A stretch of DNA of 64,000 nucleotides from Nonomuraea montanisoli (GTDB lineage: Bacteria > Actinomycetota > Actinomycetes > Streptosporangiales > Streptosporangiaceae), in contig NZ_JABWGN010000008.1 in NCBI RefSeq assembly GCF_013363975.1, forward strand, positions 1 through 64,000, read 5' to 3'. Numbering within the stretch: position 1 is the first letter of the stretch; each line of letters begins with the position of its first letter. The notes under the pieces are model-generated. The model saw only the letters and a list, made by a program, of their open reading frames with translations. It searched no databases and had not been told where the DNA came from. The position numbers and the translations under genes were made by a program. Positions 1 through 64,000 of the stretch are shown here, in pieces.

Positions 1-211
1 CCGCGGTGCGGTGCGGGGTCGTATGGGGCCGGCTGGAGCGGTCGTGCAAGCCCGCTTCGCCATGGTCGCGCCATCGACGTACCCACTTGTAGGCCGTGGG
101 CCGGGAGATGCCCATCTCGGCGGCCACATGCGCGACCGGGCGGCCGGACAGGACGCGGTGAACGAGCAGACGGCGACCATGAACGGTCAGCCGGGCGTTA
201 CGGTGGGACAC
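1..211 (-). CDS. IS481-family transposase, N-terminal part (partial)
   Basis: Reading leftward from a GTG at 209-211, preceded by GGAGG about 6 bases upstream, the frame encodes VSHRNARLTVHGRRLLVHRV followed by a helix-turn-helix, with MGISRPTAYKWVRRWR and then LHDRSSRP. This is the typical N-terminal HTH of IS481 transposases, which bind the inverted repeats; the DDE catalytic domain lies beyond the window. The gene runs off the left edge, so whether it is intact is unknown. The rightward frame over the same bases has no recognisable content. Confidence 0.85.
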   Translation of the reverse strand, partial: MSHRNARLTVHGRRLLVHRVLSGRPVAHVAAEMGISRPTAYKWVRRWRDHGEAGLHDRSSRPHTTPHRTA

Positions 212-308
212 GAGGCCTCCGTGTGTGCTGCAGATTCGACACCTACACCACACCGGAGGCCTCTCCTATGATCAACCCCCACTGTTAACAACGCCCGTGG
301 TCAATACA
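1..308 (-). mobile_element. IS481-family insertion sequence, one end (truncated by window edge)
   Basis: The element contains the 5' part of an IS481-type transposase reading leftward. Its outer end appears to be the TGTATTGACC... sequence read leftward from about position 308, since IS481 ends begin with TGT. Directly outside lies gCTAGc (309-314), which matches the NCTAGN target known for IS481, so CTAG at 310-313 is probably the target site or its duplicate. The other end and the second CTAG copy are outside the window. Boundaries are inferred from motif position only. Confidence 0.7.
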
Positions 309-309
309 G

Positions 310-969
310 CTAGCCGCCGATGCGGTAGCCGACTCCCGGCATCGTCGCGATGACCGGCGGGTCGCCGAGCTTGCGCCGCAGCCGGCCCACCGTCACCGCG
401 ACGGTGTTGGTGAACGGGTCGGCGTACTCGTCCCAGACCTTCTCGAGCAGGGTCTCGGCGCTCAGGAAACCCGGGCTGGCCCGCAGCAGCGCCTCCAGCA
501 GGGCGAACTCCTTGACCGAGAGGCCGAGCCGCCGTCCGTCGCGGACGACGGTCCGGCGTACCGGGTCCAGCTCGATCCCGGCCGCGCGCAGCGTCCGCGG
601 CCGCGCGTCCGGCTTGCGGCGGGCCAGCGCCCGGATGCGCAGGACGAGCTCCGGGAAGTGGAACGGCTTGGCGAGATAGTCGTCGGCGCCGAGGGTCAGA
701 CCGCTGACCCGGTCGCCGGGCGCGCTCGCCGCGGTCAGCATCAGCACCATGGGCCGGTGCGCGCGCTCGGTGATCATCTGGCAGAGCGTGTCGCCGTGGA
801 GGCCGGGCAGGTCACGGTCCAGGACCACCACGTCGTGCGCGGCGAGGTCGAGCTTGGCCGCGGCGGCCAGCCCGTCGTACGCGAGGTCGACGGCCATCCC
901 CTGGTCGCGCAGACCTTCGGCCACGACCTCGGCCAGGGCGTGGTCGTCCTCGACGACGAGGATCCTCAT
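310..969 (-). CDS. OmpR-family response regulator
   Basis: The 219-residue protein has a receiver domain (about 1-115) with acidic residues D8/D9, phospho-acceptor D51 in VVLDRDLPG, and conserved K101 in LAKPF. A C-terminal winged-helix domain of the OmpR/PhoB type follows (about 125-219; LSVKEFALLEALLRA, TVGRLRRKLGD, PGVGYRIGG). The ATG at 967-969 overlaps the TGA of the histidine kinase by 4 bases (ATGA), so kinase and regulator are co-translated as one two-component system. Its stop codon overlaps the CTAG next to the IS481-type element, so the insertion left the protein intact but probably removed the native downstream sequence. Confidence 0.9.
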   Translation of the reverse strand: MRILVVEDDHALAEVVAEGLRDQGMAVDLAYDGLAAAAKLDLAAHDVVVLDRDLPGLHGDTLCQMITERAHRPMVLMLTAASAPGDRVSGLTLGADDYLAKPFHFPELVLRIRALARRKPDARPRTLRAAGIELDPVRRTVVRDGRRLGLSVKEFALLEALLRASPGFLSAETLLEKVWDEYADPFTNTVAVTVGRLRRKLGDPPVIATMPGVGYRIGG

Positions 970-2279
970 GCCGCGACCGCCGCGTCGCTCGCCGGGGGAA
1001 GAGCGACCGACACGCGCAGGCCGCCCTCCGGCCGGGCGAGCAGGGCGAGCCGGCCGCCGTGGGCGGCGGCGACGGCGGCCACGATCGACAGGCCGAGGCC
1101 CGAGGAGCCGGTGCGCCCGCCGCCCAGGCCGGGGGAGCCGGCGCGCTCGTCCGCGAGGCCCGAGGAGCCGGTGCGCCCGCCGCCCAGGCCGGGGGAGCCG
1201 GCGCGCTCGTCCGCGAGGCCCGAGGAACCGGTGCGCCCGCCGCCGGGGCCCGGGAAGCCGGTGCGCTCGCCGCCGAGTCGTTCGAAGGGCCGCGCCAGCC
1301 GGTCCACCTCCCGCTGGTCGAGGATCCGCCCGCCGGTCTCGACGACCAGCACCGTCTCCTCGTCGCCGGCGGATCCGCTGATCCCGATCCATCCGCCGTC
1401 CTCGTTGTGCGTCACGGCGTTGTCGACGACGTTGCCGACCAGCCGCGCCAGCAGCGCCGGGCTGCCCTGCGTCGCCGTTCCCGGCGGGACGTCCACCGTC
1501 ACGCTCAGCCCCTTCCGCCGCGCGTCGGCGGACCGTTCACGCAGCGCCGCCCCGACGAGGTCGCCGAGATCGACCCGGGCGGCGTCGGCCAGCGCGCCGT
1601 GCTGCGCCCGCGCCAGGACGAGGAACCCGTCGAGCAGGTGATCGACCCGGTCGAGCTGCGTGCGCACCCGGTCGGCGAGCGCGACCGTCGAGGCGGCCGG
1701 GCCGGGCTTGGCGACCGCGACGTCCAGCGACGCGCGCATCGTCGCCAGCGGCGTACGCAGCTCATGAGAGGCGTTGGCGACGAAGCGGCGCTGCGCGGCG
1801 AACGACGTCTCCAGCCGTTCGAGCAGCTCGTCGATGGTGTCGGCGAGGTCCTTGACCTCGTCGGCTGGACCGGTGACGGCCAGCCGCCGGTCCAGGCTGT
1901 CGGCCGAGATGCGCCGCGTGGCGCTGGTGATGAGCCGCAGCGGCCGCAGGACACGCCTGGCCAGCACCCTGCCGAGCAGCAACGAGACGAGCGCCATCAC
2001 GACCAGCGCCAGCAGCGAGCCGGCCAGGAGCTGGCGGGACTGCTGCGCGTGCACCGCGGCCAGTTGCTCCTCCAGCACGTGGATGCGCTGCCGCGCCGCG
2101 ACGAGGCCGGCCTGGGCGGAGGGGCTCCCGGCCGGGGCGACGCTGCTCATCCGCCCGCCGGAGAGCATGAAGGTCAGGCCGAGCAGGCCGGCGCCGGACA
2201 GCAGGAACACGACGGCGTACAAGAGGGTGAACCGTACCCCCACGGTCCCGTTGCGCAGCCCGATCATGCCCTCCAGCAT
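966..2279 (-). CDS. Two-component sensor histidine kinase with repeat-expanded ATP lid
   Basis: Membrane sensor kinase, 437 residues. It has TM1 (about 17-40), a short extracytoplasmic part, TM2 (about 84-105), HAMP (LARRVLRPLRLI), and a HisKA domain with His172 in FVANASHELRTPL. The HATPase domain has an N box (LVGNVVDNAVTHN), an F box (RPFERLGGE) and a G2 box (SSGLGLSIV). Between F box and G2 box, where the flexible ATP lid sits, there is a roughly 45-residue insertion of 20-residue repeats (RTGSSGLADERAGSPGLGGG). This is unusual, because lids are normally short. Translation starts at 2279 or at an ATG 12 bases further in. It is followed, overlapping, by its response regulator. Confidence 0.9.
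   Translation of the reverse strand: MLEGMIGLRNGTVGVRFTLLYAVVFLLSGAGLLGLTFMLSGGRMSSVAPAGSPSAQAGLVAARQRIHVLEEQLAAVHAQQSRQLLAGSLLALVVMALVSLLLGRVLARRVLRPLRLITSATRRISADSLDRRLAVTGPADEVKDLADTIDELLERLETSFAAQRRFVANASHELRTPLATMRASLDVAVAKPGPAASTVALADRVRTQLDRVDHLLDGFLVLARAQHGALADAARVDLGDLVGAALRERSADARRKGLSVTVDVPPGTATQGSPALLARLVGNVVDNAVTHNEDGGWIGISGSAGDEETVLVVETGGRILDQREVDRLARPFERLGGERTGFPGPGGGRTGSSGLADERAGSPGLGGGRTGSSGLADERAGSPGLGGGRTGSSGLGLSIVAAVAAAHGGRLALLARPEGGLRVSVALPPASDAAVAA
1095..1274. repeat. 60-bp tandem repeat, 3 units, inside histidine kinase gene
   Basis: Units start at 1095, 1155 and 1215. The first two are nearly identical over 60 bases and the third is diverged. Because 60 is a multiple of three the kinase frame is kept. 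The repeat lengthens the ATP lid of the kinase. Confidence 0.9.
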
Positions 2280-2354
2280 GCCCTGCCGGACCTAACAGCG
2301 GCATGACGGCGCCGCTTCGGGCCGTGTCACCCGCCGATCCGTAGAACCGGTGGC

Positions 2355-3842
2355 ATGTCGACCACCCCACTCCTGCGCAGCGAATGGGCCGCCTTCCGCC
2401 GCCCGGCCCGCCTGATCGCCCTGGCGGCCGCGGCGCTCACCGTCATAGCGCTGGGCCTGCTGTCCGCCTCCGCCAACCGCTCCTCCTGCGACGGGCCCTG
2501 CCCGGCCGTCCCCGTCGCCGGGGACGGCTCGATCGTCAGCGACCGGTTCTGGTTCCTGCACCGCGACCTGGGCCGTCAGGGCTCCATCACGGTCCGCGTC
2601 ACGTCGATGACCGGGACGATCACCTATCCTCCGCCGGACCACGACCGGATCGTGCAAGGACTGGTGCCCTGGGCGAAGGCCGGGATCATCGTCAAGGACG
2701 GCGTGCGACAGGGCTCCCGGTACGCGGCGCTCATGATGACCGGCGGCCACGGCGTGCGCTTCCAGTACGACTACGAGCACGACGTCGCCGGGAGCGCGGG
2801 CGACGGCTCGCCGCGGTTCCCGCGCTGGCTGCGCCTGACCCGCTCCGGCGACCTGATCACCGGCGCCGAGTCGGCGGACGGCGAGCGGTGGCGCACCGTC
2901 GCGACGGCCCGGCTCGACGGGCTGCCGGACGCCGTGCAGGTGGGCCTGTTCGCCACCTCTCCCGGCGACCTCACCCTCCAGGAGATCGGCCTGGGCGGGA
3001 CGATCGAGCAGGTCCGGTTCACCCAGGCCGTCGGCGTCTTCGACCACGTCGCCGTCACCGGCGGCGCCACCGGCGGGTGGAAGAGCACCCCGGTCGGCGG
3101 CATGAACCACACCGACTGGGAGAAGCTCCACCACGCCTCGGGAGCCGTGGAGAAGGACGGCGTCATCACGGTCAGCGGCACCGGCGACATCGGGCCGCGC
3201 GGCGAGGACGGCGCGCGAACCGTCGAGACGACGCTGCCCGGCCTGGTGATCGGGCTGGTCGTCGTGCTCGTCGTCGCGGCCCGCCACGGCGCACGCACGG
3301 GACGCGCGGCGGCCTCCCGGCCGGTGGTCGCCGCCCGCGCCGCCGTCGTCGGGGCGGCCGCCTTCGTCACCGGCCTGGTCGCGGTCGGCGTCGCGCTCCC
3401 CGTGGGCACGGCGCTCCTCAAGGGCAACGGCATCCCGGTGTCGCCGCTGCCGGTGCCGGACGGAGCCCGGGTGGTCATCGGCATCGCGGTGGTGCTCGCG
3501 CTGTGCGCCGTCCTCACGTACGGGCTCGGCGTGTGGCTGCGCCGCGGCTGGGCGGCGATCCTCCTCGGGCTGTCGCTGGTCGCCCTGCCCTACGCCGTCG
3601 CGATGGTTCCGCTGCTGCCCGACGCGGTCGCCGAGTGGCTGCTTCGGCTCACCCCGGCCGCGGGCTTCGCCGTCCAGCAGACGATGGTGGAGTACCCGCA
3701 GGTGACCGCGCACTACGCGCCGTCGGCCGGGTACTTCCCGCTGCCGTGGTGGGCCGGGCTCGCCGTGCTCGGCGCGTACACGCTGATCGCGGTGCGGGCC
3801 GCCCTCGGCCGCGGGCCCGGCGCTGACACCGACTGGCGGTAG
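2355..3842 (+). CDS. Membrane protein: extracytoplasmic beta-sandwich domain plus C-terminal permease-like TM bundle
   Basis: 495 residues. The N terminus (MSTTPLLRSEWAAFRRP, then a TM helix at about 18-40) resembles ABC-2 type permease subunits of actinomycetes. A long extracytoplasmic region follows (about 50-285; FWFLHRDLGRQG, WAKAGIIVKDG, DGERWRTV), which resembles concanavalin-like DUF1349-type domains. Five C-terminal helices (about 290-490) end the protein. It may be the permease of an ABC-2 exporter whose substrate is unknown. However, no ATPase gene is adjacent, so this rests on architecture alone. It is divergent from the kinase gene. Confidence 0.55.
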   Translation: MSTTPLLRSEWAAFRRPARLIALAAAALTVIALGLLSASANRSSCDGPCPAVPVAGDGSIVSDRFWFLHRDLGRQGSITVRVTSMTGTITYPPPDHDRIVQGLVPWAKAGIIVKDGVRQGSRYAALMMTGGHGVRFQYDYEHDVAGSAGDGSPRFPRWLRLTRSGDLITGAESADGERWRTVATARLDGLPDAVQVGLFATSPGDLTLQEIGLGGTIEQVRFTQAVGVFDHVAVTGGATGGWKSTPVGGMNHTDWEKLHHASGAVEKDGVITVSGTGDIGPRGEDGARTVETTLPGLVIGLVVVLVVAARHGARTGRAAASRPVVAARAAVVGAAAFVTGLVAVGVALPVGTALLKGNGIPVSPLPVPDGARVVIGIAVVLALCAVLTYGLGVWLRRGWAAILLGLSLVALPYAVAMVPLLPDAVAEWLLRLTPAAGFAVQQTMVEYPQVTAHYAPSAGYFPLPWWAGLAVLGAYTLIAVRAALGRGPGADTDWR

Positions 3843-3853
3843 AGGAGGGGCCG

Positions 3854-4318
3854 CTATCTGGGACGCGGGTCCGCGGCGCGCTGGAGTCCGCCGCGGCGGA
3901 GGCGGTCCAGAGCCAGCCCGCCGAGGACCATGGCGATCAGCCCCACACCTATGGCCAGGAAGCCCCCGACTATGCCGTAGCCGGTGCCGGGACCTCCCTC
4001 GGCGGCGGCCACGACAAGCCCGCCGATGACCGCGCCGACCGTCCCCGCCGTCAGGGACGCGATCGCCCCCTTTCTCCCGGGGCCGCGGCCGATCCGGCCG
4101 GCGGAGCGGGCCAGGGCGAGCCCGCCGACGACCAGCCCGGCCAGCCCCAGGGCCATGCCCACCAGGGACCAGAGCCGCCCGGCGGTCAGGGCGTAGGCGC
4201 CGACGGGGGCCGGCTGGACCAGGGCGTGCGCGGCCGCCGGGGCGGCGAGCCCGACGGTTGCGAGCAGGGCGGCCGCGGCGGCCGCGGCGGCTAGGGCGAG
4301 CAGGTGACGGACGGGCAT
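3854..4318 (-). CDS. Small membrane protein (DUF6223-like)
   Basis: 154 residues starting at the ATG at 4316-4318, which has AAGGAG 8 bases upstream. It has an alanine-rich signal/TM segment (about 5-35, ending AAPAAAHA), then helices at about 48-68, 85-110 and 118-140, with Gly/Ala-rich loops. The overall form matches DUF6223 family membrane proteins of actinomycetes, whose function is not known. It lies convergent to the preceding membrane protein gene with only 11 bases between, and divergent from the NarL-type sensor gene. Confidence 0.6.
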   Translation of the reverse strand: MPVRHLLALAAAAAAAALLATVGLAAPAAAHALVQPAPVGAYALTAGRLWSLVGMALGLAGLVVGGLALARSAGRIGRGPGRKGAIASLTAGTVGAVIGGLVVAAAEGGPGTGYGIVGGFLAIGVGLIAMVLGGLALDRLRRGGLQRAADPRPR

Positions 4319-4550
4319 GAGGTGCTCCTTCTCCTCCGGCGACGTGTCCCCGATGACGGGACGTCGCCTGATCCTGTCCGCCGCGCCCACCGCCGGTCGT
4401 CCGCCGGACGTGGGTGATGCGCGCTGCCGCCGACGCCGCAGCCGTCTACCGTGGACGCCGCAGGAACCGCGCGGGTACCGCGAACGCGGTAGACGCCGGT
4501 CATCCCTGGAGGGGAGTCGCCCGCGCGAAGGTCCGGCTAGGGTGCCGCGC

Positions 4551-5678
4551 ATGAGCACAGCGCGCCCCGGTGTCCGGGCAGGTGTCGTCGACTGGGCGAT
4601 CGCCGCCGGCGTGGCGGCGGCGCTGCTGGTCACCGCACTGTCCGGGGAGCGCTCCGCCGCGTACGCCGGCGTGCTCGGCTACGCGCTGCTGACGGCCGGC
4701 GGGCTGGTGCTGGCCGCGCGCCGCCGGGCCCCGGTCGTGGTCCTGGCCGTCACCGGGCTGTGCGCGGTGGGCTACCAGGCGGCCGGGTTCGACGTGCCGG
4801 CCGTCGCGTACCTGTTCGCGGTGTACGCCGCCGTGCGGGCGGGACACCGCGCCGTCACGGTGGCCGCGAGCGTGGCCATGCTGGCCCTGCTGCCGCTCGC
4901 GGCCCTGGCCGCGGGCCTGCACGACACGGGCGAGGCGTTCGCGCGGGCGCGCGGCGCGCTGGAGCTGGCCTGGCTGGTCGCGGCCGGCGCCGCGGGGGAG
5001 GCGCTGCGGCAGGCCGAGCGGCGGGCGGAGGAGGCCGAGCGCACCAGGGAGGAGACCGCGCGGCATCGCGCCGACGAGGAACGGCTGCGCATCGCGCGGG
5101 AGCTGCACGACTCGCTCACCCACCAGATCTCCATCATCAAGGTGCAGGCCGAGGTCGCCGTTCACGTGGCCCGCAAGCGGGGTGAACAGGTGCCCGAGGC
5201 GCTGCTGGCGATCCAGGAGGCCGGCCGAGAGGCGACCCGGGAGCTGCGGGCGACGCTGGAGGCCCTGCGCGACGACGACCCGCCCCCGCCCCGGGGGCTC
5301 GACCAGGTCCCCGAACTGGTGGAACGGGCTCGGGCGGCCGGCCTCGACGCGACGCTGACGGTCGGGGGACGACGCCATGACGTGCCGGCCGCGGTGGACA
5401 GGACCGCTTACCGGATCGTCCAGGAGTCCCTGACCAACGTCGCCCGTCACGCCACCGCGGCGACGGCGTCGGTCCGGATCGACTACCGTCCCGACGCCCT
5501 CGCGGTACGGATCGACGACGACGGCGCGGCCACGCCGGACACGGCTCCGGTGCCCGGCGTCGGACTGCTCGGCATGCGCGAACGGGTCACGGCGCTCGGC
5601 GGTCGCCTACGGGCGGCGCCGCGCGAGGAGGGCGGGTTCACCGTCCAGGCCGAACTTCCCGTGGACGGCACGCCGTGA
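4551..5678 (+). CDS. NarL-type sensor histidine kinase (HisKA_3)
   Basis: 375 residues. Five or so N-terminal TM helices (about 12-145) form the sensor part, followed by a coiled-coil linker. A HisKA_3 dimerisation domain has phospho-acceptor His186 in RIARELHDSLTHQISI, and a HATPase_c domain follows (QESLTNVARHA N box; GVGLLGMRERV G box). The start at ATG 4551 is chosen because the kinase architecture begins there; the longer upstream frame covers the divergent promoter. Its GTGA overlap with the following response regulator makes a coupled two-component pair. Signal sensed is unknown. Confidence 0.9.
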   Translation: MSTARPGVRAGVVDWAIAAGVAAALLVTALSGERSAAYAGVLGYALLTAGGLVLAARRRAPVVVLAVTGLCAVGYQAAGFDVPAVAYLFAVYAAVRAGHRAVTVAASVAMLALLPLAALAAGLHDTGEAFARARGALELAWLVAAGAAGEALRQAERRAEEAERTREETARHRADEERLRIARELHDSLTHQISIIKVQAEVAVHVARKRGEQVPEALLAIQEAGREATRELRATLEALRDDDPPPPRGLDQVPELVERARAAGLDATLTVGGRRHDVPAAVDRTAYRIVQESLTNVARHATAATASVRIDYRPDALAVRIDDDGAATPDTAPVPGVGLLGMRERVTALGGRLRAAPREEGGFTVQAELPVDGTP

Positions 5679-6337
5679 TCCGGGTCCTCCTCGTCGACGA
5701 CCAGCCGCTCATCCGCAGCGGATTCCGCGTCCTCCTCGACCTGGAGGACGACATCGAGGTGGTGGCCGAGGCCGGCGACGGGGAGGAGGGCCTGGCCCTG
5801 GTCCGGGAGCACCGGCCCGACGTCGCGCTCGTCGACGTCCAGATGCCGGGCGTCGACGGCATCGAGACGACCCGGCGCATCGCCGCGGATCCAGGCCTGT
5901 CCGGGGTGCATGTCGTCATCCTCACCAACTACGGCCTGGACAGGTACGTCTACAACGCCCTGCGCGCCGGCGCGGCCGGTTTCCTCGTCAAGGACGTCGT
6001 GCCGGAGGACTTCCTGCACGCCGTACGCGTGGCCGCGCGGGGCGACGCCCTGCTCGCGCCGTCGATCACCCGCCGGCTGATCGACCGGTACGTCACCGAG
6101 CCCCTGCACACGGACGCCGGCGCCGGGCTGGAGGAGCTGACCGGCCGCGAGCGCGAGGCCGTCGCCCTGGTGGCGAAGGGCCTGTCCAACGACCAGATCG
6201 CCGCCCGCATGACGATCAGCTCCATGACCGCGAAGACCCACGTCAACCGGGCCATGGCCAAGCTCCGTGCCCGTGACCGCGCCCAGCTCGTGGTCCTCGC
6301 CTACGAGTGCGGCCTGGTGACCCCGCGCGGCTCCTGA
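5675..6337 (+). CDS. NarL/FixJ-family response regulator
   Basis: 220 residues, GTG start overlapping the kinase stop (GTGA). The receiver domain has D8/D9, phospho-acceptor D54 (ALVDVQMPG) and K106 (LVKDV). A LuxR-type HTH sits at about 150-210 (LTGREREAVALVAKGLSNDQ, followed by MTAKTHVNRAM). It is the partner of the upstream kinase and is expected to activate or repress genes on phosphorylation. The target is unknown; the divergent small membrane protein gene is one candidate. It ends 3 bases from the convergent TrmO-like gene. Confidence 0.92.
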   Translation: MIRVLLVDDQPLIRSGFRVLLDLEDDIEVVAEAGDGEEGLALVREHRPDVALVDVQMPGVDGIETTRRIAADPGLSGVHVVILTNYGLDRYVYNALRAGAAGFLVKDVVPEDFLHAVRVAARGDALLAPSITRRLIDRYVTEPLHTDAGAGLEELTGREREAVALVAKGLSNDQIAARMTISSMTAKTHVNRAMAKLRARDRAQLVVLAYECGLVTPRGS

Positions 6338-6340
6338 CGG

Positions 6341-6835
6341 TCAGAAGTACTCGGCCATCAGGCGGTCCACCCATGCGGGCTGCCGGACGGAGTCCGGCAG
6401 GAACTGGCGCATCACGGGTTTGATGTCGAGGACGGGGGTGCCGGTGACGGCGTCCAGGCCGCGTACCCGCAGTTCCCTCCCTTCCGCCGAGACGACCGCG
6501 CAGACGGTGCAGCCGATCCGGTTCGGCCGGCGTGGTCCCCGGTCGGCGAACACCCCGACCTCGGGGAGGTCGGCCCGGCCGCGCGGCCGCAGGAGGGGGC
6601 GGTAGTCGTCGCGTTCGGGGAGACGGTCGAAGGAGAAGACCACCTCGACGTGGGAGAAGCCGTCGAGGCCGGTGAGGCAGCGGTCGCCGAAGCGGGCTTC
6701 GACGAGGATGGTGCTCTCCACCTCGCCCCAGTGGTCGGTGTCCGCCGGGTCCGGGCGTTCGTTGTGGACCGTCCCGATCGCGGTCACGCCGATCGGCGGA
6801 CGGGCGGTGGGGGAGGGGTCCGGCGTCGTCGTCAT
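6341..6835 (-). CDS. TrmO/TsaA-like SAM-dependent tRNA methyltransferase domain protein
   Basis: 164 residues. The family motif set is visible: IGTVHNERPDPADTDHWGEV at the N terminus, LTGLDGFSHVEVVFSFDR, GPRRPNRIGCTV, and VLDIKPVMRQF near the C terminus. TrmO in E. coli N6-methylates t6A37 of tRNA-Thr; short single-domain actinomycete homologues may have other substrates. It is the last gene of a leftward run (MFS, monooxygenase, AhpD-like, this gene), 28 bases after the AhpD-like gene. Confidence 0.8.
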   Translation of the reverse strand: MTTTPDPSPTARPPIGVTAIGTVHNERPDPADTDHWGEVESTILVEARFGDRCLTGLDGFSHVEVVFSFDRLPERDDYRPLLRPRGRADLPEVGVFADRGPRRPNRIGCTVCAVVSAEGRELRVRGLDAVTGTPVLDIKPVMRQFLPDSVRQPAWVDRLMAEYF

Positions 6836-6863
6836 GGGGTTCGCTCCTGGGGTGCGCCGGTCG

Positions 6864-7874
6864 TCATCGGGTCGGGGCCGGGCTGGTGATGGCTTCCTCG
6901 ATCCGGTCCACCGCCGTCATGGCGCCGTAGCCGAGCAGGCGTACCAGGTCGGCGTCGGTAGCGCCGGTCGTGGCGCGCCACGCTGCGACGTCCGCCTCGG
7001 TGACGTCGTGCGGCGCGAGGGCGGCCAGGAGGGCGAGCCTGGCGGCGGGCCGGTCGGCCTCGGGCAGCCGGGCCAGCCGTTGCCTCAGCCACGGGCCGTG
7101 CGGCTGCGCGCCGGTGGCGGCGGGCTCGGCGACCGCGGCCCGGAGCAGGAGCCGGCTCTGCTCGCTCAGGAGCGTGGCGCCGGCGGCCGCCGCGCCGCGC
7201 AGGGCGGCGAACGCGGTCGCCATCGGCGTCTCGCCGGCCCAGAGGGGCGACGGCGCCGTCGGTATGCCGGCCAGCAGCGGCAGGCTGTCGCCGCGCCCGA
7301 GTTCCCGGTGGACGGTGCGGGTGTAGGCCAGGGCGCCGGCCCGGCGTACCGGCTGGGCTCGCTGCAGGTCGCCGGGGAGCAGCCGCTCGTCGGTGAGCGT
7401 GGAGAACATGCGGTTGACGAAGTGGGTCGACAGGGCCGTGCCGATGTACTCGGCGGCGAGCTCGGCCCGGAACGGCGGCGACGCCAGATCCGCCGGGTGG
7501 AGGGTGCGCGTGGCCTTCGCCCAGGTGACCAGCGCGGCCCGGTGCTGGTCGGCCGGGGTCCGGTCGTGGAGCAGGTCCTCGGCGAGCTGGTGCTCGCCGA
7601 GGGCGTGGATGAGGATGGTGTGGGCGTCGATGCAGAACCTGCACCCGTTGGCCAGTGACACGGCCACGGCCACGACTTCCTTGTCGGTGCGGGGCGCGAG
7701 TCCCGCCAGTTCCGACTCGCGCAGCACGGCCCAGGCGGCGGCATGGAGTTCCGGTGCGGGGGACAGCATCATGAGCGCGGCCTGCCCGAAGTCGGCCGTC
7801 GACTGGGCGTACACCTCGGCGACCCGGCCGCTGGCTGATCTCCTGGGCACGGGGCTGACGTGGCGGATGGACAT
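6864..7874 (-). CDS. Carboxymuconolactone decarboxylase / AhpD-like protein
   Basis: 336 residues with start at ATG 7872-7874, preceded by GGAGGTCACC. The AhpD-type redox motif is clear: NGCRFCIDAHTILIHALG (CxxC followed by His). It is longer than a minimal AhpD (about 175 residues); a second helical half (about 200-336) follows, without an obvious second CxxC. AhpD-like proteins reduce peroxides or peroxiredoxins, while others are decarboxylases of aromatic catabolism. It lies downstream of a flavin monooxygenase and an exporter, which suggests a role in detoxification or redox protection. Confidence 0.75.
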   Translation of the reverse strand: MSIRHVSPVPRRSASGRVAEVYAQSTADFGQAALMMLSPAPELHAAAWAVLRESELAGLAPRTDKEVVAVAVSLANGCRFCIDAHTILIHALGEHQLAEDLLHDRTPADQHRAALVTWAKATRTLHPADLASPPFRAELAAEYIGTALSTHFVNRMFSTLTDERLLPGDLQRAQPVRRAGALAYTRTVHRELGRGDSLPLLAGIPTAPSPLWAGETPMATAFAALRGAAAAGATLLSEQSRLLLRAAVAEPAATGAQPHGPWLRQRLARLPEADRPAARLALLAALAPHDVTEADVAAWRATTGATDADLVRLLGYGAMTAVDRIEEAITSPAPTR

Positions 7875-7911
7875 GGTGACCTCCAACGTGGATGAGGGGA
7901 TGACGGCGAGG

Positions 7912-7971
7912 GATGCGGAGGCTCGCTCGGGAGCCGCGGGCGATGCGGAGGCTCGTTCAGGAGCCGCGGGC
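7912..7971. repeat. 30-bp direct repeat, 2 copies, across the monooxygenase stop codon
   Basis: Copies at 7912-7941 and 7942-7971 differ at only a few bases. The stop codon of the flavin monooxygenase (7957-7959) lies inside the second copy, so the downstream copy looks like a duplication of the gene's own 3' end. Confidence 0.85.
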
Positions 7972-9102
7972 GATCGCGCGGGCGATCCGCCGGGCCTCGA
8001 TCGGATGCCGGCGCAGGGTGCCTTCGATCGCCGGTCGGTAGCCGGCGAACCAGAGCCCCGCCGCGGGCGGATGCCCGCCCGCGTCACGATGCGGACGCCC
8101 GCCCGCGTCATGATGCGGACGTCCGTCGGGGCCGAGGACGCCGAGGTGCCCGACCAGTTCGGTGAGGCCGGGGTCGTAGCCGGTGGCGGCCAGCACGATG
8201 TCGGGCCGCAACCGGGCGCCGTCCCGCAGCACGACGTCGTCACCGTCGAGGTGGTCGACGACGGCGACGACGCGCAGTCGGCCCGCGGTGAGGTGCCCGA
8301 CGAAGCCCTGGTCGATCGCGACGGTGACGCCCGTGGTGCGCATGCGCTCGAACGGGCCCTGCCGCGGGGCGGGCAGTCCGTAGGCGCTCAGGTCACCGAA
8401 CGCGTGGTCCGCCACGGCGCGGGCGAGACGGTCGCGGACCCGTTCGGGCAGCGGACGCAGTGCGACGGTGAGCGGGTGCAGGGGCACGCCGTGGAGCTGC
8501 CGCGGCAGGATGGTCGGCGGGCTGCGCACCGACATCCACAGCCGCTCGACCCCCGCGTCCACGAGGTGGCCGGCGATCTCGACGCCGGAGTTGCCGGCGC
8601 CGACGAGCAGTACCCGGGCGCCGGCGAGGTCGGCGGCGCGGCGCAGGGTGGCGACGTGCCGGATCGGCCGCCGGAAGCCCGCCCGGCCGGGCCAGTCGGG
8701 CACGCGGGGGACACGGTCGTGGCCGGTGGCGACGATCACGTGTCGGGCGCGGTGGGGGCCGGCGTTCGTGTCCACCTCCCAGCCGCCGGCCACGGAGTCG
8801 ATCCGCTGGGCCCGCACGCCACAGCTCACCTGGAGTCGCGCGTGCCAGGCGAACCGTTCGAGGTAGGCGACGTAGTCGTCCCGGCCGACCCACCGGCCGG
8901 CGGCTCCGGGGATGCGCAGGCCGGGCAGGTCGGACAGCCAGCGGATGGTGTTCAGGCGCAGTTCCTGGTGGCGGCGCCGCCATGAGGTGGCCACCGCGTC
9001 GCCCTGCTCCAGGATGACCGGCTCGATCCCGCGCCGCCTCAGGGCGGCGCCGGCCGCCAGCCCGGCCGGACCGGCGCCGATGATGACGACGGCGGGTGTC
9101 AC
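7957..9102 (-). CDS. Flavin-containing monooxygenase (FAD/NADPH, YUC/FMO type)
   Basis: 381 residues. The N-terminal FAD site is VVIIGAGPAGLAAGAAL. The second nucleotide-binding site is VLLVGAGNSGVEIAGHL (about 165-185). The late ATG motif is VLAATGYDPGL. These proteins oxygenate small nucleophiles or ketones. The GTG start (9100-9102) overlaps the TGA of the upstream MFS gene, so they are translated together; the pair may oxidise and expel one compound. Near the C terminus there is a short duplication (GRPHHDAGGRPHRDAGGH) matching a 24-bp DNA repeat at about 8065-8125, a low-complexity insertion not expected in the family. Confidence 0.85.
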   Translation of the reverse strand: MTPAVVIIGAGPAGLAAGAALRRRGIEPVILEQGDAVATSWRRRHQELRLNTIRWLSDLPGLRIPGAAGRWVGRDDYVAYLERFAWHARLQVSCGVRAQRIDSVAGGWEVDTNAGPHRARHVIVATGHDRVPRVPDWPGRAGFRRPIRHVATLRRAADLAGARVLLVGAGNSGVEIAGHLVDAGVERLWMSVRSPPTILPRQLHGVPLHPLTVALRPLPERVRDRLARAVADHAFGDLSAYGLPAPRQGPFERMRTTGVTVAIDQGFVGHLTAGRLRVVAVVDHLDGDDVVLRDGARLRPDIVLAATGYDPGLTELVGHLGVLGPDGRPHHDAGGRPHRDAGGHPPAAGLWFAGYRPAIEGTLRRHPIEARRIARAIARGS

Positions 9103-10538
9103 GCGGTCCGCCGATCGGCGACCGTGACCGCGCCGTCGCCCTCGCTGTCGCTGTCGCTGTCGCGGGTGGGGCGCAGCAGGGCGAGGGTGAGCAGGCAGCC
9201 GAGGAGCGCGAGGACCGCCGCGGCGGCGAAGCCGCTCCGGAGTCCGGCCAGGTAGCCGGCCGTCCCGGTGACGGTCGAGGCCAGGACCAGGACGGCGGTC
9301 ACGCCGAGGCCCGATCCGATGCGTTGGGCCGTGTTGACGATGCCCGCGGTCACCCCGGCGTCGACCTGGTCCACGGCGGTGACGGCGGGCGCGGTCACGC
9401 CGACGAACGAGGCGGGCAGGCCGACGCCGAGGAGCAGCGCGGCGGGCAGCACGTCGCCGAGGTAGTCCACGGTGGCGGGCAGCGTCGCGAACCAGGCCAG
9501 CGCGGCGGCCTGCGCCGCGAGACCGGCCGCGAGCAACGTACGGGCGCCGAAGCGCTTGACGGCGGCCGGGATCGCGGTGCGGGAGGCGACCAGCCCGGCC
9601 GCGGCGACCGGCAGGACCGCCAGGCCCGATCGCGTGGGGCTGTAGTGCTGGGTGTTCTGCAGATAGAGGGCCAGCAGCGCGAACGCCGGCACGTGGGCCG
9701 CGCCGACCAGCGCGTTGACGACCGCGGAGCCGGTGACCTGGCGGATCCGGAACAGCCGGAGCGGCATGAGCGGCTCCGCGTTGCGCGCCTCGGTGGCGAC
9801 GAAGCCGGCGAGCAGCACCAGCGCGACCGCCAGCAGGATCGCGGCCGGCGTCCGCCCCGCCGGGTCGGCGAGCGCGCCGAACGCGTACCCGGCGAGCAGC
9901 AGGCCGCTCGTGCCGAGGACGGCGCCGGGCAGATCGAGCCGCCTGGCGGACCCCGCGCGCCGCGGCGGGTCGGCGGGCAGCAGCTTCCTGATCGACGCCA
10001 GCGCGACCACCCCCACCGGCAGGTTGATCAGGAAGATCGACCGCCAGCCAGGCCCGTCGGTGAGCAGGCCGCCGGTCGCCGTGCCGATGGCGGCGCCGGC
10101 CGCGCCCATCGCGCCCCAGACCCCGAACGCCCGGCGGCGGGCGTCCGGCTCGGTGAAGGTCCGCGTCAGCAGCGCCAACTGGGCGGGCACCGTCACGGCG
10201 GCGCCGATGCCCTGCGCCGCGCGCGCCGCCACGAGCACCCACGCGTCGCCCGCGAACCCGGCCGCCGCCGACGCGACGGTGAACAACGCCAGCCCGGCCC
10301 CGAAGACCCGCCGCGCGCCGAGGAGGTCGGCCGCGCGTCCGCCGACGAGCATGCACCCGCCGAGCGCCAGCAGGTACGCGTTCGTGACCCAGGCCAGCCC
10401 GGCCTCGTCCAGACGCAGACCGGCGCCGATGCTCGGCAGGGCGATGTTCACGACCGTGGTGTCCAGGAAGACGACCAGCTCCACCGCGGTGATCAGCACC
10501 AGCGCGGCCGTGTGACCGGTGACGGTGCGGTTGCCCAT
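9099..10538 (-). CDS. MFS drug exporter, DHA2 (EmrB/QacA) family, 14 TM
   Basis: 479 residues starting at ATG 10536-10538, with an excellent site (AAAGGAGG, 7-base spacing). Family hallmarks are VELVVFLDTTVVNIALPSIG in TM1, GGRAADLLGARRVF (motif A), and GIGAAVTVPAQLALLTRTF (motif C region). About 14 helices are expected, with a short acidic/serine C-terminal tail (DSDSDSEGDG). It is divergently transcribed from a TetR gene, with clear inverted repeats between them, so the exporter is very probably repressed by that TetR. Flavin monooxygenase, AhpD-like and TrmO-like genes follow in the same direction. Confidence 0.9.
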   Translation of the reverse strand: MGNRTVTGHTAALVLITAVELVVFLDTTVVNIALPSIGAGLRLDEAGLAWVTNAYLLALGGCMLVGGRAADLLGARRVFGAGLALFTVASAAAGFAGDAWVLVAARAAQGIGAAVTVPAQLALLTRTFTEPDARRRAFGVWGAMGAAGAAIGTATGGLLTDGPGWRSIFLINLPVGVVALASIRKLLPADPPRRAGSARRLDLPGAVLGTSGLLLAGYAFGALADPAGRTPAAILLAVALVLLAGFVATEARNAEPLMPLRLFRIRQVTGSAVVNALVGAAHVPAFALLALYLQNTQHYSPTRSGLAVLPVAAAGLVASRTAIPAAVKRFGARTLLAAGLAAQAAALAWFATLPATVDYLGDVLPAALLLGVGLPASFVGVTAPAVTAVDQVDAGVTAGIVNTAQRIGSGLGVTAVLVLASTVTGTAGYLAGLRSGFAAAAVLALLGCLLTLALLRPTRDSDSDSEGDGAVTVADRRTA

Positions 10539-10555
10539 CCGCCACCTCCTTTCAC

Positions 10556-10612
10556 GAGAGCTCTCACTAGAGCGTGACTTCAGCGAAGACTGCACTAGAG
10601 TTACGCTCTAGT
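10556..10612. promoter_or_regulatory. TetR operator region between MFS exporter and TetR gene
   Basis: Three copies of ACTAGAG or its complement occur at 10566-10572, 10594-10600 and 10606-10612. The last two form an inverted repeat ACTAGAG-N5-CTCTAGT, and the first pairs with the third over ten bases (ACTAGAGCGT/ACGCTCTAGT). A GAGAGCTCTC palindrome sits at 10556-10565. They cover the divergent promoter, as expected for autoregulation and exporter control. Confidence 0.75.
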
Positions 10613-10631
10613 CAAGTGGAGGAGATCGCTG

Positions 10632-11432
10632 GTGACACGACCCAGGCCCGGCGCACGCCCGTCCGAGCCCGACGTGAGTTCGGCTGAGGCTGATGTGAGT
10701 GCGGCCGGGGCCGGTGTGCCGGCGGTCAAGCCGGGTGCGCGGGCGGCCAGGGCCGGTGTGAGTACGGCCGAGGGCGGTGTACGAGGGGCTGGGGCCGGTG
10801 CGCGGGGGGCCAAGCCGGGGGTGCGCGCTGCCAAGGCCGCCCAGACCCGCGCCCGCATGCTCGCCGCCGCCCGCGAGCTGTTCGCCGAACGCGGCTACAC
10901 CGCCACGAGCATGCAGGCCATCGCGACCCGGGCCGGCGTGGCGGTGCAGACGACGTACTTCACGTTCGAGACCAAGCGCGCGATCCTCAAGGAGCTGCTC
11001 GACGTGGAGGTGGCCGGTGACGACGCCCCGGTCGCCACGCTCGACCGCCCGTGGGTCGCCGAGGCGCTCGCCGCGCCGCCGGAGGAGCTGCTGCGCCGCC
11101 TCGCCGAGGCCACCGCCGGCATCCATGCCCGGGTGGCGGCGCTGCTGGAGGTCGTCCGCTCGGCCGCCGCCACGGACGCCGAGATCGCCGAGCTGTGGGA
11201 CACCAACATCGTGCAACGGCACACGGTCCTGGCCGTGTTCACGGGTGCGCTGGCCGCCAAGAAGGCGCTGCGCCCCGGCCTGAACGCGCTTCGCGCCGCG
11301 GACATGGCCCTCGCCGTCCTGGCGCCGGAGACCTATCGCCTGCTGACCCGCCACCGGGGGTGGAGCGACGGCGCCTGGGCCGACTGGGCGGCCGGGACCC
11401 TGATCGACACGCTGCTTGCGCGGAGCGAATGA
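10632..11432 (+). CDS. TetR-family repressor with long repeat-rich N-terminal extension
   Basis: 266 residues from GTG 10632 (GGAGGAG 7-8 bases upstream). The TetR HTH begins only at about residue 73 (AKAAQTRARMLAAARELFAE, with TSMQAIATRAGVAVQTTYFT following). The first 70 residues are Ala/Gly/Val-rich degenerate repeats (AGAGVPAVKPGARAARAGV), encoded by a 21-24 bp imperfect DNA repeat. TetR proteins normally begin within 10-20 residues of the HTH, so this is an added tail or a misplaced start. The strong ribosome site favours the long form. It should repress the divergent DHA2 exporter. Confidence 0.85.
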   Translation: MTRPRPGARPSEPDVSSAEADVSAAGAGVPAVKPGARAARAGVSTAEGGVRGAGAGARGAKPGVRAAKAAQTRARMLAAARELFAERGYTATSMQAIATRAGVAVQTTYFTFETKRAILKELLDVEVAGDDAPVATLDRPWVAEALAAPPEELLRRLAEATAGIHARVAALLEVVRSAAATDAEIAELWDTNIVQRHTVLAVFTGALAAKKALRPGLNALRAADMALAVLAPETYRLLTRHRGWSDGAWADWAAGTLIDTLLARSE

Positions 11433-11475
11433 CTGGTGTCATCCTCTAGCGAAACGCAGTCGGGGGAGGGGCCGG

Positions 11476-12606
11476 GTGTCGGGAATTCTGGTGATCGGTG
11501 GCTACGGCGCGGTGGGCGCCCAGGTTTCGACCACTCTGGACGAGTGGTTTCCCGGCCGGGTCGTCGCCGCCGGCCGCCGTCCCGGCGGCGCCCGGCTGCC
11601 CGGCACCGTACGCAGGGCGCGGCTCGACCTGGCCGACGTCGCCGGCCTGGAGCGGCTCCTCGACGCCGAGCGCGTCGCGGCGGTCGTCCTCTGCGTCGAA
11701 CCGGCCGACGCCGCCGTCGCCGAGACCTGCTTGTCGCGCGGCGTCCACCTGGTCGACGTCGGGGCCTCCGACCACCTGCTGCGCCAGGTGGAGGACCTCG
11801 CCGACCGGGCGACCGCCGGCGGGGCGATCGCCGGCGGGGCGACTGCCGGCGGGGCGACTGCCGGCGGGGCGACTGCCGGCGGGGCGACTGCCGGCGGGGC
11901 GATCGCCGGCGGGGCGACTGCCGGCGGGGCGACTGCCGGCGGGGCGACCGCGGTCCTCAGCGTCGGCCTGGCGCCGGGACTGACGAACCTGCTCGCCCGG
12001 CGCGCGCACGAACGCGTCGGCGGCGCGCAGCGCATCGACATCACCGTGCTGCTCGGCGCCGGCGAACACCACGGCGCCGACGCGGTGGCCTGGACCGTGG
12101 CCCGGCTCTCCCTGCCCGCCGCCGGCGGCTCGCGGCGCTGCGTCATGCCCGGTTACGGCCGCCGCACCGCCTACCCGCTGGACTTCTCCGACCAGCACAG
12201 CCTGCGCCGGACCCTCGGCGTGCCTGCGGTGACCACCCGGATGTGCCTCGACTCCGCCTTCTCCACCACGCTGCTGGCCGGCCTGCGCCGGCTCAGCGTG
12301 TTCCGCGCCGCCCGCGGCCCGCTGGCGCGCCGTCTCGTCACCGCCGCGCTGTCCCGCGTCCACATCGGCGGCGACGGGTTCGCCGTCCGCGTCGACGCGG
12401 TCAACCGCGACCGGCACGTGGCGCTCGCGCTCACCGGCAACGCCCAGAGCCGCGCCACCGCCCTCGTCGCCGCGCACGTCACCCGCGCCGTCCTGGGCGG
12501 CGAGCTTCCCGGGGGCGTGCACCACATCGACCAGCTCCCGGCCCTGGCCGACCTCCCCGACCGGCTGGCCGCATACGGCATCGTCCCGCACACCATGCCG
12601 AGATGA
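11476..12606 (+). CDS. Saccharopine-dehydrogenase-like NAD(P)-binding protein with pentapeptide repeat insertion
   Basis: 376 residues. GTG start at 11476 follows GGGGAGGGG. The N-terminal Rossmann motif is ILVIGGYGAVGAQVSTTL, and the following sequence (VVAAGRRPG, RLDLADVAGLERLLD, VVLCVEPADAAVAETCLSRG) fits saccharopine-dehydrogenase family proteins that act on small carbonyl or amino compounds; the substrate is unknown. Residues about 112-160 are ten copies of GGATA or GGAIA, placed between the Rossmann domain's last strands. It starts 43 bases after the TetR gene, probably as its own translational unit. Confidence 0.75.
   Translation: MSGILVIGGYGAVGAQVSTTLDEWFPGRVVAAGRRPGGARLPGTVRRARLDLADVAGLERLLDAERVAAVVLCVEPADAAVAETCLSRGVHLVDVGASDHLLRQVEDLADRATAGGAIAGGATAGGATAGGATAGGATAGGAIAGGATAGGATAGGATAVLSVGLAPGLTNLLARRAHERVGGAQRIDITVLLGAGEHHGADAVAWTVARLSLPAAGGSRRCVMPGYGRRTAYPLDFSDQHSLRRTLGVPAVTTRMCLDSAFSTTLLAGLRRLSVFRAARGPLARRLVTAALSRVHIGGDGFAVRVDAVNRDRHVALALTGNAQSRATALVAAHVTRAVLGGELPGGVHHIDQLPALADLPDRLAAYGIVPHTMPR
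11811..11955. repeat. 15-bp tandem repeat, about 9.7 units, in frame
   Basis: The unit is gcgactgccggcggg with a single recurring variant (gatc for gact). Units are nearly identical, indicating recent expansion. It encodes alternating GGATA/GGAIA pentapeptides in the dehydrogenase-like gene. The repeats have no unique spacers, so this is not a CRISPR array. Confidence 0.95.
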
Positions 12607-13308
12607 GCCTCCGCGGCCGCCTTGGGGATCGGCTCCTTCGGCCAGCGGGCGCGGGGGACCGGTGCCGTCTCGCTGCTCGTATTCGCTCGCGCGGCCGGGA
12701 TCGTCTGGGTGGTCGTCCGGCGGTCGAAGGGTGTCCCGGCGCCGCTCGCGCTGACCACTGCGGCATACCTGGCAGTGGCAGCGGCCACCGTCTCGCCCGC
12801 CCGTCGCGCCGCCCGCCCGCCGCGCTGGCCGCCCGCCGCGCTGGCCGCCCGCCGTGCTGCCCGCCTGCTGTGCTGCCCGCCCGCCGTGCTGGGCGGACGC
12901 CGCGGAGCGGACGGCCGGGGCGTACCGCAGGCCGGGCGGCCCCGCGTGGCTTGGACGCTGTGGGGTGTGCGGTCGGTCAGGTGGGCTTGGGCGGCGTGGA
13001 CGTCGTGAGGGCGGCGGGGCAGGTGGGTTCGTGCGGCTTGGACGTCGTAGGGGCGGCGGGGCAGGTGGATTGGCGGGGCTTGGACGCCGTGAGGGGGTGC
13101 GGTGGGTCAGGTGGGCCTGGGCGGCTTGGACGTCGCGGGGTGTCAGGCGTGCTAGGTGGACCCGCGCAGCCCTGATGTCGCGGGGCGTCAGGCGAGCCAG
13201 GGGGGACTTGCATGGCCCGGAGGTCGCGGCACCGGCGCCGGGACGCCGACGTGGGCGAGTGACGGGCAGCGTGCGCCGCCCGCCGCCCGCCCGCGACGTC
13301 ATGCCCCT
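12607..13308. repeat. Non-coding 700-bp region with two minisatellite arrays
   Basis: No convincing gene is seen between the two convergent genes. At about 12790-12900 there are roughly six imperfect copies of a 16-18 bp unit (cgcccgccgcgctggc type). At about 12944-13230 there are six to seven diverged copies of a 42-48 bp unit built around ggcttggacgtcg...ggcaggtgg. Long open frames cross the region on both strands, but their products are Pro/Arg/Ala low-complexity translations of the repeats. Confidence 0.7.
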
Positions 13309-13944
13309 TCAGGGGTGCGCGCGCCGGTCGATGCCCAGCGTGGCGATGAGGTCCTCGTGGAGCTCGAACCACACCCGATGGCAGGAGTCGACGTCGGTGC
13401 GGTCGACCCAGGCGCCCTCCCCGGCGCGGGCGCGCGCCAGGGCCCCGGCGAACCGGGTGTCGTATCCGCGGAACCGCGTGAGGACTCCGCCGAGCCGGTC
13501 CACGAGCGGCGCGAGTGCGCGGTCGACGCCGGCGAGCTCATCGAGGATGCGGGCGTCCCACACGGCGTCGGTATGGTCGTTGGCGGCGAGCCGGTCGCCA
13601 TCGACGGGCCGCAGTTGCCAGTCGGTGCAGGCCCGTAGCAGCAGGGCGTTCAGCGGGAGGAACTCCCGGTAGACGTCCCGGACCTCGTCGGCGCCGTCGG
13701 CGCGCGCGAGCTCGGCCGCGAGCTGCCGCTCGTTCTCGGCCCGGCCCGATTCCGTCAGCGACCAGCCTCCGCTGCCGGCGAAGGCGGTGTGCTGGACCCA
13801 GCCGCGCGCCTCGGCGTCGAGCAGCGCCTCTTTCGTCCCGGCCGCGTCGAGCCCGTACCGGTGAGCGATCGCCGGGGTGTCCGCGTACCCGGAGATGCGC
13901 ACCGCGTGCAGGGCCAGGAGGCCGGGAGGGGAGTGCCGGGTCAC
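13309..13944 (-). CDS. Winged-helix transcriptional regulator (function unassigned)
   Basis: 211 residues, GTG start at 13942-13944 overlapping the previous gene's TGA by 4 bases. The N-terminal 70 residues look like a winged helix (LLALHAVRISGYADTPAIAH, AAGTKEALLDAEARGWVQ, GGWSLTESGRAENERQ). The C-terminal part is helical (YREFLPLNALLLRACTDWQL, WFELHEDLIATLGIDR). It is co-transcribed with a small HTH protein and faces the PEP-dependent enzyme gene. The unit probably senses a ligand and controls the enzyme, but no experimental parallel is known to me. Confidence 0.6.
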   Translation of the reverse strand: MTRHSPPGLLALHAVRISGYADTPAIAHRYGLDAAGTKEALLDAEARGWVQHTAFAGSGGWSLTESGRAENERQLAAELARADGADEVRDVYREFLPLNALLLRACTDWQLRPVDGDRLAANDHTDAVWDARILDELAGVDRALAPLVDRLGGVLTRFRGYDTRFAGALARARAGEGAWVDRTDVDSCHRVWFELHEDLIATLGIDRRAHP

Positions 13945-14336
13945 GAGCCGGAGTCCTGTCGTGCGGTGAGGCGGTTGTAGTGCTGCTGGCACGCCTGCGG
14001 GGAGTTGAAGCCCATCGCGTACGCGATCTGCGCCCAGGTCAGCCCCGCGCCGCGGGCCGTGAAGAGCAGGGCGGACTCCAGTCCTTCGACCTCGGCGCGG
14101 GCGGCGGGCAGGAGCGCCAACGCGTTCAGGACGTCCTCCGGACCCAGGTCGGCGTGGCGCCAGACGGCGAACCGTACGAGGTCGACCGCCGACGGCGGGG
14201 CGGGCGGGGGCTGCCATGGGCGGGGGTCGAGCGCGTCCGCGCCGAGGCTCAGGAGATGTCGGCGCGCCTCCTGCTCGCGTCGGGCCTGGACGTGGTCGGC
14301 GTGCGCGGCGTGAGCGATCTCCTGCTTGCGGGACAT
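13941..14336 (-). CDS. Small HTH DNA-binding protein
   Basis: 131 residues from ATG 14334-14336 (MSRKQEIAHAAHADH). The C-terminal third holds a helix-turn-helix (GAGLTWAQIAYAMGFNSPQA, then CQQHYNRL). Upstream on its strand, TTGACA and CATGAT are separated by 17 bases and end about 10 bases before the ATG, so the message may be leaderless. It overlaps the winged-helix regulator downstream and is divergent from the PEP-synthase-like gene. Confidence 0.6.
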   Translation of the reverse strand: MSRKQEIAHAAHADHVQARREQEARRHLLSLGADALDPRPWQPPPAPPSAVDLVRFAVWRHADLGPEDVLNALALLPAARAEVEGLESALLFTARGAGLTWAQIAYAMGFNSPQACQQHYNRLTARQDSGS

Positions 14337-14339
14337 GGC

Positions 14340-14384
14340 CTCATCATGCACAATCAACAAAATGTTGTCAATAATTTGTTGAAA
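14340..14384. promoter_or_regulatory. AT-rich divergent promoter with inverted repeat
   Basis: Within a GC-rich genome, this 45-base stretch is mostly A/T. TCAACAAA (14354-14361) and TTTGTTGA (14375-14382) form a perfect 8-base inverted repeat with a 13-base spacer. On the minus strand it contains TTGACA as a -35 for the regulator pair. It is the likely operator controlling both the regulator unit and the PEP-utilising enzyme. Confidence 0.6.
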
Positions 14385-14386
14385 GG

Positions 14387-15922
14387 ATGGAGTGGGTGAT
14401 CGTACCCTTGACCGGGGCCGTCGCCGATACGTGCGGGGGCAAGGCCGGCGCGCTCGGCGCGTTGCTCCGCGCGGGTCTGCCGGTGCCCGACGGCTTCGTC
14501 GTCACGTTCGCCGCCTACCGTGCGGCGGTCCGCGACCTGCACCTCGGACGGCCGGCCACGGGTCCGGACGATCCTGGCCCGGAGCGGCAGGAGAAGGCGG
14601 ACGATCCTGGTCTGGCGCGGCAGGAAAAGCCGGACGATCTTGGGGCGGCCTGGCGGGCCAAGCCGGGCGATTCCGGCACGGCCTGGTGGGAGAAGCTGGA
14701 CCATTCGGGCGCGGCGCGGCGGGCGATCGAGGGCCGTCCGGTCCACGCCGCCCTGGCCGGCGCGCTGGGACGCGCGCTCGCCGAGCTCGGAGACCCGCCC
14801 GTGGCGGTGAGGTCGTCGGCATCGAACGAGGACACCGCGCACGCGTCGGCCGCCGGCCAGCACGAGAGCTTTCTCGCGGTACGCGGAGCCGACGCGGTCG
14901 CCGACGCCGTGCGGGACTGCTGGGCGTCGCTGTTCTCCCCGCGCGCCATCGGCTACCGGGACGCCTCCGGCCCGGGCGCCCGTCGATCCGGCGATCTCGC
15001 GATGGCCGTCATCGTCCAGCGCCACCTGGACGCCGAGGTGTCCGGAGTCATGTTCACGCCCGCGGACCCGGACGGGGTCACCGGGATCGAGGCGTCCTGG
15101 GGGCTCGGGCCCAGCGTCGTCGAGGGCACGGTCACCCCTGACGCCTACCGCGTCGCCGGGGACGGGTCGGTCACCCGTACCATCGCCGACAAGCGGACCC
15201 GCCTTGACCGGCGCGGCACGCGGCTCGTCACGCGCGACGTGCCCGCGCCCGCCCGGCGCCGACCGGCGATCGACGACGCGAGCGCCATGCGGCTCGCCGA
15301 GCTGGGCCGGGAGATCGCCGCCGTGCTCGGCGGACCGCAGGACATCGAGTGGGCGATCGTCGGCGGCCGCACCTGGATCCTCCAGGCGCGGCCGGTCACC
15401 GCCGAACCTCCGCCGCCGCCCCCCGCCGCTGCCCTGGACGGTGCAACGGTCATCCTCACCGGAACGCCGAGCGCCTCGGGCACCTTGGGCGGCTCGGGTG
15501 GCTCGGGCGCCTTGGGCGGCTTGGGCACCTCGGGCATCTCGGGCGGCTCGGGCACCTTGGGCGGCTCGGGTGGCTCGGGCGGCTCGGATGGCTCGGGCGC
15601 GGTGCTCGCCGGAACGCCGGGCAGTCGCGGGAGCGTGACCGGCACCGCGAGGATCGTCCGCGGCCCCGGCGACTTCGCGCGCGTACGCCCCGGCGACATC
15701 CTCGTCTGCCCCTTCACCGACCCCGCCTGGACGCCGCTGCTGCGCATCGCCGCCGGTGTCGTCACCGAGACCGGAGGCGTGCTCTCCCACGCCGCGATCG
15801 TCGCCCGCGAGCACGCCATCCCCGCCGTCCTCGGCGTCCCGGACGCGACGCGCAAGCTCCGCGAGGACTCCGTCATCACCGTCGACGGCACCACCGGCAC
15901 CGTCACGGCGACCGACGCGTGA
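14387..15922 (+). CDS. Compact PEP-synthase-like phosphotransferase (ATP-binding domain plus phosphohistidine domain only)
   Basis: 511 residues. The PEP/pyruvate-binding ATP-grasp domain covers about 1-340 (CGGKAGALGALLRAGLPVPD, AVRSSASNEDTAHASAAGQH, GVMFTPADPDGVTGIEASWG, DIEWAIVGGRTWILQARPVT). A phosphohistidine swivelling domain covers about 410-511, with the catalytic His in GGVLSHAAIVAREHAIPAVL. Rifampin phosphotransferases and PEP synthases (about 800-870 residues) have a large acceptor-binding domain between these. Here that is absent, replaced by a Gly/Ser repeat linker. An 11-residue repeat (DDPGLARQEKP type, 5 copies) is inserted near residue 61. The substrate is unknown; it may act on an acceptor held by another protein. 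Start could also be GTG 14396. Confidence 0.75.
   Translation: MEWVIVPLTGAVADTCGGKAGALGALLRAGLPVPDGFVVTFAAYRAAVRDLHLGRPATGPDDPGPERQEKADDPGLARQEKPDDLGAAWRAKPGDSGTAWWEKLDHSGAARRAIEGRPVHAALAGALGRALAELGDPPVAVRSSASNEDTAHASAAGQHESFLAVRGADAVADAVRDCWASLFSPRAIGYRDASGPGARRSGDLAMAVIVQRHLDAEVSGVMFTPADPDGVTGIEASWGLGPSVVEGTVTPDAYRVAGDGSVTRTIADKRTRLDRRGTRLVTRDVPAPARRRPAIDDASAMRLAELGREIAAVLGGPQDIEWAIVGGRTWILQARPVTAEPPPPPPAAALDGATVILTGTPSASGTLGGSGGSGALGGLGTSGISGGSGTLGGSGGSGGSDGSGAVLAGTPGSRGSVTGTARIVRGPGDFARVRPGDILVCPFTDPAWTPLLRIAAGVVTETGGVLSHAAIVAREHAIPAVLGVPDATRKLREDSVITVDGTTGTVTATDA
14568..14732. repeat. 33-bp tandem repeat, 5 units, inside PEP-enzyme gene
   Basis: Units begin at 14568, 14601, 14634, 14667 and 14700. 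Sequence decays progressively from the first to the last unit while the 33-base period and reading frame are exact. It encodes an 11-residue repeat inside the ATP-binding domain. Confidence 0.9.
15468..15600. repeat. 9-bp Gly-Gly-Ser/Leu repeat forming an interdomain linker
   Basis: About fourteen units of ggcggctcg or variants encode a GGSGGSGALGGLGTSGISGG-type linker between the ATP-binding and phosphohistidine domains, at the point where homologues have an acceptor-binding domain. The composition is that of a flexible tether. Confidence 0.85.
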
Positions 15923-16051
15923 CCCGCCCGCACGAACACCCTTGAAGCGCGTGACCCGCCCCACACGCCCCCCCAAGGCGCGTGACCCGCCCCGCGGGCC
16001 CCCTCAAGGCGCGTGACTCGCCCCGCACGCACACCCTCAAAACACGCACAC
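15916..16051. repeat. 30-31 bp tandem repeat starting on the PEP-enzyme stop codon
   Basis: About 4.5 imperfect units of gcgcgtgacccgccccgcac...ccctcaa follow one another. The first unit includes the TGA at 15920-15922. The array fills the gap to the histidine phosphatase gene. Confidence 0.85.
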
Positions 16052-16116
16052 CCACCCTCAAAAACGGAAGGAGGCGGGAGGCGGGGCCCGCGCGGGCGCC
16101 GCGTCCCTCACCCCTC

Positions 16117-16731
16117 ATGGCCACCAGACGCCTCTACCTGGCACGCCACGGCGCGGCCGACGCGTTCGGCGAGCTCACCGACCTCGGGCACCGGCAGTCC
16201 GCCCTGCTGGGCGAACGGCTCGCCGGCGTGCCGGTCGACGCCGTGTGGCACTCCCCGCTGCCCCGCGCCGAGGCGAGCGCGCGCGAACTCGCCCGGCGGC
16301 TGCCGGACGTGCCCGTGGCCGAGGCCGCCGAGCTCGTCGACCACGTACCCTACGTCCCCGACGCGGCCGAGACGCCCCCGTCCTGGGCCGGCTTCTTCGA
16401 CGGCTACGACGCCGCCGAGGCGGCCTCGGGCCACAGGCTGGCCGAGGCCCTGGTCGCCCGGTTCGCGCAGGTCCCCGGCACGACCCCCGACGGCGACCGG
16501 CCCGACCGGCACGAGGTCCTGGTGACGCACGCGTACCCGATCGCGTGGCTGGTGCGGCACGCGCTGGACGCGCCGCCGTCCCGGTGGCTCGGGCTGAACA
16601 GCGCCAACACCGCGCTGACGGTCATCGAGTACCGCGACGGCCTGCCGCCCACGATCGTGATGTTCAACGACATGAGCCACCTCCCGCCCGACCTGCGCTG
16701 GACCGGGTTCCCCGCGGGCGTGCGGCCGTGA
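16117..16731 (+). CDS. Histidine phosphatase family protein (phosphoglycerate mutase-like)
   Basis: 204 residues. The catalytic RHG motif is in LYLARHGAADAFG (first His nucleophile), and the second His appears in VLVTHAYPIAWLVRHAL. The proton-donor region is WHSPLPRAEASARELA. The sequence fits short broad-specificity phosphatases of the family. ATG 16117 is the only in-frame start before the fold. A strong AAGGAGG at about 16068 lies too far upstream to serve it, so initiation may be weak. It is downstream of the PEP enzyme and separated from it by the minisatellite. Confidence 0.82.
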   Translation: MATRRLYLARHGAADAFGELTDLGHRQSALLGERLAGVPVDAVWHSPLPRAEASARELARRLPDVPVAEAAELVDHVPYVPDAAETPPSWAGFFDGYDAAEAASGHRLAEALVARFAQVPGTTPDGDRPDRHEVLVTHAYPIAWLVRHALDAPPSRWLGLNSANTALTVIEYRDGLPPTIVMFNDMSHLPPDLRWTGFPAGVRP

Positions 16732-16881
16732 GCCGGCTCCCGCCGCCGGCCGCCGCGCCCGCCGGGCGGCCCGGCTGGCCGGTGTCGAGTTCCAGGAGCC
16801 GGGTGAGGAGGACGACCTGCTCGGCGTAGTGCCGGACGAACTCGGGGCCGCGGGGGGCGCTCCGGGCGGTGGCTGCTCGGG

Positions 16882-17546
16882 GTGCCCCTACATCCCGGGG
16901 AGAGCATCGAGGACTTCACCGAGCGGCGCTGCGCCGACCTCGTCCGGGGCGCCACCGGGATCGCCGATCTCGACGTCAGGCTGGTGCCGCCTGTGCCGGG
17001 CCGGAGCCGGACGGTGACGGATGTCAGGCTCGGCGCGTCGGTGGCCCGCCGGTACCGGGCCGGCCGGGTGTTCTTCGCCGGGGACTCGGCCCACGTCTCC
17101 CCCCGACGGGGTCCTTCGGCGCCAGCACCGGTATCGCGGACGCGCACAACGTGGCGTGGGAGCTCGCCGCCGTGCTCAAGGGGCAGGCGGGACCGGCACT
17201 GCTGGACACATGCGAGCAGGAGCGCCGGCTGGTCGCGCGGCTGACCCTGGGGCAGGCCATGCGGCAACTGGACGCCCGCCTGGGAGGAACCGCGGACGAC
17301 CTCACCGCCGTCGACGACCTGACCATGATCTTCGGGTACCGGTACGACTCCCCGGCCGTCCGCGCCGAGACCTCGGCCCCCGACGCGCCGGTCGAGGACC
17401 CCCGTGAGCCCAGCGGGCGTCCCGGCCTGCGCGCCCCGCACGTACGGCTGGAGCGGGCCCGGACGGCGTCGTCCACCCACGACCTGTTCACCGGCGCGTT
17501 CACCGCCCTGATCGCTCCGGACATGAGCGCCCCGCGATCCGGCTAG
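16882..17546 (+). pseudogene. FAD-dependent aromatic hydroxylase, N-truncated and frameshifted
   Basis: The first segment (from about 16882) reads PGESIEDFTERRCADLVRGA and RYRAGRVFFAGDSAHVSP, the GD motif of class A flavoprotein hydroxylases (PgaE/TetX type). At about 17100, in a run of six C, the frame must shift by one to continue with GSFGASTGIADAHNVAWELA and a C-terminal domain (TCEQERRLVARLTLGQAMRQ). The N-terminal FAD-binding half is missing; only about 200 residues of an expected 400-550 remain. It may be a decayed copy, or the shift alone may be a sequencing error, but the truncation would remain. Confidence 0.8.
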
Positions 17547-18262
17547 CGGGGGCTCAGCACGCAGAACTCGTTGCCGTCGGGGTCCAGCATCTCCACCCGG
17601 CCGCCCCCGGCCCGGCCGGCGCCGACGCGGGTCGCCCCGAGGGAGACGAGCCGGTCGACCTCCGCCTGCAGATCACCGTTCAGCGGGGGAGCGAGGTCGA
17701 AGTGCAGCCGGTTCTTCCCCTTCTTCGGCGCCACGGGCGGACCGCCCCAGGTGATCTTCGGGCCGCCGTGCGGCGAGCGGATCGCGGTCTCCTCGTCCTG
17801 GTCCCAGACCAGCGGCCAGCCCAGCGCCGCGCTCCAGAAGTAGCCGACCTCCTGCGAGCCGTCGCACGCGAGCGCCCCGACGAACCCGCACTCGGCGAGG
17901 AACTTGTTGCCCGCCGGGATGACGCAGAACTCGTTGCCCTCGGGGTCGGCGAGCACCACATGAGGGGCATCCGGGCCCTGCCCGATGTCCAGGTGCCGCG
18001 CGCCGAGTTCGAGCGCCCTCTCCACCGTCCGCTGCTGGTCGTGGAGATTGCTGGTCAGGTCGAAGTGGGCCTGGTTCTGGCCGGTCTTCCCCTGCTCGGA
18101 CGGGAAGAACCGGACCTGGAACCCGGTGTCGTCGTCCGGCAGGAGCGCGATGCCGTCGTCGGCGCCGCCCGCCGTCTCCCAGCCCAGTAACCCGGCCCAG
18201 AAGCGCGCGAGCCGCTGTGGGTCGTCCGCGTCGATGCAGAGCGCGACGAGCTGCGAGGTCAT
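17543..18262 (-). CDS. VOC-family protein with two glyoxalase-like domains
   Basis: 239 residues from ATG 18260-18262 (GGAGATCC upstream). Two related halves occur: residues about 1-115 (LVALCIDADDPQRLARFWAG ending VVLADPEGNEFCVI) and 120-239 (ending VEMLDPDGNEFCVLSPR). The D-P-[ED]-G-N-E-F-C-V motif at the end of each half carries the Glu used for metal binding in VOC enzymes. Likely a lyase, dioxygenase or binding/resistance protein; substrate unknown. Its stop overlaps that of the convergent broken hydroxylase. Confidence 0.8.
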   Translation of the reverse strand: MTSQLVALCIDADDPQRLARFWAGLLGWETAGGADDGIALLPDDDTGFQVRFFPSEQGKTGQNQAHFDLTSNLHDQQRTVERALELGARHLDIGQGPDAPHVVLADPEGNEFCVIPAGNKFLAECGFVGALACDGSQEVGYFWSAALGWPLVWDQDEETAIRSPHGGPKITWGGPPVAPKKGKNRLHFDLAPPLNGDLQAEVDRLVSLGATRVGAGRAGGGRVEMLDPDGNEFCVLSPR

Positions 18263-18498
18263 CCTGGATCTCCAATCGGCTGGGTCATCGGCGCTGACCG
18301 GACCGTCCTGGCGCGTGACGCAAGGAACGCTAACCCGGCCCGGGGCGGCGTCGTCAACGCATTTACCGGGCGCCGGTCCACATGCCGGCGCCCCGCGGAG
18401 CCCCGAAGCGCCAGGGCGAGCGAGCGAAATGAGCCGGACGCACCACCTCGGGCCGACTACGCTCCCTTGGAGCGGCATGCGTGGGGGTGGAGGGACGA

Positions 18499-20256
18499 GT
18501 GACGGTCAACGGGGCAGTCAACCACGAGGCGTCGACGGGGACGCCCGCGGCCGGTGAGGCCGTCGGCCGGGTGCTCGGCACCCAGGCGGCCTCACCCCTG
18601 TCGTTCTGGGTCGGCCTGGAACCGGGCAAGGTCGTCCAGCTCGACGACGTGGTGGTGACCAGGCGGGAGGTGCCGGGTCACGGTCCCGTGCTGGTGGCGG
18701 GCGTGGTGACGACCGTGGAGGCCAGGCACGAGGGCGCGGCCTACGACTCCGACGTCTTCCTGATCGCCGACGGCGCGCTGCCGGCCGCCGTGGTCGAGGT
18801 GGCCGAGGTGCGGGTGACGAGGGTGGAGCCGGAGGTGTTCGTGCCGCCGCTGCCCGGCTCCCAGGTCTTCCTGGCCGGCGCGGGCGACCGGGACCAGGCG
18901 CTCTACTTCGACGTGATGGACCGGCGGATCCCGCTGGGGATGGGCCGCGACGGCCAGCCCCTGTACGTCAACTTCGACTTCCTCGACGGCACCCGCGGCG
19001 CGCACGTGTCGATCTCCGGCGTGTCCGGCGTGGCCACCAAGACGTCGTTCGCCACGTTCCTGCTCTACTCGATCTTCCATTCGGGGGTCCTGGAGGGCGA
19101 GGCGGCCAACACCAAGGCGCTGATCTTCTCCGTGAAGGGCGAGGACCTGCTCTTCCTCGACCACGACAACCTCCGGCTCGACGAGCAGGCCAGGAGCGTC
19201 TACGCCCGGCTGGGGCTGCCCGCCCGGCCGTTCGGCAGCGTCCACGTCTTCGCCCCGCCGCGCCCCGGCGACCCCAACGGCGTGCCGCACGTCTCCGCCC
19301 GCACCCACGGGGTCAGCTCGTTCTACTGGACGCTGGTCGAGTTCTGCGAGGAGGAGCTGCTGCGGTTCGTCTTCGCCGACGCCGACGACGAGCGGGCCGG
19401 ATACGCGCTGCTGGTGGGACAGGTGGCGGCCCGGCTGAAGGCGTGGGCCGAGCCGGTGGGGGAGGGCGGCGCGATCATGGTGCGGGGCACGTCCTGCCGC
19501 ACGTTCGGCGACCTCGTCGAGATGCTGTCCGACCAGTTGCAGGACGAGGCCACCCGCACCGACTGGACCGGCGCGCAGACCCCGCTCGGCACCGTCAACG
19601 CCTTCCTGCGCCGGCTGCGCAGCGCCGTCAAGCCGCTGTCGCCGATCGTCCGGGGCGACCTGCCGTTCTACCGCAACCACGTGATCCGCACCTCCGACGC
19701 GCAGGTCTCCATCGTCGACCTGCACAACCTGCCGGAGCGGGCGCAGCGGTTCGTGGTGGGCGTGGTGCTGCGCGGCGAGTTCCACCGCAAGGAGTCCTCC
19801 GGCACGGCCAAGCCGCTGCTGTTCGTGGTGCTGGACGAGCTCAACAAGTACGCCCCGCGCGAGGGCGACTCGCCCATCAAGGAGATCCTGCTGGACGTGG
19901 CCGAACGCGGCCGCTCGCTCGGCGTCATCCTCATCGGCGCCCAGCAGACCGCCTCGGAGGTGGAGCGGCGCGTCGTCTCCAACAGCGCCGTCCGCGTCGC
20001 CGGCCGCCTGGACCCCGCCGAGTCCGCCCGCTCCGAGTACGGCTGGCTGCCCCCGGCCGTCAGGGAACGCGCCACGATCGCCAAGCCCGGCACCATGTTC
20101 GTCGCCCAGCCGGAGATCCCCGTGCCGCTGGCCGTGGCCTTCCCGTTCCCCGCGTGGGCGACCCGGCCGGCCGAGGCCGCGGCCCCGCCGGCCAGGGCGA
20201 CGGCCGACCCGTTCCAGGGCCTGCCCGGCGTCGAGGACGACATCCCGCCCTTCTGA
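18499..20256 (+). CDS. herA: HerA-like hexameric DNA-pumping ATPase
   Basis: 585 residues. An N-terminal HAS-barrel-like domain (about 1-150; SPLSFWVGLEPGKVVQLDDV) is followed by a RecA-type ATPase. The P-loop is unusual (ISGVSGVATKTSFATFLLYS, with Thr before the Lys instead of Gly). Walker B is LLFVVLDELNKYAPRE and the sensor-like segment is GVILIGAQQTASEVE. HerA forms a hexamer that threads DNA ends for NurA, and works with Mre11-Rad50 in end resection. GTG 18499 is preferred over 18481 because GGAGGG precedes it. It is the first gene of a four-gene operon with SbcD, SbcC and NurA. Confidence 0.85.
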   Translation: MTVNGAVNHEASTGTPAAGEAVGRVLGTQAASPLSFWVGLEPGKVVQLDDVVVTRREVPGHGPVLVAGVVTTVEARHEGAAYDSDVFLIADGALPAAVVEVAEVRVTRVEPEVFVPPLPGSQVFLAGAGDRDQALYFDVMDRRIPLGMGRDGQPLYVNFDFLDGTRGAHVSISGVSGVATKTSFATFLLYSIFHSGVLEGEAANTKALIFSVKGEDLLFLDHDNLRLDEQARSVYARLGLPARPFGSVHVFAPPRPGDPNGVPHVSARTHGVSSFYWTLVEFCEEELLRFVFADADDERAGYALLVGQVAARLKAWAEPVGEGGAIMVRGTSCRTFGDLVEMLSDQLQDEATRTDWTGAQTPLGTVNAFLRRLRSAVKPLSPIVRGDLPFYRNHVIRTSDAQVSIVDLHNLPERAQRFVVGVVLRGEFHRKESSGTAKPLLFVVLDELNKYAPREGDSPIKEILLDVAERGRSLGVILIGAQQTASEVERRVVSNSAVRVAGRLDPAESARSEYGWLPPAVRERATIAKPGTMFVAQPEIPVPLAVAFPFPAWATRPAEAAAPPARATADPFQGLPGVEDDIPPF

Positions 20257-20290
20257 CCAGCCCAGCCCCTCTCCGACCACAGGTGGTTTC

Positions 20291-21430
20291 GTGAAGATCC
20301 TGCACACCGCGGACTGGCACGTGGGCAAGGTGCTCAAGGGCCGTCCCCGCATCGACGAGCACCGCGAGGTGCTGCGCGAGCTGGTCGCCGCCGCCCGCGC
20401 CCACGACGTGGACGCCGTCATCGTCGCCGGCGACCTCTTCGACACCTCCGCGCCCACCCCCGAGGCGCAGTCGCTCGTGCTCAACGCGCTCATGGCGCTG
20501 CGCGGCGACGGGCGCGACGTGGTGGTGCTGGCGGGCAACCACGACAACCCGCAGCTCCTGGAGGTCTACCGGCCGGTGCTCGGCAAGCTCGGCCTGCACG
20601 TGCTCGGCTCGTTCCGCCGTCCCGACCAGGGCGGCACGCTGGCCTTCACCGCGCGTTCGGGCGAGCCGGTGCGGCTGGGCGTGCTGCCGTTCCTGTCGCA
20701 CCGCTACGTCGTGCGCGCCGCCGAGGTCCTCAGCGGGACGGCCGCCGAGCACAACCGCGACTACGCCGCCCGCATCGGCGAGCTGATCGGCGCGCTCACC
20801 GCGGGCTTCCACAACGACACCGTCAACCTGGTCACCACCCACGGCACCCTGCCCGGCGGGGCGTTCGGCGGCGGCGAGCGGGAAGCCCAGTCGATCTTTT
20901 CGTACTACTTCGAGCCGACCGCGTTCCCGCCCGCCACCCAGTACGCCGCCCTCGGCCACCTGCACCGCCGCCAGCAGATCCCCGGCCCCTGCCCGATCTG
21001 GTACAGCGGCTCGCCCCTCGCCGTCGACTTCGGCGAGGAGGGCAACACCCCCGGCGCGCTGCTGGTGGAGGTCTCACCGGGGCGGCCCGCCGTGGTGCGG
21101 GAGCTGACGTTCGCCTCGGCCCGCAAGCTGCGCACGGTACGCGGCACGCTGGAGGAGCTGGAGGGCATCGAGCCCGGCGACGACTGGCTCAAGGTCATCG
21201 TGGAGGAGAAACCCCGCGTGGGCCTGGCCGACGACGTGCGCGAGCTGCTGGCGGGAGCCGTCGACGTCCGGCTGGACGAGCGGTTCCGGCCGGTGCCCGC
21301 CACGCGGCGGGCGAGCTCGGCCGGCCGGAGCCCGCGCGAGCTGTTCCGCGACTACCTGTCCGCCACCGGCCGCGAGGACGAGCAGGTGGCCGGGCTGTTC
21401 GACCGGCTCTACGACGAGGTGACCGGCTGA
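20291..21430 (+). CDS. sbcD: SbcD/Mre11-type exonuclease subunit
   Basis: 379 residues. All metallophosphoesterase motifs are present in order: LHTADWHVGK, VAGDLFDT, VVLAGNHDNPQ, VTTHGTLPG and AALGHLHRR. A C-terminal capping region follows (about 270-379). With SbcC/Rad50 it forms an ATP-controlled nuclease that opens hairpins and trims double-strand breaks. GTG start lies 34 bases after HerA. Its TGA overlaps the ATG of sbcC (TGATG). Confidence 0.92.
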   Translation: MKILHTADWHVGKVLKGRPRIDEHREVLRELVAAARAHDVDAVIVAGDLFDTSAPTPEAQSLVLNALMALRGDGRDVVVLAGNHDNPQLLEVYRPVLGKLGLHVLGSFRRPDQGGTLAFTARSGEPVRLGVLPFLSHRYVVRAAEVLSGTAAEHNRDYAARIGELIGALTAGFHNDTVNLVTTHGTLPGGAFGGGEREAQSIFSYYFEPTAFPPATQYAALGHLHRRQQIPGPCPIWYSGSPLAVDFGEEGNTPGALLVEVSPGRPAVVRELTFASARKLRTVRGTLEELEGIEPGDDWLKVIVEEKPRVGLADDVRELLAGAVDVRLDERFRPVPATRRASSAGRSPRELFRDYLSATGREDEQVAGLFDRLYDEVTG

Positions 21431-23853
21431 TGCGCCCCCTTCTGCTGCACCTGGACCACTTCGGCAGCTTCCGCGAGCCGGTGACCGTGGACTTCTCCGA
21501 CACCGAGTACTTCGCGCTCGTCGGCCCGACCGGCGCGGGCAAGAGCACGATCATCGACGCGATCTGCTTCGCCCTGTACGGCACCGTGCCGCGCTGGGGC
21601 CGGGAGGGCGCCGTCGCCCACGCCCTGGCGCCGTCCGTCACCGCCGGCAAGGTGGCGATGGTGTTCGACAGCGACGGGCGGCGTTACGGCGTGGTCCGCG
21701 CGATGGTGCGCGACGCCAAGGGCGCGGTGCGCACCAAGGAGGCCAGGCTCGACGAGCTGGACCCGGCCGCCCCGCTCCAGGAGGCGTTCGAGGCGGTGGT
21801 CAGGCCGCTCGCCGAGGGCGAGAACGTCACCGCCGAGGCCCAGCAGGTGACCGGGCTGGAATACCGCTTCTTCACCCAGTGCGTGGTCCTGCCGCAGGGC
21901 CGCTTCGCCGAGTTCCTGCACGCCGCGCCCCGCGAACGGCAGGACCTGCTGGTGCAACTGCTCGACGCCGACGTCTACGAACGGATCAGGCAGCGCGCCG
22001 CCCGCGACGAGGAGACCGCCAGGCAGGACGCCTCCTTCGCCCGCGACCAGCTCGCCAAGCTGTCCGGGGCGACGGCCGAGGCCGAGCGGGAGCTCACCGA
22101 GCGGCTGGCGGCGTTGCGGCGGCTGGCCGGCACCATGGGCGCCGACCTCGACCTGCTGCGGGCCCGGGAGTCCGACATCCGCCTCGCCGAGCAGGAGCGG
22201 GCCGCCGTGGCCGAACGGCAGACGGTCCTGGCCGAGCTGCGCATGCCCGCCGCGGTCCCGACCCTGGCCTCGGCCCGGCGCGCCGCCGCGGAGTCCGTCG
22301 AGACGCTGGCCGCCGACGTGGCCCGGCTGGAGGCCGACGAGCACGAGGCGTACGAGGCGCTGACCGCGCTCGGCGACCGCGGCGCCCCCCGGGCGGCCCT
22401 GGCCGCGCTGGACGCCCGCGAACGCCTGGAGACCGAGGCGGCGCGGGCCCGCGCCGCCGCCGCGTCGGCCGCCGAGGCCCTCGACGGCGCGGCCGGCGAG
22501 CAGGCGGCGGCCGAGCAGGCGCTCGCCACGGCCGAGGAGCAGCGCGAACGCCTGCGTGACGCGCACGCCGCCGCCCACCTGGTCAACCGGCTCGAAGTGG
22601 GGCTGCCCTGCCCCGTCTGCCGGCACCCGGTCGCCGAGCTGCCCCGCCACGAGCCGCCCGCCGACGTCCGCGCCGCCGACCGCGCCCTGGCCGGCGCCCG
22701 CGACCGGGCCCAGCGCGCCAGGGCCGCCTGCGCCAAGGCCGAGACGTCGGCGTCGATGCACGCCACGCAGGCGACCCGGCTGGAGTCCGAGCTGGCCGCG
22801 CTGCCCGCCCCCGGCGACCGGGCCGAGCTCGAAGCGCGGCTCGCCGCCATCGCCAAGGCCGACGAGCTGGCCGCCCAGGCACGCGACGCCGTCCGCGCCG
22901 CCCGGGCCGCGCTGGAACGGGCCCGGAGCGAGGCCGACAAGGTCGCCCGCCAGGCGGAGTCCGCCTGGCGGGCGCTGGAGGCTGCCCGCGACCGGTTGCT
23001 CGTCGCCGGCGCCCAGGACGACCCGCCGCCGCCCCTGGTCCGCGAGGATCTGCACCGGGCCTGGACCGAACTGCTCGCCTGGCGCGACCGGGCCGCCCAG
23101 GCCGCCCGCGCCGCGCTGGCCGAGCGTGAGGAGCGGCTGGACCAGGCCCGCGCCCGGCTCGCCGCCGACCGCGGCAGGCTGGCCGAGCGGCTGGCCGAGC
23201 ACGGCGTCCACGCCCCGCGCGACGCCTCGCCCGACCAGCTCGGGGCCGAGGTCGCCGCGGCCGTCGCCCGTGCCGACAGCGCGCTCGACCGCCTCAAGGA
23301 GGAGCGCCGGCGCGCCGCCGACCTGGAGAACCGGATCACCATGAAGGAGCACGAGGCCAAGGTCGCCCACGAGCTCGCGTTGCGCCTGCGCGCCAACGCC
23401 TTCGAGCGCTGGCTGTGCGCCGAGGCCCTCGCGGTGCTCGTCGCCTCGGCCTCCGACACGCTGCGCGAGCTGTCCGACGGCCAGTACGAGCTGGCGCTGG
23501 CCGACAAGACCGGCGACATCGAGGTCATCGACTACGGCGAGGCCGGCATGCGGCGCAGCGCCCGCACGCTGTCCGGCGGCGAGACCTTCCAGGCCGCCCT
23601 CGCCCTGGCGCTGGCCCTGTCCGGCGCGGTCGCCAGGCGGCTGGACTCGATCTTCCTCGACGAGGGGTTCGGCACGCTCGACCCGGCCACGCTCGACACC
23701 GTCGCCACGACCCTCGAACGCCTCGCCGCCGGCCAGGAACGCATGATCGGCGTCGTCACCCACGTCCCCGCCCTGGCTGAGCGGGTGCCGGTGCGCTTCG
23801 AGGTCACGCGCGACGGCAAGGGGTCGCACGTCCGGAAGGCCGGGATCCGATGA
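21430..23853 (+). CDS. sbcC: SbcC/Rad50-type SMC-like ATPase
   Basis: 807 residues. Walker A is LVGPTGAGKSTIIDAICFAL near the N terminus. Two long alanine/arginine-rich coiled coils flank a zinc-hook CPVC motif (GLPCPVCRHPVAELP, about residue 395). The C-terminal ATPase half has the signature LSGGETFQAALALALALS, Walker B DSIFLDEGFGTLD and an H-loop VVTHV. At 807 residues it is shorter than E. coli SbcC (1048), with a shorter coiled coil. It overlaps sbcD upstream and nurA downstream, so the four proteins are made together. Confidence 0.93.
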   Translation: MRPLLLHLDHFGSFREPVTVDFSDTEYFALVGPTGAGKSTIIDAICFALYGTVPRWGREGAVAHALAPSVTAGKVAMVFDSDGRRYGVVRAMVRDAKGAVRTKEARLDELDPAAPLQEAFEAVVRPLAEGENVTAEAQQVTGLEYRFFTQCVVLPQGRFAEFLHAAPRERQDLLVQLLDADVYERIRQRAARDEETARQDASFARDQLAKLSGATAEAERELTERLAALRRLAGTMGADLDLLRARESDIRLAEQERAAVAERQTVLAELRMPAAVPTLASARRAAAESVETLAADVARLEADEHEAYEALTALGDRGAPRAALAALDARERLETEAARARAAAASAAEALDGAAGEQAAAEQALATAEEQRERLRDAHAAAHLVNRLEVGLPCPVCRHPVAELPRHEPPADVRAADRALAGARDRAQRARAACAKAETSASMHATQATRLESELAALPAPGDRAELEARLAAIAKADELAAQARDAVRAARAALERARSEADKVARQAESAWRALEAARDRLLVAGAQDDPPPPLVREDLHRAWTELLAWRDRAAQAARAALAEREERLDQARARLAADRGRLAERLAEHGVHAPRDASPDQLGAEVAAAVARADSALDRLKEERRRAADLENRITMKEHEAKVAHELALRLRANAFERWLCAEALAVLVASASDTLRELSDGQYELALADKTGDIEVIDYGEAGMRRSARTLSGGETFQAALALALALSGAVARRLDSIFLDEGFGTLDPATLDTVATTLERLAAGQERMIGVVTHVPALAERVPVRFEVTRDGKGSHVRKAGIR

Positions 23854-24797
23854 CAGGCTTCACCGTCGACCCCTGGGACCCCGGCTACGCCGCCGCCCTC
23901 GCCGTCGAGAACCTCTCCGAGATGGGCGCCACCAGCGCCGAGCTGGTCCTCGACGTCGAGCGGCCGGCCGCCGACTGGAAACCCGTCACGCCCGGCGCGA
24001 ACGCCTCCGCCCCCGAGACGCTGCTCGTCGCCGACGGCGTGCGCCGGATCGACGCCCGCGTCTGGGTGAACGACCCGGACACGCCCATGCCCGTGCCCGG
24101 CATCGCCGCCTCCTACGCGGCCGGGATCGTCCGGTGCGGCCCGGAGGGCGCCGACCTGGCGGCGATCGAGGTCAACCGGTCGCTGATCTCCGCCTCGCCG
24201 CACGCGCCGGAGGTGAAGACCACGCACGCCGTCTACCTGCCGAACAAGGCCGCCGACGCGAGCTTCGAGGAGCTGTCGCTGGCGCTGCAGCGGCAGGTCA
24301 CCCAGCTCGAGGTGGACCTGGCGGTGCGGCACCGCGCGCGGGGCGACGACCTGCTGCTGGTGGACGGGCCGCTGCGGGGCCGTACGCATCTGCCGCGCAC
24401 CGTCGGCTACATCAAGACGCACCACACCGCCTACCTGCCGCCGCCGCAGTCCGCGGTGGTGGCCGCGCTCACGCCCGGCCAGCGCACGCCGGTGTTCCTC
24501 ATGGGCACGAGCTGGCGGCGGCACTCCTGGTACGTACGGCTGCCCGTCCAGTCGTCCGCGCCCTGGGCGGGTGTGGCGCGCTGCGAGGCCAGCGCGGACC
24601 TGGACCCGGCGCAGGCGGTACGGATCGCCGACGAGGTCACCCTCGCCCTGCCACCACTGGCCGGCGTGGACTACAAGGACCCGCGTGCCCCGCAGAACCT
24701 CATCCCGATCGGGGGACTGGAGAAGCTCCTGCGCCACCACCTGGGCGACGCCCGCCTGCTCTACCGCGCGCTGCGCACGGCCGCCGCGGCCGGTTGA
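23850..24797 (+). CDS. nurA: NurA-domain 5'-3' nuclease
   Basis: 315 residues, ATG overlapping the sbcC stop (ATGA). Features match the NurA nuclease: an early acidic motif at LLVADGVRRIDARVWVNDPD, a second Asp in DDLLLVDGPLRGRTHLPRTV, and the basic/aromatic stretch GYIKTHHTAYLPPP. A late conserved VDYKDPRAPQNLIPIGGLEK follows. NurA binds the HerA hexamer and degrades DNA passed to it. The assignment rests on weak motif similarity plus the very strong context (HerA, Mre11, Rad50). Confidence 0.78.
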   Translation: MTGFTVDPWDPGYAAALAVENLSEMGATSAELVLDVERPAADWKPVTPGANASAPETLLVADGVRRIDARVWVNDPDTPMPVPGIAASYAAGIVRCGPEGADLAAIEVNRSLISASPHAPEVKTTHAVYLPNKAADASFEELSLALQRQVTQLEVDLAVRHRARGDDLLLVDGPLRGRTHLPRTVGYIKTHHTAYLPPPQSAVVAALTPGQRTPVFLMGTSWRRHSWYVRLPVQSSAPWAGVARCEASADLDPAQAVRIADEVTLALPPLAGVDYKDPRAPQNLIPIGGLEKLLRHHLGDARLLYRALRTAAAAG

Positions 24798-24825
24798 GGG
24801 CCTGCCCCTGCGGGCCGCGCGGCGA

Positions 24826-24969
24826 TATAATGGCTGGTGAAGCCCGTTTTCCGGGTCGCGGCGGTGGGGCCCGCCGCCCCGCCCTTCGGAGATCGCGCGG
24901 GGAAACCACGAAGCGCTCCTTCGTCAACGGTCCCTACCAGTGAGAACGCACCACGATCCTGGTAGGAGG
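24826..24969 (+). promoter_or_regulatory. TATAAT promoter element and structured 5' leader of the DUF190 gene
   Basis: A perfect TATAAT lies at 24826-24831, so transcription should start near 24838; no good -35 is seen. The leader (about 137 nt) can form ACGAAG/CTTCGT (24908-24924) and then CCTACCAG (24933-24940) pairing perfectly with CTGGTAGG (24959-24966). The last stem covers half of the AGGAGG ribosome site (24964-24969), so folding would block translation. This is the layout of a riboswitch, thermosensor or protein-controlled leader. It does not match a riboswitch class I recognise. Confidence 0.5.
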
Positions 24970-24974
24970 CGGCC

Positions 24975-25379
24975 ATGAAGCTCAACGGCCCGGCGCTCCG
25001 GTTGACCATCTTCATCGGTGAGAGCGACACCTGGCGCCACAAGCCCCTGTACGTCGAGATCGTGCACCGCGCCCACCGGAGCGGCCTGGCCGGAGCCAGC
25101 GTGATCCGCGGCATCGAGGGCTACGGCGCCTCCTCGCGCATCCACACGGCCCGCATCCTGTCCCTGGCCGAGGAGACGCCCGTGGAGATCATCCTCGTCG
25201 ACTCCGAGGAGGCGATCCGCGCCTTCCTGCCCGAGCTGGACGACCTCATCAGCGAAGGCGTGGTGATCGTGGAGCCGGTCGAGGCGATCCACTACCTCGC
25301 CCGGCCCGCCTCGGCGCAGGCCACCGGCGACCCGTTCCCGCGCCCTGCGATCCAGGGCTTGGACCGCCTCGGGACCTGA
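24975..25379 (+). CDS. DUF190 (PII-like) protein
   Basis: 134 residues, ATG 5 bases after AGGAGG. DUF190 features are LRLTIFIGESDTWRHKPLYV, IVHRAHRSGLAGASVIRGIE, GYGASSRIHTARILSL and PVEIILVDSEEAIRAFLPEL. These proteins have a PII-like ferredoxin fold and are often next to fluoride channel (CrcB) genes. No crcB is visible here, so the partner is unknown. A 22-residue tail follows the fold. Expression seems to be controlled in its leader, by a hairpin that masks the ribosome site. Confidence 0.85.
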   Translation: MKLNGPALRLTIFIGESDTWRHKPLYVEIVHRAHRSGLAGASVIRGIEGYGASSRIHTARILSLAEETPVEIILVDSEEAIRAFLPELDDLISEGVVIVEPVEAIHYLARPASAQATGDPFPRPAIQGLDRLGT

Positions 25380-25394
25380 GCGGCGGGATTCGGC

Positions 25395-26387
25395 TCACCG
25401 CTCGCGCGGGCCGTCCGAGCCGCCGGCTGATCGGGCGGCGGTGGCGAGGCGGGCGGCGAGGACGCGGAGGCGGTCGGCGAGCTCGGGCGGCTCGTGCACG
25501 TCGAAGTCGATGTCCATCAGCGCGACATAGACGGCGAGCTCGTCGAGGTCGTTCGCGCCGGTGCTCAACGTGCAGGACCGCTCGTCGATCGGCTCGATCG
25601 CGGCGACGGTGGGCGGCAGGTGCCCGGCGACGACCTCGGCCGGGGCGTACATCGTGAAGCGGCCCCGGTACCGGTACGGCGCGCTGGAGATCGACCGGGA
25701 CAGGTAGGCCGCCACGTCGGAGTCGGGCGGCTCGCGGGGGACGAACCGCGGGCCGTTCGGCGTCCGCAGGGTCAGGCGGTCGACGCGGTAGGTGCGCCAG
25801 CCGGCCCGCCCGGTGTCCCAGCCCAGCAGGTACCAGTGCCGTCCCGAGTGGACCAGCCGGTACGGCTCGGCGGCGCGGGCGCTCTCCCGCCCCTCGTGCG
25901 TCCGGTAGTCGAAGCGCAGCGTCTCATGGTCGCGGCAGGCGGAGGCGATCGCGGTCAGGGCCGCCGGGTCCACCGCCGAACCCGCCCGTCCCATCGGCAC
26001 GGTCATCGACTGGAGCGCGTGCACGCGATGCCTGAGCCGGGACGGCAGCACCCGCTCCAGCTTGGCCAGCGCCCGTACGGAGGTCTCCTCGATTCCCGTC
26101 ACCGAGCCGCCGGCCGCCGTCCGCAGCCCCACCGCGACCGCCACCGCCTCGTCGTCGTCCAGCAGGAGCGGCGGCAGGTCCGTGCCCGCGCCGAGCCGGT
26201 AGCCGGGCGCGCCCGCGGTGGCGTGCACGGGATAGCCGAGCTCGCGCAGCCGGCCGACGTCACGGCGGACGGTCCGCGCGGTCACGCCGAGCCGTTCCGC
26301 CAGTTCCGCGCCGGACCACTCCCGCCGGGTCTGCAGGAGTGAGAGCAGTCTGAGCAACCGGGCCGAGGTCTCCAACACGTGCTCCAC
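25395..26387 (-). CDS. WYL-domain transcriptional regulator (YafY type)
   Basis: 330 residues. The N-terminal HTH_11 is at about 5-60 (ARLLRLLSLLQTRREWSGAE, then LAERLGVTARTVRRDVGRL), and a WYL sensor domain spans about 140-215 (ALTAIASACRDHETLRFDYR, then YRLVHSGRHWYLLGWDTGR). A WCX-like C-terminal region follows (YLSRSISSAPYRYRGRFTMY). It is divergent from an epoxide hydrolase gene, and an inverted repeat sits between them, so it probably regulates itself and the hydrolase. WYL domains bind nucleic acids or small ligands; its ligand is not known. Confidence 0.88.
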   Translation of the reverse strand: MEHVLETSARLLRLLSLLQTRREWSGAELAERLGVTARTVRRDVGRLRELGYPVHATAGAPGYRLGAGTDLPPLLLDDDEAVAVAVGLRTAAGGSVTGIEETSVRALAKLERVLPSRLRHRVHALQSMTVPMGRAGSAVDPAALTAIASACRDHETLRFDYRTHEGRESARAAEPYRLVHSGRHWYLLGWDTGRAGWRTYRVDRLTLRTPNGPRFVPREPPDSDVAAYLSRSISSAPYRYRGRFTMYAPAEVVAGHLPPTVAAIEPIDERSCTLSTGANDLDELAVYVALMDIDFDVHEPPELADRLRVLAARLATAARSAGGSDGPRER

Positions 26388-26398
26388 ATTGCCCTACT

Positions 26399-26431
26399 CC
26401 TAGGACCGGCGCTGTCCTAGGGCGTTCCTAG
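26399..26431. promoter_or_regulatory. Probable operator of the WYL regulator
   Basis: CCTAGGAC (26399-26406) and GTCCTAGG (26414-26421) form a perfect 8-base inverted repeat with 7-base spacer, and a third CCTAG lies at 26427-26431. They occupy the 54-base divergent gap between regulator and epoxide hydrolase. Confidence 0.7.
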
Positions 26432-26441
26432 TCTGCTCTTC

Positions 26442-27587
26442 ATGACGTTCACCACGGAGATCAGGCCGTTCCGCATCGACATCCCGCAGTCCGCGCTCGA
26501 CGACCTGCGCGACCGGCTGGCGCGCACCCTCTGGCCGGACGAGCTGCCCGGCGTCGGCTGGTCGTACGGCATCCCCGTCTCGTACGTGCGGCGGCTGGCC
26601 GAGTACTGGCGCGGCGGGTACGACTGGCGGGAGCACGAGGCGGCGCTCAACGCGTACCCGCAGTTCACCACCGAGATCGACGGCCAGAACATCCACTTCC
26701 TGCATGTGCGCTCCCCTGAGCCGGACGCGCTGCCGCTGATCATCACCCATGGCTGGCCCGGCTCGATCGCCGAGTTCATGAAGGTCATCGGCCCGCTCAC
26801 CGACCCCCGCGCCCACGGCGGCGACCCCGCCGACGCCTTCCACGTCGTCGCCCCGTCCATCCCCGGCTTCGGCTTCTCCGGCCCCACCCGCGAGGCCGGC
26901 TGGGACCTCGGCCGCGTCGCCCGCGCGTGGGCGGAGCTGATGAGCCGCCTCGGCTACGAGCGCTACGGCGCCCAGGGCGGCGACAGCGGCTCGGTCATCT
27001 CCCCCGAGCTCGGCCGCGTCGCCCCCGACCGGGTGGCGGGCGTGCACGTCAACGGCGCGCTCGGCTTTCCCGCCTTCGACCCGGCCGAGAGGGAGGGCCT
27101 CACCGAGACCGAGCAGGCCCGCATGCGCGTCTACACCGACCACGACCGCTCCGGCTACGCGGTCATCCAGGCGACCCGGCCGCAGACCGTCGCCTTCGGC
27201 CTGCACGACTCTCCCGCCGCCCAGCTCGCGTGGATCGCGGAGAAGTTCAAGGAGTGGACCGACCCCGCCCACGACCTGCCCGAGGACGCGGTCGACCTCG
27301 ACCAGATGCTGACCGACGTGACGATCTACTGGCTGACCCGCACCGCCGCCTCCTCCGCCCGGCTCTACAAGGAGGGCTCGGCGCGGTGGGGGAAGCCGGT
27401 CGAGCGCTCCGAGGTGCCGCACGGGGTCGCGGTCTTCCCGGGCGACGGCGGGATCCGCCGGGTGGCCGAGCGCGAGCACAACGTGATCCACTGGTCGGAG
27501 TTCGACCGGGGCGGTCACTTCGCCGCCATGGAGGCCCCCGACCTGCTGGTCGACGATGTCCGGGCGTTCTTCAGGAAGGTCCGCTGA
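26442..27587 (+). CDS. Epoxide hydrolase (alpha/beta-hydrolase, EHN domain)
   Basis: 381 residues. The N-terminal EHN domain is typical (FTTEIRPFRIDIPQSALDDL, TLWPDELPGVGWSYG, YWRGGYDWREHEAALNAYPQ). Catalytic features are the oxyanion loop THGWPGSIAEF, nucleophile Asp in YGAQGGDSGSVIS, and His in FDRGGHFAAMEAPDLLVDDV. These enzymes open epoxides with water. It is controlled, by position, by the divergent WYL protein. It ends before a repeat array and a convergent MarR gene. Confidence 0.9.
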   Translation: MTFTTEIRPFRIDIPQSALDDLRDRLARTLWPDELPGVGWSYGIPVSYVRRLAEYWRGGYDWREHEAALNAYPQFTTEIDGQNIHFLHVRSPEPDALPLIITHGWPGSIAEFMKVIGPLTDPRAHGGDPADAFHVVAPSIPGFGFSGPTREAGWDLGRVARAWAELMSRLGYERYGAQGGDSGSVISPELGRVAPDRVAGVHVNGALGFPAFDPAEREGLTETEQARMRVYTDHDRSGYAVIQATRPQTVAFGLHDSPAAQLAWIAEKFKEWTDPAHDLPEDAVDLDQMLTDVTIYWLTRTAASSARLYKEGSARWGKPVERSEVPHGVAVFPGDGGIRRVAEREHNVIHWSEFDRGGHFAAMEAPDLLVDDVRAFFRKVR

Positions 27588-27627
27588 AGCGCCGCGGGCT
27601 CACGCGCGCGGACGGTGCGGGTGCGGC

Positions 27628-27695
27628 CGCGCTCTCATTCGGCGGCGCGGCCGGGCTCTCGCTCGGCGGCGCGGCCGGGCTCTCGCTCAGTGGCG
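27628..27695. repeat. 24-bp tandem repeat, about 3 units, at the MarR gene 3' end
   Basis: Units of ggcggcgcggccgggctctcgctc repeat across the last codons and stop (27635-27637) of the MarR gene. The frame is preserved because 24 is a multiple of three. Confidence 0.85.
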
Positions 27696-28144
27696 CGCAT
27701 CCGCCCGACCTCGCTCTGGAAGACCTCCTCCGTCCGCCCCAGAAAGCCGGCGATCAGCTCCAGTTGCTCGTCGGTGTACCCGTCCATCGCCCCCCGCCAG
27801 GCCCGGACGAACGGCTGGAAGACCGGCGCTACGTCCGCGGCGGCCCGCTCGGTCAGCAGCGTCACCACGACCTTGCGCCGGTCGGCGCTGTCGCGCTCGC
27901 GCCGCACGTACCCGACCCCCTCCAGCCGGTCGATCACCCCCGTGACGGACGCCGTGGTGATGCCCGCCCGCCGGGCCATCTCGCTGGCCGTCATGGGGCC
28001 GTCGCTGAGCAGGTTGAGGCAGTGCAGGTCGGTGGTGTTGACGCCGATCCGTTCCGCCGCGACCTGGCTCATCGCGACCGACCACCCGCTGGTGCGGCGC
28101 AGCGCCTCCAGCAACTGCCCCATGAGCTCGCCGCGCCTTGACAT
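27635..28144 (-). CDS. MarR-family regulator with repeat tail
   Basis: 169 residues from ATG 28142-28144 (AAGGAG 10 bases upstream). The winged HTH is clear (MTASEMARRAGITTASVTGV, IDRLEGVGYVRRERDSADRR). The extreme C terminus repeats EREPGRAA twice, encoded by a 24-bp repeat that runs over the stop codon. It is divergent from a SnoaL-like gene, with an inverted repeat between them, so it likely represses that gene. Confidence 0.85.
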   Translation of the reverse strand: MSRRGELMGQLLEALRRTSGWSVAMSQVAAERIGVNTTDLHCLNLLSDGPMTASEMARRAGITTASVTGVIDRLEGVGYVRRERDSADRRKVVVTLLTERAAADVAPVFQPFVRAWRGAMDGYTDEQLELIAGFLGRTEEVFQSEVGRMRATEREPGRAAEREPGRAAE

Positions 28145-28183
28145 CTCCGGCCCCACTCCTTAGCGTGCCAAGTATCTAGGAAA

Positions 28184-28205
28184 ACTAGAGATATGGTTCT
28201 CTAGT
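28184..28205. promoter_or_regulatory. Probable MarR operator
   Basis: ACTAGAGA (28184-28191) and TCTCTAGT (28198-28205) form a perfect inverted repeat with a 6-base spacer in the 84-base divergent gap. A further ATCTAG half-site lies just upstream at about 28174-28179. Confidence 0.7.
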
Positions 28206-28228
28206 AACCGGAGTCTACGGGAGGGCGC

Positions 28229-28618
28229 ATGCCCGAGAACAAGGTCATCGTCAGGCGTTTCTACGACGAGGTGCTCAACGCGGGAGACCTGGCCGTCGCC
28301 GACGAGATCGTCACCCCCGGCTTCGCGCCGCGCGGCGGCCGTGTCACCGGCCCCGAGGCGCTCAGGGAGACGGCCCGCCACCTGCGCTCGGCCGTACCGG
28401 ATCTGCGCTTCGACATCGAGGACATGATCGGTGAAGGCGACCGCGTGGCCACGCGCTGGACGCTGCGCGGCACCCACGAGGGCGACTTCTTCGGCCTCCC
28501 CGCCACAGGCCGCCCCCTTGAGGTGCGGGCCTGCGTCATCTTCCGCCTGGAGGACGGCAAGGTGGCCGAGATCCGGCCGGTCATCGACTCCGGCTCCCTG
28601 CCCGCCGGCCGCCCGTGA
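28229..28618 (+). CDS. SnoaL-like ester cyclase / NTF2-fold protein
   Basis: 129 residues. The pattern NKVIVRRFYDEVLNAGDLAV at the start, followed by VTGPEALRETARHLRSAVPD, GDRVATRWTLRGTHEGDFFG and VIFRLEDGKVAEIRPVID, matches the SnoaL/ester cyclase family. Stand-alone members occur in polyketide cyclisation and in catabolism, and many have no known substrate. It is divergent from, and presumably controlled by, the MarR gene. Confidence 0.82.
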   Translation: MPENKVIVRRFYDEVLNAGDLAVADEIVTPGFAPRGGRVTGPEALRETARHLRSAVPDLRFDIEDMIGEGDRVATRWTLRGTHEGDFFGLPATGRPLEVRACVIFRLEDGKVAEIRPVIDSGSLPAGRP

Positions 28619-28732
28619 AGGTGATCGTTAAGCGATAGTGCATGAAGCGTTATCGGCTCTGTCATTGATGGGATTCAGGCTGTCCAGAAAGCTGGGGACG
28701 CAAGCACCCGGCACATCTCGAAGGGCACCCCC

Positions 28733-29185
28733 GTGCGCAGGATCCTCAACACGGCCCACATCTACATGATCGTAGGGCTGGTCAGCGGCTTCTACTACCG
28801 CGAGCTCACCAAGCTGAACGACTTCACCGGCGACACCCAGCTCGGCCTCGTCCACACCCACGCGCTGGCGCTGGGCATGCTGGTGTTCCTCCTCGTCCTG
28901 GTGCTGGAGAAGCAGTTCGCGCTGACCTCCAGCCGGCTGTTCGGCTGGTTCTTCTGGATCTACAACGCCGGTCTGGCGCTGACCCTGGCCATGCTGACCC
29001 TGCACGGCTCCCTGACGGTGCTGGGGCGTCCCAGTGGGGAGGTCATCGCGCTGGCCGCGGGACTGGGGCACGTCCTGCTGACCGTGGGCCTGGTCCTGCT
29101 GTTCATCACCCTGGGCAAGGTCGTCCCGGCCAAGGCCCGGCCGGACGACGCCCCGGCTCAGGCGCGGGAGGAGGCGACGGCGTGA
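28733..29185 (+). CDS. DUF2871-type membrane protein
   Basis: 150 residues with four TM helices (about 7-22, 40-62, 72-92 and 102-124) and a hydrophilic tail. The conserved-looking HTHALALGMLVFLLVL segment with two His residues in TM2 could bind heme or metal, though this is inference. It is followed by another small membrane protein and a metal-type ABC importer. The start is GTG 28733, with only a weak ribosome site (AAGGGC). Confidence 0.65.
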   Translation: MRRILNTAHIYMIVGLVSGFYYRELTKLNDFTGDTQLGLVHTHALALGMLVFLLVLVLEKQFALTSSRLFGWFFWIYNAGLALTLAMLTLHGSLTVLGRPSGEVIALAAGLGHVLLTVGLVLLFITLGKVVPAKARPDDAPAQAREEATA

Positions 29186-29294
29186 GCGAGCGGTCCGCCG
29201 GCTGAACCCGGGACGCGCGGACCGCGTGTCTCCCGGCGGGGAGCAGCCGTCCGGTCCGGAGGGCTCGGCGGTGGTGTGAAAGGATCTGCCCGCG

Positions 29295-29894
29295 ATGGGT
29301 CCGTTCTCGGTGATGAGATGGGTGCGCGCGGCCGGCTTCGCCGCCACGTGCGCCGTCCTCGCCACGCTCGGGCACCTCGCCGGTGGCGGCTCCTTCGACC
29401 CGAAGGCGGCGCTCGGCGGCCTCCTGCTGCTCATGATCCCCGCGCTGGCGCTGACCGGCCGGGAGCGGGTGCTGGGCGAGATCGTGCCCGCGACCGCCCT
29501 GTCGCAGGTCGTCCTGCACGCCCTGCTCGGCCAGGGGGTCGCGGAGCATCCGATGCCGGCCCTGCCGGCCATGGAGCACATGCACCACCAGCCGCAGCCG
29601 ATGTCCATGAGCACGGGGATGCTGGTCATGCACGCGCTCGGCGTGCTGGTGACCTCCGCCTGGCTGCGCTGGGCGGAGGCGGGCCTGTGCGCCCTGGTCC
29701 GGCAACTGGCCGGCTGGGTGCTGCGCCCCCTGCTGGCCCTGCTGCTCCTGGCGGCCGGGTGGTCGCACCCCCGGCCGGAGCCGGTCGCGTACGCGCGCGA
29801 GGACGAGACCGCCCGCGTCCGGCTCTTCCTCAGGTACGCCCTCGTACGGCGCGGGCCGCCCCGCGGGCGCACGGGACCCGCGGCGGTCGCGTGA
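29295..29894 (+). CDS. Met/His-rich small membrane protein
   Basis: 199 residues, ATG preceded by AAAGGA at about -15. Four to five TM segments are visible (about 10-30, 40-55, 62-80, 112-135 and 140-162). Between them is an extracytoplasmic-type loop rich in Met and His (MPALPAMEHMHHQPQPMSMS), a composition that commonly binds copper. I do not recognise a named family. It sits between DUF2871 and an ABC importer for metal chelates, so metal handling is a reasonable but unproved role. Confidence 0.6.
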   Translation: MGPFSVMRWVRAAGFAATCAVLATLGHLAGGGSFDPKAALGGLLLLMIPALALTGRERVLGEIVPATALSQVVLHALLGQGVAEHPMPALPAMEHMHHQPQPMSMSTGMLVMHALGVLVTSAWLRWAEAGLCALVRQLAGWVLRPLLALLLLAAGWSHPRPEPVAYAREDETARVRLFLRYALVRRGPPRGRTGPAAVA

Positions 29895-30126
29895 CGATCG
29901 GGTGACCACGGGCCGGCCCTCCGGCTCTTCCCGGACGTGCCCCCGGGGCGCGGCGCCATCGCCGCGTGCCCCGGAACCGGCCGTCTCCCTCGGCATGCGC
30001 TGAACACCTTTCTCGTCGCCGCTCTCCGCGGTCCCGTCCGACGTCAAGCCGGGCGTCGCCGCGCCGGTCACCTCCGTGGCCGGCGCCGGCACGCGTACCT
30101 CCGAACCGTGGAGAGCACGAGAACCG

Positions 30127-31212
30127 ATGAGATTCCCCCGTTCGCCGCGCCTCGCGGCCGCCGCCCTGTGCGCGCTCGCGGTCCTGGCCGCCGCCGGTTG
30201 CGGCGCCACCCCCGAGGCGTCCTCCGCCGCCCCCGCGCAGCCCGCCGCTTCCGGCGGCCGGACGAGCTACCCCCTGGCCTTCGACAACTGCGGTACGAAG
30301 GTCACCTTCCAGAAGCCGCCCCGGCGGGTGCTGATCCTCAACGGGACCAGCGTGGGAGAGGTGGAGAGCTTCGTCCTGCTCGGCCTGGAGAAGAACATCC
30401 TGGCCAACGCCCAGAGCTACGGCGTCTCCGACGACCCGTCGATGGTCGCCAGGATCAGGGCGCTGCCGACCGGCGGCCTGACCATGAACAAGAACTTCGA
30501 CGTCCCCGCCGAGCAGGTGCTCAAGCTCAAGCCCGACCTGGTGGTGTCCACCTGGTCCGGCGGGTTCGACGCCAGGAAGGGCTTCGCCACCCGCGAGCAG
30601 CTCGCCGCGGCCGGCATCACCACCCTGGTCAACCCGGTCAACTGCGCGATGGGCAAGCCGGAGGCGACCCCCGAGGAGCGGCGCGCCTACCGCAACCAGT
30701 CGATCAACTCCTCGCTGGAGTTCGTCGGCCTGCTCGGGCGGGTGTTCGACGTGCAGGACCGCGCGCTGCGCCTGATCGGCGAGCTGCGCGCCCGCGTCCA
30801 GGCCGTACGGGCCCGGGTGGCGGACCGGCCCGCCAGGAAGGTGCTCGTCGCCTATCCCGGCATGGCCATGATGAACGCCAACGGCCTGCCCGCCGTCATG
30901 ACCGGCGGCATCTACGACGACGTCATCAGGGCCGCCGGCGGCGTCAACGCGTTCGCCGGCCAGACCGCCGACATGACCCGCACCCTCAACAGGGAGCAGC
31001 TCGCGACCGCCCAGGTCGACGTGCTCGTGGTCGGGCTGTTCACGCCGGAGGAGAACGCCGAGCAGGAGGCGGCCAAGCTGTTCGCCGCCTACCCGCACTG
31101 GGCCGCGTCGAAGTCCAGGACGTACACGGCGGTCTCCGACGGCGTGTACCTCGGCCCGCTCAACGCCTGGGCCGTGGAGAAGATGTCCAAGGTGGTGCAC
31201 CCCGGTGACTGA
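30127..31212 (+). CDS. Periplasmic-binding lipoprotein of a siderophore/metal ABC importer
   Basis: 361 residues. A signal peptide with lipobox (VLAAAGCGATPE, Cys at about 26) anchors it outside the membrane. The fold is that of class III binding proteins (BtuF/FhuD type): PRRVLILNGTSVGEVESFVL, LKLKPDLVVSTWSGG, MTGGIYDDVIRAAGGVNAFA. The ligand could be an iron-siderophore, cobalamin or another metal complex. No cobalamin riboswitch was seen in the 232 bases upstream. It overlaps the permease gene by 8 bases. Confidence 0.85.
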   Translation: MRFPRSPRLAAAALCALAVLAAAGCGATPEASSAAPAQPAASGGRTSYPLAFDNCGTKVTFQKPPRRVLILNGTSVGEVESFVLLGLEKNILANAQSYGVSDDPSMVARIRALPTGGLTMNKNFDVPAEQVLKLKPDLVVSTWSGGFDARKGFATREQLAAAGITTLVNPVNCAMGKPEATPEERRAYRNQSINSSLEFVGLLGRVFDVQDRALRLIGELRARVQAVRARVADRPARKVLVAYPGMAMMNANGLPAVMTGGIYDDVIRAAGGVNAFAGQTADMTRTLNREQLATAQVDVLVVGLFTPEENAEQEAAKLFAAYPHWAASKSRTYTAVSDGVYLGPLNAWAVEKMSKVVHPGD

Positions 31213-32308
31213 CACGCTGACCCGAGTCCAGGTCAGACCCGCCCCGCCGCGGCGTCCGCATCCCGTCTCCGGGCCCGCGACCGGCCTGCTGCTGGCGGCC
31301 CTGGTCGCCGGGCTGGTCGCGGCGCTGGTCGTCGGCATCTCCTTCGGCTCGGTCAACCTGCCCCTCGGCCAGGTCTGGGGGGTCGTCCGGGCCCACCTGA
31401 CCGGCCGGGGCGCGCAGGCGGACCCGCTGCTCAGCCAGGTCGTCTGGGACATCCGCATCCCCCGGGCGCTGCTGGCGGCGCTCGCCGGGGCCGGCCTGTC
31501 GGTGGCCGGGGTCGCGTTGCAGGCCCTGGTGCGCAACCCGCTCGCCGACCCGTACGTGCTGGGCGTGTCCTCGGCGGCCTCGCTCGGAGCGGTGCTGGTG
31601 CCCGCGCTGGGCGGCACCGCCCTGGCCGGGCTGACCGGCGCGCTCGGCGTCACCGGCGCCGCCTTCGCCGCCGCCATGCTGTCGGCGCTGCTGGTGTACG
31701 TCCTGGCCCAGCGCTCGGGACGGCTGCTCGACTCGTGGCTGGTGCTGACCGGGGTCGCCATCGGCTACCTGTGCACCGCGGCCACCACGTTCGTGCAGCT
31801 CCAGCTCAACCCGACCGAGTTGCAGGGCATGATGTTCTGGCTCATGGGCAGCGTCGCCGGCGCGTCCTGGAACGACCTCGGCGTGCCCGCGCTGCTCGTC
31901 GTCTCGTGCCTGGCCTGGCTGTGGTTGCAGGCCCGTTCCCTCAACGCGCTGCTGGCCGGCGAGGAGGCGGCCATCGCCATCGGGGTGCCGGTGGCGACGC
32001 TCCGGATCGGGCTGCTGGTCGCCGGGTCGCTGCTGACGGCCACGGTGGTGAGCGTCGTCGGCGGCATCGGCTTCATCGGGCTGATGGTCCCGCACATGGT
32101 GCGGTTCGTGGTCGGCGCCGACCACCGCCGGGTGCTGCCCGTGTCGCTGCTGGCGGGGGCGCTGTTCCTGGTGCTGGTGGACCTGGCGGCGCGGATCGCC
32201 GACCGGCCAGACGAGCTGCCGGTGGGGATCTTCACCACCGGGCTCGGCGTGCCGTTCTTCCTGTGGCTGCTGCGCCGCCGGGCGCGTGGAGGCTCCGATG
32301 CGGCTTGA
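31205..32308 (+). CDS. FecCD-family ABC permease
   Basis: 367 residues, GTG start inside the end of the binding-protein gene. FecCD/BtuC motifs are clear: DIRIPRALLAALAGAGLSVA, GVALQALVRNPLADPYVLGV, GGIGFIGLMVPHMVRFVVGA and FTTGLGVPFFLWLLRRR. About nine to ten TM helices are expected. It forms the membrane channel of the importer and overlaps the ATPase gene by 11 bases. Confidence 0.92.
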   Translation: MTDTLTRVQVRPAPPRRPHPVSGPATGLLLAALVAGLVAALVVGISFGSVNLPLGQVWGVVRAHLTGRGAQADPLLSQVVWDIRIPRALLAALAGAGLSVAGVALQALVRNPLADPYVLGVSSAASLGAVLVPALGGTALAGLTGALGVTGAAFAAAMLSALLVYVLAQRSGRLLDSWLVLTGVAIGYLCTAATTFVQLQLNPTELQGMMFWLMGSVAGASWNDLGVPALLVVSCLAWLWLQARSLNALLAGEEAAIAIGVPVATLRIGLLVAGSLLTATVVSVVGGIGFIGLMVPHMVRFVVGADHRRVLPVSLLAGALFLVLVDLAARIADRPDELPVGIFTTGLGVPFFLWLLRRRARGGSDAA

Positions 32309-33104
32309 CCTCACGGGCGTCAGCGCCCACATCGACGCCCGTCCCATCGTGGACGGCGTCGATCTCACCGCCGGTCCGGGCGAGTTCGTCGCGCTGGTCG
32401 GCCCGAACGGCAGCGGCAAGTCCACGCTGCTGCGGACCGTCTACCGGTCGCTGCGGCCGTCCGGCGGCGTGGTCCGGCTCGACGGCCAGGACCTGTGGCG
32501 GATGAGGCCCCGCCAGGCCGCGCGCCACCGCGCCGTGCTCCCGCAGCACAGCCAGGTCACCGAGGGGCTGTCGGTCGCGGAGGTGGTCGCCACCGGCCGC
32601 CACAGCCGCAAACGGCCGCTCGAACGCGACAACGACACCGACCGGGCGGTGGTCCTCACCGCCCTGCGACGGGTCGGCATGGAGGGGACGGCCGACCGCC
32701 TGATGACCGCCCTGTCGGGCGGCGAACGTCAACGCGTGCTGCTGGCCCGCGCGCTGGCGCAGGAGGCCCCGCTCCTGGTGCTGGACGAACCCACCAACCA
32801 CCTGGACGTGGGCTCGCAGCTCCTCCTGCTGGACCTCATCCGGTCGCTCGGCCTGACCCTGCTGGCCGCGCTGCACGACCTCGACCAGGCCGCCGCCTAC
32901 GCCGACCGGGTCGTCGTCCTGCGCGACGGCAGGGTCGCCGGGCACGGGCCGCCGCTGGAGGTGCTGACCCCGTCGTTCATCGAGGAGGTCTTCGGCGTCC
33001 GCGCCCACGTCGGCCCCCACCCGATCACCGGCCGCCCGCACATCGCGGTGGCCTCCCCGGCCGTGGACGTGCGGGGCGCGCCCGACGTCCGGACCGTAGG
33101 CTGA
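32298..33104 (+). CDS. ABC importer ATPase (FecE/BtuD type)
   Basis: 268 residues. Walker A is VGPNGSGKSTLLRTVY, the Q-loop is LPQHSQVTEGLSV, the signature is LSGGERQRVLLARALAQ, Walker B is LLVLDEPTNHLD, and the switch His is in LAALHDLDQAAAYADRVVVL. ATG 32298 is preferred since GGAGG sits 6 bases before it; the GTG at 32286 is less likely. It powers the adjacent permease. A strong terminator follows. Confidence 0.92.
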   Translation: MRLDLTGVSAHIDARPIVDGVDLTAGPGEFVALVGPNGSGKSTLLRTVYRSLRPSGGVVRLDGQDLWRMRPRQAARHRAVLPQHSQVTEGLSVAEVVATGRHSRKRPLERDNDTDRAVVLTALRRVGMEGTADRLMTALSGGERQRVLLARALAQEAPLLVLDEPTNHLDVGSQLLLLDLIRSLGLTLLAALHDLDQAAAYADRVVVLRDGRVAGHGPPLEVLTPSFIEEVFGVRAHVGPHPITGRPHIAVASPAVDVRGAPDVRTVG

Positions 33105-33115
33105 CCCGCTGACCC

Positions 33116-33146
33116 GGGGCGGCAGCCCTCCGGCTGCCGCCCCTTT
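33116..33146 (+). terminator. Rho-independent terminator after the ABC importer operon
   Basis: GGGGCGGCAGCC (33116-33127) pairs perfectly with GGCTGCCGCCCC (33132-33143) over 12 bases with a 4-base loop, followed by TTT. It ends the importer operon. Just after it a 13-base sequence ttctctgtacggc occurs twice (33145-33157, 33160-33172). Confidence 0.88.
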
Positions 33147-33187
33147 CTCTGTACGGCCTTCTCTGTACGGCACCGTTGGAGGGAATC

Positions 33188-33457
33188 ATGTGGAAAGAGC
33201 TTGTGGAGCGCTTGCATCCGGATGCTCTGTTCTCCGGAGGGGCAAGCGAGCAGCTCTACATGCCATTCAATCCTCTGCTGTTCTTCGCCGACTACGGCGG
33301 AGGGGACCAATTCGCCTACGTGGTGGATCCCGGCCGCCATGACATCTTCGTGTGGGATCACGAGACCGACAGCAGGCGATGGGTCGCGGACAACCTCGAG
33401 GAGTACCTTCGGCGGAGGCTGTCCTCCTCCGGGGACGAGTGGTACAGGAGCGACTGA
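33188..33457 (+). CDS. Short SUKH/SMI1-KNR4-like protein
   Basis: 89 residues from ATG 33188 (GGAGGG 6 bases upstream). The C-terminal part of the SUKH fold is recognisable: NPLLFFADYGGGDQFAYVVD, then DIFVWDHETDSRRWVADNLE and EYLRRRLSS. Usual SUKH proteins are 120-170 residues. The N-terminal helices that normally precede the sheet are shortened here, so it may be a reduced or decayed member. SUKH proteins are often immunity proteins against polymorphic toxins; no toxin gene is visible nearby. Confidence 0.7.
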   Translation: MWKELVERLHPDALFSGGASEQLYMPFNPLLFFADYGGGDQFAYVVDPGRHDIFVWDHETDSRRWVADNLEEYLRRRLSSSGDEWYRSD

Positions 33458-33542
33458 CCTCAGCTGTCCCTCGCGCCGACCTCACCCCACGGGACGTCGG
33501 CCGGGCCGCCGATGCGGCGATGAACGCGGATGGTGTCGTCCC

Positions 33543-34406
33543 GTGAGAACGACGAAACCTCATGTCGCCGCAGGCAGGGGCGCCCTCGTCGGGACGGTCG
33601 TCGGCGCGGCCGAGGCCGCGATCTGGGCGATCGGGTCGCAGAACGAAGGCATCGCGCTCCTCGCCATGATGGCGATGTGGATCGTTCCCCTGCCGCTGGG
33701 CGCGCTCCTGGCCTCGCGGGCCGGGCTGCCGCGCTGGGGAGTGGCCGCCGTCGCCGGGCCTTCGGCGTTCGCGTTCGTGGCGCGGGCCCTGAACGCGCTC
33801 GTGCCCCATCCCTCCCTCACCGACGTCCCCATGGCCGCCTACGGGTTCCCGTTCGTTCTCGCCGCCGCCGTCTCGTACGCGGCCGCGGCGTGGGCGGCCT
33901 CCCACGGACCCTCCTGGCCGGCGCGGACGGCGGCGGCCGTCGCGATCTGCGCGTTCGTCGTCGTGGCGCTGCAGGGCCGGGGCGCGGTGGCCGACTGGCA
34001 CAAGGAACGGGCGCTGCGCGCCCTCGACATCCCCCTGCTGGCGCTGGACCTGCCGGGATACCGGTTGACCTCCTCCGACGTCGTGCGCTTGCCCGACGGC
34101 GTCCGCCTGGACCTGTCCTACCGGCGCGGTGACGCGATGAAGACGGTCACCCTGCGTCCCGGATCTCGCGGCACCCCGCAGGAGTGGTGTGCGAAGCAGG
34201 AGCACGACGCCATCGTGCCGGGGGCGGCCTGCCGCGCCTTGCCCGGCGGGCGGCTGATCCTCGTCGAGGGCGACGGTGCGACGAGCCTGTTCGCGCGCGA
34301 CAGGGGAGCGCTGGTCACCGTCATGGGCGATTCCGAGGCCGAGGCGCGGGACATCGCGGCTCACCTGCGCCCGGCGAGCCCGGCGTCATTGGCGCGCCTC
34401 GGCTGA
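33543..34406 (+). CDS. Membrane protein with C-terminal soluble domain (unrecognised)
   Basis: 287 residues from GTG 33543. Four to five N-terminal TM helices (about 10-30, 35-55, 62-78, 92-112 and 118-138) are followed by a soluble domain of about 145 residues with WHKERALRALDIPLLALDLP and VRLPDGVRLDLSYRRGDAMK. I do not recognise the family. The soluble part may lie outside the membrane, but topology is not certain. It precedes the RiPP-like precursor by 171 bases; co-transcription is possible but not shown, since a -10-like element lies between. Confidence 0.5.
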   Translation: MRTTKPHVAAGRGALVGTVVGAAEAAIWAIGSQNEGIALLAMMAMWIVPLPLGALLASRAGLPRWGVAAVAGPSAFAFVARALNALVPHPSLTDVPMAAYGFPFVLAAAVSYAAAAWAASHGPSWPARTAAAVAICAFVVVALQGRGAVADWHKERALRALDIPLLALDLPGYRLTSSDVVRLPDGVRLDLSYRRGDAMKTVTLRPGSRGTPQEWCAKQEHDAIVPGAACRALPGGRLILVEGDGATSLFARDRGALVTVMGDSEAEARDIAAHLRPASPASLARLG

Positions 34407-34531
34407 CCCCAGGGCCGGGAAGCCCCGGGCCGCACGGCCAGACCTGCACCGCCCCCCCCGCGCCGGGACCTGGCCGGCACCGGCACCCGGCCGGCGGCAC
34501 CGCGGCCACACCGGCGCCACACCACCGCTCC

Positions 34532-34559
34532 GTAGATTCGGATCCGCCAAGCGATCCGA
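34532..34559 (+). promoter_or_regulatory. Putative promoter and inverted repeat upstream of the precursor peptide gene
   Basis: TAGATT at 34533-34538 fits a -10 hexamer. Overlapping the predicted start, TCGGATC (34538-34544) and GATCCGA (34553-34559) form a perfect 7-base inverted repeat that could be an operator or a 5' hairpin. The precursor's ribosome site (GGAGAA) follows about 6 bases later. Confidence 0.4.
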
Positions 34560-34577
34560 GCGAACGGAGAACGACGC

Positions 34578-34703
34578 ATGCCCACTCAGAACGTGGAGAT
34601 CCCGCAGTTCACGCTGTCCGGGAACAGCGCGCCCAGCGTGACGACCGACGCCCCGCACGAGCGGGCCTGGCAGCCGGCATTCCTGTCCCCGCGCGCCGAG
34701 TGA
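34578..34703 (+). CDS. Putative RiPP precursor peptide, 41 residues
   Basis: A small ORF starting MPTQNVEIPQ with GGAGAA 8 bases upstream, ending ...HERAWQPAFLSPRAE. It has no TM segment and no hydrophobic core. The N-terminal half (with VEIPQFTL) would serve as leader and the C-terminal half, with Asp24, His27, Trp31 and Pro residues, as core. It lies 104 bases upstream of an HExxH peptide hydroxylase fused to a PqqD-like recognition domain, the usual arrangement for a RiPP. There is no Cys, so a lanthipeptide or sactipeptide is unlikely. Too short for most gene finders. Confidence 0.65.
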   Translation: MPTQNVEIPQFTLSGNSAPSVTTDAPHERAWQPAFLSPRAE

Positions 34704-34807
34704 ACCGGTGACCGAGTGAACCGGTGACCGGGTGACCGAGTGACCGCCGGCCGGTGGCGGACAGTCCGCCGCCGGCCTTCCCCCTGGGTGAACCGAGGAG
34801 ACACCAC

Positions 34808-36316
34808 GTGACCGCCGCACCCTCCGACGACCTGATCTCCCGCATCGACCTGGCCCTCGGCTCGGACCCCAGGTTCGGCAGCGCCCCGGCCATCGAGGCC
34901 AGGAACCTGGCGCGGTACCGGCTGGGCCTGCGGGTCCTCGCCCGGCACCACGCGGACGCCGCCGACCGGCTGGAGCGGCTGAGCCGCGCCGGGGACGACG
35001 TGCTGCGCCCCGTCATGTACGACCCGGTGCTGCGCAACGCGTTCGAGAACGACATGGCGGCGCTGGAGACGGGCAAGGGCCCGACCGACACGCTGGCCGG
35101 CTACCTCGCGAGCGGCGCGGCCGAACCGCCCGGCGGCCGGCTCGACGGCCTGGGACCGTGCGAGCGCCTGTCCCGCCCGCACGTACGGCCGTGGGCCCGG
35201 CACGCGGCCTCGTGGGTGTGGACCGATCTCGACGCCGGCGCCGGCCCGCAGCGGGCGCTGACCCCCCGCCTGGACGAACTGCTCGCCGGGACGCTCTCCG
35301 AGGACGGCTCGGACAGCCGGATCACACCGGACGCCGCGATGCTGGCGGCCCTCGGCCGGGGGGCCGACCTGCTCACCGAGTTGCTGCCCTGCGCGGGCAC
35401 GGGCGTGCTGCCGCACGTCTCGCTCGTCGGGTTCGCCCGGTACGACGACGGCGACGAGAGCCTGAACTCGATCTCCGGCGGCGACCCGCTCCCGTCGACG
35501 CTCTTCCTGGCCCCCCAACGGCTGGACGACCCCTGGACGGCCGCGGAGACGCTCTTCCACGAGGGCCTGCATCTGAAGCTGTTCGACGTCCTGCGCACCG
35601 GGTCCATGGTCGCGGACCCGGACCGGCTCGTCCCGATCCCGTGGCGGACGCGCTCGTGGACGCTGACACGGGTGCTGTTCGCCATGCACGTCTACGCCCA
35701 CCTGCTGCTGTTCCGTGCCGCGGCCGCCGAGGCGAGTCCCGGCCTGCGCGCGCGGTACGGGCCGCCGCCCGCGACGGAGGACGTCGACCGGGCCACGCCG
35801 GGCAGCGAGGCGGCGGCGCGCGGCGGTTACACCACCAGCCTGGAGCGGGTGACGTACCTGGCGCGCCAGGCGGCCGAGGTGCACGGCGGGATGCTGACCG
35901 CCGAGGGCCGGGAGTTCGTCGGCTGGCTCATCGGCGCGGTGACGCCGCTCGGCCCCGGCATCCTGTCCGAGGGCGGCCCCGTCGCGACCCCGTCCACCGC
36001 CGTCCCATCGGCCGCCGTCCCGGCTGGTGTCCCCGCCGCTGCGGCGCTGGAGCCGCGCGGCTACCGGCAGGCCCGCCCGGTCGAGGTCTGCCCGATGCCC
36101 GAACAGCGCCGGCTCGTGGCGGTCTCGCCCGGCACCTCCAGGTTCCGCTGGCTGAACGACCACGCCTGGCTGATCTACGCCCTGTGCGACGGCCGGGACC
36201 TGGCGGCGCTGCGCGAGGGCTACCTGCGGGCCGCCGGGCAGGACGCGGACGACCGGCTGGGGCTCGGGGTCGCCGACCTGCTGTCGGCCGGCCTCATCGA
36301 ACCCGTCGGCGCGTGA
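34808..36316 (+). CDS. HExxH-type peptide beta-hydroxylase with C-terminal PqqD-like recognition domain
   Basis: 502 residues from GTG 34808 (GAGGAGA upstream). The metal-binding HEGLH motif is in AAETLFHEGLHLKLFDVLRT. The surrounding helical body fits the HEXXH RiPP-modification family, members of which are 2-oxoglutarate/iron-dependent peptide beta-hydroxylases rather than proteases. Residues about 425-502 form a PqqD/RRE-like domain (RWLNDHAWLIYALCDGRDLA, LGVADLLSAGLIEPV), which binds leader peptides. A Thr/Ala/Val/Pro-rich linker (ATPSTAVPSAAVPAGVPAAA) joins the two. It should modify the adjacent 41-residue peptide. No dedicated protease or exporter is seen beside it. Confidence 0.8.
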   Translation: MTAAPSDDLISRIDLALGSDPRFGSAPAIEARNLARYRLGLRVLARHHADAADRLERLSRAGDDVLRPVMYDPVLRNAFENDMAALETGKGPTDTLAGYLASGAAEPPGGRLDGLGPCERLSRPHVRPWARHAASWVWTDLDAGAGPQRALTPRLDELLAGTLSEDGSDSRITPDAAMLAALGRGADLLTELLPCAGTGVLPHVSLVGFARYDDGDESLNSISGGDPLPSTLFLAPQRLDDPWTAAETLFHEGLHLKLFDVLRTGSMVADPDRLVPIPWRTRSWTLTRVLFAMHVYAHLLLFRAAAAEASPGLRARYGPPPATEDVDRATPGSEAAARGGYTTSLERVTYLARQAAEVHGGMLTAEGREFVGWLIGAVTPLGPGILSEGGPVATPSTAVPSAAVPAGVPAAAALEPRGYRQARPVEVCPMPEQRRLVAVSPGTSRFRWLNDHAWLIYALCDGRDLAALREGYLRAAGQDADDRLGLGVADLLSAGLIEPVGA

Positions 36317-36401
36317 GCGGGAGGCTCGGGGGAGCGCCCCGGGCGGGCCGCTCGGGAGCGTGCGTGGGCGGGCCGCTCGGGCAAGCGCCTGGGCGGGCCG
36401 G
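36317..36401. repeat. About 28-bp tandem repeat, 3 units, between convergent genes
   Basis: Imperfect copies of gctcggg-agcg-tgggcgggcc fill the whole gap between the HExxH enzyme stop and the convergent SARP regulator stop. No hairpin terminator was recognised in it. Confidence 0.75.
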
Positions 36402-39400
36402 TCAGGCGGTCACCCCGAGCTCGGTGAAGATCTGCCCGGCCGCGCCGCCGTGGTGGCGGGCGGCCACCTCGTCGCCGCGGTCGGCGTGCAGCTTGCCGAG
36501 GTCCCGGTGGGTCTCGGCGAGCCCCCTGCGGTCGCCGATCTCGGAGCGGACGCGCAGCGCCTCGGCGTAGTGCGCGAGCGCCTCCTCCTCCCTGCCGAGC
36601 AGGTGGTACAGGCCGCCCAGGTCGTGGGCCACCTGGCCCTCGCCCCTGCGGTCGCCCGTCTCCCGGTGCACGGCGAGCGCGCGCCGGAGGTGGACGAGTG
36701 CGCGGTCGCGCCGGCCGAGGTGGATCTCCATCAGGCCGATGTTGTTCAGGGCGCGCGCCTCGCCCCGCCGGCTGCCCGTGGCCCGGCGCAGCGCCAGCGC
36801 CCGCCGGTACAGACCGAGGGCCACGGCGTGGCGGCCCCGCTCCGCGTGGATCACGCCCAGGTTGTTGAGCGCGTTGGCCTCGCCGTTGCGGTCGCCCGCC
36901 GGCCGGTGGACGGCCAGCGCGCGCTCGTACCAGGAGACGGCCTCGTCCATGCGGCCCAGGGTGCGCAGCACGATGCCGATGAGGTTGTACGTCTGCCCCA
37001 GGGCGCCCTCGTCGCCGGTGGCCTCCATGACGTCGCGGGCCTCGTACAGGTGGGCGAGGGCGTCGTCGTAGCGGCCGAGCAGCCAGTGGACGGTGCCGAC
37101 GCTGCGCAGCGCGGCGCCCGTGCCGCGCCGGTCGCCCAGCCGCCGGTGCAGCTCCAGCGCCGCGCCGTGCTCGGCGAGCGCCTCGGGGTAGCGGCCCAGG
37201 CGCTCGTACGCCTCTCCCAGGTCGTTGTGGGCGCCGGCCGCCTCGCGCCGCCGGCCGGCCCTCCCGGCGGCGGTGACGGCGAGGGCGTGCAGCTCGGCGG
37301 CCCGCGCCGGGCAGTCGGCCAGCGCCAGCGTACGGGCGAGCGCCGCGGGCAGCCGCCAGGCCGCCTCCGCTCCGGCCTCGGCGGCGTCGCGGGTGGCGGC
37401 CAGCACGTTGTCCAGGTCGTCGTGCAGGGCGAGCGGGTCGCCGATCGTGGCGTACCAGCTCAGCAGCCGGCCCACGGCCTGCTCCCTGGCCGGCGCCGCG
37501 TCCTCCGCCTCGGCCCGGTGGCGGGCGTAGTCGAGGAGCAGGTCATGCAGGTGGTACCGCTCGGCCATCGCCCGGCCGGGGCGTGCCTGGACGAGGCTCG
37601 CCGCGAGGAGGACGTCCAGGCGGGCGCGGGCCTCGGCGGGCGGCACGGCGAGCAGCGCGGCCAGCGCGTCGGCGGTGAACCCGCCGCCCGGCACCAGGCC
37701 CAGCCGGCGGAACGCGGTCCGCTCGGCCTCGCCGAGCGCCCGGTACGACAGGTCGAAGGTGGCCTGCACGGCCGCGGCGGAGGCGTCGACGCCCATGTCG
37801 CCGAACGCGTCGCGCAGCCGCAGCGAGGCCAGCCGTCCCCGTTCGGCGAGGTCGTCCAGGTAGACGGAGATCCGCCGGTGGGCGGTGCCCGCCAGGTGGG
37901 CGGCGGCGATCCGCAGGGCCAGCGGCAACCGCCCGCACTGGCGGGCCAGCTCCGCCACCGCGCCCGGCTCGGCGCGGCAGCGCGGGCCGATCACCTCCGT
38001 CAGCAGCGCGACCGCCTCCGGCTCGGACAGGACGTCGAGGTCGACGGCGCGCGTGGCATGGCGCAGCGCCAGGCCGGACAGCCGGCCGCGGCTGGTCACC
38101 AGCACCAGGCAGCCCTCTCCCGCCGGCAGCAGCGGCTCCACCTGCGCCGGTCCGGCCGCGTCGTCCAGCACGACGAGCACCCGCCGGCCCGCGAGCAGGG
38201 TCCGGTACGCGGCGGCCAGCTCGTCCTGCCCGGCCGGCACCTGCTCGGCGGGCATGCCCAGCGCGCGGACGAACCTGTCGAGCGCCTCCCTCGGCGTGAC
38301 CGCCTCCCGCGGCCGGTGCCCCCGCAGGTCGGCGAAGAGCTGGCCGTCGGGGAACCGCCCGGCCATCCGGTGCGCCCAGTGCAGCGCCAGCGCCGACTTC
38401 CCGACGCCCGGCATGCCGCTGATGACGGCCACCCCGGGCCGCCCGGGCTCGGTCAGCGCGGTCAGCTCGTGGAACGTCGCGGCGCGCCCGGTGAAGCAGC
38501 CGGGCGCCGGCGGCAACTGCCGGGGCGCCTCCACCCCCGCGGGACGCTCACGGCCCCCCACCTGCCCGGCCGCCCACGCGCTTCCCGCCTGCCCGGCCAT
38601 CCCCGCGCCCCCAACCCGCCGGGCCGCCTCCGCGCCTCCCGCCTGCCGGGCCGCCCCTGCGTGACTCTCGGCGTCCCGTACGCGCGAGGCCGTCCCCGCC
38701 GGAGGCTCCTCACCCCTCCGCAGGATGCGCTGGTGGACGCGGCGCAGCTCCGGGCCCGGGTCGAGGCCCAGCTCCTCGGCGAGCGCCCGGCGGGCCCGGT
38801 CGTAGGCCGCCAGCGCCTCGTCCGGCCGTCCCGAACGGTCGAGGGCCACGATCATGCGCGTCCACAGCGACTCGCGCAGCGGGTGCTCGGCCAGCACCCC
38901 GCGCAGGCACGCGGCGACCTCGGCGGGCCGGCCGGCCTCCGCCAGCGCGTCGGCGTACTCCTCCCACACCGCCAGCCGCAGCCCGTCCAGCCGGGCCCGT
39001 TCCGCCGCGACCGCCGGCGAGTCCGGCACGTCCACGAGCGCGGCGGCCCGCCACAGGTCCAGCGCCTCCCGGCAGAGCCGCGCCGCCTCGCCGGGCGCCC
39101 CGCTCCGCGCCGACTCGCGCGCCCGCCCGGCGAGCCGTTCGAACGCGTGGGCGTCCACGGCGGCCTTCTCCAGGCCGAGCCGGTAACCCCCCGGCTCCCT
39201 GGTGATCGCGCTCACGCCCTTCGCGCGCAGCCGGGAGACCAGGGAGTGCAGCGTGCTGTCCACGCTGCGCGGCGGGCTGCCGCCCCACAGCTCGTCCACC
39301 AGCCGCCGCGCGGGGACCGGCCGTCCCGCGGCGATCAGCAGGACGGCGAGCAACGCCCGCTGCTTGGGCGCCGTCAGCGGCACCGGCGAGCCGTCGAGCC

Positions 39401-39434
39401 GCAGCTCCAGAGTCCCGAGGACGCGGAACTCCAC
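36402..39434 (-). CDS. AfsR-type SARP regulator (OmpR-HTH, BTAD, NB-ARC, TPR)
   Basis: 1010 residues, GTG start at 39432-39434 with GGAGG 4 bases before it. Domains in order are: OmpR-like DNA-binding (about 1-90; LTAPKQRALLAVLLIAAGRP), bacterial transcriptional activation domain (about 95-245), and a Gly/Ala repeat linker (about 255-310). Then come NB-ARC ATPase (Walker A VISGMPGVGKSALALHW; VLVVLDDAAG; RLPLALRIAAAHL) and about eight TPR units (from 680; YEERLGRYPEALAEHG type). Such proteins switch on secondary metabolism after nucleotide binding. It lies convergent to the RiPP enzyme and divergent from a second SARP gene. Confidence 0.9.
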   Translation of the reverse strand: MEFRVLGTLELRLDGSPVPLTAPKQRALLAVLLIAAGRPVPARRLVDELWGGSPPRSVDSTLHSLVSRLRAKGVSAITREPGGYRLGLEKAAVDAHAFERLAGRARESARSGAPGEAARLCREALDLWRAAALVDVPDSPAVAAERARLDGLRLAVWEEYADALAEAGRPAEVAACLRGVLAEHPLRESLWTRMIVALDRSGRPDEALAAYDRARRALAEELGLDPGPELRRVHQRILRRGEEPPAGTASRVRDAESHAGAARQAGGAEAARRVGGAGMAGQAGSAWAAGQVGGRERPAGVEAPRQLPPAPGCFTGRAATFHELTALTEPGRPGVAVISGMPGVGKSALALHWAHRMAGRFPDGQLFADLRGHRPREAVTPREALDRFVRALGMPAEQVPAGQDELAAAYRTLLAGRRVLVVLDDAAGPAQVEPLLPAGEGCLVLVTSRGRLSGLALRHATRAVDLDVLSEPEAVALLTEVIGPRCRAEPGAVAELARQCGRLPLALRIAAAHLAGTAHRRISVYLDDLAERGRLASLRLRDAFGDMGVDASAAAVQATFDLSYRALGEAERTAFRRLGLVPGGGFTADALAALLAVPPAEARARLDVLLAASLVQARPGRAMAERYHLHDLLLDYARHRAEAEDAAPAREQAVGRLLSWYATIGDPLALHDDLDNVLAATRDAAEAGAEAAWRLPAALARTLALADCPARAAELHALAVTAAGRAGRRREAAGAHNDLGEAYERLGRYPEALAEHGAALELHRRLGDRRGTGAALRSVGTVHWLLGRYDDALAHLYEARDVMEATGDEGALGQTYNLIGIVLRTLGRMDEAVSWYERALAVHRPAGDRNGEANALNNLGVIHAERGRHAVALGLYRRALALRRATGSRRGEARALNNIGLMEIHLGRRDRALVHLRRALAVHRETGDRRGEGQVAHDLGGLYHLLGREEEALAHYAEALRVRSEIGDRRGLAETHRDLGKLHADRGDEVAARHHGGAAGQIFTELGVTA

Positions 39435-39571
39435 GCCACCTCCTTCAGCTCTCCAGCCTGTCGGCGCCTCGCCGCGCAAGATCGGCGCAAGCCCGGCCTG
39501 GAAGTCTAGATCGCGTTTCGACCTGTCCGGTAGCGGCGTTTTCGCCGATCCAGTTCTGGAGGTGGTCGTCG

Positions 39572-40351
39572 ATGGTCGTGTCCGTGACCGGCGCCCGTGT
39601 GCGTCTCGGTCTGCTCGGCCCGCTCCAGGTGGTACGCGGTGACGGCCCGGTCGTCATCACCGCGCCCAAGCACCGCGCCGTCCTCGCCATCCTGGCCATC
39701 AACGCCGGGCGGCCGGTCTCGGCGGAGCGGCTCGCCGAGGAGCTGTGGCAGGGCTCGGAGCCCGCGTTCGCGCGCAAGACCGTGCAGGGCTATGTCTGGC
39801 GGCTGCGCAAGGTGGTCGGCGACGTCCTGCGCACCCGCGCGGGCTCGTACGAGCTGGACGGCGACGCCCCGGAGACCGACGCCGCCCGCTTCGAGCGGCT
39901 GCTGTCCGACGGCCGGCACGCGCTGCGCGAGCGCCGGCCGGAGCAGGCGCGGGCGTCCCTGGGGGCGGCGCTGGCCCTGTGGCGCGGCCCGGCGCTGGCC
40001 GACGTGCCCGCCACGCCCGCGGTGCGGGCGCGCGCCGACCGGCTGGAGGAGGCCCGGCTGCTGGCCGTCGAGGCCGCGCTGGAGGCGGACATCGAGCTGG
40101 GCGCGACCGCGGCGGCCCTGCCGCGGCTGCGCGAGCTCACCCGCGTGCACCCGGTGCGCGAGTCGCTGCACGCGCTGCTCATGCTCGGCCTGTACCGGTC
40201 GGGACGGCAGGCCGAGGCGCTGGCGGTGTACGGCGGGCTGCGGGCGACGCTGGTCGCCGAGCACGGCCTGGAGCCGACCCCGGCCGTGCGCGACCTGCAC
40301 CGGCGCATCCTCGCCGCCGACCCCGCCCTCATCCCGGCCCCCATATCGTGA
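39572..40351 (+). CDS. SARP-family regulator (DnrI/RedD size)
   Basis: 259 residues from ATG 39572 (TGGAGGTGGT upstream). It has an OmpR-like HTH (about 10-95; ITAPKHRAVLAILAINAGRP, VQGYVWRLRKVVGDVL) and BTAD (about 100-250; ARFERLLSDGRHALRERRPE, VHPVRESLHALLMLGLYRSG, ending PTPAVRDLHRRILAADP). It lacks NB-ARC and TPR, as in DnrI or ActII-ORF4. The adjacent secreted-protein gene overlaps or nearly overlaps its stop codon. Its targets are not evident; it could control the RiPP unit, the secreted protein or the downstream cluster. Confidence 0.9.
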   Translation: MVVSVTGARVRLGLLGPLQVVRGDGPVVITAPKHRAVLAILAINAGRPVSAERLAEELWQGSEPAFARKTVQGYVWRLRKVVGDVLRTRAGSYELDGDAPETDAARFERLLSDGRHALRERRPEQARASLGAALALWRGPALADVPATPAVRARADRLEEARLLAVEAALEADIELGATAAALPRLRELTRVHPVRESLHALLMLGLYRSGRQAEALAVYGGLRATLVAEHGLEPTPAVRDLHRRILAADPALIPAPIS

Positions 40352-40356
40352 TCTTC

Positions 40357-41427
40357 ATGAGAATCGCGGCCGCCCTCGTCCTCGTCCTCGCGCTCTGCGG
40401 AGCGGACGCGCACGCGATCCGGCCGGCCACGTGGCGGCTGACCTACGCGGCGCGGGGACTGACCGGCGAGGTGAGCTCCACGAACCTCGGCGCGCTGGGC
40501 GTCACAGGACAGGGACACGCCTGGGCCCTGCTGCTGGAGCAGAACCGGCCGGACCGGTGGACGATGCTCCGCCGGGACGGCGTCTCCTGGCGGCCCGCCG
40601 CGCCGCCGAGGGGCACGGGGGGCTCCGACGCGCGGTTCGCCGCCTCCCCGTCGGGCGACGACCTGTGGATGTTCACCGGGAACCGGCCGTTCCAGCTCAC
40701 CGGCGGCCGATGGGTGCACCGTCCGTGGGCCGGCGCGTTCGCGCGTGGGTCCGTCGCGGTCGGGGCCGGGGACGACGTCTGGATCTCCGAGTACGGCGGC
40801 CCGGACGACTATGCCGAAGCCGGACTCAGCCACTGGGACGGCCGCTCGTGGAAGCAGGTTCCCAAGCCGAGTACGGATGTCCACGAGGTCCCCCACGTGG
40901 CCGCCCCCGGCAGGGGCGAGCTGTGGGCGGTGGTCGAGGGCACGGGACAGGCCAGGGTGGTACGGCGGGACGGCTCCGGCTGGGCCGCCACCCCGCTTCC
41001 TCCCGCGCCCGGCTGCCCTCCCGCGCCCGCCGGCGGCTTCCACGGCATGGCGGCCCGCGCCCGCGACGACGTGTGGCTGATCACGCAGGCCGCCGCCGGG
41101 CGGTCCGGGTCCTGCGCGGTGCCCGACCGCGGCCTGGTCGCGCGCTGGGACGGCGCCGCGTGGAGGTGGCTCGACCTGCCGCTGACCCGGACCTGGCTGC
41201 CCGACGTCGCCGCCGACCGGGTCGGCGGCGTGTGGATCGCGGCCAACCCCGCCCACGGGCAGCCGTACGTGCTCAACTTCCGCCACGGCCGCTGGACCCG
41301 GTCGGCGCTGCCCGCCGAAGGCGGGTGGGCGGGGTTCGTGGACATCGCCCCCGTGCCCGGCACCACCCGGCTGTGGGCCCTGGCCCGCCGCGGTGACGGG
41401 ACCCTGCTCATCTACGAGCTGGCCTAG
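40357..41427 (+). CDS. Secreted protein, probable beta-propeller
   Basis: 356 residues. A signal peptide (MRIAAALVLVLALCGADAHA) is followed by repeated W-rich segments typical of propeller blades: GHAWALLLEQNRPDRWTMLR, GDDLWMFTGNRPFQLTGGRW, DDVWISEYGGPDDYAEAGL, GELWAVVEGTGQ, RDDVWLITQ, GGVWIAANPAHGQPYVLNF and TRLWALARRGDG. No catalytic motif is seen. Translation starts at ATG 40357 or at GTG 40348, which overlaps the SARP stop. Either way it is probably coupled to the SARP gene. Confidence 0.65.
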   Translation: MRIAAALVLVLALCGADAHAIRPATWRLTYAARGLTGEVSSTNLGALGVTGQGHAWALLLEQNRPDRWTMLRRDGVSWRPAAPPRGTGGSDARFAASPSGDDLWMFTGNRPFQLTGGRWVHRPWAGAFARGSVAVGAGDDVWISEYGGPDDYAEAGLSHWDGRSWKQVPKPSTDVHEVPHVAAPGRGELWAVVEGTGQARVVRRDGSGWAATPLPPAPGCPPAPAGGFHGMAARARDDVWLITQAAAGRSGSCAVPDRGLVARWDGAAWRWLDLPLTRTWLPDVAADRVGGVWIAANPAHGQPYVLNFRHGRWTRSALPAEGGWAGFVDIAPVPGTTRLWALARRGDGTLLIYELA

Positions 41428-41428
41428 G

Positions 41429-42025
41429 TCAGTCCCCGGCCGGTTCCGCGCCGAGGAACCCCAGAGCGAGCATGTCCCGCGTGAACGGGACACCGGTGAT
41501 CCTGCCCGCCAGGGCGAACGAACCCGAGACGGGATGCTCGACGTCCGCGCCGGTGCCGTCGGGGTCGAGGCCCACCTCACGCATCGCGTCGACGAAGCGA
41601 TCCGGATCACTGCCATACCGATAGTTCGGGGCGATCGGGTCGAAGCTCACGATCGTCTCGCCGTCGACCGCGTAGGTGAAGGTGTCCGCGGCGTAGTCGT
41701 GGCGGCAGACCGACACGACCTCGGTCGCCCGCGAGACACGGGCCGTCACCTCGGCGTCGGCGGCGATCCGCCAGCCTCCCGGCTCGACGACCAGTGTCCA
41801 GTCGCCGGCCTCCGCGGCGCCGACGAAACCGGCCGCGTCGTCGGCGTTCTCCTCCGAACGCTCCTCCATCTCCTCGAACGTCACCTCCTCCAGCGTGCTC
41901 TCCTCCACGCCGAACCGCCGCAACGCCTCGGCCGGGGAAACCGCCCGGACGAAGGACACGCAGTAGACGTCGCCCAGGTGTTCACTGCTCCTGAGCCAGC
42001 CGAATTCCTCGCTGACGTGCGTCAT
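41429..42025 (-). CDS. DUF6461 family protein
   Basis: 198 residues, ATG with AAGGGAG 4 bases upstream. The N-terminal FGWLRSSEHLGDVYCVSFVR, the acidic middle (STLEEVTFEEMEERSEENAD) and the central GDWTLVVEPGGWRIAADAEV match the actinomycete DUF6461 family, small cytoplasmic proteins of unknown function. Its stop codon is one base from that of the convergent secreted-protein gene. Confidence 0.75.
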   Translation of the reverse strand: MTHVSEEFGWLRSSEHLGDVYCVSFVRAVSPAEALRRFGVEESTLEEVTFEEMEERSEENADDAAGFVGAAEAGDWTLVVEPGGWRIAADAEVTARVSRATEVVSVCRHDYAADTFTYAVDGETIVSFDPIAPNYRYGSDPDRFVDAMREVGLDPDGTGADVEHPVSGSFALAGRITGVPFTRDMLALGFLGAEPAGD

Positions 42026-42102
42026 CGTGCTCCCTTGATCAGTCGCGCGTCATCATGTCAGCCGCCGCCGACGAATCCGGCCGGGCGTCGAGGGACTCCT
42101 GC

Positions 42103-43359
42103 TCAGGAGTGCGGGCGCTCGTCCACGACCTGCACGAGCTTGCCCGTGCGCGGATGGGTGGCCAGCTCGGACGGCCGCACCCACTCGATGATCAGCGGAT
42201 GGACGAACCCCTGCTCCACGCAGTCGGGGTAGAGCGGCCGGGCCGCGTACACGGCCTCGACCAGCCGCTCGGTCAGCTCGGCCGGCGGCTCCCCGGCGCA
42301 GGCCAGGCGGAGCACGAGGCCGTCCTTGCCGTCCCAGCGGCGCTCGACCATCTGCATCCCCGTCATCGCCCCGCCCGGGTCGGCGGCGGCGAGCGCGGCG
42401 CGGACGTCCTCGTACGCCATGGCCACGTTGGCCACCCTGGCGCCCTCGACGGTCCGGCCGACCAGGCGGAAGCGGCTGCACCCGGCGTCCACCCACTCGG
42501 CCAGGTCGCCCACCGGGTAGCGGATGATCGGCATGAGCGTGCGGAACAGGTTCGTGACGACCACGCGGCCGCGCACGCCCGGCTCGGTGATCGGCTCGCC
42601 GGTCACCTCGTCGACGAGCTCGACCACGGTGCGCTCGGGGAACGCCTCGTGCACCCGCACGTCGTCGCCCGGCACCGGGCCGCCGACCAGGCCGGCGTCC
42701 ACCGTGGCGTACCCGAGCGACGCGATCGCCGCCCCCGGGAAGGCCTTGGCCAGGCGCGGGCGCAGGTCGTCGAAGAGCAGGTCGCCGGCGAACAGCAGCA
42801 GCTCCACCGAACGCGCGTCCACCCCCTTGGCGAGCACCGCCTCGGCCACCCCGCCGAGCTTCATCGGGGTGCCCGCCAGCACGTTGACGCCGAAGCCGGC
42901 GATCAGGTCGGCGACGTCCTCGTCCGGCGTGTGGCCGGCGACCGGCAGCCGCACGTTCTCCACCGGCGCGTTGTGCAGGGCGGCCTCGATGTAGAGGAAG
43001 CCGCCGTACAGGTGCCCGGCGAAGAACAGGTTCGCCACCCGGTGTCCGGGCCGGAGCCCGGCCCGGACCATGCCCGCGCCGAACGCGGAGGTGGAGTCGA
43101 AGTGCTCGGTACGGGTCCACGGCGAGACCTTCGGCGCGCCGGTGGTGCCGCCGGAGGTGTACACGCCGGCGTCGGTCAGCGGGCCGGTCAGCAGCCGGTT
43201 GTCCGGCCAGACGTTGGCCGCCCAGAAGGCCGCCTGGTCGATGATCGGGAGCTGGGCGAGGTCCGCGACGCCCTCGGGCACGTCACGGTAGAGCTCGGCG
43301 TAGAAGGGCGAGTTGCGCCGGGCGAAGTCGATCAGGTCACGCAGGGGTCTGGCGGGCAT
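42103..43359 (-). CDS. PaaK/CapK-like adenylate-forming enzyme (first)
   Basis: 418 residues, ATG with AAGGAG upstream. The PaaK-like N terminus (DLIDFARRNSPFYAELYRDV, LPIIDQAAFWAAN), P-loop YTSGGTTGAPKV, and adenylate-binding segment IRYPVGDLAEWVD are visible. Phenylacetate-CoA ligases activate aryl acids with ATP; distant relatives in biosynthetic clusters activate other acids. It is last in the operon, 28 bases after NarK. It is only distantly similar to the second PaaK-like protein of the operon, so the two probably have different substrates. Confidence 0.82.
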   Translation of the reverse strand: MPARPLRDLIDFARRNSPFYAELYRDVPEGVADLAQLPIIDQAAFWAANVWPDNRLLTGPLTDAGVYTSGGTTGAPKVSPWTRTEHFDSTSAFGAGMVRAGLRPGHRVANLFFAGHLYGGFLYIEAALHNAPVENVRLPVAGHTPDEDVADLIAGFGVNVLAGTPMKLGGVAEAVLAKGVDARSVELLLFAGDLLFDDLRPRLAKAFPGAAIASLGYATVDAGLVGGPVPGDDVRVHEAFPERTVVELVDEVTGEPITEPGVRGRVVVTNLFRTLMPIIRYPVGDLAEWVDAGCSRFRLVGRTVEGARVANVAMAYEDVRAALAAADPGGAMTGMQMVERRWDGKDGLVLRLACAGEPPAELTERLVEAVYAARPLYPDCVEQGFVHPLIIEWVRPSELATHPRTGKLVQVVDERPHS

Positions 43360-43387
43360 CCGGTTCTCCTTGCTGCGGATTCGGGGG

Positions 43388-44677
43388 TCAGATGCGGCTG
43401 TGGGCGAGGCTGGGGATCCGGGCCGCCAGCACCTGGCGGCGGTAGAACCACCAGTTGGTGGCCAGGAAGACCGCGTAGCCGCCGAGGAACGCGTACAGCG
43501 CCACGGCGACCGAACCCGTCCGGCTGATCGACATCGCGAAGCTGCGCGGGATGAGGAAGCCGCCGAAGGCGCCGACGGCGGAGGCGATGCCGATGCACGC
43601 CGCGGCCTCCCGCCGGGCGTTCTCCGGGGCGCTGCGGGCGGCGAAGATGGCGGGGATCATCCGGTACGTGGACCCGTTGCCCGTCCCCGAGGCGACGAAC
43701 AGCAGGAGGAACGCCCCCAGGAAGACCGGGAACGCGTGCCACCGGAGCCCCGCCAGCGCGCCCGCCACGCCCGCGGCCATGGCCACGAACGACCACGCGG
43801 TCACCCTGGCTCCGCCGTACCTGTCCGACAGCCAGCCGCCGACCGGACGCGCCAGCGAGCCCACGAGGGGACCCAGGAAGGCGACGTACGGCGCGGCCGA
43901 GCCCGCGAAGGCCGTCCTGACCACCAGCGGGAAAGCCGCCGAGTACCCGATGAACGAGCCGAAGGTGCCGATGTAGAGGAAGGACATCACCCAGGTGTGC
44001 TTCCGCTTCAGGGCGCGCGCCTGGCTGGCGAAGTCGGCCCTGGCCACCGCGAGGTTGTCCATGAAGAAGTACGCGCACAAGGCCGCGGCGGCGATGAGCG
44101 GGACCCACACGAGACCGGCGTGGGCGAGGGCGGCCGCGGCCGTCAGCGGGACCACGAGCTGGACGACCGCCACGCCCAGGTTGCCGCCCGCCGCGTTGAC
44201 GCCCAGCGCGAAACCCTTGCGCCGCTCCGGGTAGAAGTAGGAGATGTTGGCCATGGAGGAGGCGAAGTTGCCGCCGCCCAGCCCGGCCGTCGCCGCGGCC
44301 AGCAGGAACAGCCCGTACGGCGTGGCCGGGTCGGCGGCGAGCACGGCGAGCAGCCCGACCGGCAGGAGCAGCAGCAGCGCGCTGGCCACCGTCCAGTTGC
44401 GCCCGCCGAAGGCCGAGACCGCGAAGGTGTAGGGCAGGCGCAGCGTGGCGCCGACCAGGTTCGGCACGGCCACCAGCCAGAAGAGCTGGTCGACGGTGAA
44501 CGGGAAGCCCGCCTTCGGCAGGAGCACGACCACCGCGCTCCACAGCAGCCACACCGCGAAACCGAGGTGCTCCACGAAGATGGAGAAGACCAGGTTACGG
44601 GTGGCGACGCGGCGCCCGGTCGCCGCCCAGAAGCCGGGGTCCTCGGGGTCCCAGCGGTGGATCCAGCGTCCGCTCAT
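43388..44677 (-). CDS. narK: NarK-family nitrate/nitrite MFS transporter
   Basis: 429 residues, 12 TM. The family signatures are unmistakable: WDPEDPGFWAATGRRVATRN, AVPNLVGATLRLPYTFAVSA (with the TM2 Arg), GLGGGNFASSMANISYFYPE and RRKGFALGVNAAGGNLGVAV. A second Arg lies in VGSLARPVGGWLSDRYG. These correspond to the nitrate signature and the anion-binding arginines of NarK. No nitrate or nitrite reductase gene is in the window, and a NarK inside a biosynthetic operon is unusual. It may supply nitrate/nitrite to the pathway or export a product. Confidence 0.88.
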   Translation of the reverse strand: MSGRWIHRWDPEDPGFWAATGRRVATRNLVFSIFVEHLGFAVWLLWSAVVVLLPKAGFPFTVDQLFWLVAVPNLVGATLRLPYTFAVSAFGGRNWTVASALLLLLPVGLLAVLAADPATPYGLFLLAAATAGLGGGNFASSMANISYFYPERRKGFALGVNAAGGNLGVAVVQLVVPLTAAAALAHAGLVWVPLIAAAALCAYFFMDNLAVARADFASQARALKRKHTWVMSFLYIGTFGSFIGYSAAFPLVVRTAFAGSAAPYVAFLGPLVGSLARPVGGWLSDRYGGARVTAWSFVAMAAGVAGALAGLRWHAFPVFLGAFLLLFVASGTGNGSTYRMIPAIFAARSAPENARREAAACIGIASAVGAFGGFLIPRSFAMSISRTGSVAVALYAFLGGYAVFLATNWWFYRRQVLAARIPSLAHSRI

Positions 44678-44693
44678 CGATGTGTCCCTTCAT

Positions 44694-45080
44694 TCATGAC
44701 GGCCTGCCGGAGACCGCGACGCTCTGGCCGCGGAACTCGGCGACGACCTCGCCGCCGGGACGGCGCACGGTGACGTCGTAGACGCCGTGCCTGCCGTAGC
44801 GGACCCGCTCCTCCGCCTCGGCCAGCAGGTCCTCTCCCGGCGCCGCCGGTCGGACGAAGGTCACCTGGGCGCTGTGCGCGAGGGTGACCGGGCCGCGGCT
44901 GTTGCAGGCGTAGGCGAAGGCGGCGTCGGCGAGCAGGAACACGTAGCCGCCGTGGGCGACGCCGTGCAGGTTGACCATGGCGTCGGTGATCCGCATGCGC
45001 AGCCGGGCCCGTCCGGGGCCGAGGTCCTCCAGCGTGATGCCGAGCGCCCGGCAGGCCGGATCCTCGGTGGGGCGGCTCAC
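44694..45080 (-). CDS. PaaI-type hotdog thioesterase
   Basis: 128 residues, GTG start overlapping the SDR stop. The PaaI-type motif VNLHGVAHGGYVFLLADAAF (with the His-Gly-Gly and Asp) is clear, followed by TLAHSAQVTFVRPAAPGEDL. These enzymes hydrolyse acyl-CoA thioesters, for example of aryl or hydroxyphenylacetyl groups. In this operon it may release a CoA- or carrier-bound intermediate, or clear wrong products. Confidence 0.85.
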   Translation of the reverse strand: MSRPTEDPACRALGITLEDLGPGRARLRMRITDAMVNLHGVAHGGYVFLLADAAFAYACNSRGPVTLAHSAQVTFVRPAAPGEDLLAEAEERVRYGRHGVYDVTVRRPGGEVVAEFRGQSVAVSGRPS

Positions 45081-45928
45081 GCGGGGGCCCCGATCCAGGT
45101 GCGGGCCAGGGCGCGCACGGCCGAGCCGTCGCCGTCGGCGAGCTTGGCCGCCAGGTAGCCGGACACCCAGGCGCTGGTGGGGATGCGGAAGGGCGGGTCC
45201 TCGGTGGTCAGCGCGTCGACGACCACCTCGGCCACCTCCCACTTGGACTGGCCGGCCCTCTCCCAGCCCGCGCCGCGCACCCAGTCGATGTAGTCGGCGA
45301 AGGTCCCGGCGTAGGGGCCGGAGGCGGCCTGAATGGTCTTCCGGTTGATGTCCGGAAAAATCCCGAACCGGGTGTCGGAGACGAAACCGGGCACGACCAC
45401 CGACACCGTCACCCCCTGCGAAGCCGCGACCGGGGCCAGGCTCTCCATGAACCCCTCGACCGCGAACTTCGCCGCCGCGTACGCCTCGTTGAACGGCTGG
45501 CCCACGACGCCGTGCACGCTGCCGAGGCTCACCAGCCGCCCGCCCGAGGTCCGCAGCAGCGGCATCGCCACCCGGCTGACGGCGATCACCCCGAAGAAGT
45601 TGACCTCCAGGTTGGCCCGCAGGGCCTCCAGGGTGGACATCTCCATCGTGGGGTCGAAGTTGGACACGCCCGCGTTGTTGACCAGCGCGTCCAGCCGCCC
45701 GTAGTCCTCCCGCACCCCGCGCAGGCAGGACTCCGCCGACCCGGCGTCGGTGACGTCGAGCCGCCGGACGTCCACCTCGACCCCCGCCTTCGCGGCGGCC
45801 TCCAGCAGCTCGCCGGCCCGGTCCGGGTCGCGCATGGTCGCCACCGTGGCGAACCCGGCCCGCGCCGCGGTGACCGCGGTCGCCAGCCCGATGCCCGACG
45901 AGGTACCCGTGATCAGCACCGTCCTCAT
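45077..45928 (-). CDS. Short-chain dehydrogenase/reductase
   Basis: 283 residues. NAD(P) motif TGTSSGIGLATAV, NNAG motif (LVNNAGVSNFDP), catalytic Ser (VSLGSVHGVVG) and YxxxK (EAYAAAKFAVEG) are all present, so it is a classical SDR. The extended C-terminal part (about 200-283) is typical of larger SDRs. It reduces or oxidises an unknown intermediate of the cluster. A 19-bp duplication (gcgctcccgttcatggcgt type) lies just upstream of its start, at about 45926-45970. Confidence 0.88.
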   Translation of the reverse strand: MRTVLITGTSSGIGLATAVTAARAGFATVATMRDPDRAGELLEAAAKAGVEVDVRRLDVTDAGSAESCLRGVREDYGRLDALVNNAGVSNFDPTMEMSTLEALRANLEVNFFGVIAVSRVAMPLLRTSGGRLVSLGSVHGVVGQPFNEAYAAAKFAVEGFMESLAPVAASQGVTVSVVVPGFVSDTRFGIFPDINRKTIQAASGPYAGTFADYIDWVRGAGWERAGQSKWEVAEVVVDALTTEDPPFRIPTSAWVSGYLAAKLADGDGSAVRALARTWIGAPA

Positions 45929-45979
45929 GACGCGCTCCCGTTCATGGCGTGCTCCCGTTCATGGCGTGCTTCGGGCGGC

Positions 45980-47248
45980 TCATGAGGCGCTCCCCGCCAG
46001 CTCGCCCTCCTGCTCCGCCCGGTCGAGCAGCGGCTGGATGCCCAGCGCGGGCAGGAACGACAGCGCCGCGAGCAGCGTCCCGCCCGCCATGACGACCCGG
46101 GCGGCGTCGAGCACCCCCAGACCGGGCGTGAGCAGCGTGACCGCCGAGCCGCCCACCAGGGCGGCCAGCGGGATCACGCCCCACGTCGCGGTCCGGAAGG
46201 CGGCGTGCATCACGCCCTGGTTCTCCGCCGGCATCCGCGACTGGCGGATGGGCGCGCTGCAGACGTTGATGCAGGACATGAAGAAGCCGTAGCAGCCGAT
46301 CGTCACGCCGATCACGACGGGCGGCGGCAGCGCCGGGGCGGCCAGCACGCCCAGGCCCACCAGGCAGTGCAGCAGCAGCGCCCACGCCATGGTGCGGCCC
46401 AGCCCCAGCCGGGCGCTGATCCTGGGGGCCGCGAGGGCGCCCAGCACGGCTCCCACGGCCGCCGCCGACATCGCGGCGCCGTACGCGGCGACCTGGACGC
46501 CCAGCCCCTGGTAGGCCAGGACGGGCAGGACGGTGACGAAGATCGGGCCGCCCGAGTTCAGCGTCACGGCGGCCACGACCACCCGGCGCAGGACCGGATC
46601 GGCCCAGTTCAGCCGGAACCCCAGCGCCAGCCGCGACCGGACCGAGCCCTGGTGGACCGTCGCGGTGCCCCACGGGCGCATGGAGGTGAAGCAGGCGGCC
46701 GAGACCAGGTAGGTGGCCGCGTCGACGAGCAGGGCCGCCGCGCCGAGCGCGTGGTAGAGCCCCGCGGCGATCGACGGCCCGGCCACCTCCGACACCGTCC
46801 GGCTGCCCTCCAGCCTGGAGTAGGCGTGGACCAGCCGGTCCTGCGGCACGGTGGCGGGCACGGCGACGAGGTAGCCGACGTTGAAGAAGATCGTCGCCCC
46901 GCTGACCAGCGCCACGCAGGCGAACAGCAGCGGCGTGGTCAGCACGCCCGCCCAGTAGGCGATCGGGACGGCCGCGATCGCCGCCAGCCGCACGAGATCG
47001 CAGGCCAGCATGGTGACGCGCTTGTTCCACCGGTCCACCAGGACCCCGGCGATCGGCCCGAGCAGCGGAATGCCCAGATACTGCGCCATGGACACCACGC
47101 CCACCTCGAACGGCGACGCGTCCAACGCGAAGATCATCAGTGTCGGCACCACGAACACGGTGATCCGGTCGCCGACGAGGCTCACCGTCTGGCCGGCCCA
47201 GAAGAGCGTGAACTCCCGCCCCAGGGATCCGGGCAGCCGGAGCCTCAC
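45980..47248 (-). CDS. MFS exporter (DHA3/MefA-like)
   Basis: 422 residues, 12 TM expected, GTG start overlapping the PaaK-2 stop. DHA3-type features include FTLFWAGQTVSLVGDRITVF, MAQYLGIPLLGPIAGVLVDR and WNKRVTMLACDLVRL. These exporters expel macrolides, siderophores and other products, so it is the best candidate for exporting the cluster product and giving self-resistance. The C terminus is slightly acidic and ends before the SDR gene by 51 bases. Confidence 0.88.
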   Translation of the reverse strand: MRLRLPGSLGREFTLFWAGQTVSLVGDRITVFVVPTLMIFALDASPFEVGVVSMAQYLGIPLLGPIAGVLVDRWNKRVTMLACDLVRLAAIAAVPIAYWAGVLTTPLLFACVALVSGATIFFNVGYLVAVPATVPQDRLVHAYSRLEGSRTVSEVAGPSIAAGLYHALGAAALLVDAATYLVSAACFTSMRPWGTATVHQGSVRSRLALGFRLNWADPVLRRVVVAAVTLNSGGPIFVTVLPVLAYQGLGVQVAAYGAAMSAAAVGAVLGALAAPRISARLGLGRTMAWALLLHCLVGLGVLAAPALPPPVVIGVTIGCYGFFMSCINVCSAPIRQSRMPAENQGVMHAAFRTATWGVIPLAALVGGSAVTLLTPGLGVLDAARVVMAGGTLLAALSFLPALGIQPLLDRAEQEGELAGSAS

Positions 47249-48462
47249 GACGCCTCCCTGACCACGAAACTCGCGGTCTTGCCGGTGCGCTCGTTGCTGA
47301 CCAGCGCGTCGACGACCCGTACCCGGAAGGACTCCGGGTCGTGCTGGAAGGCCGTGCTGAGGGTGAAGGTCGCGGCCATCAGGTCGCGCCGCAGCCGCTC
47401 CGCCAGGCCGGGAGGCGCGTCGCCGCCGGCGAGCAGCAGCACCTCGACGGTGGCGACCCGGCCGCGCTGCTCGGTGACGACGATCTGCGCCCGCGAGACG
47501 CCGGCCTCCCGCTCGGCCTGCGCCACGATGTCGTCGACGTGCAGGCCGAGGCCGCGCACCTGCACCACGGAGTCGCGCCGGCCGAGGATCCGCAGCGCCC
47601 TGCCCTCGGCCCCGCACGGGCAGGCGACGAACCGGCCGGCGTCCCCGGTCCGGTAGCGCAGCACGGGGTTGAGCATGTCCGGGTTGAGGGTGGTGAAGTC
47701 CAGCAGCTCGTCCTCGCCCACGTGCACGAGCTGCTCGGGCAGCGGGTGGAACACGTCGGCCGGGCAGTCCGGCGTGTTCGTGCCCGCCACCCAGGTCTCG
47801 GTGCTGCCGAACATGCCCCACCGGCGCGCGTCCGGCGCGACCACGGCCATGTCCTCGTCGAGCTGCGGATGCCACGCCTCGCCCAGCCAGAGCACCTTGC
47901 GCAGGCTCGGGAGGCGGACCCCGGTGGCGCGGGCGTGGGCGAACCACAGCCGCAGCACGCTGGGCGTGCCCCCGAACGCGGTCACGCCCCGGGCCGCGAG
48001 GAACGACAGCCAGTCGCCGTACTCGTCCCTGGTGACCGAGCCGAGCGCGATGACCTCGCAGCCGGACAGGTCGGCGAACGCGGCGGCCAGGAAATGGGCG
48101 CCCCACATGCGGCCGGCGCCCCAGCCGTTGACGAAGACGTCGTCGCGGTCCAGCGGCCGCCACTGGGCGTGCACGCCGGTCATGTAGAAACCGGTGGGGG
48201 CGTGGCCCACCTTGGGCGCGCCGGTGCTGCCGCCGCTCTGGAACAGCCAGGTGGCGCCGCGCTCGGCCCGGGGCCGCAGATGCGCGAGGGCCACGTTCAG
48301 CTCGTCCTTGACCAGCGCCGGCAGCGCGGCCACGTCCCGCAGCGAGAGGATCTTGTCGTGGCCGGCGTAGCGGAGGGCGAGCGCGGGGACGGTCTTCAGG
48401 CGCTCCAGCGTGCGCTGCGGAACGCGCAGGTCGGGGTCGTGGGACAGCGAGAAGTCGGTCAT
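47245..48462 (-). CDS. PaaK/CapK-like adenylate-forming enzyme (second)
   Basis: 405 residues from ATG 48460-48462 (GGAGAGATC upstream). It has a PaaK-type P-loop (FQSGGSTGAPKVGHAPTGFY), a CPCG segment (ACPCGAEGRALRILGRRDSV, also seen in PaaK enzymes) and a C-terminal lid (VQVRGLGLHVDDIVAQAERE). The MWGAHFLAAAFADLSGC stretch and GMFGSTETWVAGTN are in the expected acid-binding positions. It activates an unknown acid. It is coupled to the ATP-grasp gene upstream and the MFS gene downstream. Confidence 0.82.
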   Translation of the reverse strand: MTDFSLSHDPDLRVPQRTLERLKTVPALALRYAGHDKILSLRDVAALPALVKDELNVALAHLRPRAERGATWLFQSGGSTGAPKVGHAPTGFYMTGVHAQWRPLDRDDVFVNGWGAGRMWGAHFLAAAFADLSGCEVIALGSVTRDEYGDWLSFLAARGVTAFGGTPSVLRLWFAHARATGVRLPSLRKVLWLGEAWHPQLDEDMAVVAPDARRWGMFGSTETWVAGTNTPDCPADVFHPLPEQLVHVGEDELLDFTTLNPDMLNPVLRYRTGDAGRFVACPCGAEGRALRILGRRDSVVQVRGLGLHVDDIVAQAEREAGVSRAQIVVTEQRGRVATVEVLLLAGGDAPPGLAERLRRDLMAATFTLSTAFQHDPESFRVRVVDALVSNERTGKTASFVVREAS

Positions 48463-49433
48463 GATCTCTCCAGCCATCGGGTGTGGGCGTCGCGGTAGGC
48501 GGTCCAGCGGGCGCGGGTGACGTCGCGCTGGAGGGCGCGGGCGGGGTCACCCCAGTCCGGCGCGATCACGCCGTCGGGCTCCAGCTCGGAGAACCAGAAC
48601 CGCTCCCCGTCGAAGAGGAAGTCGACGCAGAAGAACGGGATGGGCAGCCTGGCCGCGAAGTACGCGGTGGCCGCGGCCAGCTCGGCCGGGACCTCCGGGA
48701 ACTCCATCGCGCCGCCCCTGCTGGCGTTGGCCACCGGCGAGCCGGGCTGCGGGATCCGTTTCATGACGGCGTACGGCTCGCCGTCCACGACGTAGACGCG
48801 GTAGTCGACCGTGCCGTCACCCAGGTAGGGCTGGATCACCAGCGCGGTGTCGCCGCCCTGCGCCAGGCTGGCCAGGCCGCGGATCTCCTCGGCGTCGCGC
48901 GCCAGGTTCACCCCGCCACCGCCGCACCACCCGGACGGCTTGACGATGACCGGGTACGTCAGCTCGCCCAGCGCCGCCTCGTACAGGTACTTGCCGGTGT
49001 CCCGGCCGGTGCCGATCCGCACGGTCGGGACGGGCGGCACGGGGGAGTCGCGCAGGTACAGCACCGTGGCCAGCTTGTCGTTGGCGATCGGCGACAGCCA
49101 GGCGGGGAACGGCAGGTAGAAGCCGGCCTGCTCCAGCACGGCGTAGAGCGCGTACTGGTTGAAGACGTCCATCGACTGGTACGGCAGGGAGTACAGGGCG
49201 GTGATGAACAGCGTGTCCTCGGGGGTGACCCGCTCCTGGTCCACGTAGACGCGCGGCTTGCCCGTGTCGAGGCCGTCGACCGTCACCGCGTCGGGCGCGT
49301 GCCGGCACCAGGTCAGGCCGAGCTCCTCGGCCACGTCGGCGTACATGTCCCAGAAGAAGGGGTGCCACATCGCCTGGGCCCGCGTCGACTCCCGGTCCGG
49401 GAAGATCCAGCACATGCGGCGCAGCGAGCTCAT
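48459..49433 (-). CDS. ATP-grasp (RimK-like) ligase
   Basis: 324 residues, ATG overlapping the KamA stop. The glutathione-synthase/RimK-like ATP-grasp fold is supported by PIANDKLATVLYLRD, TYPVIVKPSGWCGGGGVNLA (ATP lid region), ALVIQPYLGDGTVDYRVYVV, ASRGGAMEFPEV and FCVDFLFDGERFWFSELEPD (metal-binding acids). Such enzymes join a carboxylate, via acyl phosphate, to an amine. Its likely role is to form an amide between cluster building blocks. Confidence 0.82.
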   Translation of the reverse strand: MSSLRRMCWIFPDRESTRAQAMWHPFFWDMYADVAEELGLTWCRHAPDAVTVDGLDTGKPRVYVDQERVTPEDTLFITALYSLPYQSMDVFNQYALYAVLEQAGFYLPFPAWLSPIANDKLATVLYLRDSPVPPVPTVRIGTGRDTGKYLYEAALGELTYPVIVKPSGWCGGGGVNLARDAEEIRGLASLAQGGDTALVIQPYLGDGTVDYRVYVVDGEPYAVMKRIPQPGSPVANASRGGAMEFPEVPAELAAATAYFAARLPIPFFCVDFLFDGERFWFSELEPDGVIAPDWGDPARALQRDVTRARWTAYRDAHTRWLERS

Positions 49434-50797
49434 GGTTGTCCTTTCCACCAGAGGCGGCCCGGCTCGGGGAGCGTGTCGATCGGGTCGTAGAAGGGGAACC
49501 GGCGGTCCGGGCCGGGCGGCTCGCCCAGGCCGATGCCGTGGTTCGAGGTCCAGTAGGAGATGCCGCGCGCGCGGTCGTACTCGGCCACCTGGTGCACCCA
49601 CCGCTTGCCGACGTACGGCACGTCGCACACGACCCGCGGCGTCGCGTACCCCGGCAGGTAGCCCATGATCGCCTCCTGCAGCCGCTGGCCCTGGTGGAGC
49701 GGGATCCGCCAGTGCTCGGCGTTGGGGATCATGTCGCAGAGGTAGAAGTAGTACGGCAGGATGCCGGCCTCCCCCTGCAGGGCGAAGCACAGGTCGAGCA
49801 GGTCGGCCGCGGTCGTGTTGACCCCGCGCAGCAGCACGCCCTGGTTGCGCACGTCCCGCACCCCGGCCTCGAACAGCGCCCGGGCCGCCTCCGCCACCAG
49901 CGGCGTGACCGACTGGACGTGGTTGGCGTGGGTGTGCACGGCGAGGTTCACCCCGCGCAGGCGGGCGAGCCGGGCCACCCGGCCCATCCCGTCGACGACG
50001 CGCGGCTGGAGCCAGTGCTGCGGCAGCCCGACCAGGGCCTTGGTCGCCAGGCGGACGTCGCGCACCGACTCCAGGTCCAGCAGGCGCAGCAGGAACGACT
50101 CCAGCCGCGGCCAGGGCACGTTCGCCACGTCGCCGCCGGAGACCACCACGTCGCGCACCTGGGGGGTGCGCTTGAGGTAGTCCAGCATCAGCTCCTCCCG
50201 GTCCACCGGCTTGAGCGTCAGCCGCGCCTTGGTGACCTGCGGGGTGGAGGAGCCGACCAGGTCCATCCGGGTGCAGTGCCCGCAGTACTGCGGGCAGGTG
50301 GACAGCAGCTCGGCCAGCACCTTGGTCGGGTACCGGTGCGTCAGCCCCTCCACCGCCCACATCTCGGCCTCGTGCAGGGAGTCGCGCCGCGCCCGGGGGT
50401 GGCTGGGCCACTCGGGCTGCCGGTCCGAGGCCACCGGCAGCAGGTACCGGCGGACCGGGTCGGCCAGGAACGCCTCGGTGAAGGCGGCCGGCTCCGGCGG
50501 GGCGGCGGGCGCCATCACGTTCAGCAGTTGCGGGGTGACCAGCATGGACATGGTCGCGAAGCGCTCCGCGTCGGCCTGGAGGTCGGCGTAGAAGGACTCC
50601 TGGAGCAGGTCGCCGGCCACCGCGCGGAGCTGGCCGGCGTTCTTCACGCAGTGGGCGCGCTGCCACTGGGCGTCGCGCCACTGCGCCTCGGTGACGCCGC
50701 GCCAGCCCGGCAGGCGCCGCCAGTCCGGCTCGACGAGCGGGCGGCGCGCGTACCTGTAGAGCGGGCCGGCCGCGCCGGCAGGCGTCGGGTGGCTCAT
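49430..50797 (-). CDS. KamA-family radical SAM aminomutase (lysine 2,3-aminomutase-like)
   Basis: 455 residues. The radical SAM cluster motif is C168-x3-C172-x2-C175, followed by TR (Arg177), the position that binds the substrate carboxylate in lysine 2,3-aminomutase. The C-terminal half has YLCDMIPNAEHWRIPLHQG (Asp355) and VVCDVPYVGKRW (Asp392, Lys398). These align with the two Asp that bind the lysine side-chain amine and the PLP-binding Lys of the clostridial enzyme, though the loop before Lys is one residue shorter. It probably converts L-lysine to a beta-lysine for the cluster. Confidence 0.82.
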   Translation of the reverse strand: MSHPTPAGAAGPLYRYARRPLVEPDWRRLPGWRGVTEAQWRDAQWQRAHCVKNAGQLRAVAGDLLQESFYADLQADAERFATMSMLVTPQLLNVMAPAAPPEPAAFTEAFLADPVRRYLLPVASDRQPEWPSHPRARRDSLHEAEMWAVEGLTHRYPTKVLAELLSTCPQYCGHCTRMDLVGSSTPQVTKARLTLKPVDREELMLDYLKRTPQVRDVVVSGGDVANVPWPRLESFLLRLLDLESVRDVRLATKALVGLPQHWLQPRVVDGMGRVARLARLRGVNLAVHTHANHVQSVTPLVAEAARALFEAGVRDVRNQGVLLRGVNTTAADLLDLCFALQGEAGILPYYFYLCDMIPNAEHWRIPLHQGQRLQEAIMGYLPGYATPRVVCDVPYVGKRWVHQVAEYDRARGISYWTSNHGIGLGEPPGPDRRFPFYDPIDTLPEPGRLWWKGQP

Positions 50798-52488
50798 GCG
50801 GCGAACAGCGCCGCGTGCCGGGTGCGGAGCTCGCGCTTGAGCACCTTGCCGGTGGGGCCGAGCGGATAGTCCTCGCCGGTCCGCGCGATGACCACCGCGC
50901 CCAGCGTGGCCAGGCCGGCCTCGGCCAGCGCCTTGTTGGCCCTGTCCCGCACCTCCTCGGCGGTGGCGTCCGCGGCGTCCGCCTGCAGCCGCACCACGGC
51001 GATCGGCCGCTGCCCCTCGCCCGGCGGCCCCGGCACGCCGACGACCGAGCAGTCCTGCACCAGGTCCGCGCAGTCGGCGATGAGGACCTCCTCGACGGGC
51101 AGGCTGTAGACCGGCCCGGCCAGGGTGTCGATGACGTCCACGGTGCGGTCGAGGTGGTAGAACCTGCCCTCGGCGTCGCGGCGGGCCACGTCGCCGGTCA
51201 GCCAGAAGCCGTTGAGTTCGAAGCTCTCGGTCAGGCGCTGGTCGTTCCAGTAGCCGGGGGTGCGGGAGGGGGTGATCACTCCCAGCAGGCCGACGGTGCC
51301 GTCGGGCACCTCCTCGCCGTTCTCGTCCAGCACCGCGGCCCTGATGACCGCGTCCTGCGCCCTGCCCACGCAGCGGTCGTCGCGCGGCGTCTCGGGCGTG
51401 AACACCATGCCGAACAGCGCCATGCCCATCTCGGACGACCCCAGCCCGTCGATGAACTGCGAGCCCGGCAGCGGCTCGCCGGCCGAGGCGCCGGCGGGCA
51501 GCAGCCACGGCTTGATCAGCCCGGCCGGACGCTCGCCGAGCTGGACCAGCCGCCGGATGTGCCCGAAGTGAGCGGAGTCGCCGGTGTTGAACCACGAGTG
51601 CACCCGGGCCGCGCCCTCGACCGGCAGCTCGCCGGTGGCCAGCTCGACGAACGTGCGCGGGAACGAGGCGACCATGGTGGGCTGGAACGCCTCCATCACC
51701 GGCTCCACCACGGCGCGCCGCCAGTCCGACATCACCACGGTCGGCAGGCCGAGCAGGACCGCGGTGAGGAAGTAGCTCAGGCCCCCCGCGTGCGTGTGCG
51801 GCATGAGCGACATGAGCCGGTCGTACGGCTCCGCCGGGAAGCGCTCCATCCGGGCCTGCTTGCCGTCCCAGAAGGACCGGTGGCCGAGCGTCGTGGACTT
51901 CGGCACGCCGGTGGTGCCGGAGGAGTGGATCAGAGCGACGATGTCGTCCGGCTCGTGCCGGTGGGGGTAGGACTCCGGCAGCGTGCCCGAGGCGACGTCG
52001 AAGGCGCGGACCTCGGAGGCGAGCGCGACGAACCGCGGCCGGTTCTGCGGGTCGTCGCGGTAGGCGAGCTGCAGCCGGGTGGTGTCGTCGGCGACGACGC
52101 CCACCACGCCCACGTGGTTGAGGTAGCGGATCATGACGTCCGGCCGCATCGCGTCGTTGACCATCGCCGGGACGGCGCCGAGCGCGGTGAGCGCCAGGAA
52201 GTGGATCAGCGGCTCCAGGCCCTCGGCCACGACGATCGCGACCGGGTCGCCCGGCCGCACGCCGTTGGCGTGGTACCAGCGGGCGTAGCCGTCGCGCATC
52301 CGGGCCAGGTCCACCAGGCTGTGGCCGCGCAGCACGACCTGGCCGCGGTGGTCGAGACGGTGGGTGTGGACGAACGGCACGTCCCGGTGGGGGTTGCCCT
52401 CCAGGGCGTGGTCGAGGAAGTTGCCGGCGCCCAGGCCGGGCTCGGTCATGAACCGCCGGCGGACGGGCAGGGGAGCGATCGAGGTCAT
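50794..52488 (-). CDS. ANL-superfamily acyl-CoA/AMP ligase
   Basis: 564 residues, ATG overlapping the amine oxidase stop. ANL motifs: ALIHSSGTTGVPKSTTLGHR (P-loop), QFIDGLGSSEMGMALFG, WLTGDVARRDAEGRFYHLDR, and catalytic Lys in PLGPTGKVLKRELR. The N-terminal half resembles long- and medium-chain acyl ligases, although the substrate cannot be read. It might activate a fatty or aryl acid, or, as in some diazo pathways, use ATP for nitrite activation; the last is speculation. Confidence 0.85.
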   Translation of the reverse strand: MTSIAPLPVRRRFMTEPGLGAGNFLDHALEGNPHRDVPFVHTHRLDHRGQVVLRGHSLVDLARMRDGYARWYHANGVRPGDPVAIVVAEGLEPLIHFLALTALGAVPAMVNDAMRPDVMIRYLNHVGVVGVVADDTTRLQLAYRDDPQNRPRFVALASEVRAFDVASGTLPESYPHRHEPDDIVALIHSSGTTGVPKSTTLGHRSFWDGKQARMERFPAEPYDRLMSLMPHTHAGGLSYFLTAVLLGLPTVVMSDWRRAVVEPVMEAFQPTMVASFPRTFVELATGELPVEGAARVHSWFNTGDSAHFGHIRRLVQLGERPAGLIKPWLLPAGASAGEPLPGSQFIDGLGSSEMGMALFGMVFTPETPRDDRCVGRAQDAVIRAAVLDENGEEVPDGTVGLLGVITPSRTPGYWNDQRLTESFELNGFWLTGDVARRDAEGRFYHLDRTVDVIDTLAGPVYSLPVEEVLIADCADLVQDCSVVGVPGPPGEGQRPIAVVRLQADAADATAEEVRDRANKALAEAGLATLGAVVIARTGEDYPLGPTGKVLKRELRTRHAALFAA

Positions 52489-53810
52489 GGTGTTTCCCTC
52501 CAGGTGATCTCTGCGGCCACGCGGTGACCTGACCGGATGGCGCCTTCCATGAGGCCGAAGAACTCGGTGCTGGTCTCGGTGCCGGCCCAGTGCACGCGCC
52601 CGTGCGGGGCGGCCAGCCCGGGGCCGAGGCGCAGCCAGTCGCCCGGGCCGAACAGGGCCGCGTAGCAGCCCCGGCTGTGCGGCTCGTTGACCCAGTCGGT
52701 GAGGTGGAACGCGATCGGCGGCGGCAGCTCGGGGAACAGCCGCGCGGCCTGCGCCACGGCCAGCTCGCGCTGCTCGGCGGCGGGGAGCGCGGCGTAACGG
52801 ATGGCCTCGCCGCCGGTGACGAAGCCGGTGAGCACGCCCGCCCGCCCTCCGGCGGGGGAGTCGTCCACGGTGGACAGCAGGGGACCCTCGGCGCTGACCG
52901 ACCAGCCGGACAGGCCCAGCTCGCGCCAGAGCGGCGACGGGTAGACCAGGTGGACCTTCACCGCGCAGCCCGGGCCGGTCGCCGGGGTGGAGCGGGGCGC
53001 GGGCGGCCCGGGCCGGTGGTCGATCGCGTCGGCGAGCACCGGGGGGACCGCCACGACGGCGTGGGTGCCCCGCACCGGGCCGCGCGGGGTGGTGGCGGTG
53101 ACGCCGCCGGCGTCCTGGTGGAGCGCCCGGACCGGCTCGCCCAGGCGTACCCGGTCGCCCAGGGCGGCGGCCAGCCGCTCGCAGAGCTGATGCGCGCCGC
53201 CGGCGATCCGCCACTCCTGCGCCCCTCCCTCGAACGCGTTGAGGTAGCGGATCCCGCCGCCGGAGCGCAGGTAGAAGGCCATGTGCAGGACCGACACGCG
53301 GGCCGGGTCGGCGGCCATCATCTCGCCGAGGAACAGCGGGAAGAACAGCCGCGCGTCCGGGTGGCGCAGGTGCTCGGCCGCCCACCGCTCCGCGGTCACG
53401 CCGTCGAGCCGGGCGGCGTCCTGCGTCAGCCAGGGGGCGTCCGGCCGGACGAGGCGGGTGACCTCCTCCAGCGCGTCGAACATCTCGCCCAGCGCGACCG
53501 CGGACAGCGGCGGGAACCGGCCGGGCCGGGTCCGGCCCTCGTCGCGGAGGGCGAACCGGCCGGCTCCCGCCACACTGGCCGGCGTGGTCTTCAGGTCCAG
53601 CTCGGCGAGCAGGGCGGTGAGCGCGGTGTGCCGCTCGCCCAGGTACGCGGCGCCCGCGTCCACCCAGCCGCCCGGCTCGACCTCCAGGCCGCGCGTCCGG
53701 CCGCCCACCTGCTCCCGCGCCTCCAGCACGGTGACCTCGGCGCCGCGCGCGACCAGGTCGGTCGCCGCGGTCAGCCCGGCCAGCCCGGCTCCCACGACGA
53801 CGACGTTCAC
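52485..53810 (-). CDS. Flavin amine oxidase (MAO-like)
   Basis: 441 residues, GTG start overlapping the carrier-protein stop. FAD-binding N terminus VVVVGAGLAGLTAATDLVAR and EAREQVGGRTRGLEVEPGGW. The C-terminal FAD segment is VHWAGTETSTEFFGLMEGAI, as in monoamine and putrescine oxidases. It would oxidise an amine to an imine. Position next to the carrier protein suggests that a carrier-bound beta-lysine residue is oxidised, perhaps with ring closure. No signal peptide, so it acts in the cytoplasm. Confidence 0.85.
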   Translation of the reverse strand: MNVVVVGAGLAGLTAATDLVARGAEVTVLEAREQVGGRTRGLEVEPGGWVDAGAAYLGERHTALTALLAELDLKTTPASVAGAGRFALRDEGRTRPGRFPPLSAVALGEMFDALEEVTRLVRPDAPWLTQDAARLDGVTAERWAAEHLRHPDARLFFPLFLGEMMAADPARVSVLHMAFYLRSGGGIRYLNAFEGGAQEWRIAGGAHQLCERLAAALGDRVRLGEPVRALHQDAGGVTATTPRGPVRGTHAVVAVPPVLADAIDHRPGPPAPRSTPATGPGCAVKVHLVYPSPLWRELGLSGWSVSAEGPLLSTVDDSPAGGRAGVLTGFVTGGEAIRYAALPAAEQRELAVAQAARLFPELPPPIAFHLTDWVNEPHSRGCYAALFGPGDWLRLGPGLAAPHGRVHWAGTETSTEFFGLMEGAIRSGHRVAAEITWRETP

Positions 53811-54025
53811 GCCGCCTCCGCGATCTTCTTGGAAAGGGCGTTCGGGGTGGGCGCGTCGAGGAGGTCGTCGAATTCCAGCTCCACCCCGGTGGCACGGGCG
53901 ACCGCGCTCAGCACGCGCGTGGCGAGCAGCGAATCCCCGCCCATGACGAAAAAGTCGGAATCAGCGTTGACCTCGGAAATTTCCAGCACTTCGCGGAATA
54001 CAGCGGATACGGCGTCGACATTCAC
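53807..54025 (-). CDS. Free-standing peptidyl carrier protein
   Basis: 72 residues. The phosphopantetheine-binding Ser32 lies in DFFVMGGDSLLATRVLSAV, the typical GGDSL motif of NRPS carrier proteins. GTG start with AGGAGA about 10 bases upstream. It lies 13 bases after the adenylation domain gene and overlaps the amine oxidase gene, so the amino acid is probably loaded by the first and processed by the second while bound. Confidence 0.93.
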   Translation of the reverse strand: MNVDAVSAVFREVLEISEVNADSDFFVMGGDSLLATRVLSAVARATGVELEFDDLLDAPTPNALSKKIAEAA

Positions 54026-54038
54026 GAAAGGGGTCTCC

Positions 54039-55577
54039 TTAAACGGCGGCCGACTGGTATCGCCGGTGCGATCCGGCGCGGTCGACTTTCCCGCTCGCCG
54101 TGTGGACGAGCTCGGGTACGACGGTGATCCGGTGGGGGACGAGATGAGCCGGGACGTGCTCGCGCAGGTAGGCGAGGACCTCCCCGGCCAGGGACGCGGT
54201 CATGGCGGGGGAGCGGGGCACGACGTAGGCGGCGAGCGTCGTGTGGCCGGCGACCGGGACGCCCACCACGGCCACCGCCCCCACCCGCGGGTGGCCGGCG
54301 ATCTGGGCCTCCACCTCGCCCGGGTCCACCCGGACGCCGCGGACCTTGAGCTGGTGGTCCAGCCGTCCCTCGTGGAGGAGCGCGCCGTCCGGGCGGCGGC
54401 TGACCCGGTCGCCGGTGCGGAACCACCGCCGGGGGCCGTCGCCCGGTCCGCCGTCCTCGGGGGCGGCGTCCAGCTCGGTGAACCGCTCGGCGGTGGCCTC
54501 CGGCCGGTCCCGGTACCCCAGGGCCAGCGCGGGGCCGCCGACCAGCAGCTCGCCGTCCTCGGTGATCCGCTCGACGACGTGGGGGAGGGGCCGGCCGATC
54601 GGCACCCGGTCGTCCGGCCCGCCTTCCAGCGGGCCTGCCGGTCCGCTTTCCGGGGTGTGCGGGCCGTGCAGGTCGACGGCGTGCGTGATGAGCGTGGTCT
54701 CGGTGCACCCGTACGTGTTGAGCAGGCGGACGGCGCCGAGGCCGAGGGCGCGCCAGTCGGCCAGCCGTACCGGGTTGACCGCCTCGCCGCCGACGACGAC
54801 CAGCCGCACCGACGGCGGCAGGGCGGCCCGCTCGGCCGTCAGGTGATGGACCAGCTCGTGCCAGAACGCGGTGGGCAGGTCCAGGACGGTGATCCGCTCG
54901 GCGTCGATCATCCGCAGCATCCGGCGGAGCGACCCGGAGTAGGCGTGGTCGTGGAAGACCAGCGTCGCGCCCGAGGTCAGCGCGGGCAGGATCTCCTCCA
55001 GGCAGGTGTCCCAGTTCAGGGACGCGAACTGGAGCACCCGGTCGTCCGGGGTGATCCCGAACAGCTCGCGCAGCCCGGCCGTCACGACCGAGATCGCGCC
55101 CCGCGGCGTCACCACCGGCTTCGGCTCGCCGGTGGAGCCGGAGGTGAACAGGATGTACGCGGGGTCGTCCGCCGCGACCGCCGTGAAGCCCGCCGCGGGC
55201 GGATCGGCCGGACCGGGAAGCCGCGTCAGGCGCACCCCGGGCGGCACGGCGGAGCCCGGCTCGCCGATCACCGCGCGGCAGCCGCTCGCCGCGATCATCG
55301 CCTCCCGGCGCGGCCACGGGTACGCCGGATCGATCGGGCAGTAGACCCCGCCGGCCGCCAGCACGCCGAGCAGCGCGGCCACGGTGTCCGGCGAACGCGA
55401 CGTCAGCACCCCGACCACTCCGGGATCCGGGCCCAGCCGGCGCGCCGTCGCCCGGACCCAGGCGTCCAGTTCCGTGTACGTGACCGTCCGGTCATGGCGC
55501 GTCACGGCCGGGCGGTCCGGATGAAGGCGCACCGTTTCGGAAAACGCTTTCATCACATCACGAAATGGATAGGACAC
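54039..55577 (-). CDS. Stand-alone NRPS adenylation domain
   Basis: 512 residues from GTG 55575-55577 (AAAGGGG upstream). NRPS core motifs A3 (YILFTSGSTGEPKPVVTPRG), A5 (NTYGCTETTLI), A7 (RWFRTGDRVSRRPDG), A8 (LDHQLKVRGVRVDPGEVEAQ) and A10 (TASGKVDRAG) are present; no condensation or carrier domain is fused. By hand alignment to GrsA the pocket residues read about D-T-E-D-V-G-T-L-I-K, with acidic residues at the 239 and 278 positions, as suits a basic side chain such as lysine or beta-lysine. It should load the adjacent carrier protein. Confidence 0.88.
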   Translation of the reverse strand: MSYPFRDVMKAFSETVRLHPDRPAVTRHDRTVTYTELDAWVRATARRLGPDPGVVGVLTSRSPDTVAALLGVLAAGGVYCPIDPAYPWPRREAMIAASGCRAVIGEPGSAVPPGVRLTRLPGPADPPAAGFTAVAADDPAYILFTSGSTGEPKPVVTPRGAISVVTAGLRELFGITPDDRVLQFASLNWDTCLEEILPALTSGATLVFHDHAYSGSLRRMLRMIDAERITVLDLPTAFWHELVHHLTAERAALPPSVRLVVVGGEAVNPVRLADWRALGLGAVRLLNTYGCTETTLITHAVDLHGPHTPESGPAGPLEGGPDDRVPIGRPLPHVVERITEDGELLVGGPALALGYRDRPEATAERFTELDAAPEDGGPGDGPRRWFRTGDRVSRRPDGALLHEGRLDHQLKVRGVRVDPGEVEAQIAGHPRVGAVAVVGVPVAGHTTLAAYVVPRSPAMTASLAGEVLAYLREHVPAHLVPHRITVVPELVHTASGKVDRAGSHRRYQSAAV

Positions 55578-55776
55578 ACTTACCCCTTTCCATAGATGGC
55601 CACATACGGCGCGATACGCAATCCGAAGGCTGTTGCGGTACGAATGCGGGGAAATCGTGTTCATGGTGTTGGAGAGCACTGGATGCGAGCTTGTTTGGGA
55701 CAGGATGCGCGCTGGACTTCATCCGGTATCTCGCGCATCACGGGGTGTTACAACGATGTTTCAGACGGAGAGCGAT
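55578..55776. promoter_or_regulatory. Divergent promoter region of the biosynthetic operon and its SARP gene
   Basis: This 199-base gap is clearly lower in GC than its surroundings (AT-rich near 55560-55680 and 55730-55770), as actinomycete control regions often are. It must hold the promoters for the leftward operon and the rightward regulator. Short open frames on the plus strand here have no coding character. I could not fix SARP heptamer repeats with confidence. Confidence 0.5.
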
Positions 55777-57990
55777 ATGTCAGCTGAAACGGACCTGGCA
55801 GGTCTGGAGCAGGCCGTGAGAATCGGGCTCCTGGGAACGGTCCGGGCGTCGCGGGGGCGCCACGAGATCCCGCTCGGCACACCGCGCCAGCGCGCCGTGC
55901 TGGCGCTGCTCGCCCTCGACGCCGGACGTACGGTGTCGATGGAGCGGCTGATCGCGGCGCTGTGGGGGGAACGGCCGCCGGCCGGCGCCCGGGGCCTGGT
56001 GCAGGGGTACGTGTCGCGGCTCCGGCAGGTCCTGGCCAGGGCGGGGGTCACGATCGTCCACGGCCCGCAGGGCTACCTGCTGGGCCTCGCGGCCGAGCAG
56101 GTCGATCTGCACGAGTTCCGGCTGCTGGTGGCGCGGGCCCGGGCCACGGACTCGGACGAGGCCCAGGCGGCGGGGATGCGCAGCGCCCTGGAGCTGTGGC
56201 GCGGGGAGCCGCTGACCGGCATCACCGGCGGGGAGCTGCTGGACCGGCTGCGCGACACGCTGAGCGAGGAGCGGCTGGCCGTCACCGAGGAGTGCCTCAA
56301 CGCCGAGACCCGCGCCGGCCGTGACGCGGTGCTCATCCCCGAGCTGATCGCGCTGGTGGCGACGCACCCCCTGCGCGAGGGGCTGGTGGGCCTGCTCATG
56401 GTGGCGCTGTGCCGGGTCGGACGCCGCGCCGACGCGTTGGACCGTTACGAACACACCCGCCGGCACCTCAGCGAGGAGCTGGGGCTGGACCCCGGACCCG
56501 AGTTGCGCCAGCTCCGCCAGCGCATCCTGCGCGGCGACGTGCGCATGGCCCGCGCCCCGCGCCCGGCGCCCGTCGCGCACGCGGCCGTGCCCGCCCAGCT
56601 TCCGCCCGAGGCCGGGCCGTTCACCGGCCGTCACCAGGAGCTGAGCGTGCTCGACGAGATCGCGGTCCGCGGCGAGACGGCCGCCGTCGCCATGGTGACC
56701 GGCGCGGGCGGCGTCGGTAAGACCGCGCTGGCCGTGCACTGGGGCCACCGGGTCCGCTCGCTGTTCCCCGACGGCCAGCTCTACGTCGACCTGCACGGCT
56801 GCTCGCCGGAGCGGCCCCTGCCGCCGATCGAGGCGCTGGGCCGGCTGCTGCGCGCGCTGGGCGTGCCGCCGGAACGGGTGCCGGACACCGTGGAGGAGGC
56901 GAGCGCCGCCTACCGCAGCCTGCTGGCCGACCGGCGCGTGCTGGTGGTCCTGGACAACGCCGGCGGCGTCGACCAGGTCCGCCCGCTCCTGCCCGGCGGC
57001 CGGCGCTGCGTCACCGTCGTCACCAGCCGCGACCGGCTGACCGGCCTGGTCGCCCGCGACGGCGCGATCCCGGTGCCGCTCGGGATGCTCATGCCCGAGG
57101 AGGCGGTCTCGCTCTTCGACGCGATCCTCGGCAGCCGCCGATTAGCGGCGGAACCCGCCGCCGCCCTCGAACTCGCCCGGCTCTGCGGGTACCTGCCGCT
57201 GGCGCTGCGGATCGCCGCCGCCGCCATCGTCGCCGCGCCGGGCAGGGACATCACCGGACAGGCACGCCGGCTCACCCGGGCCCGGCTGTCCATCCTCGAC
57301 CTCCACGACGACCCCCACGCCGCGGTCCGCGGCGCCTTCGACCTGTCGTACCGCCGCCTCGATCCGCCGTCCCGGCGGTTGTTCCGGCTGCTGGGGCTGC
57401 TGCCCTGGCCGGCCTTCACCCGCGAGGAGGCCGCCGCGCTGATCGGCGCCGGCGCCGAGGCGGCCGACCGGCTCCTGAGCCGGCTCTGCGCCGCCCACCT
57501 GGTCGATGAGTGCGGGACCGGCCGTTACACCTTCCACGACCTGATCAGGGAGTACGCGCGCGAACGGGCCTTCGCCGAGGACAGCCCCGCCGCCCGGGAC
57601 CACGCCCTGGCCGCCCTGCACGCCCGGCCCGGCGAGGAGCCGTCCGCGCCCCGCCCCGGCGACGGCCGCCTCACCGTCGTCACGGGCATCGTCCCCGACG
57701 CGCCCGTACGGCCGCCCGCCCTGACGGACGGCGCCCTGTCGCTGGCCGAGGCGTCGCCGGCGGCCCGGGTGGACGGTGCTCTGTCGCTGGCGGAGGTGCC
57801 TGCGACGGCCCGGGTGGACGGCGCCCTGTCGCTCGCCGAGGCGCCACCCGCCGCCCGGGTGGACGGTGCTCTGTCGCTCGCGGAGGCGCCACCCGCCGCC
57901 CGGGCGGCCGGGCAGCACGCCGGCGGGAGCGTGGACCCGCTCGCGCGCTGGGTCGCCATCCGGCGGGCCGGGGTGAGGATGGTCTTCTAG
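55777..57990 (+). CDS. SARP-NB-ARC regulator lacking TPR domain (probable cluster activator)
   Basis: 737 residues from ATG 55777 (GGAGAGCG upstream). Domains: OmpR-like HTH (about 12-100; LGTPRQRAVLALLALDAGRT), BTAD (about 105-250), and NB-ARC (about 275-600; FTGRHQELSVLDEIA, VTGAGGVGKTALAVHWGHRV, VLVVLDNAGG, LPLALRIAAAAIV). After a short winged segment (YTFHDLIREYARERAF) the protein ends in four 15-residue repeats (VDGALSLAEAPPAAR) and a 30-residue tail. The TPR array of AfsR-type proteins (about 1000 residues) is missing. Adjacent and divergent position marks it as the probable activator of the operon. Confidence 0.87.
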   Translation: MSAETDLAGLEQAVRIGLLGTVRASRGRHEIPLGTPRQRAVLALLALDAGRTVSMERLIAALWGERPPAGARGLVQGYVSRLRQVLARAGVTIVHGPQGYLLGLAAEQVDLHEFRLLVARARATDSDEAQAAGMRSALELWRGEPLTGITGGELLDRLRDTLSEERLAVTEECLNAETRAGRDAVLIPELIALVATHPLREGLVGLLMVALCRVGRRADALDRYEHTRRHLSEELGLDPGPELRQLRQRILRGDVRMARAPRPAPVAHAAVPAQLPPEAGPFTGRHQELSVLDEIAVRGETAAVAMVTGAGGVGKTALAVHWGHRVRSLFPDGQLYVDLHGCSPERPLPPIEALGRLLRALGVPPERVPDTVEEASAAYRSLLADRRVLVVLDNAGGVDQVRPLLPGGRRCVTVVTSRDRLTGLVARDGAIPVPLGMLMPEEAVSLFDAILGSRRLAAEPAAALELARLCGYLPLALRIAAAAIVAAPGRDITGQARRLTRARLSILDLHDDPHAAVRGAFDLSYRRLDPPSRRLFRLLGLLPWPAFTREEAAALIGAGAEAADRLLSRLCAAHLVDECGTGRYTFHDLIREYARERAFAEDSPAARDHALAALHARPGEEPSAPRPGDGRLTVVTGIVPDAPVRPPALTDGALSLAEASPAARVDGALSLAEVPATARVDGALSLAEAPPAARVDGALSLAEAPPAARAAGQHAGGSVDPLARWVAIRRAGVRMVF
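57724..57903. repeat. 45-bp tandem repeat, 4 units, in frame near the SARP gene 3' end
   Basis: Units at 57724, 57769, 57814 and 57859 encode DGALSLAEAPPAAR with small changes; the last two differ by very few bases. They stand where the TPR region of AfsR-like proteins would begin. Confidence 0.93.
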
Positions 57991-58098
57991 CCGATGAGCG
58001 CACGGCACTTCCGGCGCCGGCCCGGCGCGTGCTCCAGGACGGGCGAGACCGGCCGCGCTCCGCCGCTAGATTGCAGGAGTGACGTCGGTGGAGCGGTG

Positions 58099-58626
58099 AT
58101 GGGGGACACGGTGCGCGAATCGTCCGCCGGACAGGTGTCCGTGGACCCGGCCGCCGGGCGGCTGTCCGCGGACGATCCCGTGGTGGAGGCGGTGCTGACC
58201 GCGAGCCGGGCGCTGGTGGCCGTGGCCGCGCGCTCCATCGCGGCCGCCGGCGGTGACGTCACCCTTCCGCAGTTCCGGGCGCTGGTCCTGATCGCCGCGC
58301 GCGGGCCGCAACGGCTGGCCACCCTGGCCGAGGCGCTCCGCGTGAACCAGTCGACGGCCTCGCGCATGTGCGACCGGCTGGTGGCCAAGCGCCTGGTGCG
58401 GCGCAGCCGGTCCGCCAGCGACAGGCGTACGGTGCGCATCGCGCTCACTCAGGAAGGGCGGGCCCTGGTCGACGGGGTGACCCGGCACCGCCGTGGCGAC
58501 CTGGCGCGGATCCTGGCCCAGCTCACGCAGGAGCAGCGCGACGCCATGGTGGCGGCTCTGAACACCTTCAGCCTGGCGGCGGACGAGCAGCCCATCGCCG
58601 AGGGGGAGTTCCTCGAGGAGCTCTGA
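58099..58626 (+). CDS. MarR-family regulator
   Basis: 175 residues from ATG 58099 (GGTGGAG upstream). The MarR winged helix is clear: VTLPQFRALVLIAARGPQRL, then LATLAEALRVNQSTASRMCD, RLVAKRLVRRSRSASDRRTV and RIALTQEGRALVDGV. A 40-residue N-terminal and a short acidic C-terminal tail flank it. No divergent partner shows its target. It may regulate the nearby SARP cluster, the STAS gene or unlinked genes. Confidence 0.88.
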   Translation: MGDTVRESSAGQVSVDPAAGRLSADDPVVEAVLTASRALVAVAARSIAAAGGDVTLPQFRALVLIAARGPQRLATLAEALRVNQSTASRMCDRLVAKRLVRRSRSASDRRTVRIALTQEGRALVDGVTRHRRGDLARILAQLTQEQRDAMVAALNTFSLAADEQPIAEGEFLEEL

Positions 58627-58647
58627 CGGGGGCGCCCGGTGGCCCGG

Positions 58648-59022
58648 CTACGGGGGGTCGCCGCGGCGGGTCGGCCTGGCCAGCTCGCTCAGGGCTTCGT
58701 CCAGCGTGGGCGACATGGCGTCGGCGACGTGAGCCTCGACGCGTTCGCCCCCGCCCGCCACGACCAGCCGGCCGCCCGCCTGCGTGGCGTACCGCACCGC
58801 GTGGGCGAGCAGGTCGCCGCCCACCGGGTCGACGGCGCTCAGCCGCTCCGCGTCCACCACGACCAGCGGCGGGACGCGCCGGGCGAGGGCGCGTACCAGG
58901 GGCTGCTCAAGCGTGTGAGCCGTCGCGCGGACGAGGGCGCCGCTGAGCGCGAGCACGACCACGGGGCCGGCCTCCCACTCCTCCACCCGCAGGGACGGCG
59001 GCTGCGACGGGTTCGGGCTCAT
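58648..59022 (-). CDS. STAS-domain protein (anti-sigma factor antagonist-like)
   Basis: 124 residues. The STAS pattern is visible as GPVVVLALSGALVRATAHTL, EQPLVRALARRVPPLVVVDA and ERLSAVDPVGGDLLAHAVRY. The usual phosphorylatable Ser in the D-[ST]-S motif appears replaced: the loop reads LSAVDPVGG, so classical SpoIIAA-type phosphorylation may be lost. No anti-sigma kinase is adjacent. Start ATG 59020-59022. Confidence 0.7.
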   Translation of the reverse strand: MSPNPSQPPSLRVEEWEAGPVVVLALSGALVRATAHTLEQPLVRALARRVPPLVVVDAERLSAVDPVGGDLLAHAVRYATQAGGRLVVAGGGERVEAHVADAMSPTLDEALSELARPTRRGDPP

Positions 59023-59131
59023 GGCTGTCTGTCCTTCGGAAGGGCGCGACACGACGATGCCGACCAGACTTCCCGGCTCACCGTCGCCGACGGTAGCAGA
59101 TCCTTGCCCTGTGCAAGAAATGTAGGAGGAC

Positions 59132-59176
59132 ATGACGTGCGTGATTGCTCCGTGCAAACCTTGCACACTGCGCTGA
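59132..59176 (+). CDS. Possible 14-residue Cys-containing leader peptide
   Basis: An excellent AGGAGGAC precedes ATG 59132, and the frame reads MTCVIAPCKPCTLR then TGA. Three of fourteen residues are Cys. It lies about 78 bases before the DUF4142 lipoprotein gene, between inverted repeats CTTGC-N5-GCAAG (59103-59117) and GTGCAA-N3-TTGCAC (59152-59166). This looks like a regulatory leader peptide (for example cysteine-sensitive attenuation), but the peptide is too short to prove coding. Confidence 0.35.
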   Translation: MTCVIAPCKPCTLR

Positions 59177-59262
59177 ACCCTCGGCCGCCGCGCGGGCGTA
59201 TCTGGGAGTGACCAGCATCACTCGGACGGGCCGCGTACGAGGCCCCGGAAGGGATGACGCGC

Positions 59263-59964
59263 ATGAGACTCGGCCGGAGCCGCGCAATCCTCGTCAGTTG
59301 CGCCGCCGTCGCGCTGTGCGCGCTCGCCGCCTGCGCCCAGTACACGCCGACGCCCCGCTCCGGCGCCGGTGAGCTCGGCACGGCGCCGCCCGCCGTCGGG
59401 ACCGAGCCGGCCGGCTCGCCCGTCCCCGCAGGCTCGCCCTTGCCGGCCCCGGCCGCGGCGGAGGCCGCCGCCGATACCGGCACCAGGGAGACCAGGTGGG
59501 GGCCGTTGTCGGAGACCGACCGCGACCTCATCAGGAAGGTCCGGCTGGCGAGCCTGTGGGAGATGCCCATGGCCCAGGACGCGATGCAGCGCGCCGGCAG
59601 GGCGAGGGTCCGGGAGGTCAGCAGGCGGATCGCGGCCCAGCACCACACGCTGGACGGGCAGGTCCGCGACCTGGCCGCGAAGCTGGACGTCACGCTGCCG
59701 GTGAAGCCCACGGACGAGCAGCAGGCATGGATGAGCGACATCTCCGGCAGATCCGGATCCGCCTACGACGTCGCCTACGTCAAGTGGCTCCGCCTGGCCC
59801 ACGGCAAGATCTTCACCCTGATCGGCACCGTGCGCGGCACCACGCAGAACACCCTGGTCCGCCGCTTCTCCGAGCAGGCCAACGCGGCGGTGCTCAACCA
59901 CCAGCGCCTGCTGGAGAGCACCGGTCTGACCACCCCCGAGAGCTTTCCCGCACCTCCCGAGTGA
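59263..59964 (+). CDS. DUF4142 lipoprotein
   Basis: 233 residues from ATG 59263 (GGAAGGG 9 bases upstream; ATG 59254 is too close to that site). A lipoprotein signal peptide (VALCALAACAQYTPT, lipobox LAAC) is followed by a Pro/Ala-rich spacer. A helical DUF4142 domain comes next (about 80-225; LIRKVRLASLWEMPMAQDAM, VSRRIAAQHHTLDGQVRDLA, NAAVLNHQRLLESTGL). The family is ferritin-like and extracytoplasmic, with unknown function. Confidence 0.85.
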   Translation: MRLGRSRAILVSCAAVALCALAACAQYTPTPRSGAGELGTAPPAVGTEPAGSPVPAGSPLPAPAAAEAAADTGTRETRWGPLSETDRDLIRKVRLASLWEMPMAQDAMQRAGRARVREVSRRIAAQHHTLDGQVRDLAAKLDVTLPVKPTDEQQAWMSDISGRSGSAYDVAYVKWLRLAHGKIFTLIGTVRGTTQNTLVRRFSEQANAAVLNHQRLLESTGLTTPESFPAPPE

Positions 59965-60010
59965 CGACCGCGCGCAGCCGGTGATCGTTCGGACTCGCCA
60001 GGACGGCCCG

Positions 60011-60056
60011 TTGTTGGCATAGTGGACAACAACACTGTTGGCAGAGTGGACAACAA
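60011..60056. promoter_or_regulatory. Two tandem TetR operators
   Basis: GTTGTTG (60011-60017) pairs with CAACAAC (60028-60034), and TGTTG (60037-60041) with CAACA (60052-60056). Both have 10-base spacers of nearly the same sequence (gca[tg]agtgga), and their starts are about 26 bases apart. They sit just upstream of the TetR GTG and probably mediate autoregulation. Confidence 0.75.
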
Positions 60057-60083
60057 CTCTCGCCTGTCCTGGAGAGGATCGAC

Positions 60084-60704
60084 GTGGCCGAACGACAGCG
60101 CCGGCGGCGGACGCCCGAGCAGTCGCGCGAGGAGATCCTCGACGCCGCGACCGATCTCATCGCGCGGTACGGGCCGAACGGCGTGGGCCTGCGCCGGGTG
60201 GCCGACGCGGTCGGCGTCACGCACGGGCTCGTGACCCACTACTTCGGCACCTACGACGCGCTGGTCCAGGCCGTGCTGCGGCGCGAGAACGAGCGGCAAC
60301 GCGAGCGCATGCGCGAACGGATGCGCGCCGACCAGGGGGTGCCGTACTCGGAGGGCATGACACGGGTGCTGTTCGAGACGCTGGCCGACGAGCGCTACGT
60401 CCGCCTGTGGGCCTGGTCCATGCTGCACACGGAAGGCGCGGGCACCGTGTCGGAGGGGCTGTCCGGTTTCGTGGACGCGATGGAGGCCGGCATCCGCATC
60501 GTCCTTCCCGGAGAGCGGATGCCGGACCGTGCCCGGATCGAGGCGGTGGTCCTGCTCGGGCTGTCGGCGTCGTACGGGTTCGCGCTCGGGAAGCGGTCCT
60601 GGCTCGCCGGGCTCGGCCACGACCCGGCCGAACCGGCGCACGAGGCGGCGTTCCGCACTGCGCTGGCCTCGATGCTGGCCCGTCACCTGGAAGGCGGCTC
60701 CTGA
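60084..60704 (+). CDS. TetR-family regulator
   Basis: 206 residues, GTG start with GGAGAGG upstream. HTH at about 12-58 (EQSREEILDAATDLIARYGP, then VGLRRVADAVGVTHGLVTHY). A helical ligand-binding domain follows. It overlaps the downstream membrane-protein gene (TGATG) and has two operator-like repeats in front, so it probably represses this two-gene unit. Confidence 0.9.
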   Translation: MAERQRRRRTPEQSREEILDAATDLIARYGPNGVGLRRVADAVGVTHGLVTHYFGTYDALVQAVLRRENERQRERMRERMRADQGVPYSEGMTRVLFETLADERYVRLWAWSMLHTEGAGTVSEGLSGFVDAMEAGIRIVLPGERMPDRARIEAVVLLGLSASYGFALGKRSWLAGLGHDPAEPAHEAAFRTALASMLARHLEGGS

Positions 60705-61249
60705 TGGCGGGGTTCGAGGCGTTACTCGCTTCCGGAGCGGCGGTGGCCGGATCGGTGGCCGAAGACGCGGACGGCGCCGGACGGCTGCCGATGTTCGTCG
60801 GCCTGTTCGTGGTGGTGGTGATCGTGGTGACGCGGATGGGCGGACGGGAACTGCGGCCCGTCAAGCTGCTGGTGCTGCCGGTCGTCCTGCTCGCCGCCGG
60901 TCTCGCGCCGGTCCTCCCGCTCCTGCCGGAGGTGGAGCTGCACGGCATCGACTACCAGCTCATCGCCGCGGACCTGGTGGTGTCGGTCGGCCTGGGCGTC
61001 GTCCGCGGGTTCACCGTGCGGATCTATCCCAAGCTCGCCGCGACCTGGTACCGGTACGGGCCGGCGACCGTCGCCCTGTGGGGCCTGTCGATCGGGCTCC
61101 GCTTCCTGCTCGGAGGCTACGGCGCCGACCACGCCGCCACCGCGCTGTCGACGAGCGCGAGCGTCATCTTCATGCTCGGCCTGACCTTGTTGACGCAGAA
61201 CGTGGTCGTGATAGCCAGGCGTCCCTCCGGCGTGGGCGCGGGCGCGTAG
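60704..61249 (+). CDS. DUF1453-like membrane protein
   Basis: 181 residues with five TM helices (about 25-43, 52-72, 82-100, 112-130 and 138-158). The GRLPMFVGLFVVVVIVVTRM and RELRPVKLLVLPVVLLAAGL segments resemble DUF1453 proteins. It is translated by overlap from the TetR gene and is probably controlled by it. Function unknown. Confidence 0.6.
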   Translation: MAGFEALLASGAAVAGSVAEDADGAGRLPMFVGLFVVVVIVVTRMGGRELRPVKLLVLPVVLLAAGLAPVLPLLPEVELHGIDYQLIAADLVVSVGLGVVRGFTVRIYPKLAATWYRYGPATVALWGLSIGLRFLLGGYGADHAATALSTSASVIFMLGLTLLTQNVVVIARRPSGVGAGA

Positions 61250-61287
61250 TTCGGTGAGCCCGGCGCTGGTGCGGGCGGGTGGTCCGG

Positions 61288-61386
61288 TCAGCGACCGGCC
61301 AGGCCGTACAGGAGGGTGTCGATCACCCGGGCGGCCAGGGCGTCGGGGTCGGCGTCGCGGGGGTCCCCGAGTGCTCGCCGTCGTTT
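61288..61386 (-). pseudogene. 3' remnant of a TetR-family gene
   Basis: On the minus strand a frame without start encodes GDPRDADPDALAARVIDTLL, then YGLAGR and a stop at 61288-61290; this is the common C-terminal end of TetR regulators. Upstream of it the frame meets a stop (61387-61389) and the sequence turns AT-rich. The rest of the gene is absent, so this is a deletion remnant. The rest of the 61250-61540 gap shows only a GTAACGAA direct repeat and no gene. Confidence 0.5.
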
Positions 61387-61540
61387 TCATGATTTATGCG
61401 GTCGTCGTGCGTATAAGCGATTTTGTAACGAATTTCGTAACGAACCGCGACCCGCGCCATCTTGAAGGTGCACCTCACTCTACCCGCCGGCTTTATGATC
61501 TGTATATGATGTACACGCAAGAGCCCGGCGGGTGGCGCTG

Positions 61541-62320
61541 ATGCACGAGACCGTCATCCCGATCCTGCCGTGCCGGGACATCGACGAGGTCGCCGCCTTC
61601 TACGGCATGCTCGGCTTCGACACGACCCACCATCAGACCCGCCCGAACCCGTACGTCGCTCTCCGTCGCGACGGAATCGAGCTGCACTTCGCCGGCATCG
61701 CCGGCTTCGACCCGGAACAGTCGTACGGCTCCTGCATCGTCGCCGTGGACGACACCGCCCGCCTGTTCGAGGACTTCGCCGCGAGCATGCGGGCCGCTCA
61801 CGGAAAGCTCCTGCTCACCGGCATCCCGCGCATCACCCGGCCACGGAAGCGGAAGAACACCGGCGACGTCGCGGGATTCACCGTCGTCGACCCGGGCGGC
61901 AACTGGATCCGCATCTTCCGCTCCAAGGCCGAGCCCGACCCCGCCGCCCTCGCCGACTCCGCCGCCCTCGCCGACTCCGCCGCCCCCGCTGACCCCGCCG
62001 ACGCGGCGAGCGGGCCGCTGGCGCGGGCGCTGGAGAACGCGATCGTCCAGGGCGACGCCAGGGGCGACACCCGTCAGGCCGCGAAGATCCTGGACGGCAA
62101 GCTCGCCAAGCCTGGTGACCCCGCCCCGGTCACCACCCTGGTCGAGGCCCTCGTCTACCGGGCCGAACTGGCGGTCCGGCTCGGCGACCTCGACACGGCC
62201 GAGCGCCTGCTGGCACGCGTCGCCGACACGCGCCTGGACGACTCGCAACGCCAGCGCCTCTCCGACGCGCTGGCCAACGCGGCCGACCTGGAGCTCGCCG
62301 TACGGTCCGCGGCTCCCTGA
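61541..62320 (+). CDS. VOC-domain protein fused to a helical C-terminal domain
   Basis: 259 residues from ATG 61541. Residues 1-125 form a bleomycin-resistance-like VOC domain (VIPILPCRDIDEVAAFYGML, then GFDTTHHQTRP and GFTVVDPGGNWIRIFRSK). A short ALADSA repeat (18-bp DNA unit, 3 copies at about 61940-61995) links it to a helical TPR-like region (about 160-255; LARALENAIVQGDARGDTRQ, ELAVRLGDLDTAERLLARVA). It may bind or inactivate a drug, with the helical part mediating contacts. The function is inferred from the fold only. Confidence 0.75.
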   Translation: MHETVIPILPCRDIDEVAAFYGMLGFDTTHHQTRPNPYVALRRDGIELHFAGIAGFDPEQSYGSCIVAVDDTARLFEDFAASMRAAHGKLLLTGIPRITRPRKRKNTGDVAGFTVVDPGGNWIRIFRSKAEPDPAALADSAALADSAAPADPADAASGPLARALENAIVQGDARGDTRQAAKILDGKLAKPGDPAPVTTLVEALVYRAELAVRLGDLDTAERLLARVADTRLDDSQRQRLSDALANAADLELAVRSAAP

Positions 62321-62478
62321 CCGGATCGCCGCCCTCCGCCACCGGCCTCGGCGCGACGGAAGGGACGGCCGGTGGTGAGGTGGCGGCCGTGCGAGGCGAT
62401 GCCGGACGGCCGGAGGGCCAGCTATACGATATGCCTCTCTAAAACGTCATTCCTCGCAGAAGCCCGCAAAGGAGGGCA

Positions 62479-62865
62479 GTGGATCTCGTCAAGCAGGGCG
62501 ACGCCTTCGCCGCGTTCTGGCAGGAGCGGCATCTGTGCACGCTCTCGACCGCGCGTCCCGGCGACCCGCCGCACGTGGTCCCGGTGGGCGCGACGCTCGA
62601 CCTGCGGACCGGCGTCGCCCGGGTGATCACCTCGGGCACCTCGGTCAAGGCCCGGCTCGTCGGCGAGGAGGGCGCGCTGGTGTCGCTCTGCCAGGTGGAC
62701 GGCCGCCGCTGGTCCACGCTGGAGGGCAGGGCGGTGCTGCGCACCGGGGCGGAGGAGGTGGCCGACGCCGAGCGGCGCTACGCCGCCCGCTACAAGCCGC
62801 CCCGCCCCAACCCGGCGCGCGTGGTCCTGGAGATCCAGGTGACGCGCGTGCTGGGCAACGTGTGA
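62479..62865 (+). CDS. PPOX-class (F420-type) oxidoreductase
   Basis: 128 residues, GTG start with a strong AAAGGAGG. The split-barrel pyridoxamine-phosphate-oxidase-like fold is indicated by DAFAAFWQERHLCTLSTARP, then PHVVPVGATLDLRTG, GALVSLCQVDGRRWSTLEGR and RRYAARYKPPRPNPARVVLE. Actinomycete members often use F420 or bind flavin or heme. No operon partner is seen. Confidence 0.85.
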   Translation: MDLVKQGDAFAAFWQERHLCTLSTARPGDPPHVVPVGATLDLRTGVARVITSGTSVKARLVGEEGALVSLCQVDGRRWSTLEGRAVLRTGAEEVADAERRYAARYKPPRPNPARVVLEIQVTRVLGNV

Positions 62866-62910
62866 ACCGGCGTCGGGGCGGACGGCCGGGGCGGGCACGC
62901 GCCGCCTGGC

Positions 62911-64000
62911 TCAGGAGTACCGCTCGCACACGGTGAAGCTGGTGCTCTTGGCGGCCTTGGCCGGGGTGAGGAGGCGGAAGACGACGGTGTGCCGGCCCGG
63001 CTCGAACGCGCCGAACGGGTTGCGCCGGTTCTTGGCCGTCCCCTTCACCCAGTCCGTCTTCCAGCCCTCGTCCTGGCCGTCCACGATCCACCGGTAGCCG
63101 TACTCCGTCAGCTTCCCGGACGGCCCCTTGACCACGGCGACGGGGAAGAGACTCGGTGACCAGCAGCCCTTGTCCGTCTTCAGTCCGTCCAGCGTCAGGG
63201 ACACCAGGCTGACGCCGCCGCTCGCGGCCGCGGTCGCGCTCCTCGTGGGGGTGGCCCGCTGCCGGGAGGCCGTCGGCTCGGGGGTGGCCGGCTTGGTGGT
63301 CGTCGGCTTCGGGGTGGCCGGCTTCGGGGTCCTGGAGCCGGAGGTCGGGTCGGCGGTCGACTCGGGGAGTGGCTGGCGCCGGGTGGGAGTGGTCTTCGGG
63401 CGGCCGGTCCGGGTGGGGCCGGTCTTCGTGGCCGTCGGGTCCTTCGTCCCGGCCGTGGCGCTCCCGGACGTCGTGGCCCCGGAGGGGCGGGCAGGGGACG
63501 CGGTCGTCGCCGGAGCGGGCATCCAGATGATCGCCCCGGCCACCAGGGCGGCGGACACCGCCAGGGCCCCCGCGCCCGCCAGGATCGCCCTGCCGGGCCG
63601 GGGGCCCTCGCCACGGGTCGCCGCCGTACCGTCGTGACGTCCCGCTGCGGGATGCGTGGGAGCGTGATGTCCCGGCGCGGGGTGATCGGGAGCGTGATGT
63701 CCCGCCGCGGGATGTGCGGGAGCGTGACGTCCCGCCGCCGGGCCGGCGGGAGGGGCGGGCCGGGCGCCGATGAGCCAGAGCAGCACGTCCTGCATGGCGG
63801 GCCGGGCGGAAGGGTCCTTGGCCAGGCAGGCGAGCACGATGGGGCGCAGCGGCGCGGGAAGGCCGCCCAGCGACGGCTCGTCGTGCAGGATGCGGCGGAT
63901 CACCGCGGGCAGCGAGTCCTCGCCGAACGGCGGCGACCCGGTCGCGGCGAACACGATCACCGACGCCCAGGCGAAGACGTCCGCCGCCGGACCGACCGGC
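62911..64000 (-). CDS. Serine/threonine protein kinase, C-terminal part (5' end outside window)
   Basis: The stop is at 62911 and the frame is open through the right edge. The visible start of the fragment is the end of the kinase domain (GPAADVFAWASVIVFAATGS, then PPFGEDSLPAVIRRILHDEP and LRPIVLACLAKDPSARPAMQ, kinase subdomains IX-XI). A His/Pro repeat linker (HAPAHPAAGH units, 30-bp DNA repeat at about 63635-63750), one TM helix (ILAGAGALAVSAALVAGAII) and a Thr/Pro/Lys-rich stalk follow. The extracytoplasmic C-terminal domain (about 100 residues, with one Cys near each end) may be a sensor. Confidence 0.9.
   Translation of the reverse strand, partial: PVGPAADVFAWASVIVFAATGSPPFGEDSLPAVIRRILHDEPSLGGLPAPLRPIVLACLAKDPSARPAMQDVLLWLIGARPAPPAGPAAGRHAPAHPAAGHHAPDHPAPGHHAPTHPAAGRHDGTAATRGEGPRPGRAILAGAGALAVSAALVAGAIIWMPAPATTASPARPSGATTSGSATAGTKDPTATKTGPTRTGRPKTTPTRRQPLPESTADPTSGSRTPKPATPKPTTTKPATPEPTASRQRATPTRSATAAASGGVSLVSLTLDGLKTDKGCWSPSLFPVAVVKGPSGKLTEYGYRWIVDGQDEGWKTDWVKGTAKNRRNPFGAFEPGRHTVVFRLLTPAKAAKSTSFTVCERYS

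What the first reader, a model, noticed from the sequence alone, without database searches (positions are those of the whole stretch)
42103..57990. Undescribed-looking beta-amino-acid biosynthetic operon with its own SARP activator
Sequence shows 12 leftward genes, mostly overlapping, facing a SARP gene: adenylation domain, carrier protein, flavin amine oxidase, ANL ligase, KamA aminomutase, ATP-grasp ligase, PaaK-like ligase, MFS, SDR, thioesterase, NarK, second PaaK-like ligase. There is no condensation domain or polyketide synthase, so bond formation must rest on the ATP-grasp and ANL enzymes. Inference: lysine is converted to beta-lysine, loaded on the carrier protein, oxidised by the amine oxidase, joined to other activated acids and exported. 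I do not know a characterised cluster with this set.
Basis: partly seen in the sequence, partly recalled or inferred. Interest (0 to 1): 0.85.

Follow-up and report, generated by a model that had tools for sequence, protein, structure and literature searches.

The report
Nitrite-using beta-lysine biosynthetic operon
This stretch of a soil-actinomycete genome is a conserved set of genes that probably makes a beta-lysine-derived small molecule with a nitrogen-nitrogen bond, and it carries a nitrate/nitrite importer (in some relatives also a nitrate reductase) that would supply the nitrite in an unusual way.

Summary
In detail: 12 leftward genes (42103-55577; 7 of 11 junctions overlap) face a SARP gene. 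KamA has orthologues in lysine-degradation loci and the stand-alone A domain carries a conserved beta-lysine-like code, so lysine -> beta-lysine -> carrier protein -> amine oxidase is well supported. Nitrite supply fits: NarK sits in the operon, and in 4 of 13 homologous operons a nitrate cassette (NasC, NADH reductase, NarK) lies at that same spot; in one genome it holds the only strong NasC and the only NarK. No side-by-side CreE-CreD-like (aspartate-nitrosuccinate) pair turned up in the 18 genome handles searched. I read it as a nitrate/nitrite-fed, N-N-forming beta-lysine pathway: a new variant of nitrite-dependent N-N biosynthesis with an unusual nitrite source and an aliphatic context. 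Nitrite use, exact chemistry and product are inferred, not shown; 4 of 13 operons lack the cassette altogether, so it is dispensable.

The parts
54039..55577 (-). stand-alone NRPS adenylation (A) domain, predicted to activate beta-lysine
   Evidence: Pfam AMP-binding 174 bits; code DTEDVGTLIK read with recalled GrsA numbering; start checked
53807..54025 (-). stand-alone peptidyl carrier protein (GGDSL site)
   Evidence: PP-binding 57 bits; sequence
52485..53810 (-). flavin amine oxidase, monoamine/putrescine oxidase-like
   Evidence: PF01593 224 bits; best PDB 8p84 monoamine oxidase, then cyclohexylamine oxidase, MAO-A/B, putrescine oxidase
50794..52488 (-). CreM/AvaA6/Tri17-family ANL enzyme, predicted ATP- and nitrite-dependent N-N (diazo/nitroso) forming enzyme
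   Evidence: NF058622 359 bits, next model 160; Tri17 and two further chains best in PDB; motif and tree
49430..50797 (-). KamA, predicted lysine 2,3-aminomutase (radical SAM, CxxxCxxC)
   Evidence: 2a5h lysine 2,3-aminomutase 151 bits; orthologues in lysine-degradation loci
48459..49433 (-). RimK-like ATP-grasp ligase, predicted amide-forming
   Evidence: PF08443 33 bits; AlphaFold model pLDDT 75, Foldseek best RimK, TM 0.63
47245..48462 (-). PaaK1, PaaK-like/A-domain-like adenylate-forming enzyme
   Evidence: PF00501 50 bits; weak PDB matches
45980..47248 (-). MFS exporter
   Evidence: PF07690 94 bits; TIGR00900 146 bits, under its cut-off
45077..45928 (-). classical SDR oxidoreductase
   Evidence: PF00106 154 bits
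44694..45080 (-). PaaI-type hotdog thioesterase
   Evidence: TIGR02286 143 bits, over the 118.9 cut-off
43388..44677 (-). NarK-type nitrate/nitrite transporter, operon-specific paralogue
   Evidence: TIGR00886 283 bits; 332-333 bits to NarK/nitrite extrusion protein structures; 60% identical to the genome's other NarK
42103..43359 (-). PaaK2, PaaK-like adenylate-forming enzyme
   Evidence: NF045666 80 bits, BagE/FevW 31 bits, all under cut-offs; PaaK structures 38-45 bits
55777..57990 (+). SARP/AfsR-type regulator with NB-ARC domain, divergent from the operon
   Evidence: BTAD 133 bits, NB-ARC; AfsR model 497 bits; start checked; same place in sister operons
55578..55776 (.). 199-bp divergent promoter region between the A gene and the SARP gene
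   Evidence: sequence read; no binding site was tested

Best explanation
A beta-lysine-based, nitrite-dependent biosynthetic operon fed by nitrate/nitrite uptake. KamA turns L-lysine into beta-lysine (3,6-diaminohexanoate). The A domain loads it on the carrier protein. The amine oxidase oxidises the carrier-bound 1,4-diamine (beta-lysine is a substituted putrescine), most likely giving a cyclic imine/enamine of the pyrroline type. The CreM/Tri17-type ANL enzyme adenylates nitrite and transfers NO to a nitrogen of this unit, giving an N-nitroso, diazo or derived N-N group. NarK brings in nitrate or nitrite; nitrate is reduced by an assimilatory NasC, encoded inside the operon in some relatives and elsewhere in the window's genome. 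ATP-grasp, PaaK1/PaaK2, SDR and thioesterase then join and tailor the unit with another acid or amine, the MFS exports it, and the SARP switches the operon on. Supported by sequence: gene identities, conservation, A-domain code, KamA orthology, ANL family, nitrate cassette, no CreE-CreD-like pair found. Inferred: nitrite use by this ANL, its substrate, the order of steps, the regulation, the product.
For: ANL: NF058622 (3-aminoavenalumate diazotase AvaA6) 359 bits, next NCBIfam model 160; at E <= 1e-60 that model rings in 0 of 14 control genomes. Best solved structures are 8ztz/9ijf, 9xb8/9xbs and 9bq0, 8tf7, the last two being Tri17 according to PMC11705231 (passage). Motif GDxxHxxH in 24 of 24 family rows and 0 of 28 other acyl-CoA ligases; one 100/100 clade with CreM-like enzymes, two of them beside CreE- and CreD-like genes. 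Nitrite supply: NarK in the operon; NasC-NADH reductase-NarK at the same place (between thioesterase and PaaK2) in 4 of 13 window-type operons, NarK alone in 5, neither in 4; operon NasC and NarK form their own groups (NasC 80-87% among 4, 68-71% to 9 other copies; NarK 77-96% among 9, 54-60% to 8 others); in G061 (= G376) the operon holds the genome's only strong NasC and its only NarK match. 0 of 18 genome handles (17 distinct genomes) show CreE- and CreD-like genes side by side; four CreD-like hits that I looked at lie in pca-like operons. beta-lysine. Oxidase.
Against: Nothing was assayed. The ANL is far below the AvaA6 equivalog cut-off (359 vs 975), so its substrate should differ; at a loose E-value the model also hits ordinary ligases (12 of 14 control genomes). 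In 4 of 13 window-type operons, in the 7 Kitasatospora/Streptomyces operons and in the 3 rearranged ones (L005, L024, L058) no NarK or NasC lies in the locus held, so the cassette is not essential; the close relative G248 (ANL 96%) lacks NarK. CreM relatives can serve pathways whose products lack an N-N bond (avenalumic and p-coumaric acid, PMC10777205 and PMC11705231; crexazones, PMC11429834 passages). The rows used as the 'NN' group in the tree were picked by similarity to the query. NarK-type proteins can also export nitrite. The beta-lysine code and GrsA numbering are recalled. The CreE/CreD queries were named by me from a plasmid record, not by a curated model. The AlphaFold model of the ANL was too poor to use (pLDDT 54.6).
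Confidence: 0.6

Rival explanations
1. Diazotisation-dependent deamination or another cryptic use of nitrite: the ANL enzyme diazotises an amine, but the diazo group is lost again (as in avenalumic and p-coumaric acid biosynthesis), so that the final product holds beta-lysine-derived carbon but no N-N bond.
For: AvaA6, the closest curated model, works in such a route (PMC10777205, sections 5 and 9 read); an SDR is in the operon; CrxM, another CreM homologue, serves compounds in which no diazo group was detected (PMC11429834 passages).
Against: None of the 12 genes is an aryl-amine biosynthesis gene, whereas the CreM relatives in L147, L154 and L156 lie near 3-dehydroquinate synthase II genes (not seen in the stretch shown of L146). 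The SDR is a classical one by its family matches, whereas PMC10777205 compares AvaA7 with NADPH-dependent sugar epimerases.
Confidence: 0.2
2. One reading: a beta-lysine amide or ester made without any N-N chemistry; the ANL is an ordinary acid-activating ligase and NarK a nitrogen-nutrition or unrelated export gene.
For: Generic ANL features are kept, including the C-terminal lysine region GPTGKVLKR (its catalytic role is recalled); cassette absent in part of the operons.
Against: ANL sequence, motif and tree; operon-specific NarK and NasC lineages at one fixed site within the operon, distinct from the genome's other nitrate-assimilation locus.
Confidence: 0.15
3. Nitrite is used, but to make a nitro, oxime or furazan-like group (C-nitrosation of the enamine carbon) rather than an N-N bond.
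For: The oxidase is predicted to yield an imine/enamine with a nucleophilic alpha carbon (inference); nitrate cassette.
Against: The family's tested reactions, as told in PMC11705231 (sections 16 and 18 and passages), are diazotisation and bond formation to nitrogen.
Confidence: 0.05

Closest known systems
Cremeomycin-, avenalumic acid-, p-coumaric acid-type diazo clusters (CreM, AvaA6, CmaA6)
   Same: ANL-superfamily diazotase-type enzyme of the same family; nitrite is the nitrogen donor there (PMC11705231, section 18)
   Different: those act on an aryl amine and the named examples carry CreE/CreD (PMC11705231 table); here beta-lysine genes, no CreE-CreD-like pair found, and NarK with or without NasC
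Triacsin pathway (Tri17)
   Same: Tri17 is among the closest solved structures; it joins nitrite to an aliphatic hydrazone (PMC11705231, passages)
   Different: no PKS or hydrazine synthetase among the 12 genes; similarity 269 bits only
8-azaguanine cluster (8-AzgB)
   Same: a nitrate/nitrite-type MFS transporter in a cluster that builds N-N bonds (PMC7674941 passages)
   Different: the nitrogen is attributed to a nitric oxide synthase there; no nitrate reductase or CreM-type enzyme in the passages read
Negamycin cluster (NegJ)
   Same: beta-lysine plus an N-N bond plus ATP-grasp (PMC12154649 passages)
   Different: N-N bond by a heme enzyme; none of the 12 genes here matches one
beta-lysine modules of streptothricin and viomycin (recalled)
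   Same: lysine 2,3-aminomutase, stand-alone A domain and carrier protein
   Different: no amine oxidase and no nitrite-activating enzyme, as far as I recall

Membership tests
CreM/AvaA6/Tri17 nitrite-activating ANL enzymes | sequence in the family clade, apart from acyl-CoA ligases | tested here: met
   52-row tree, 24 rows on one side of a 100/100 branch; the 9 non-operon rows were chosen by similarity to the query
CreM/AvaA6/Tri17 nitrite-activating ANL enzymes | shared motif GDxxHxxH | tested here: met
   24 of 24 against 0 of 28; also visible in the PDB alignments; the motif is derived here, its role is not known to me
CreM/AvaA6/Tri17 nitrite-activating ANL enzymes | ATP- and nitrite-dependent N-N formation | not testable with these tools
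   needs an enzyme assay
AvaA6 3-aminoavenalumate diazotase (NF058622 equivalog) | curated cut-off 975 bits | tested here: not met
   359 bits
ANS-pathway (CreE/CreD) diazo clusters | CreE and CreD pair for nitrous acid in cluster or genome | tested here: not met
   no side-by-side pair in 18 handles; control W01 1011 and 662 bits; four CreD-like hits inspected, in pca-like operons named by eye; the rest judged only by distance between hits; queries named by me, no curated model
Lysine 2,3-aminomutase | CxxxCxxC radical SAM motif and homology to the solved enzyme | tested here: met
Lysine 2,3-aminomutase | curated AblA cut-off 525 bits | tested here: not met
   162 bits; the orthologue in a lysine-degradation locus scores only 153, so the model does not cover this branch
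Lysine 2,3-aminomutase | substrate lysine | tested here: inconclusive
   orthologues beside KamD, KamE, KDD, KAL genes; no assay
beta-lysine-activating A domain | specificity code | tested here: inconclusive
   DTEDVGTLIK, conserved in 17 rows; the reference code DTEDVGTMVK is recalled, a paper search for it found 0 papers
NarK nitrate/nitrite transporters | TIGR00886 cut-off 311.7 | tested here: not met
   283 bits, but 332-333 bits to NarK-type structures
Assimilatory nitrate reductase NasC (sister operons) | best model NasC, over formate dehydrogenase | tested here: met
   L003 copy 745 vs 535 bits; the curated cut-off of 1100 is not reached, nor by any match in the 18 handles
Negamycin-type heme N-N clusters | NegJ/KinJ heme enzyme | tested here: not met
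   none of the 12 gene products is of that kind by its Pfam/NCBIfam matches; the rest of the genome was not searched

The most novel reading that the evidence does not exclude
A nitrate-to-N-N assembly line: a biosynthetic operon that captured its own nitrate importer and assimilatory nitrate reductase to feed a CreM-family enzyme, in place of the aspartate-nitrosuccinate route, and that uses this enzyme on an aliphatic, carrier-bound, beta-lysine-derived amine to make an undescribed N-N class; the five-gene core A-PCP-oxidase-ANL-KamA is a portable module also placed next to a polyketide synthase in Streptomyces humidus.
Probability: 0.45. Interest if true: 0.85.

Novelty: new variant of a known kind. 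Interest (0 to 1): 0.72.

Why it matters
About half of the ava-like diazotase clusters lack CreE/CreD and their nitrite source is left open (72 of 134; PMC10777205, section 5). Operons that carry NarK, and in four cases also NasC with its NADH reductase, offer a directly testable answer: dedicated nitrate uptake and reduction. The operon also predicts that the CreM/Tri17 family works on an aliphatic beta-lysine-derived amine, which would widen enzymatic N-N chemistry, and it marks a conserved metabolite family, unassigned as far as my searches reach, in Streptosporangiaceae, Kitasatospora and Streptomyces.

Tried and rejected
Considered and set aside: (1) KamA might not use lysine, because one recalled lysine-binding aspartate of the clostridial enzyme (the D of RGVND) is T in the window; that site also varies among orthologues from lysine-degradation loci (A in L006), so this does not exclude lysine. 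(2) Negamycin-like pathway: no heme enzyme among the 12 genes. (3) ANS pathway elsewhere in the genome: the CreD-like hit G000:C3:19300 lies in a pca-like operon (neighbours named by eye from their sequence starts, not by a family search); a CreD-like gene beside a CreE-like one can be as low as 53% identical (L159), so I relied on adjacency. (4) L001 lacks NarK; a TnpB-like gene (named by eye) lies between SDR and thioesterase. (5) AlphaFold of the ANL from 15 sequences gave pLDDT 54.6 and was not used. (6) I could not name the product from memory; no structure is claimed beyond the class. (7) The ten paper searches listed no paper that I recognised as describing this gene set; I saw listings, and opened only PMC10777205 (outline, sections 5 and 9), PMC11705231 (outline, sections 16 and 18, passages) and passages of PMC7674941, PMC12154649, PMC7109123, PMC11429834 and PMC4722265. 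The library holds open-licence PMC papers only; MIBiG/antiSMASH could not be run. The pyrrolomycin genome paper (PMC4722265, passages) names two assimilatory nitrate reductases of the genome as candidates for bionitration; [quoted passage not shown]


Full report
1. The observation. The window (70-79% G+C in 2-kb steps) is contig C81, bases 1-64000, of a 9.76-Mb genome. The nearest named hits of KamA are Nonomuraea, and a genome of the window's genus (G008) holds a contig of the same length as that of Nonomuraea antri L004, so the genus is probably Nonomuraea. My own gene call and frame check give 12 leftward genes from 55577 down to 42103, without internal stops, 7 of 11 junctions overlapping by 4 bp, facing a SARP/NB-ARC gene at 55777-57990. 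No condensation or PKS domain was found in the 12 genes.

2. Conservation. L078 (a Mycolicibacterium MAG) has A-PCP-oxidase-KamA without the ANL. A search of 345 genomes of the window's order found the ANL at E <= 1e-150 in 15, in 5 of 70 genera. A SARP lies in the same divergent position in Nonomuraea/Streptosporangium operons (70-72% identical in L001, L002, L003, L004, L007), which supports pathway-linked control. The Kitasatospora/Streptomyces operons do not have it there.

3. KamA. It keeps CxxxCxxC and matches the solved lysine 2,3-aminomutase 2a5h at 151 bits, though it is far under the curated AblA cut-off (162 of 525). Among 65 loci without the ANL, homologues of lysine 5,6-aminomutase alpha lie within 10 kb in 25, of its beta subunit in 25, of L-erythro-3,5-diaminohexanoate dehydrogenase in 28 and of 3-aminobutyryl-CoA ammonia lyase in 19 (simple linkage clusters, so lower bounds); the L006 members of these clusters score over their NCBIfam cut-offs. 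These are the steps after beta-lysine in lysine degradation, so this branch of KamA most likely makes beta-lysine. Fifteen positions separate 15 operon rows from 64 solo rows at the 80% level.

4. A domain and carrier. With recalled GrsA numbering the window's code is DTEDVGTLIK; in 17 rows (16 operons and L078) it reads DTE(D/N)(V/I)GT(L/M)IK. The beta-lysine code I recall is DTEDVGTMVK; the one paper search for it found nothing. The best NCBIfam match of the A domain is the myxochelin synthetase MxcG, 319 bits of a 2300 cut-off. The PCP has the GGDSL site.

5. Amine oxidase. The best solved relatives are monoamine oxidase 8p84 (280 bits), cyclohexylamine oxidase, MAO-A/B and putrescine oxidase. 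Beta-lysine has its amino groups on C3 and C6, a substituted putrescine, so oxidation followed by ring closure to a pyrroline-type unit is the simplest inference. This is not shown.

6. The ANL enzyme. Its best NCBIfam model is the ATP-dependent diazotase AvaA6, 359 bits against 160 for the next, but below the equivalog cut-off of 975. In the PDB the best four sequences (8ztz, 9xb8, 9bq0, 8tf7; 269-296 bits) stand far above the rest (75.5 bits and less); 9bq0 and 8tf7 are Tri17 (PMC11705231, passage), the other two I could not name. In the genome itself the next hit of the AvaA6 model has 63 bits; with a loose threshold the model hits ordinary ligases in 12 of 14 control genomes, at E <= 1e-60 in 0 of 14. 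A tree of 52 rows puts 15 operon ANLs and 9 relatives on one side of a 100/100 branch and 28 other acyl-CoA ligases on the other; two of the relatives, L146 and L147, lie in plasmid clusters that I label cremeomycin-like, next to CreE- and CreD-like genes. GDxxHxxH is present in 24 of 24 and absent in 28 of 28. The relatives were picked by similarity to the query, so the tree shows kinship, not function. L147, L154 and L156 lie near 3-dehydroquinate synthase II genes, a sign of aryl-amine synthesis; no such gene is in the window's operon, so the substrate should be different.

7. Nitrite supply. NarK lies between thioesterase and PaaK2. It matches NarK-type structures at 332-333 bits. In the window's genome it is one of two: the other (60% identical) lies beside NasC on C5. 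Of the 15 order genomes with the ANL, one (G019) is a fragment that was not read further, and one (G281), like a second copy in G239, is of a rearranged type without PaaK2. In the 13 window-type operons the stretch between thioesterase and PaaK2 holds NasC, NADH reductase and NarK in 4 (G008, G128, G371, G376), NarK alone in 5 (G000, G022, G025, G026, G244) and neither in 4 (G239, G248, G357, G358). The L003 NasC scores 745 bits to the NasC model (formate dehydrogenase 535), its partner resembles the N-terminal half of NirB at 309 bits, both under their cut-offs. Operon NasC copies are 80-87% identical among themselves and 68-71% to the other copies; NarK 77-96% against 54-60%. In S. saharense (G061, the same contig as G376) the operon copies are the only strong NasC (next match E = 6e-41) and the only NarK match. 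All 18 handles searched (G022 and G063 give identical places, so 17 genomes) have a NasC match at E <= 1e-220. Against this: in the 7 Kitasatospora/Streptomyces operons (L008, L023, L026, L028, L030, L037, L050) and in L005, L024 and L058 neither NarK nor NasC was found in the locus held, and G248, 96% identical in the ANL, lacks NarK.

8. No CreE-CreD-like pair. [quoted passage not shown] that they are CreE and CreD is my reading. They found the control W01 (1011 and 662 bits). No handle shows the two side by side: G000 has its hits on contigs 44 and 3, G026 about 41 kb apart, G064-G070 have no CreD hit at E <= 1e-10. The CreD-like genes inspected in G000, G061 (one of three hits), G062 (one of two) and G071 lie in pca-like operons, named by eye.

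9. Tailoring. The ATP-grasp model (pLDDT 75) is closest to RimK by Foldseek (TM 0.63), in line with amide formation; it has no PDB match by sequence at E <= 0.001. The thioesterase is over the PaaI cut-off. PaaK1 and PaaK2 are of the adenylate-forming superfamily; PaaK2 shows faint likeness (31 bits) to BagE/FevW, which I recall as ester-forming. The MFS protein resembles drug-efflux antiporters.

10. Verdict. Works like: a CreM-type, nitrite-dependent pathway grafted on a beta-lysine carrier-protein module. Membership: of the ANL family yes by kinship; of the AvaA6 equivalog no; of the ANS-fed clusters no. What is new in the evidence is the nitrate cassette inside the operon and the beta-lysine context. 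The searches for prior description gave none that I recognised; the nearest precedents are the NarK-like 8-AzgB of 8-azaguanine (PMC7674941, passages), nitrate reductases suggested for pyrrolomycin nitration (PMC4722265, passages) and a remark on alanosine (PMC12154649, passage).

Noticed in passing
L058 and L183-L185 (Streptomyces humidus, G071 contig 30): The five-gene core sits beside a one-module PKS (KS-AT-DH-ER-KR-ACP), an anthranilate-synthase-type gene and small genes that look like chorismate mutase and prephenate dehydrogenase (named by eye), with a diverged PaaK-like gene (31%).
   Followed up: partly
L078 6800-11400 (Mycolicibacterium MAG): A-PCP-oxidase-KamA quartet without the ANL, near a family 2 glycosyltransferase, an epimerase, a GH16 gene and an Acetyltransf_6 gene: a possible beta-lysine-derived decoration of a glycan.
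   Followed up: partly
L006 and other loci: Lysine-fermentation-type genes (kamA with kamD and kamE-like genes in 25 of 65 loci) in actinomycetes that are usually thought of as aerobic.
   Followed up: partly
L146 and L147 (Streptomyces linear plasmids): CreM/CreE/CreD-like clusters with Ada and O6-methylguanine methyltransferase-type repair genes, perhaps self-protection against a diazo product.
   Followed up: no
L154 (Sinorhizobium medicae plasmid), L156 (Klebsiella michiganensis plasmid): CreM-like genes near 3-dehydroquinate synthase II genes on plasmids of Gram-negative bacteria; the Sinorhizobium plasmid is typed conjugative and has an adenylation-domain (NRPS-like) gene beside it.
   Followed up: no
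window 39572-41427: A second, short SARP gene and an unassigned gene (40357-41427) lie next to PaaK2 also in the two closest relatives (L172, L178); the DUF6461 gene at 41429-42025 was not found there.
   Followed up: partly
window 36402-39434: A third SARP-type regulator (1010 aa, BTAD, NB-ARC, TPR) just beyond the second one.
   Followed up: no
window 30127-33104: Iron-siderophore-type uptake genes (Peripla_BP_2, FecCD, ABC ATPase).
   Followed up: no
L001 15679-16908: A TnpB-like gene (named by eye) between SDR and thioesterase in Nonomuraea aurantiaca; NarK is missing there.
   Followed up: partly
L153 (G065, the Kitasatospora mediocidica genome): A CreE-like gene (45%) beside genes that look like metK, a methyltransferase and a sugar kinase (by eye), without a CreD hit in that genome.
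   Followed up: no
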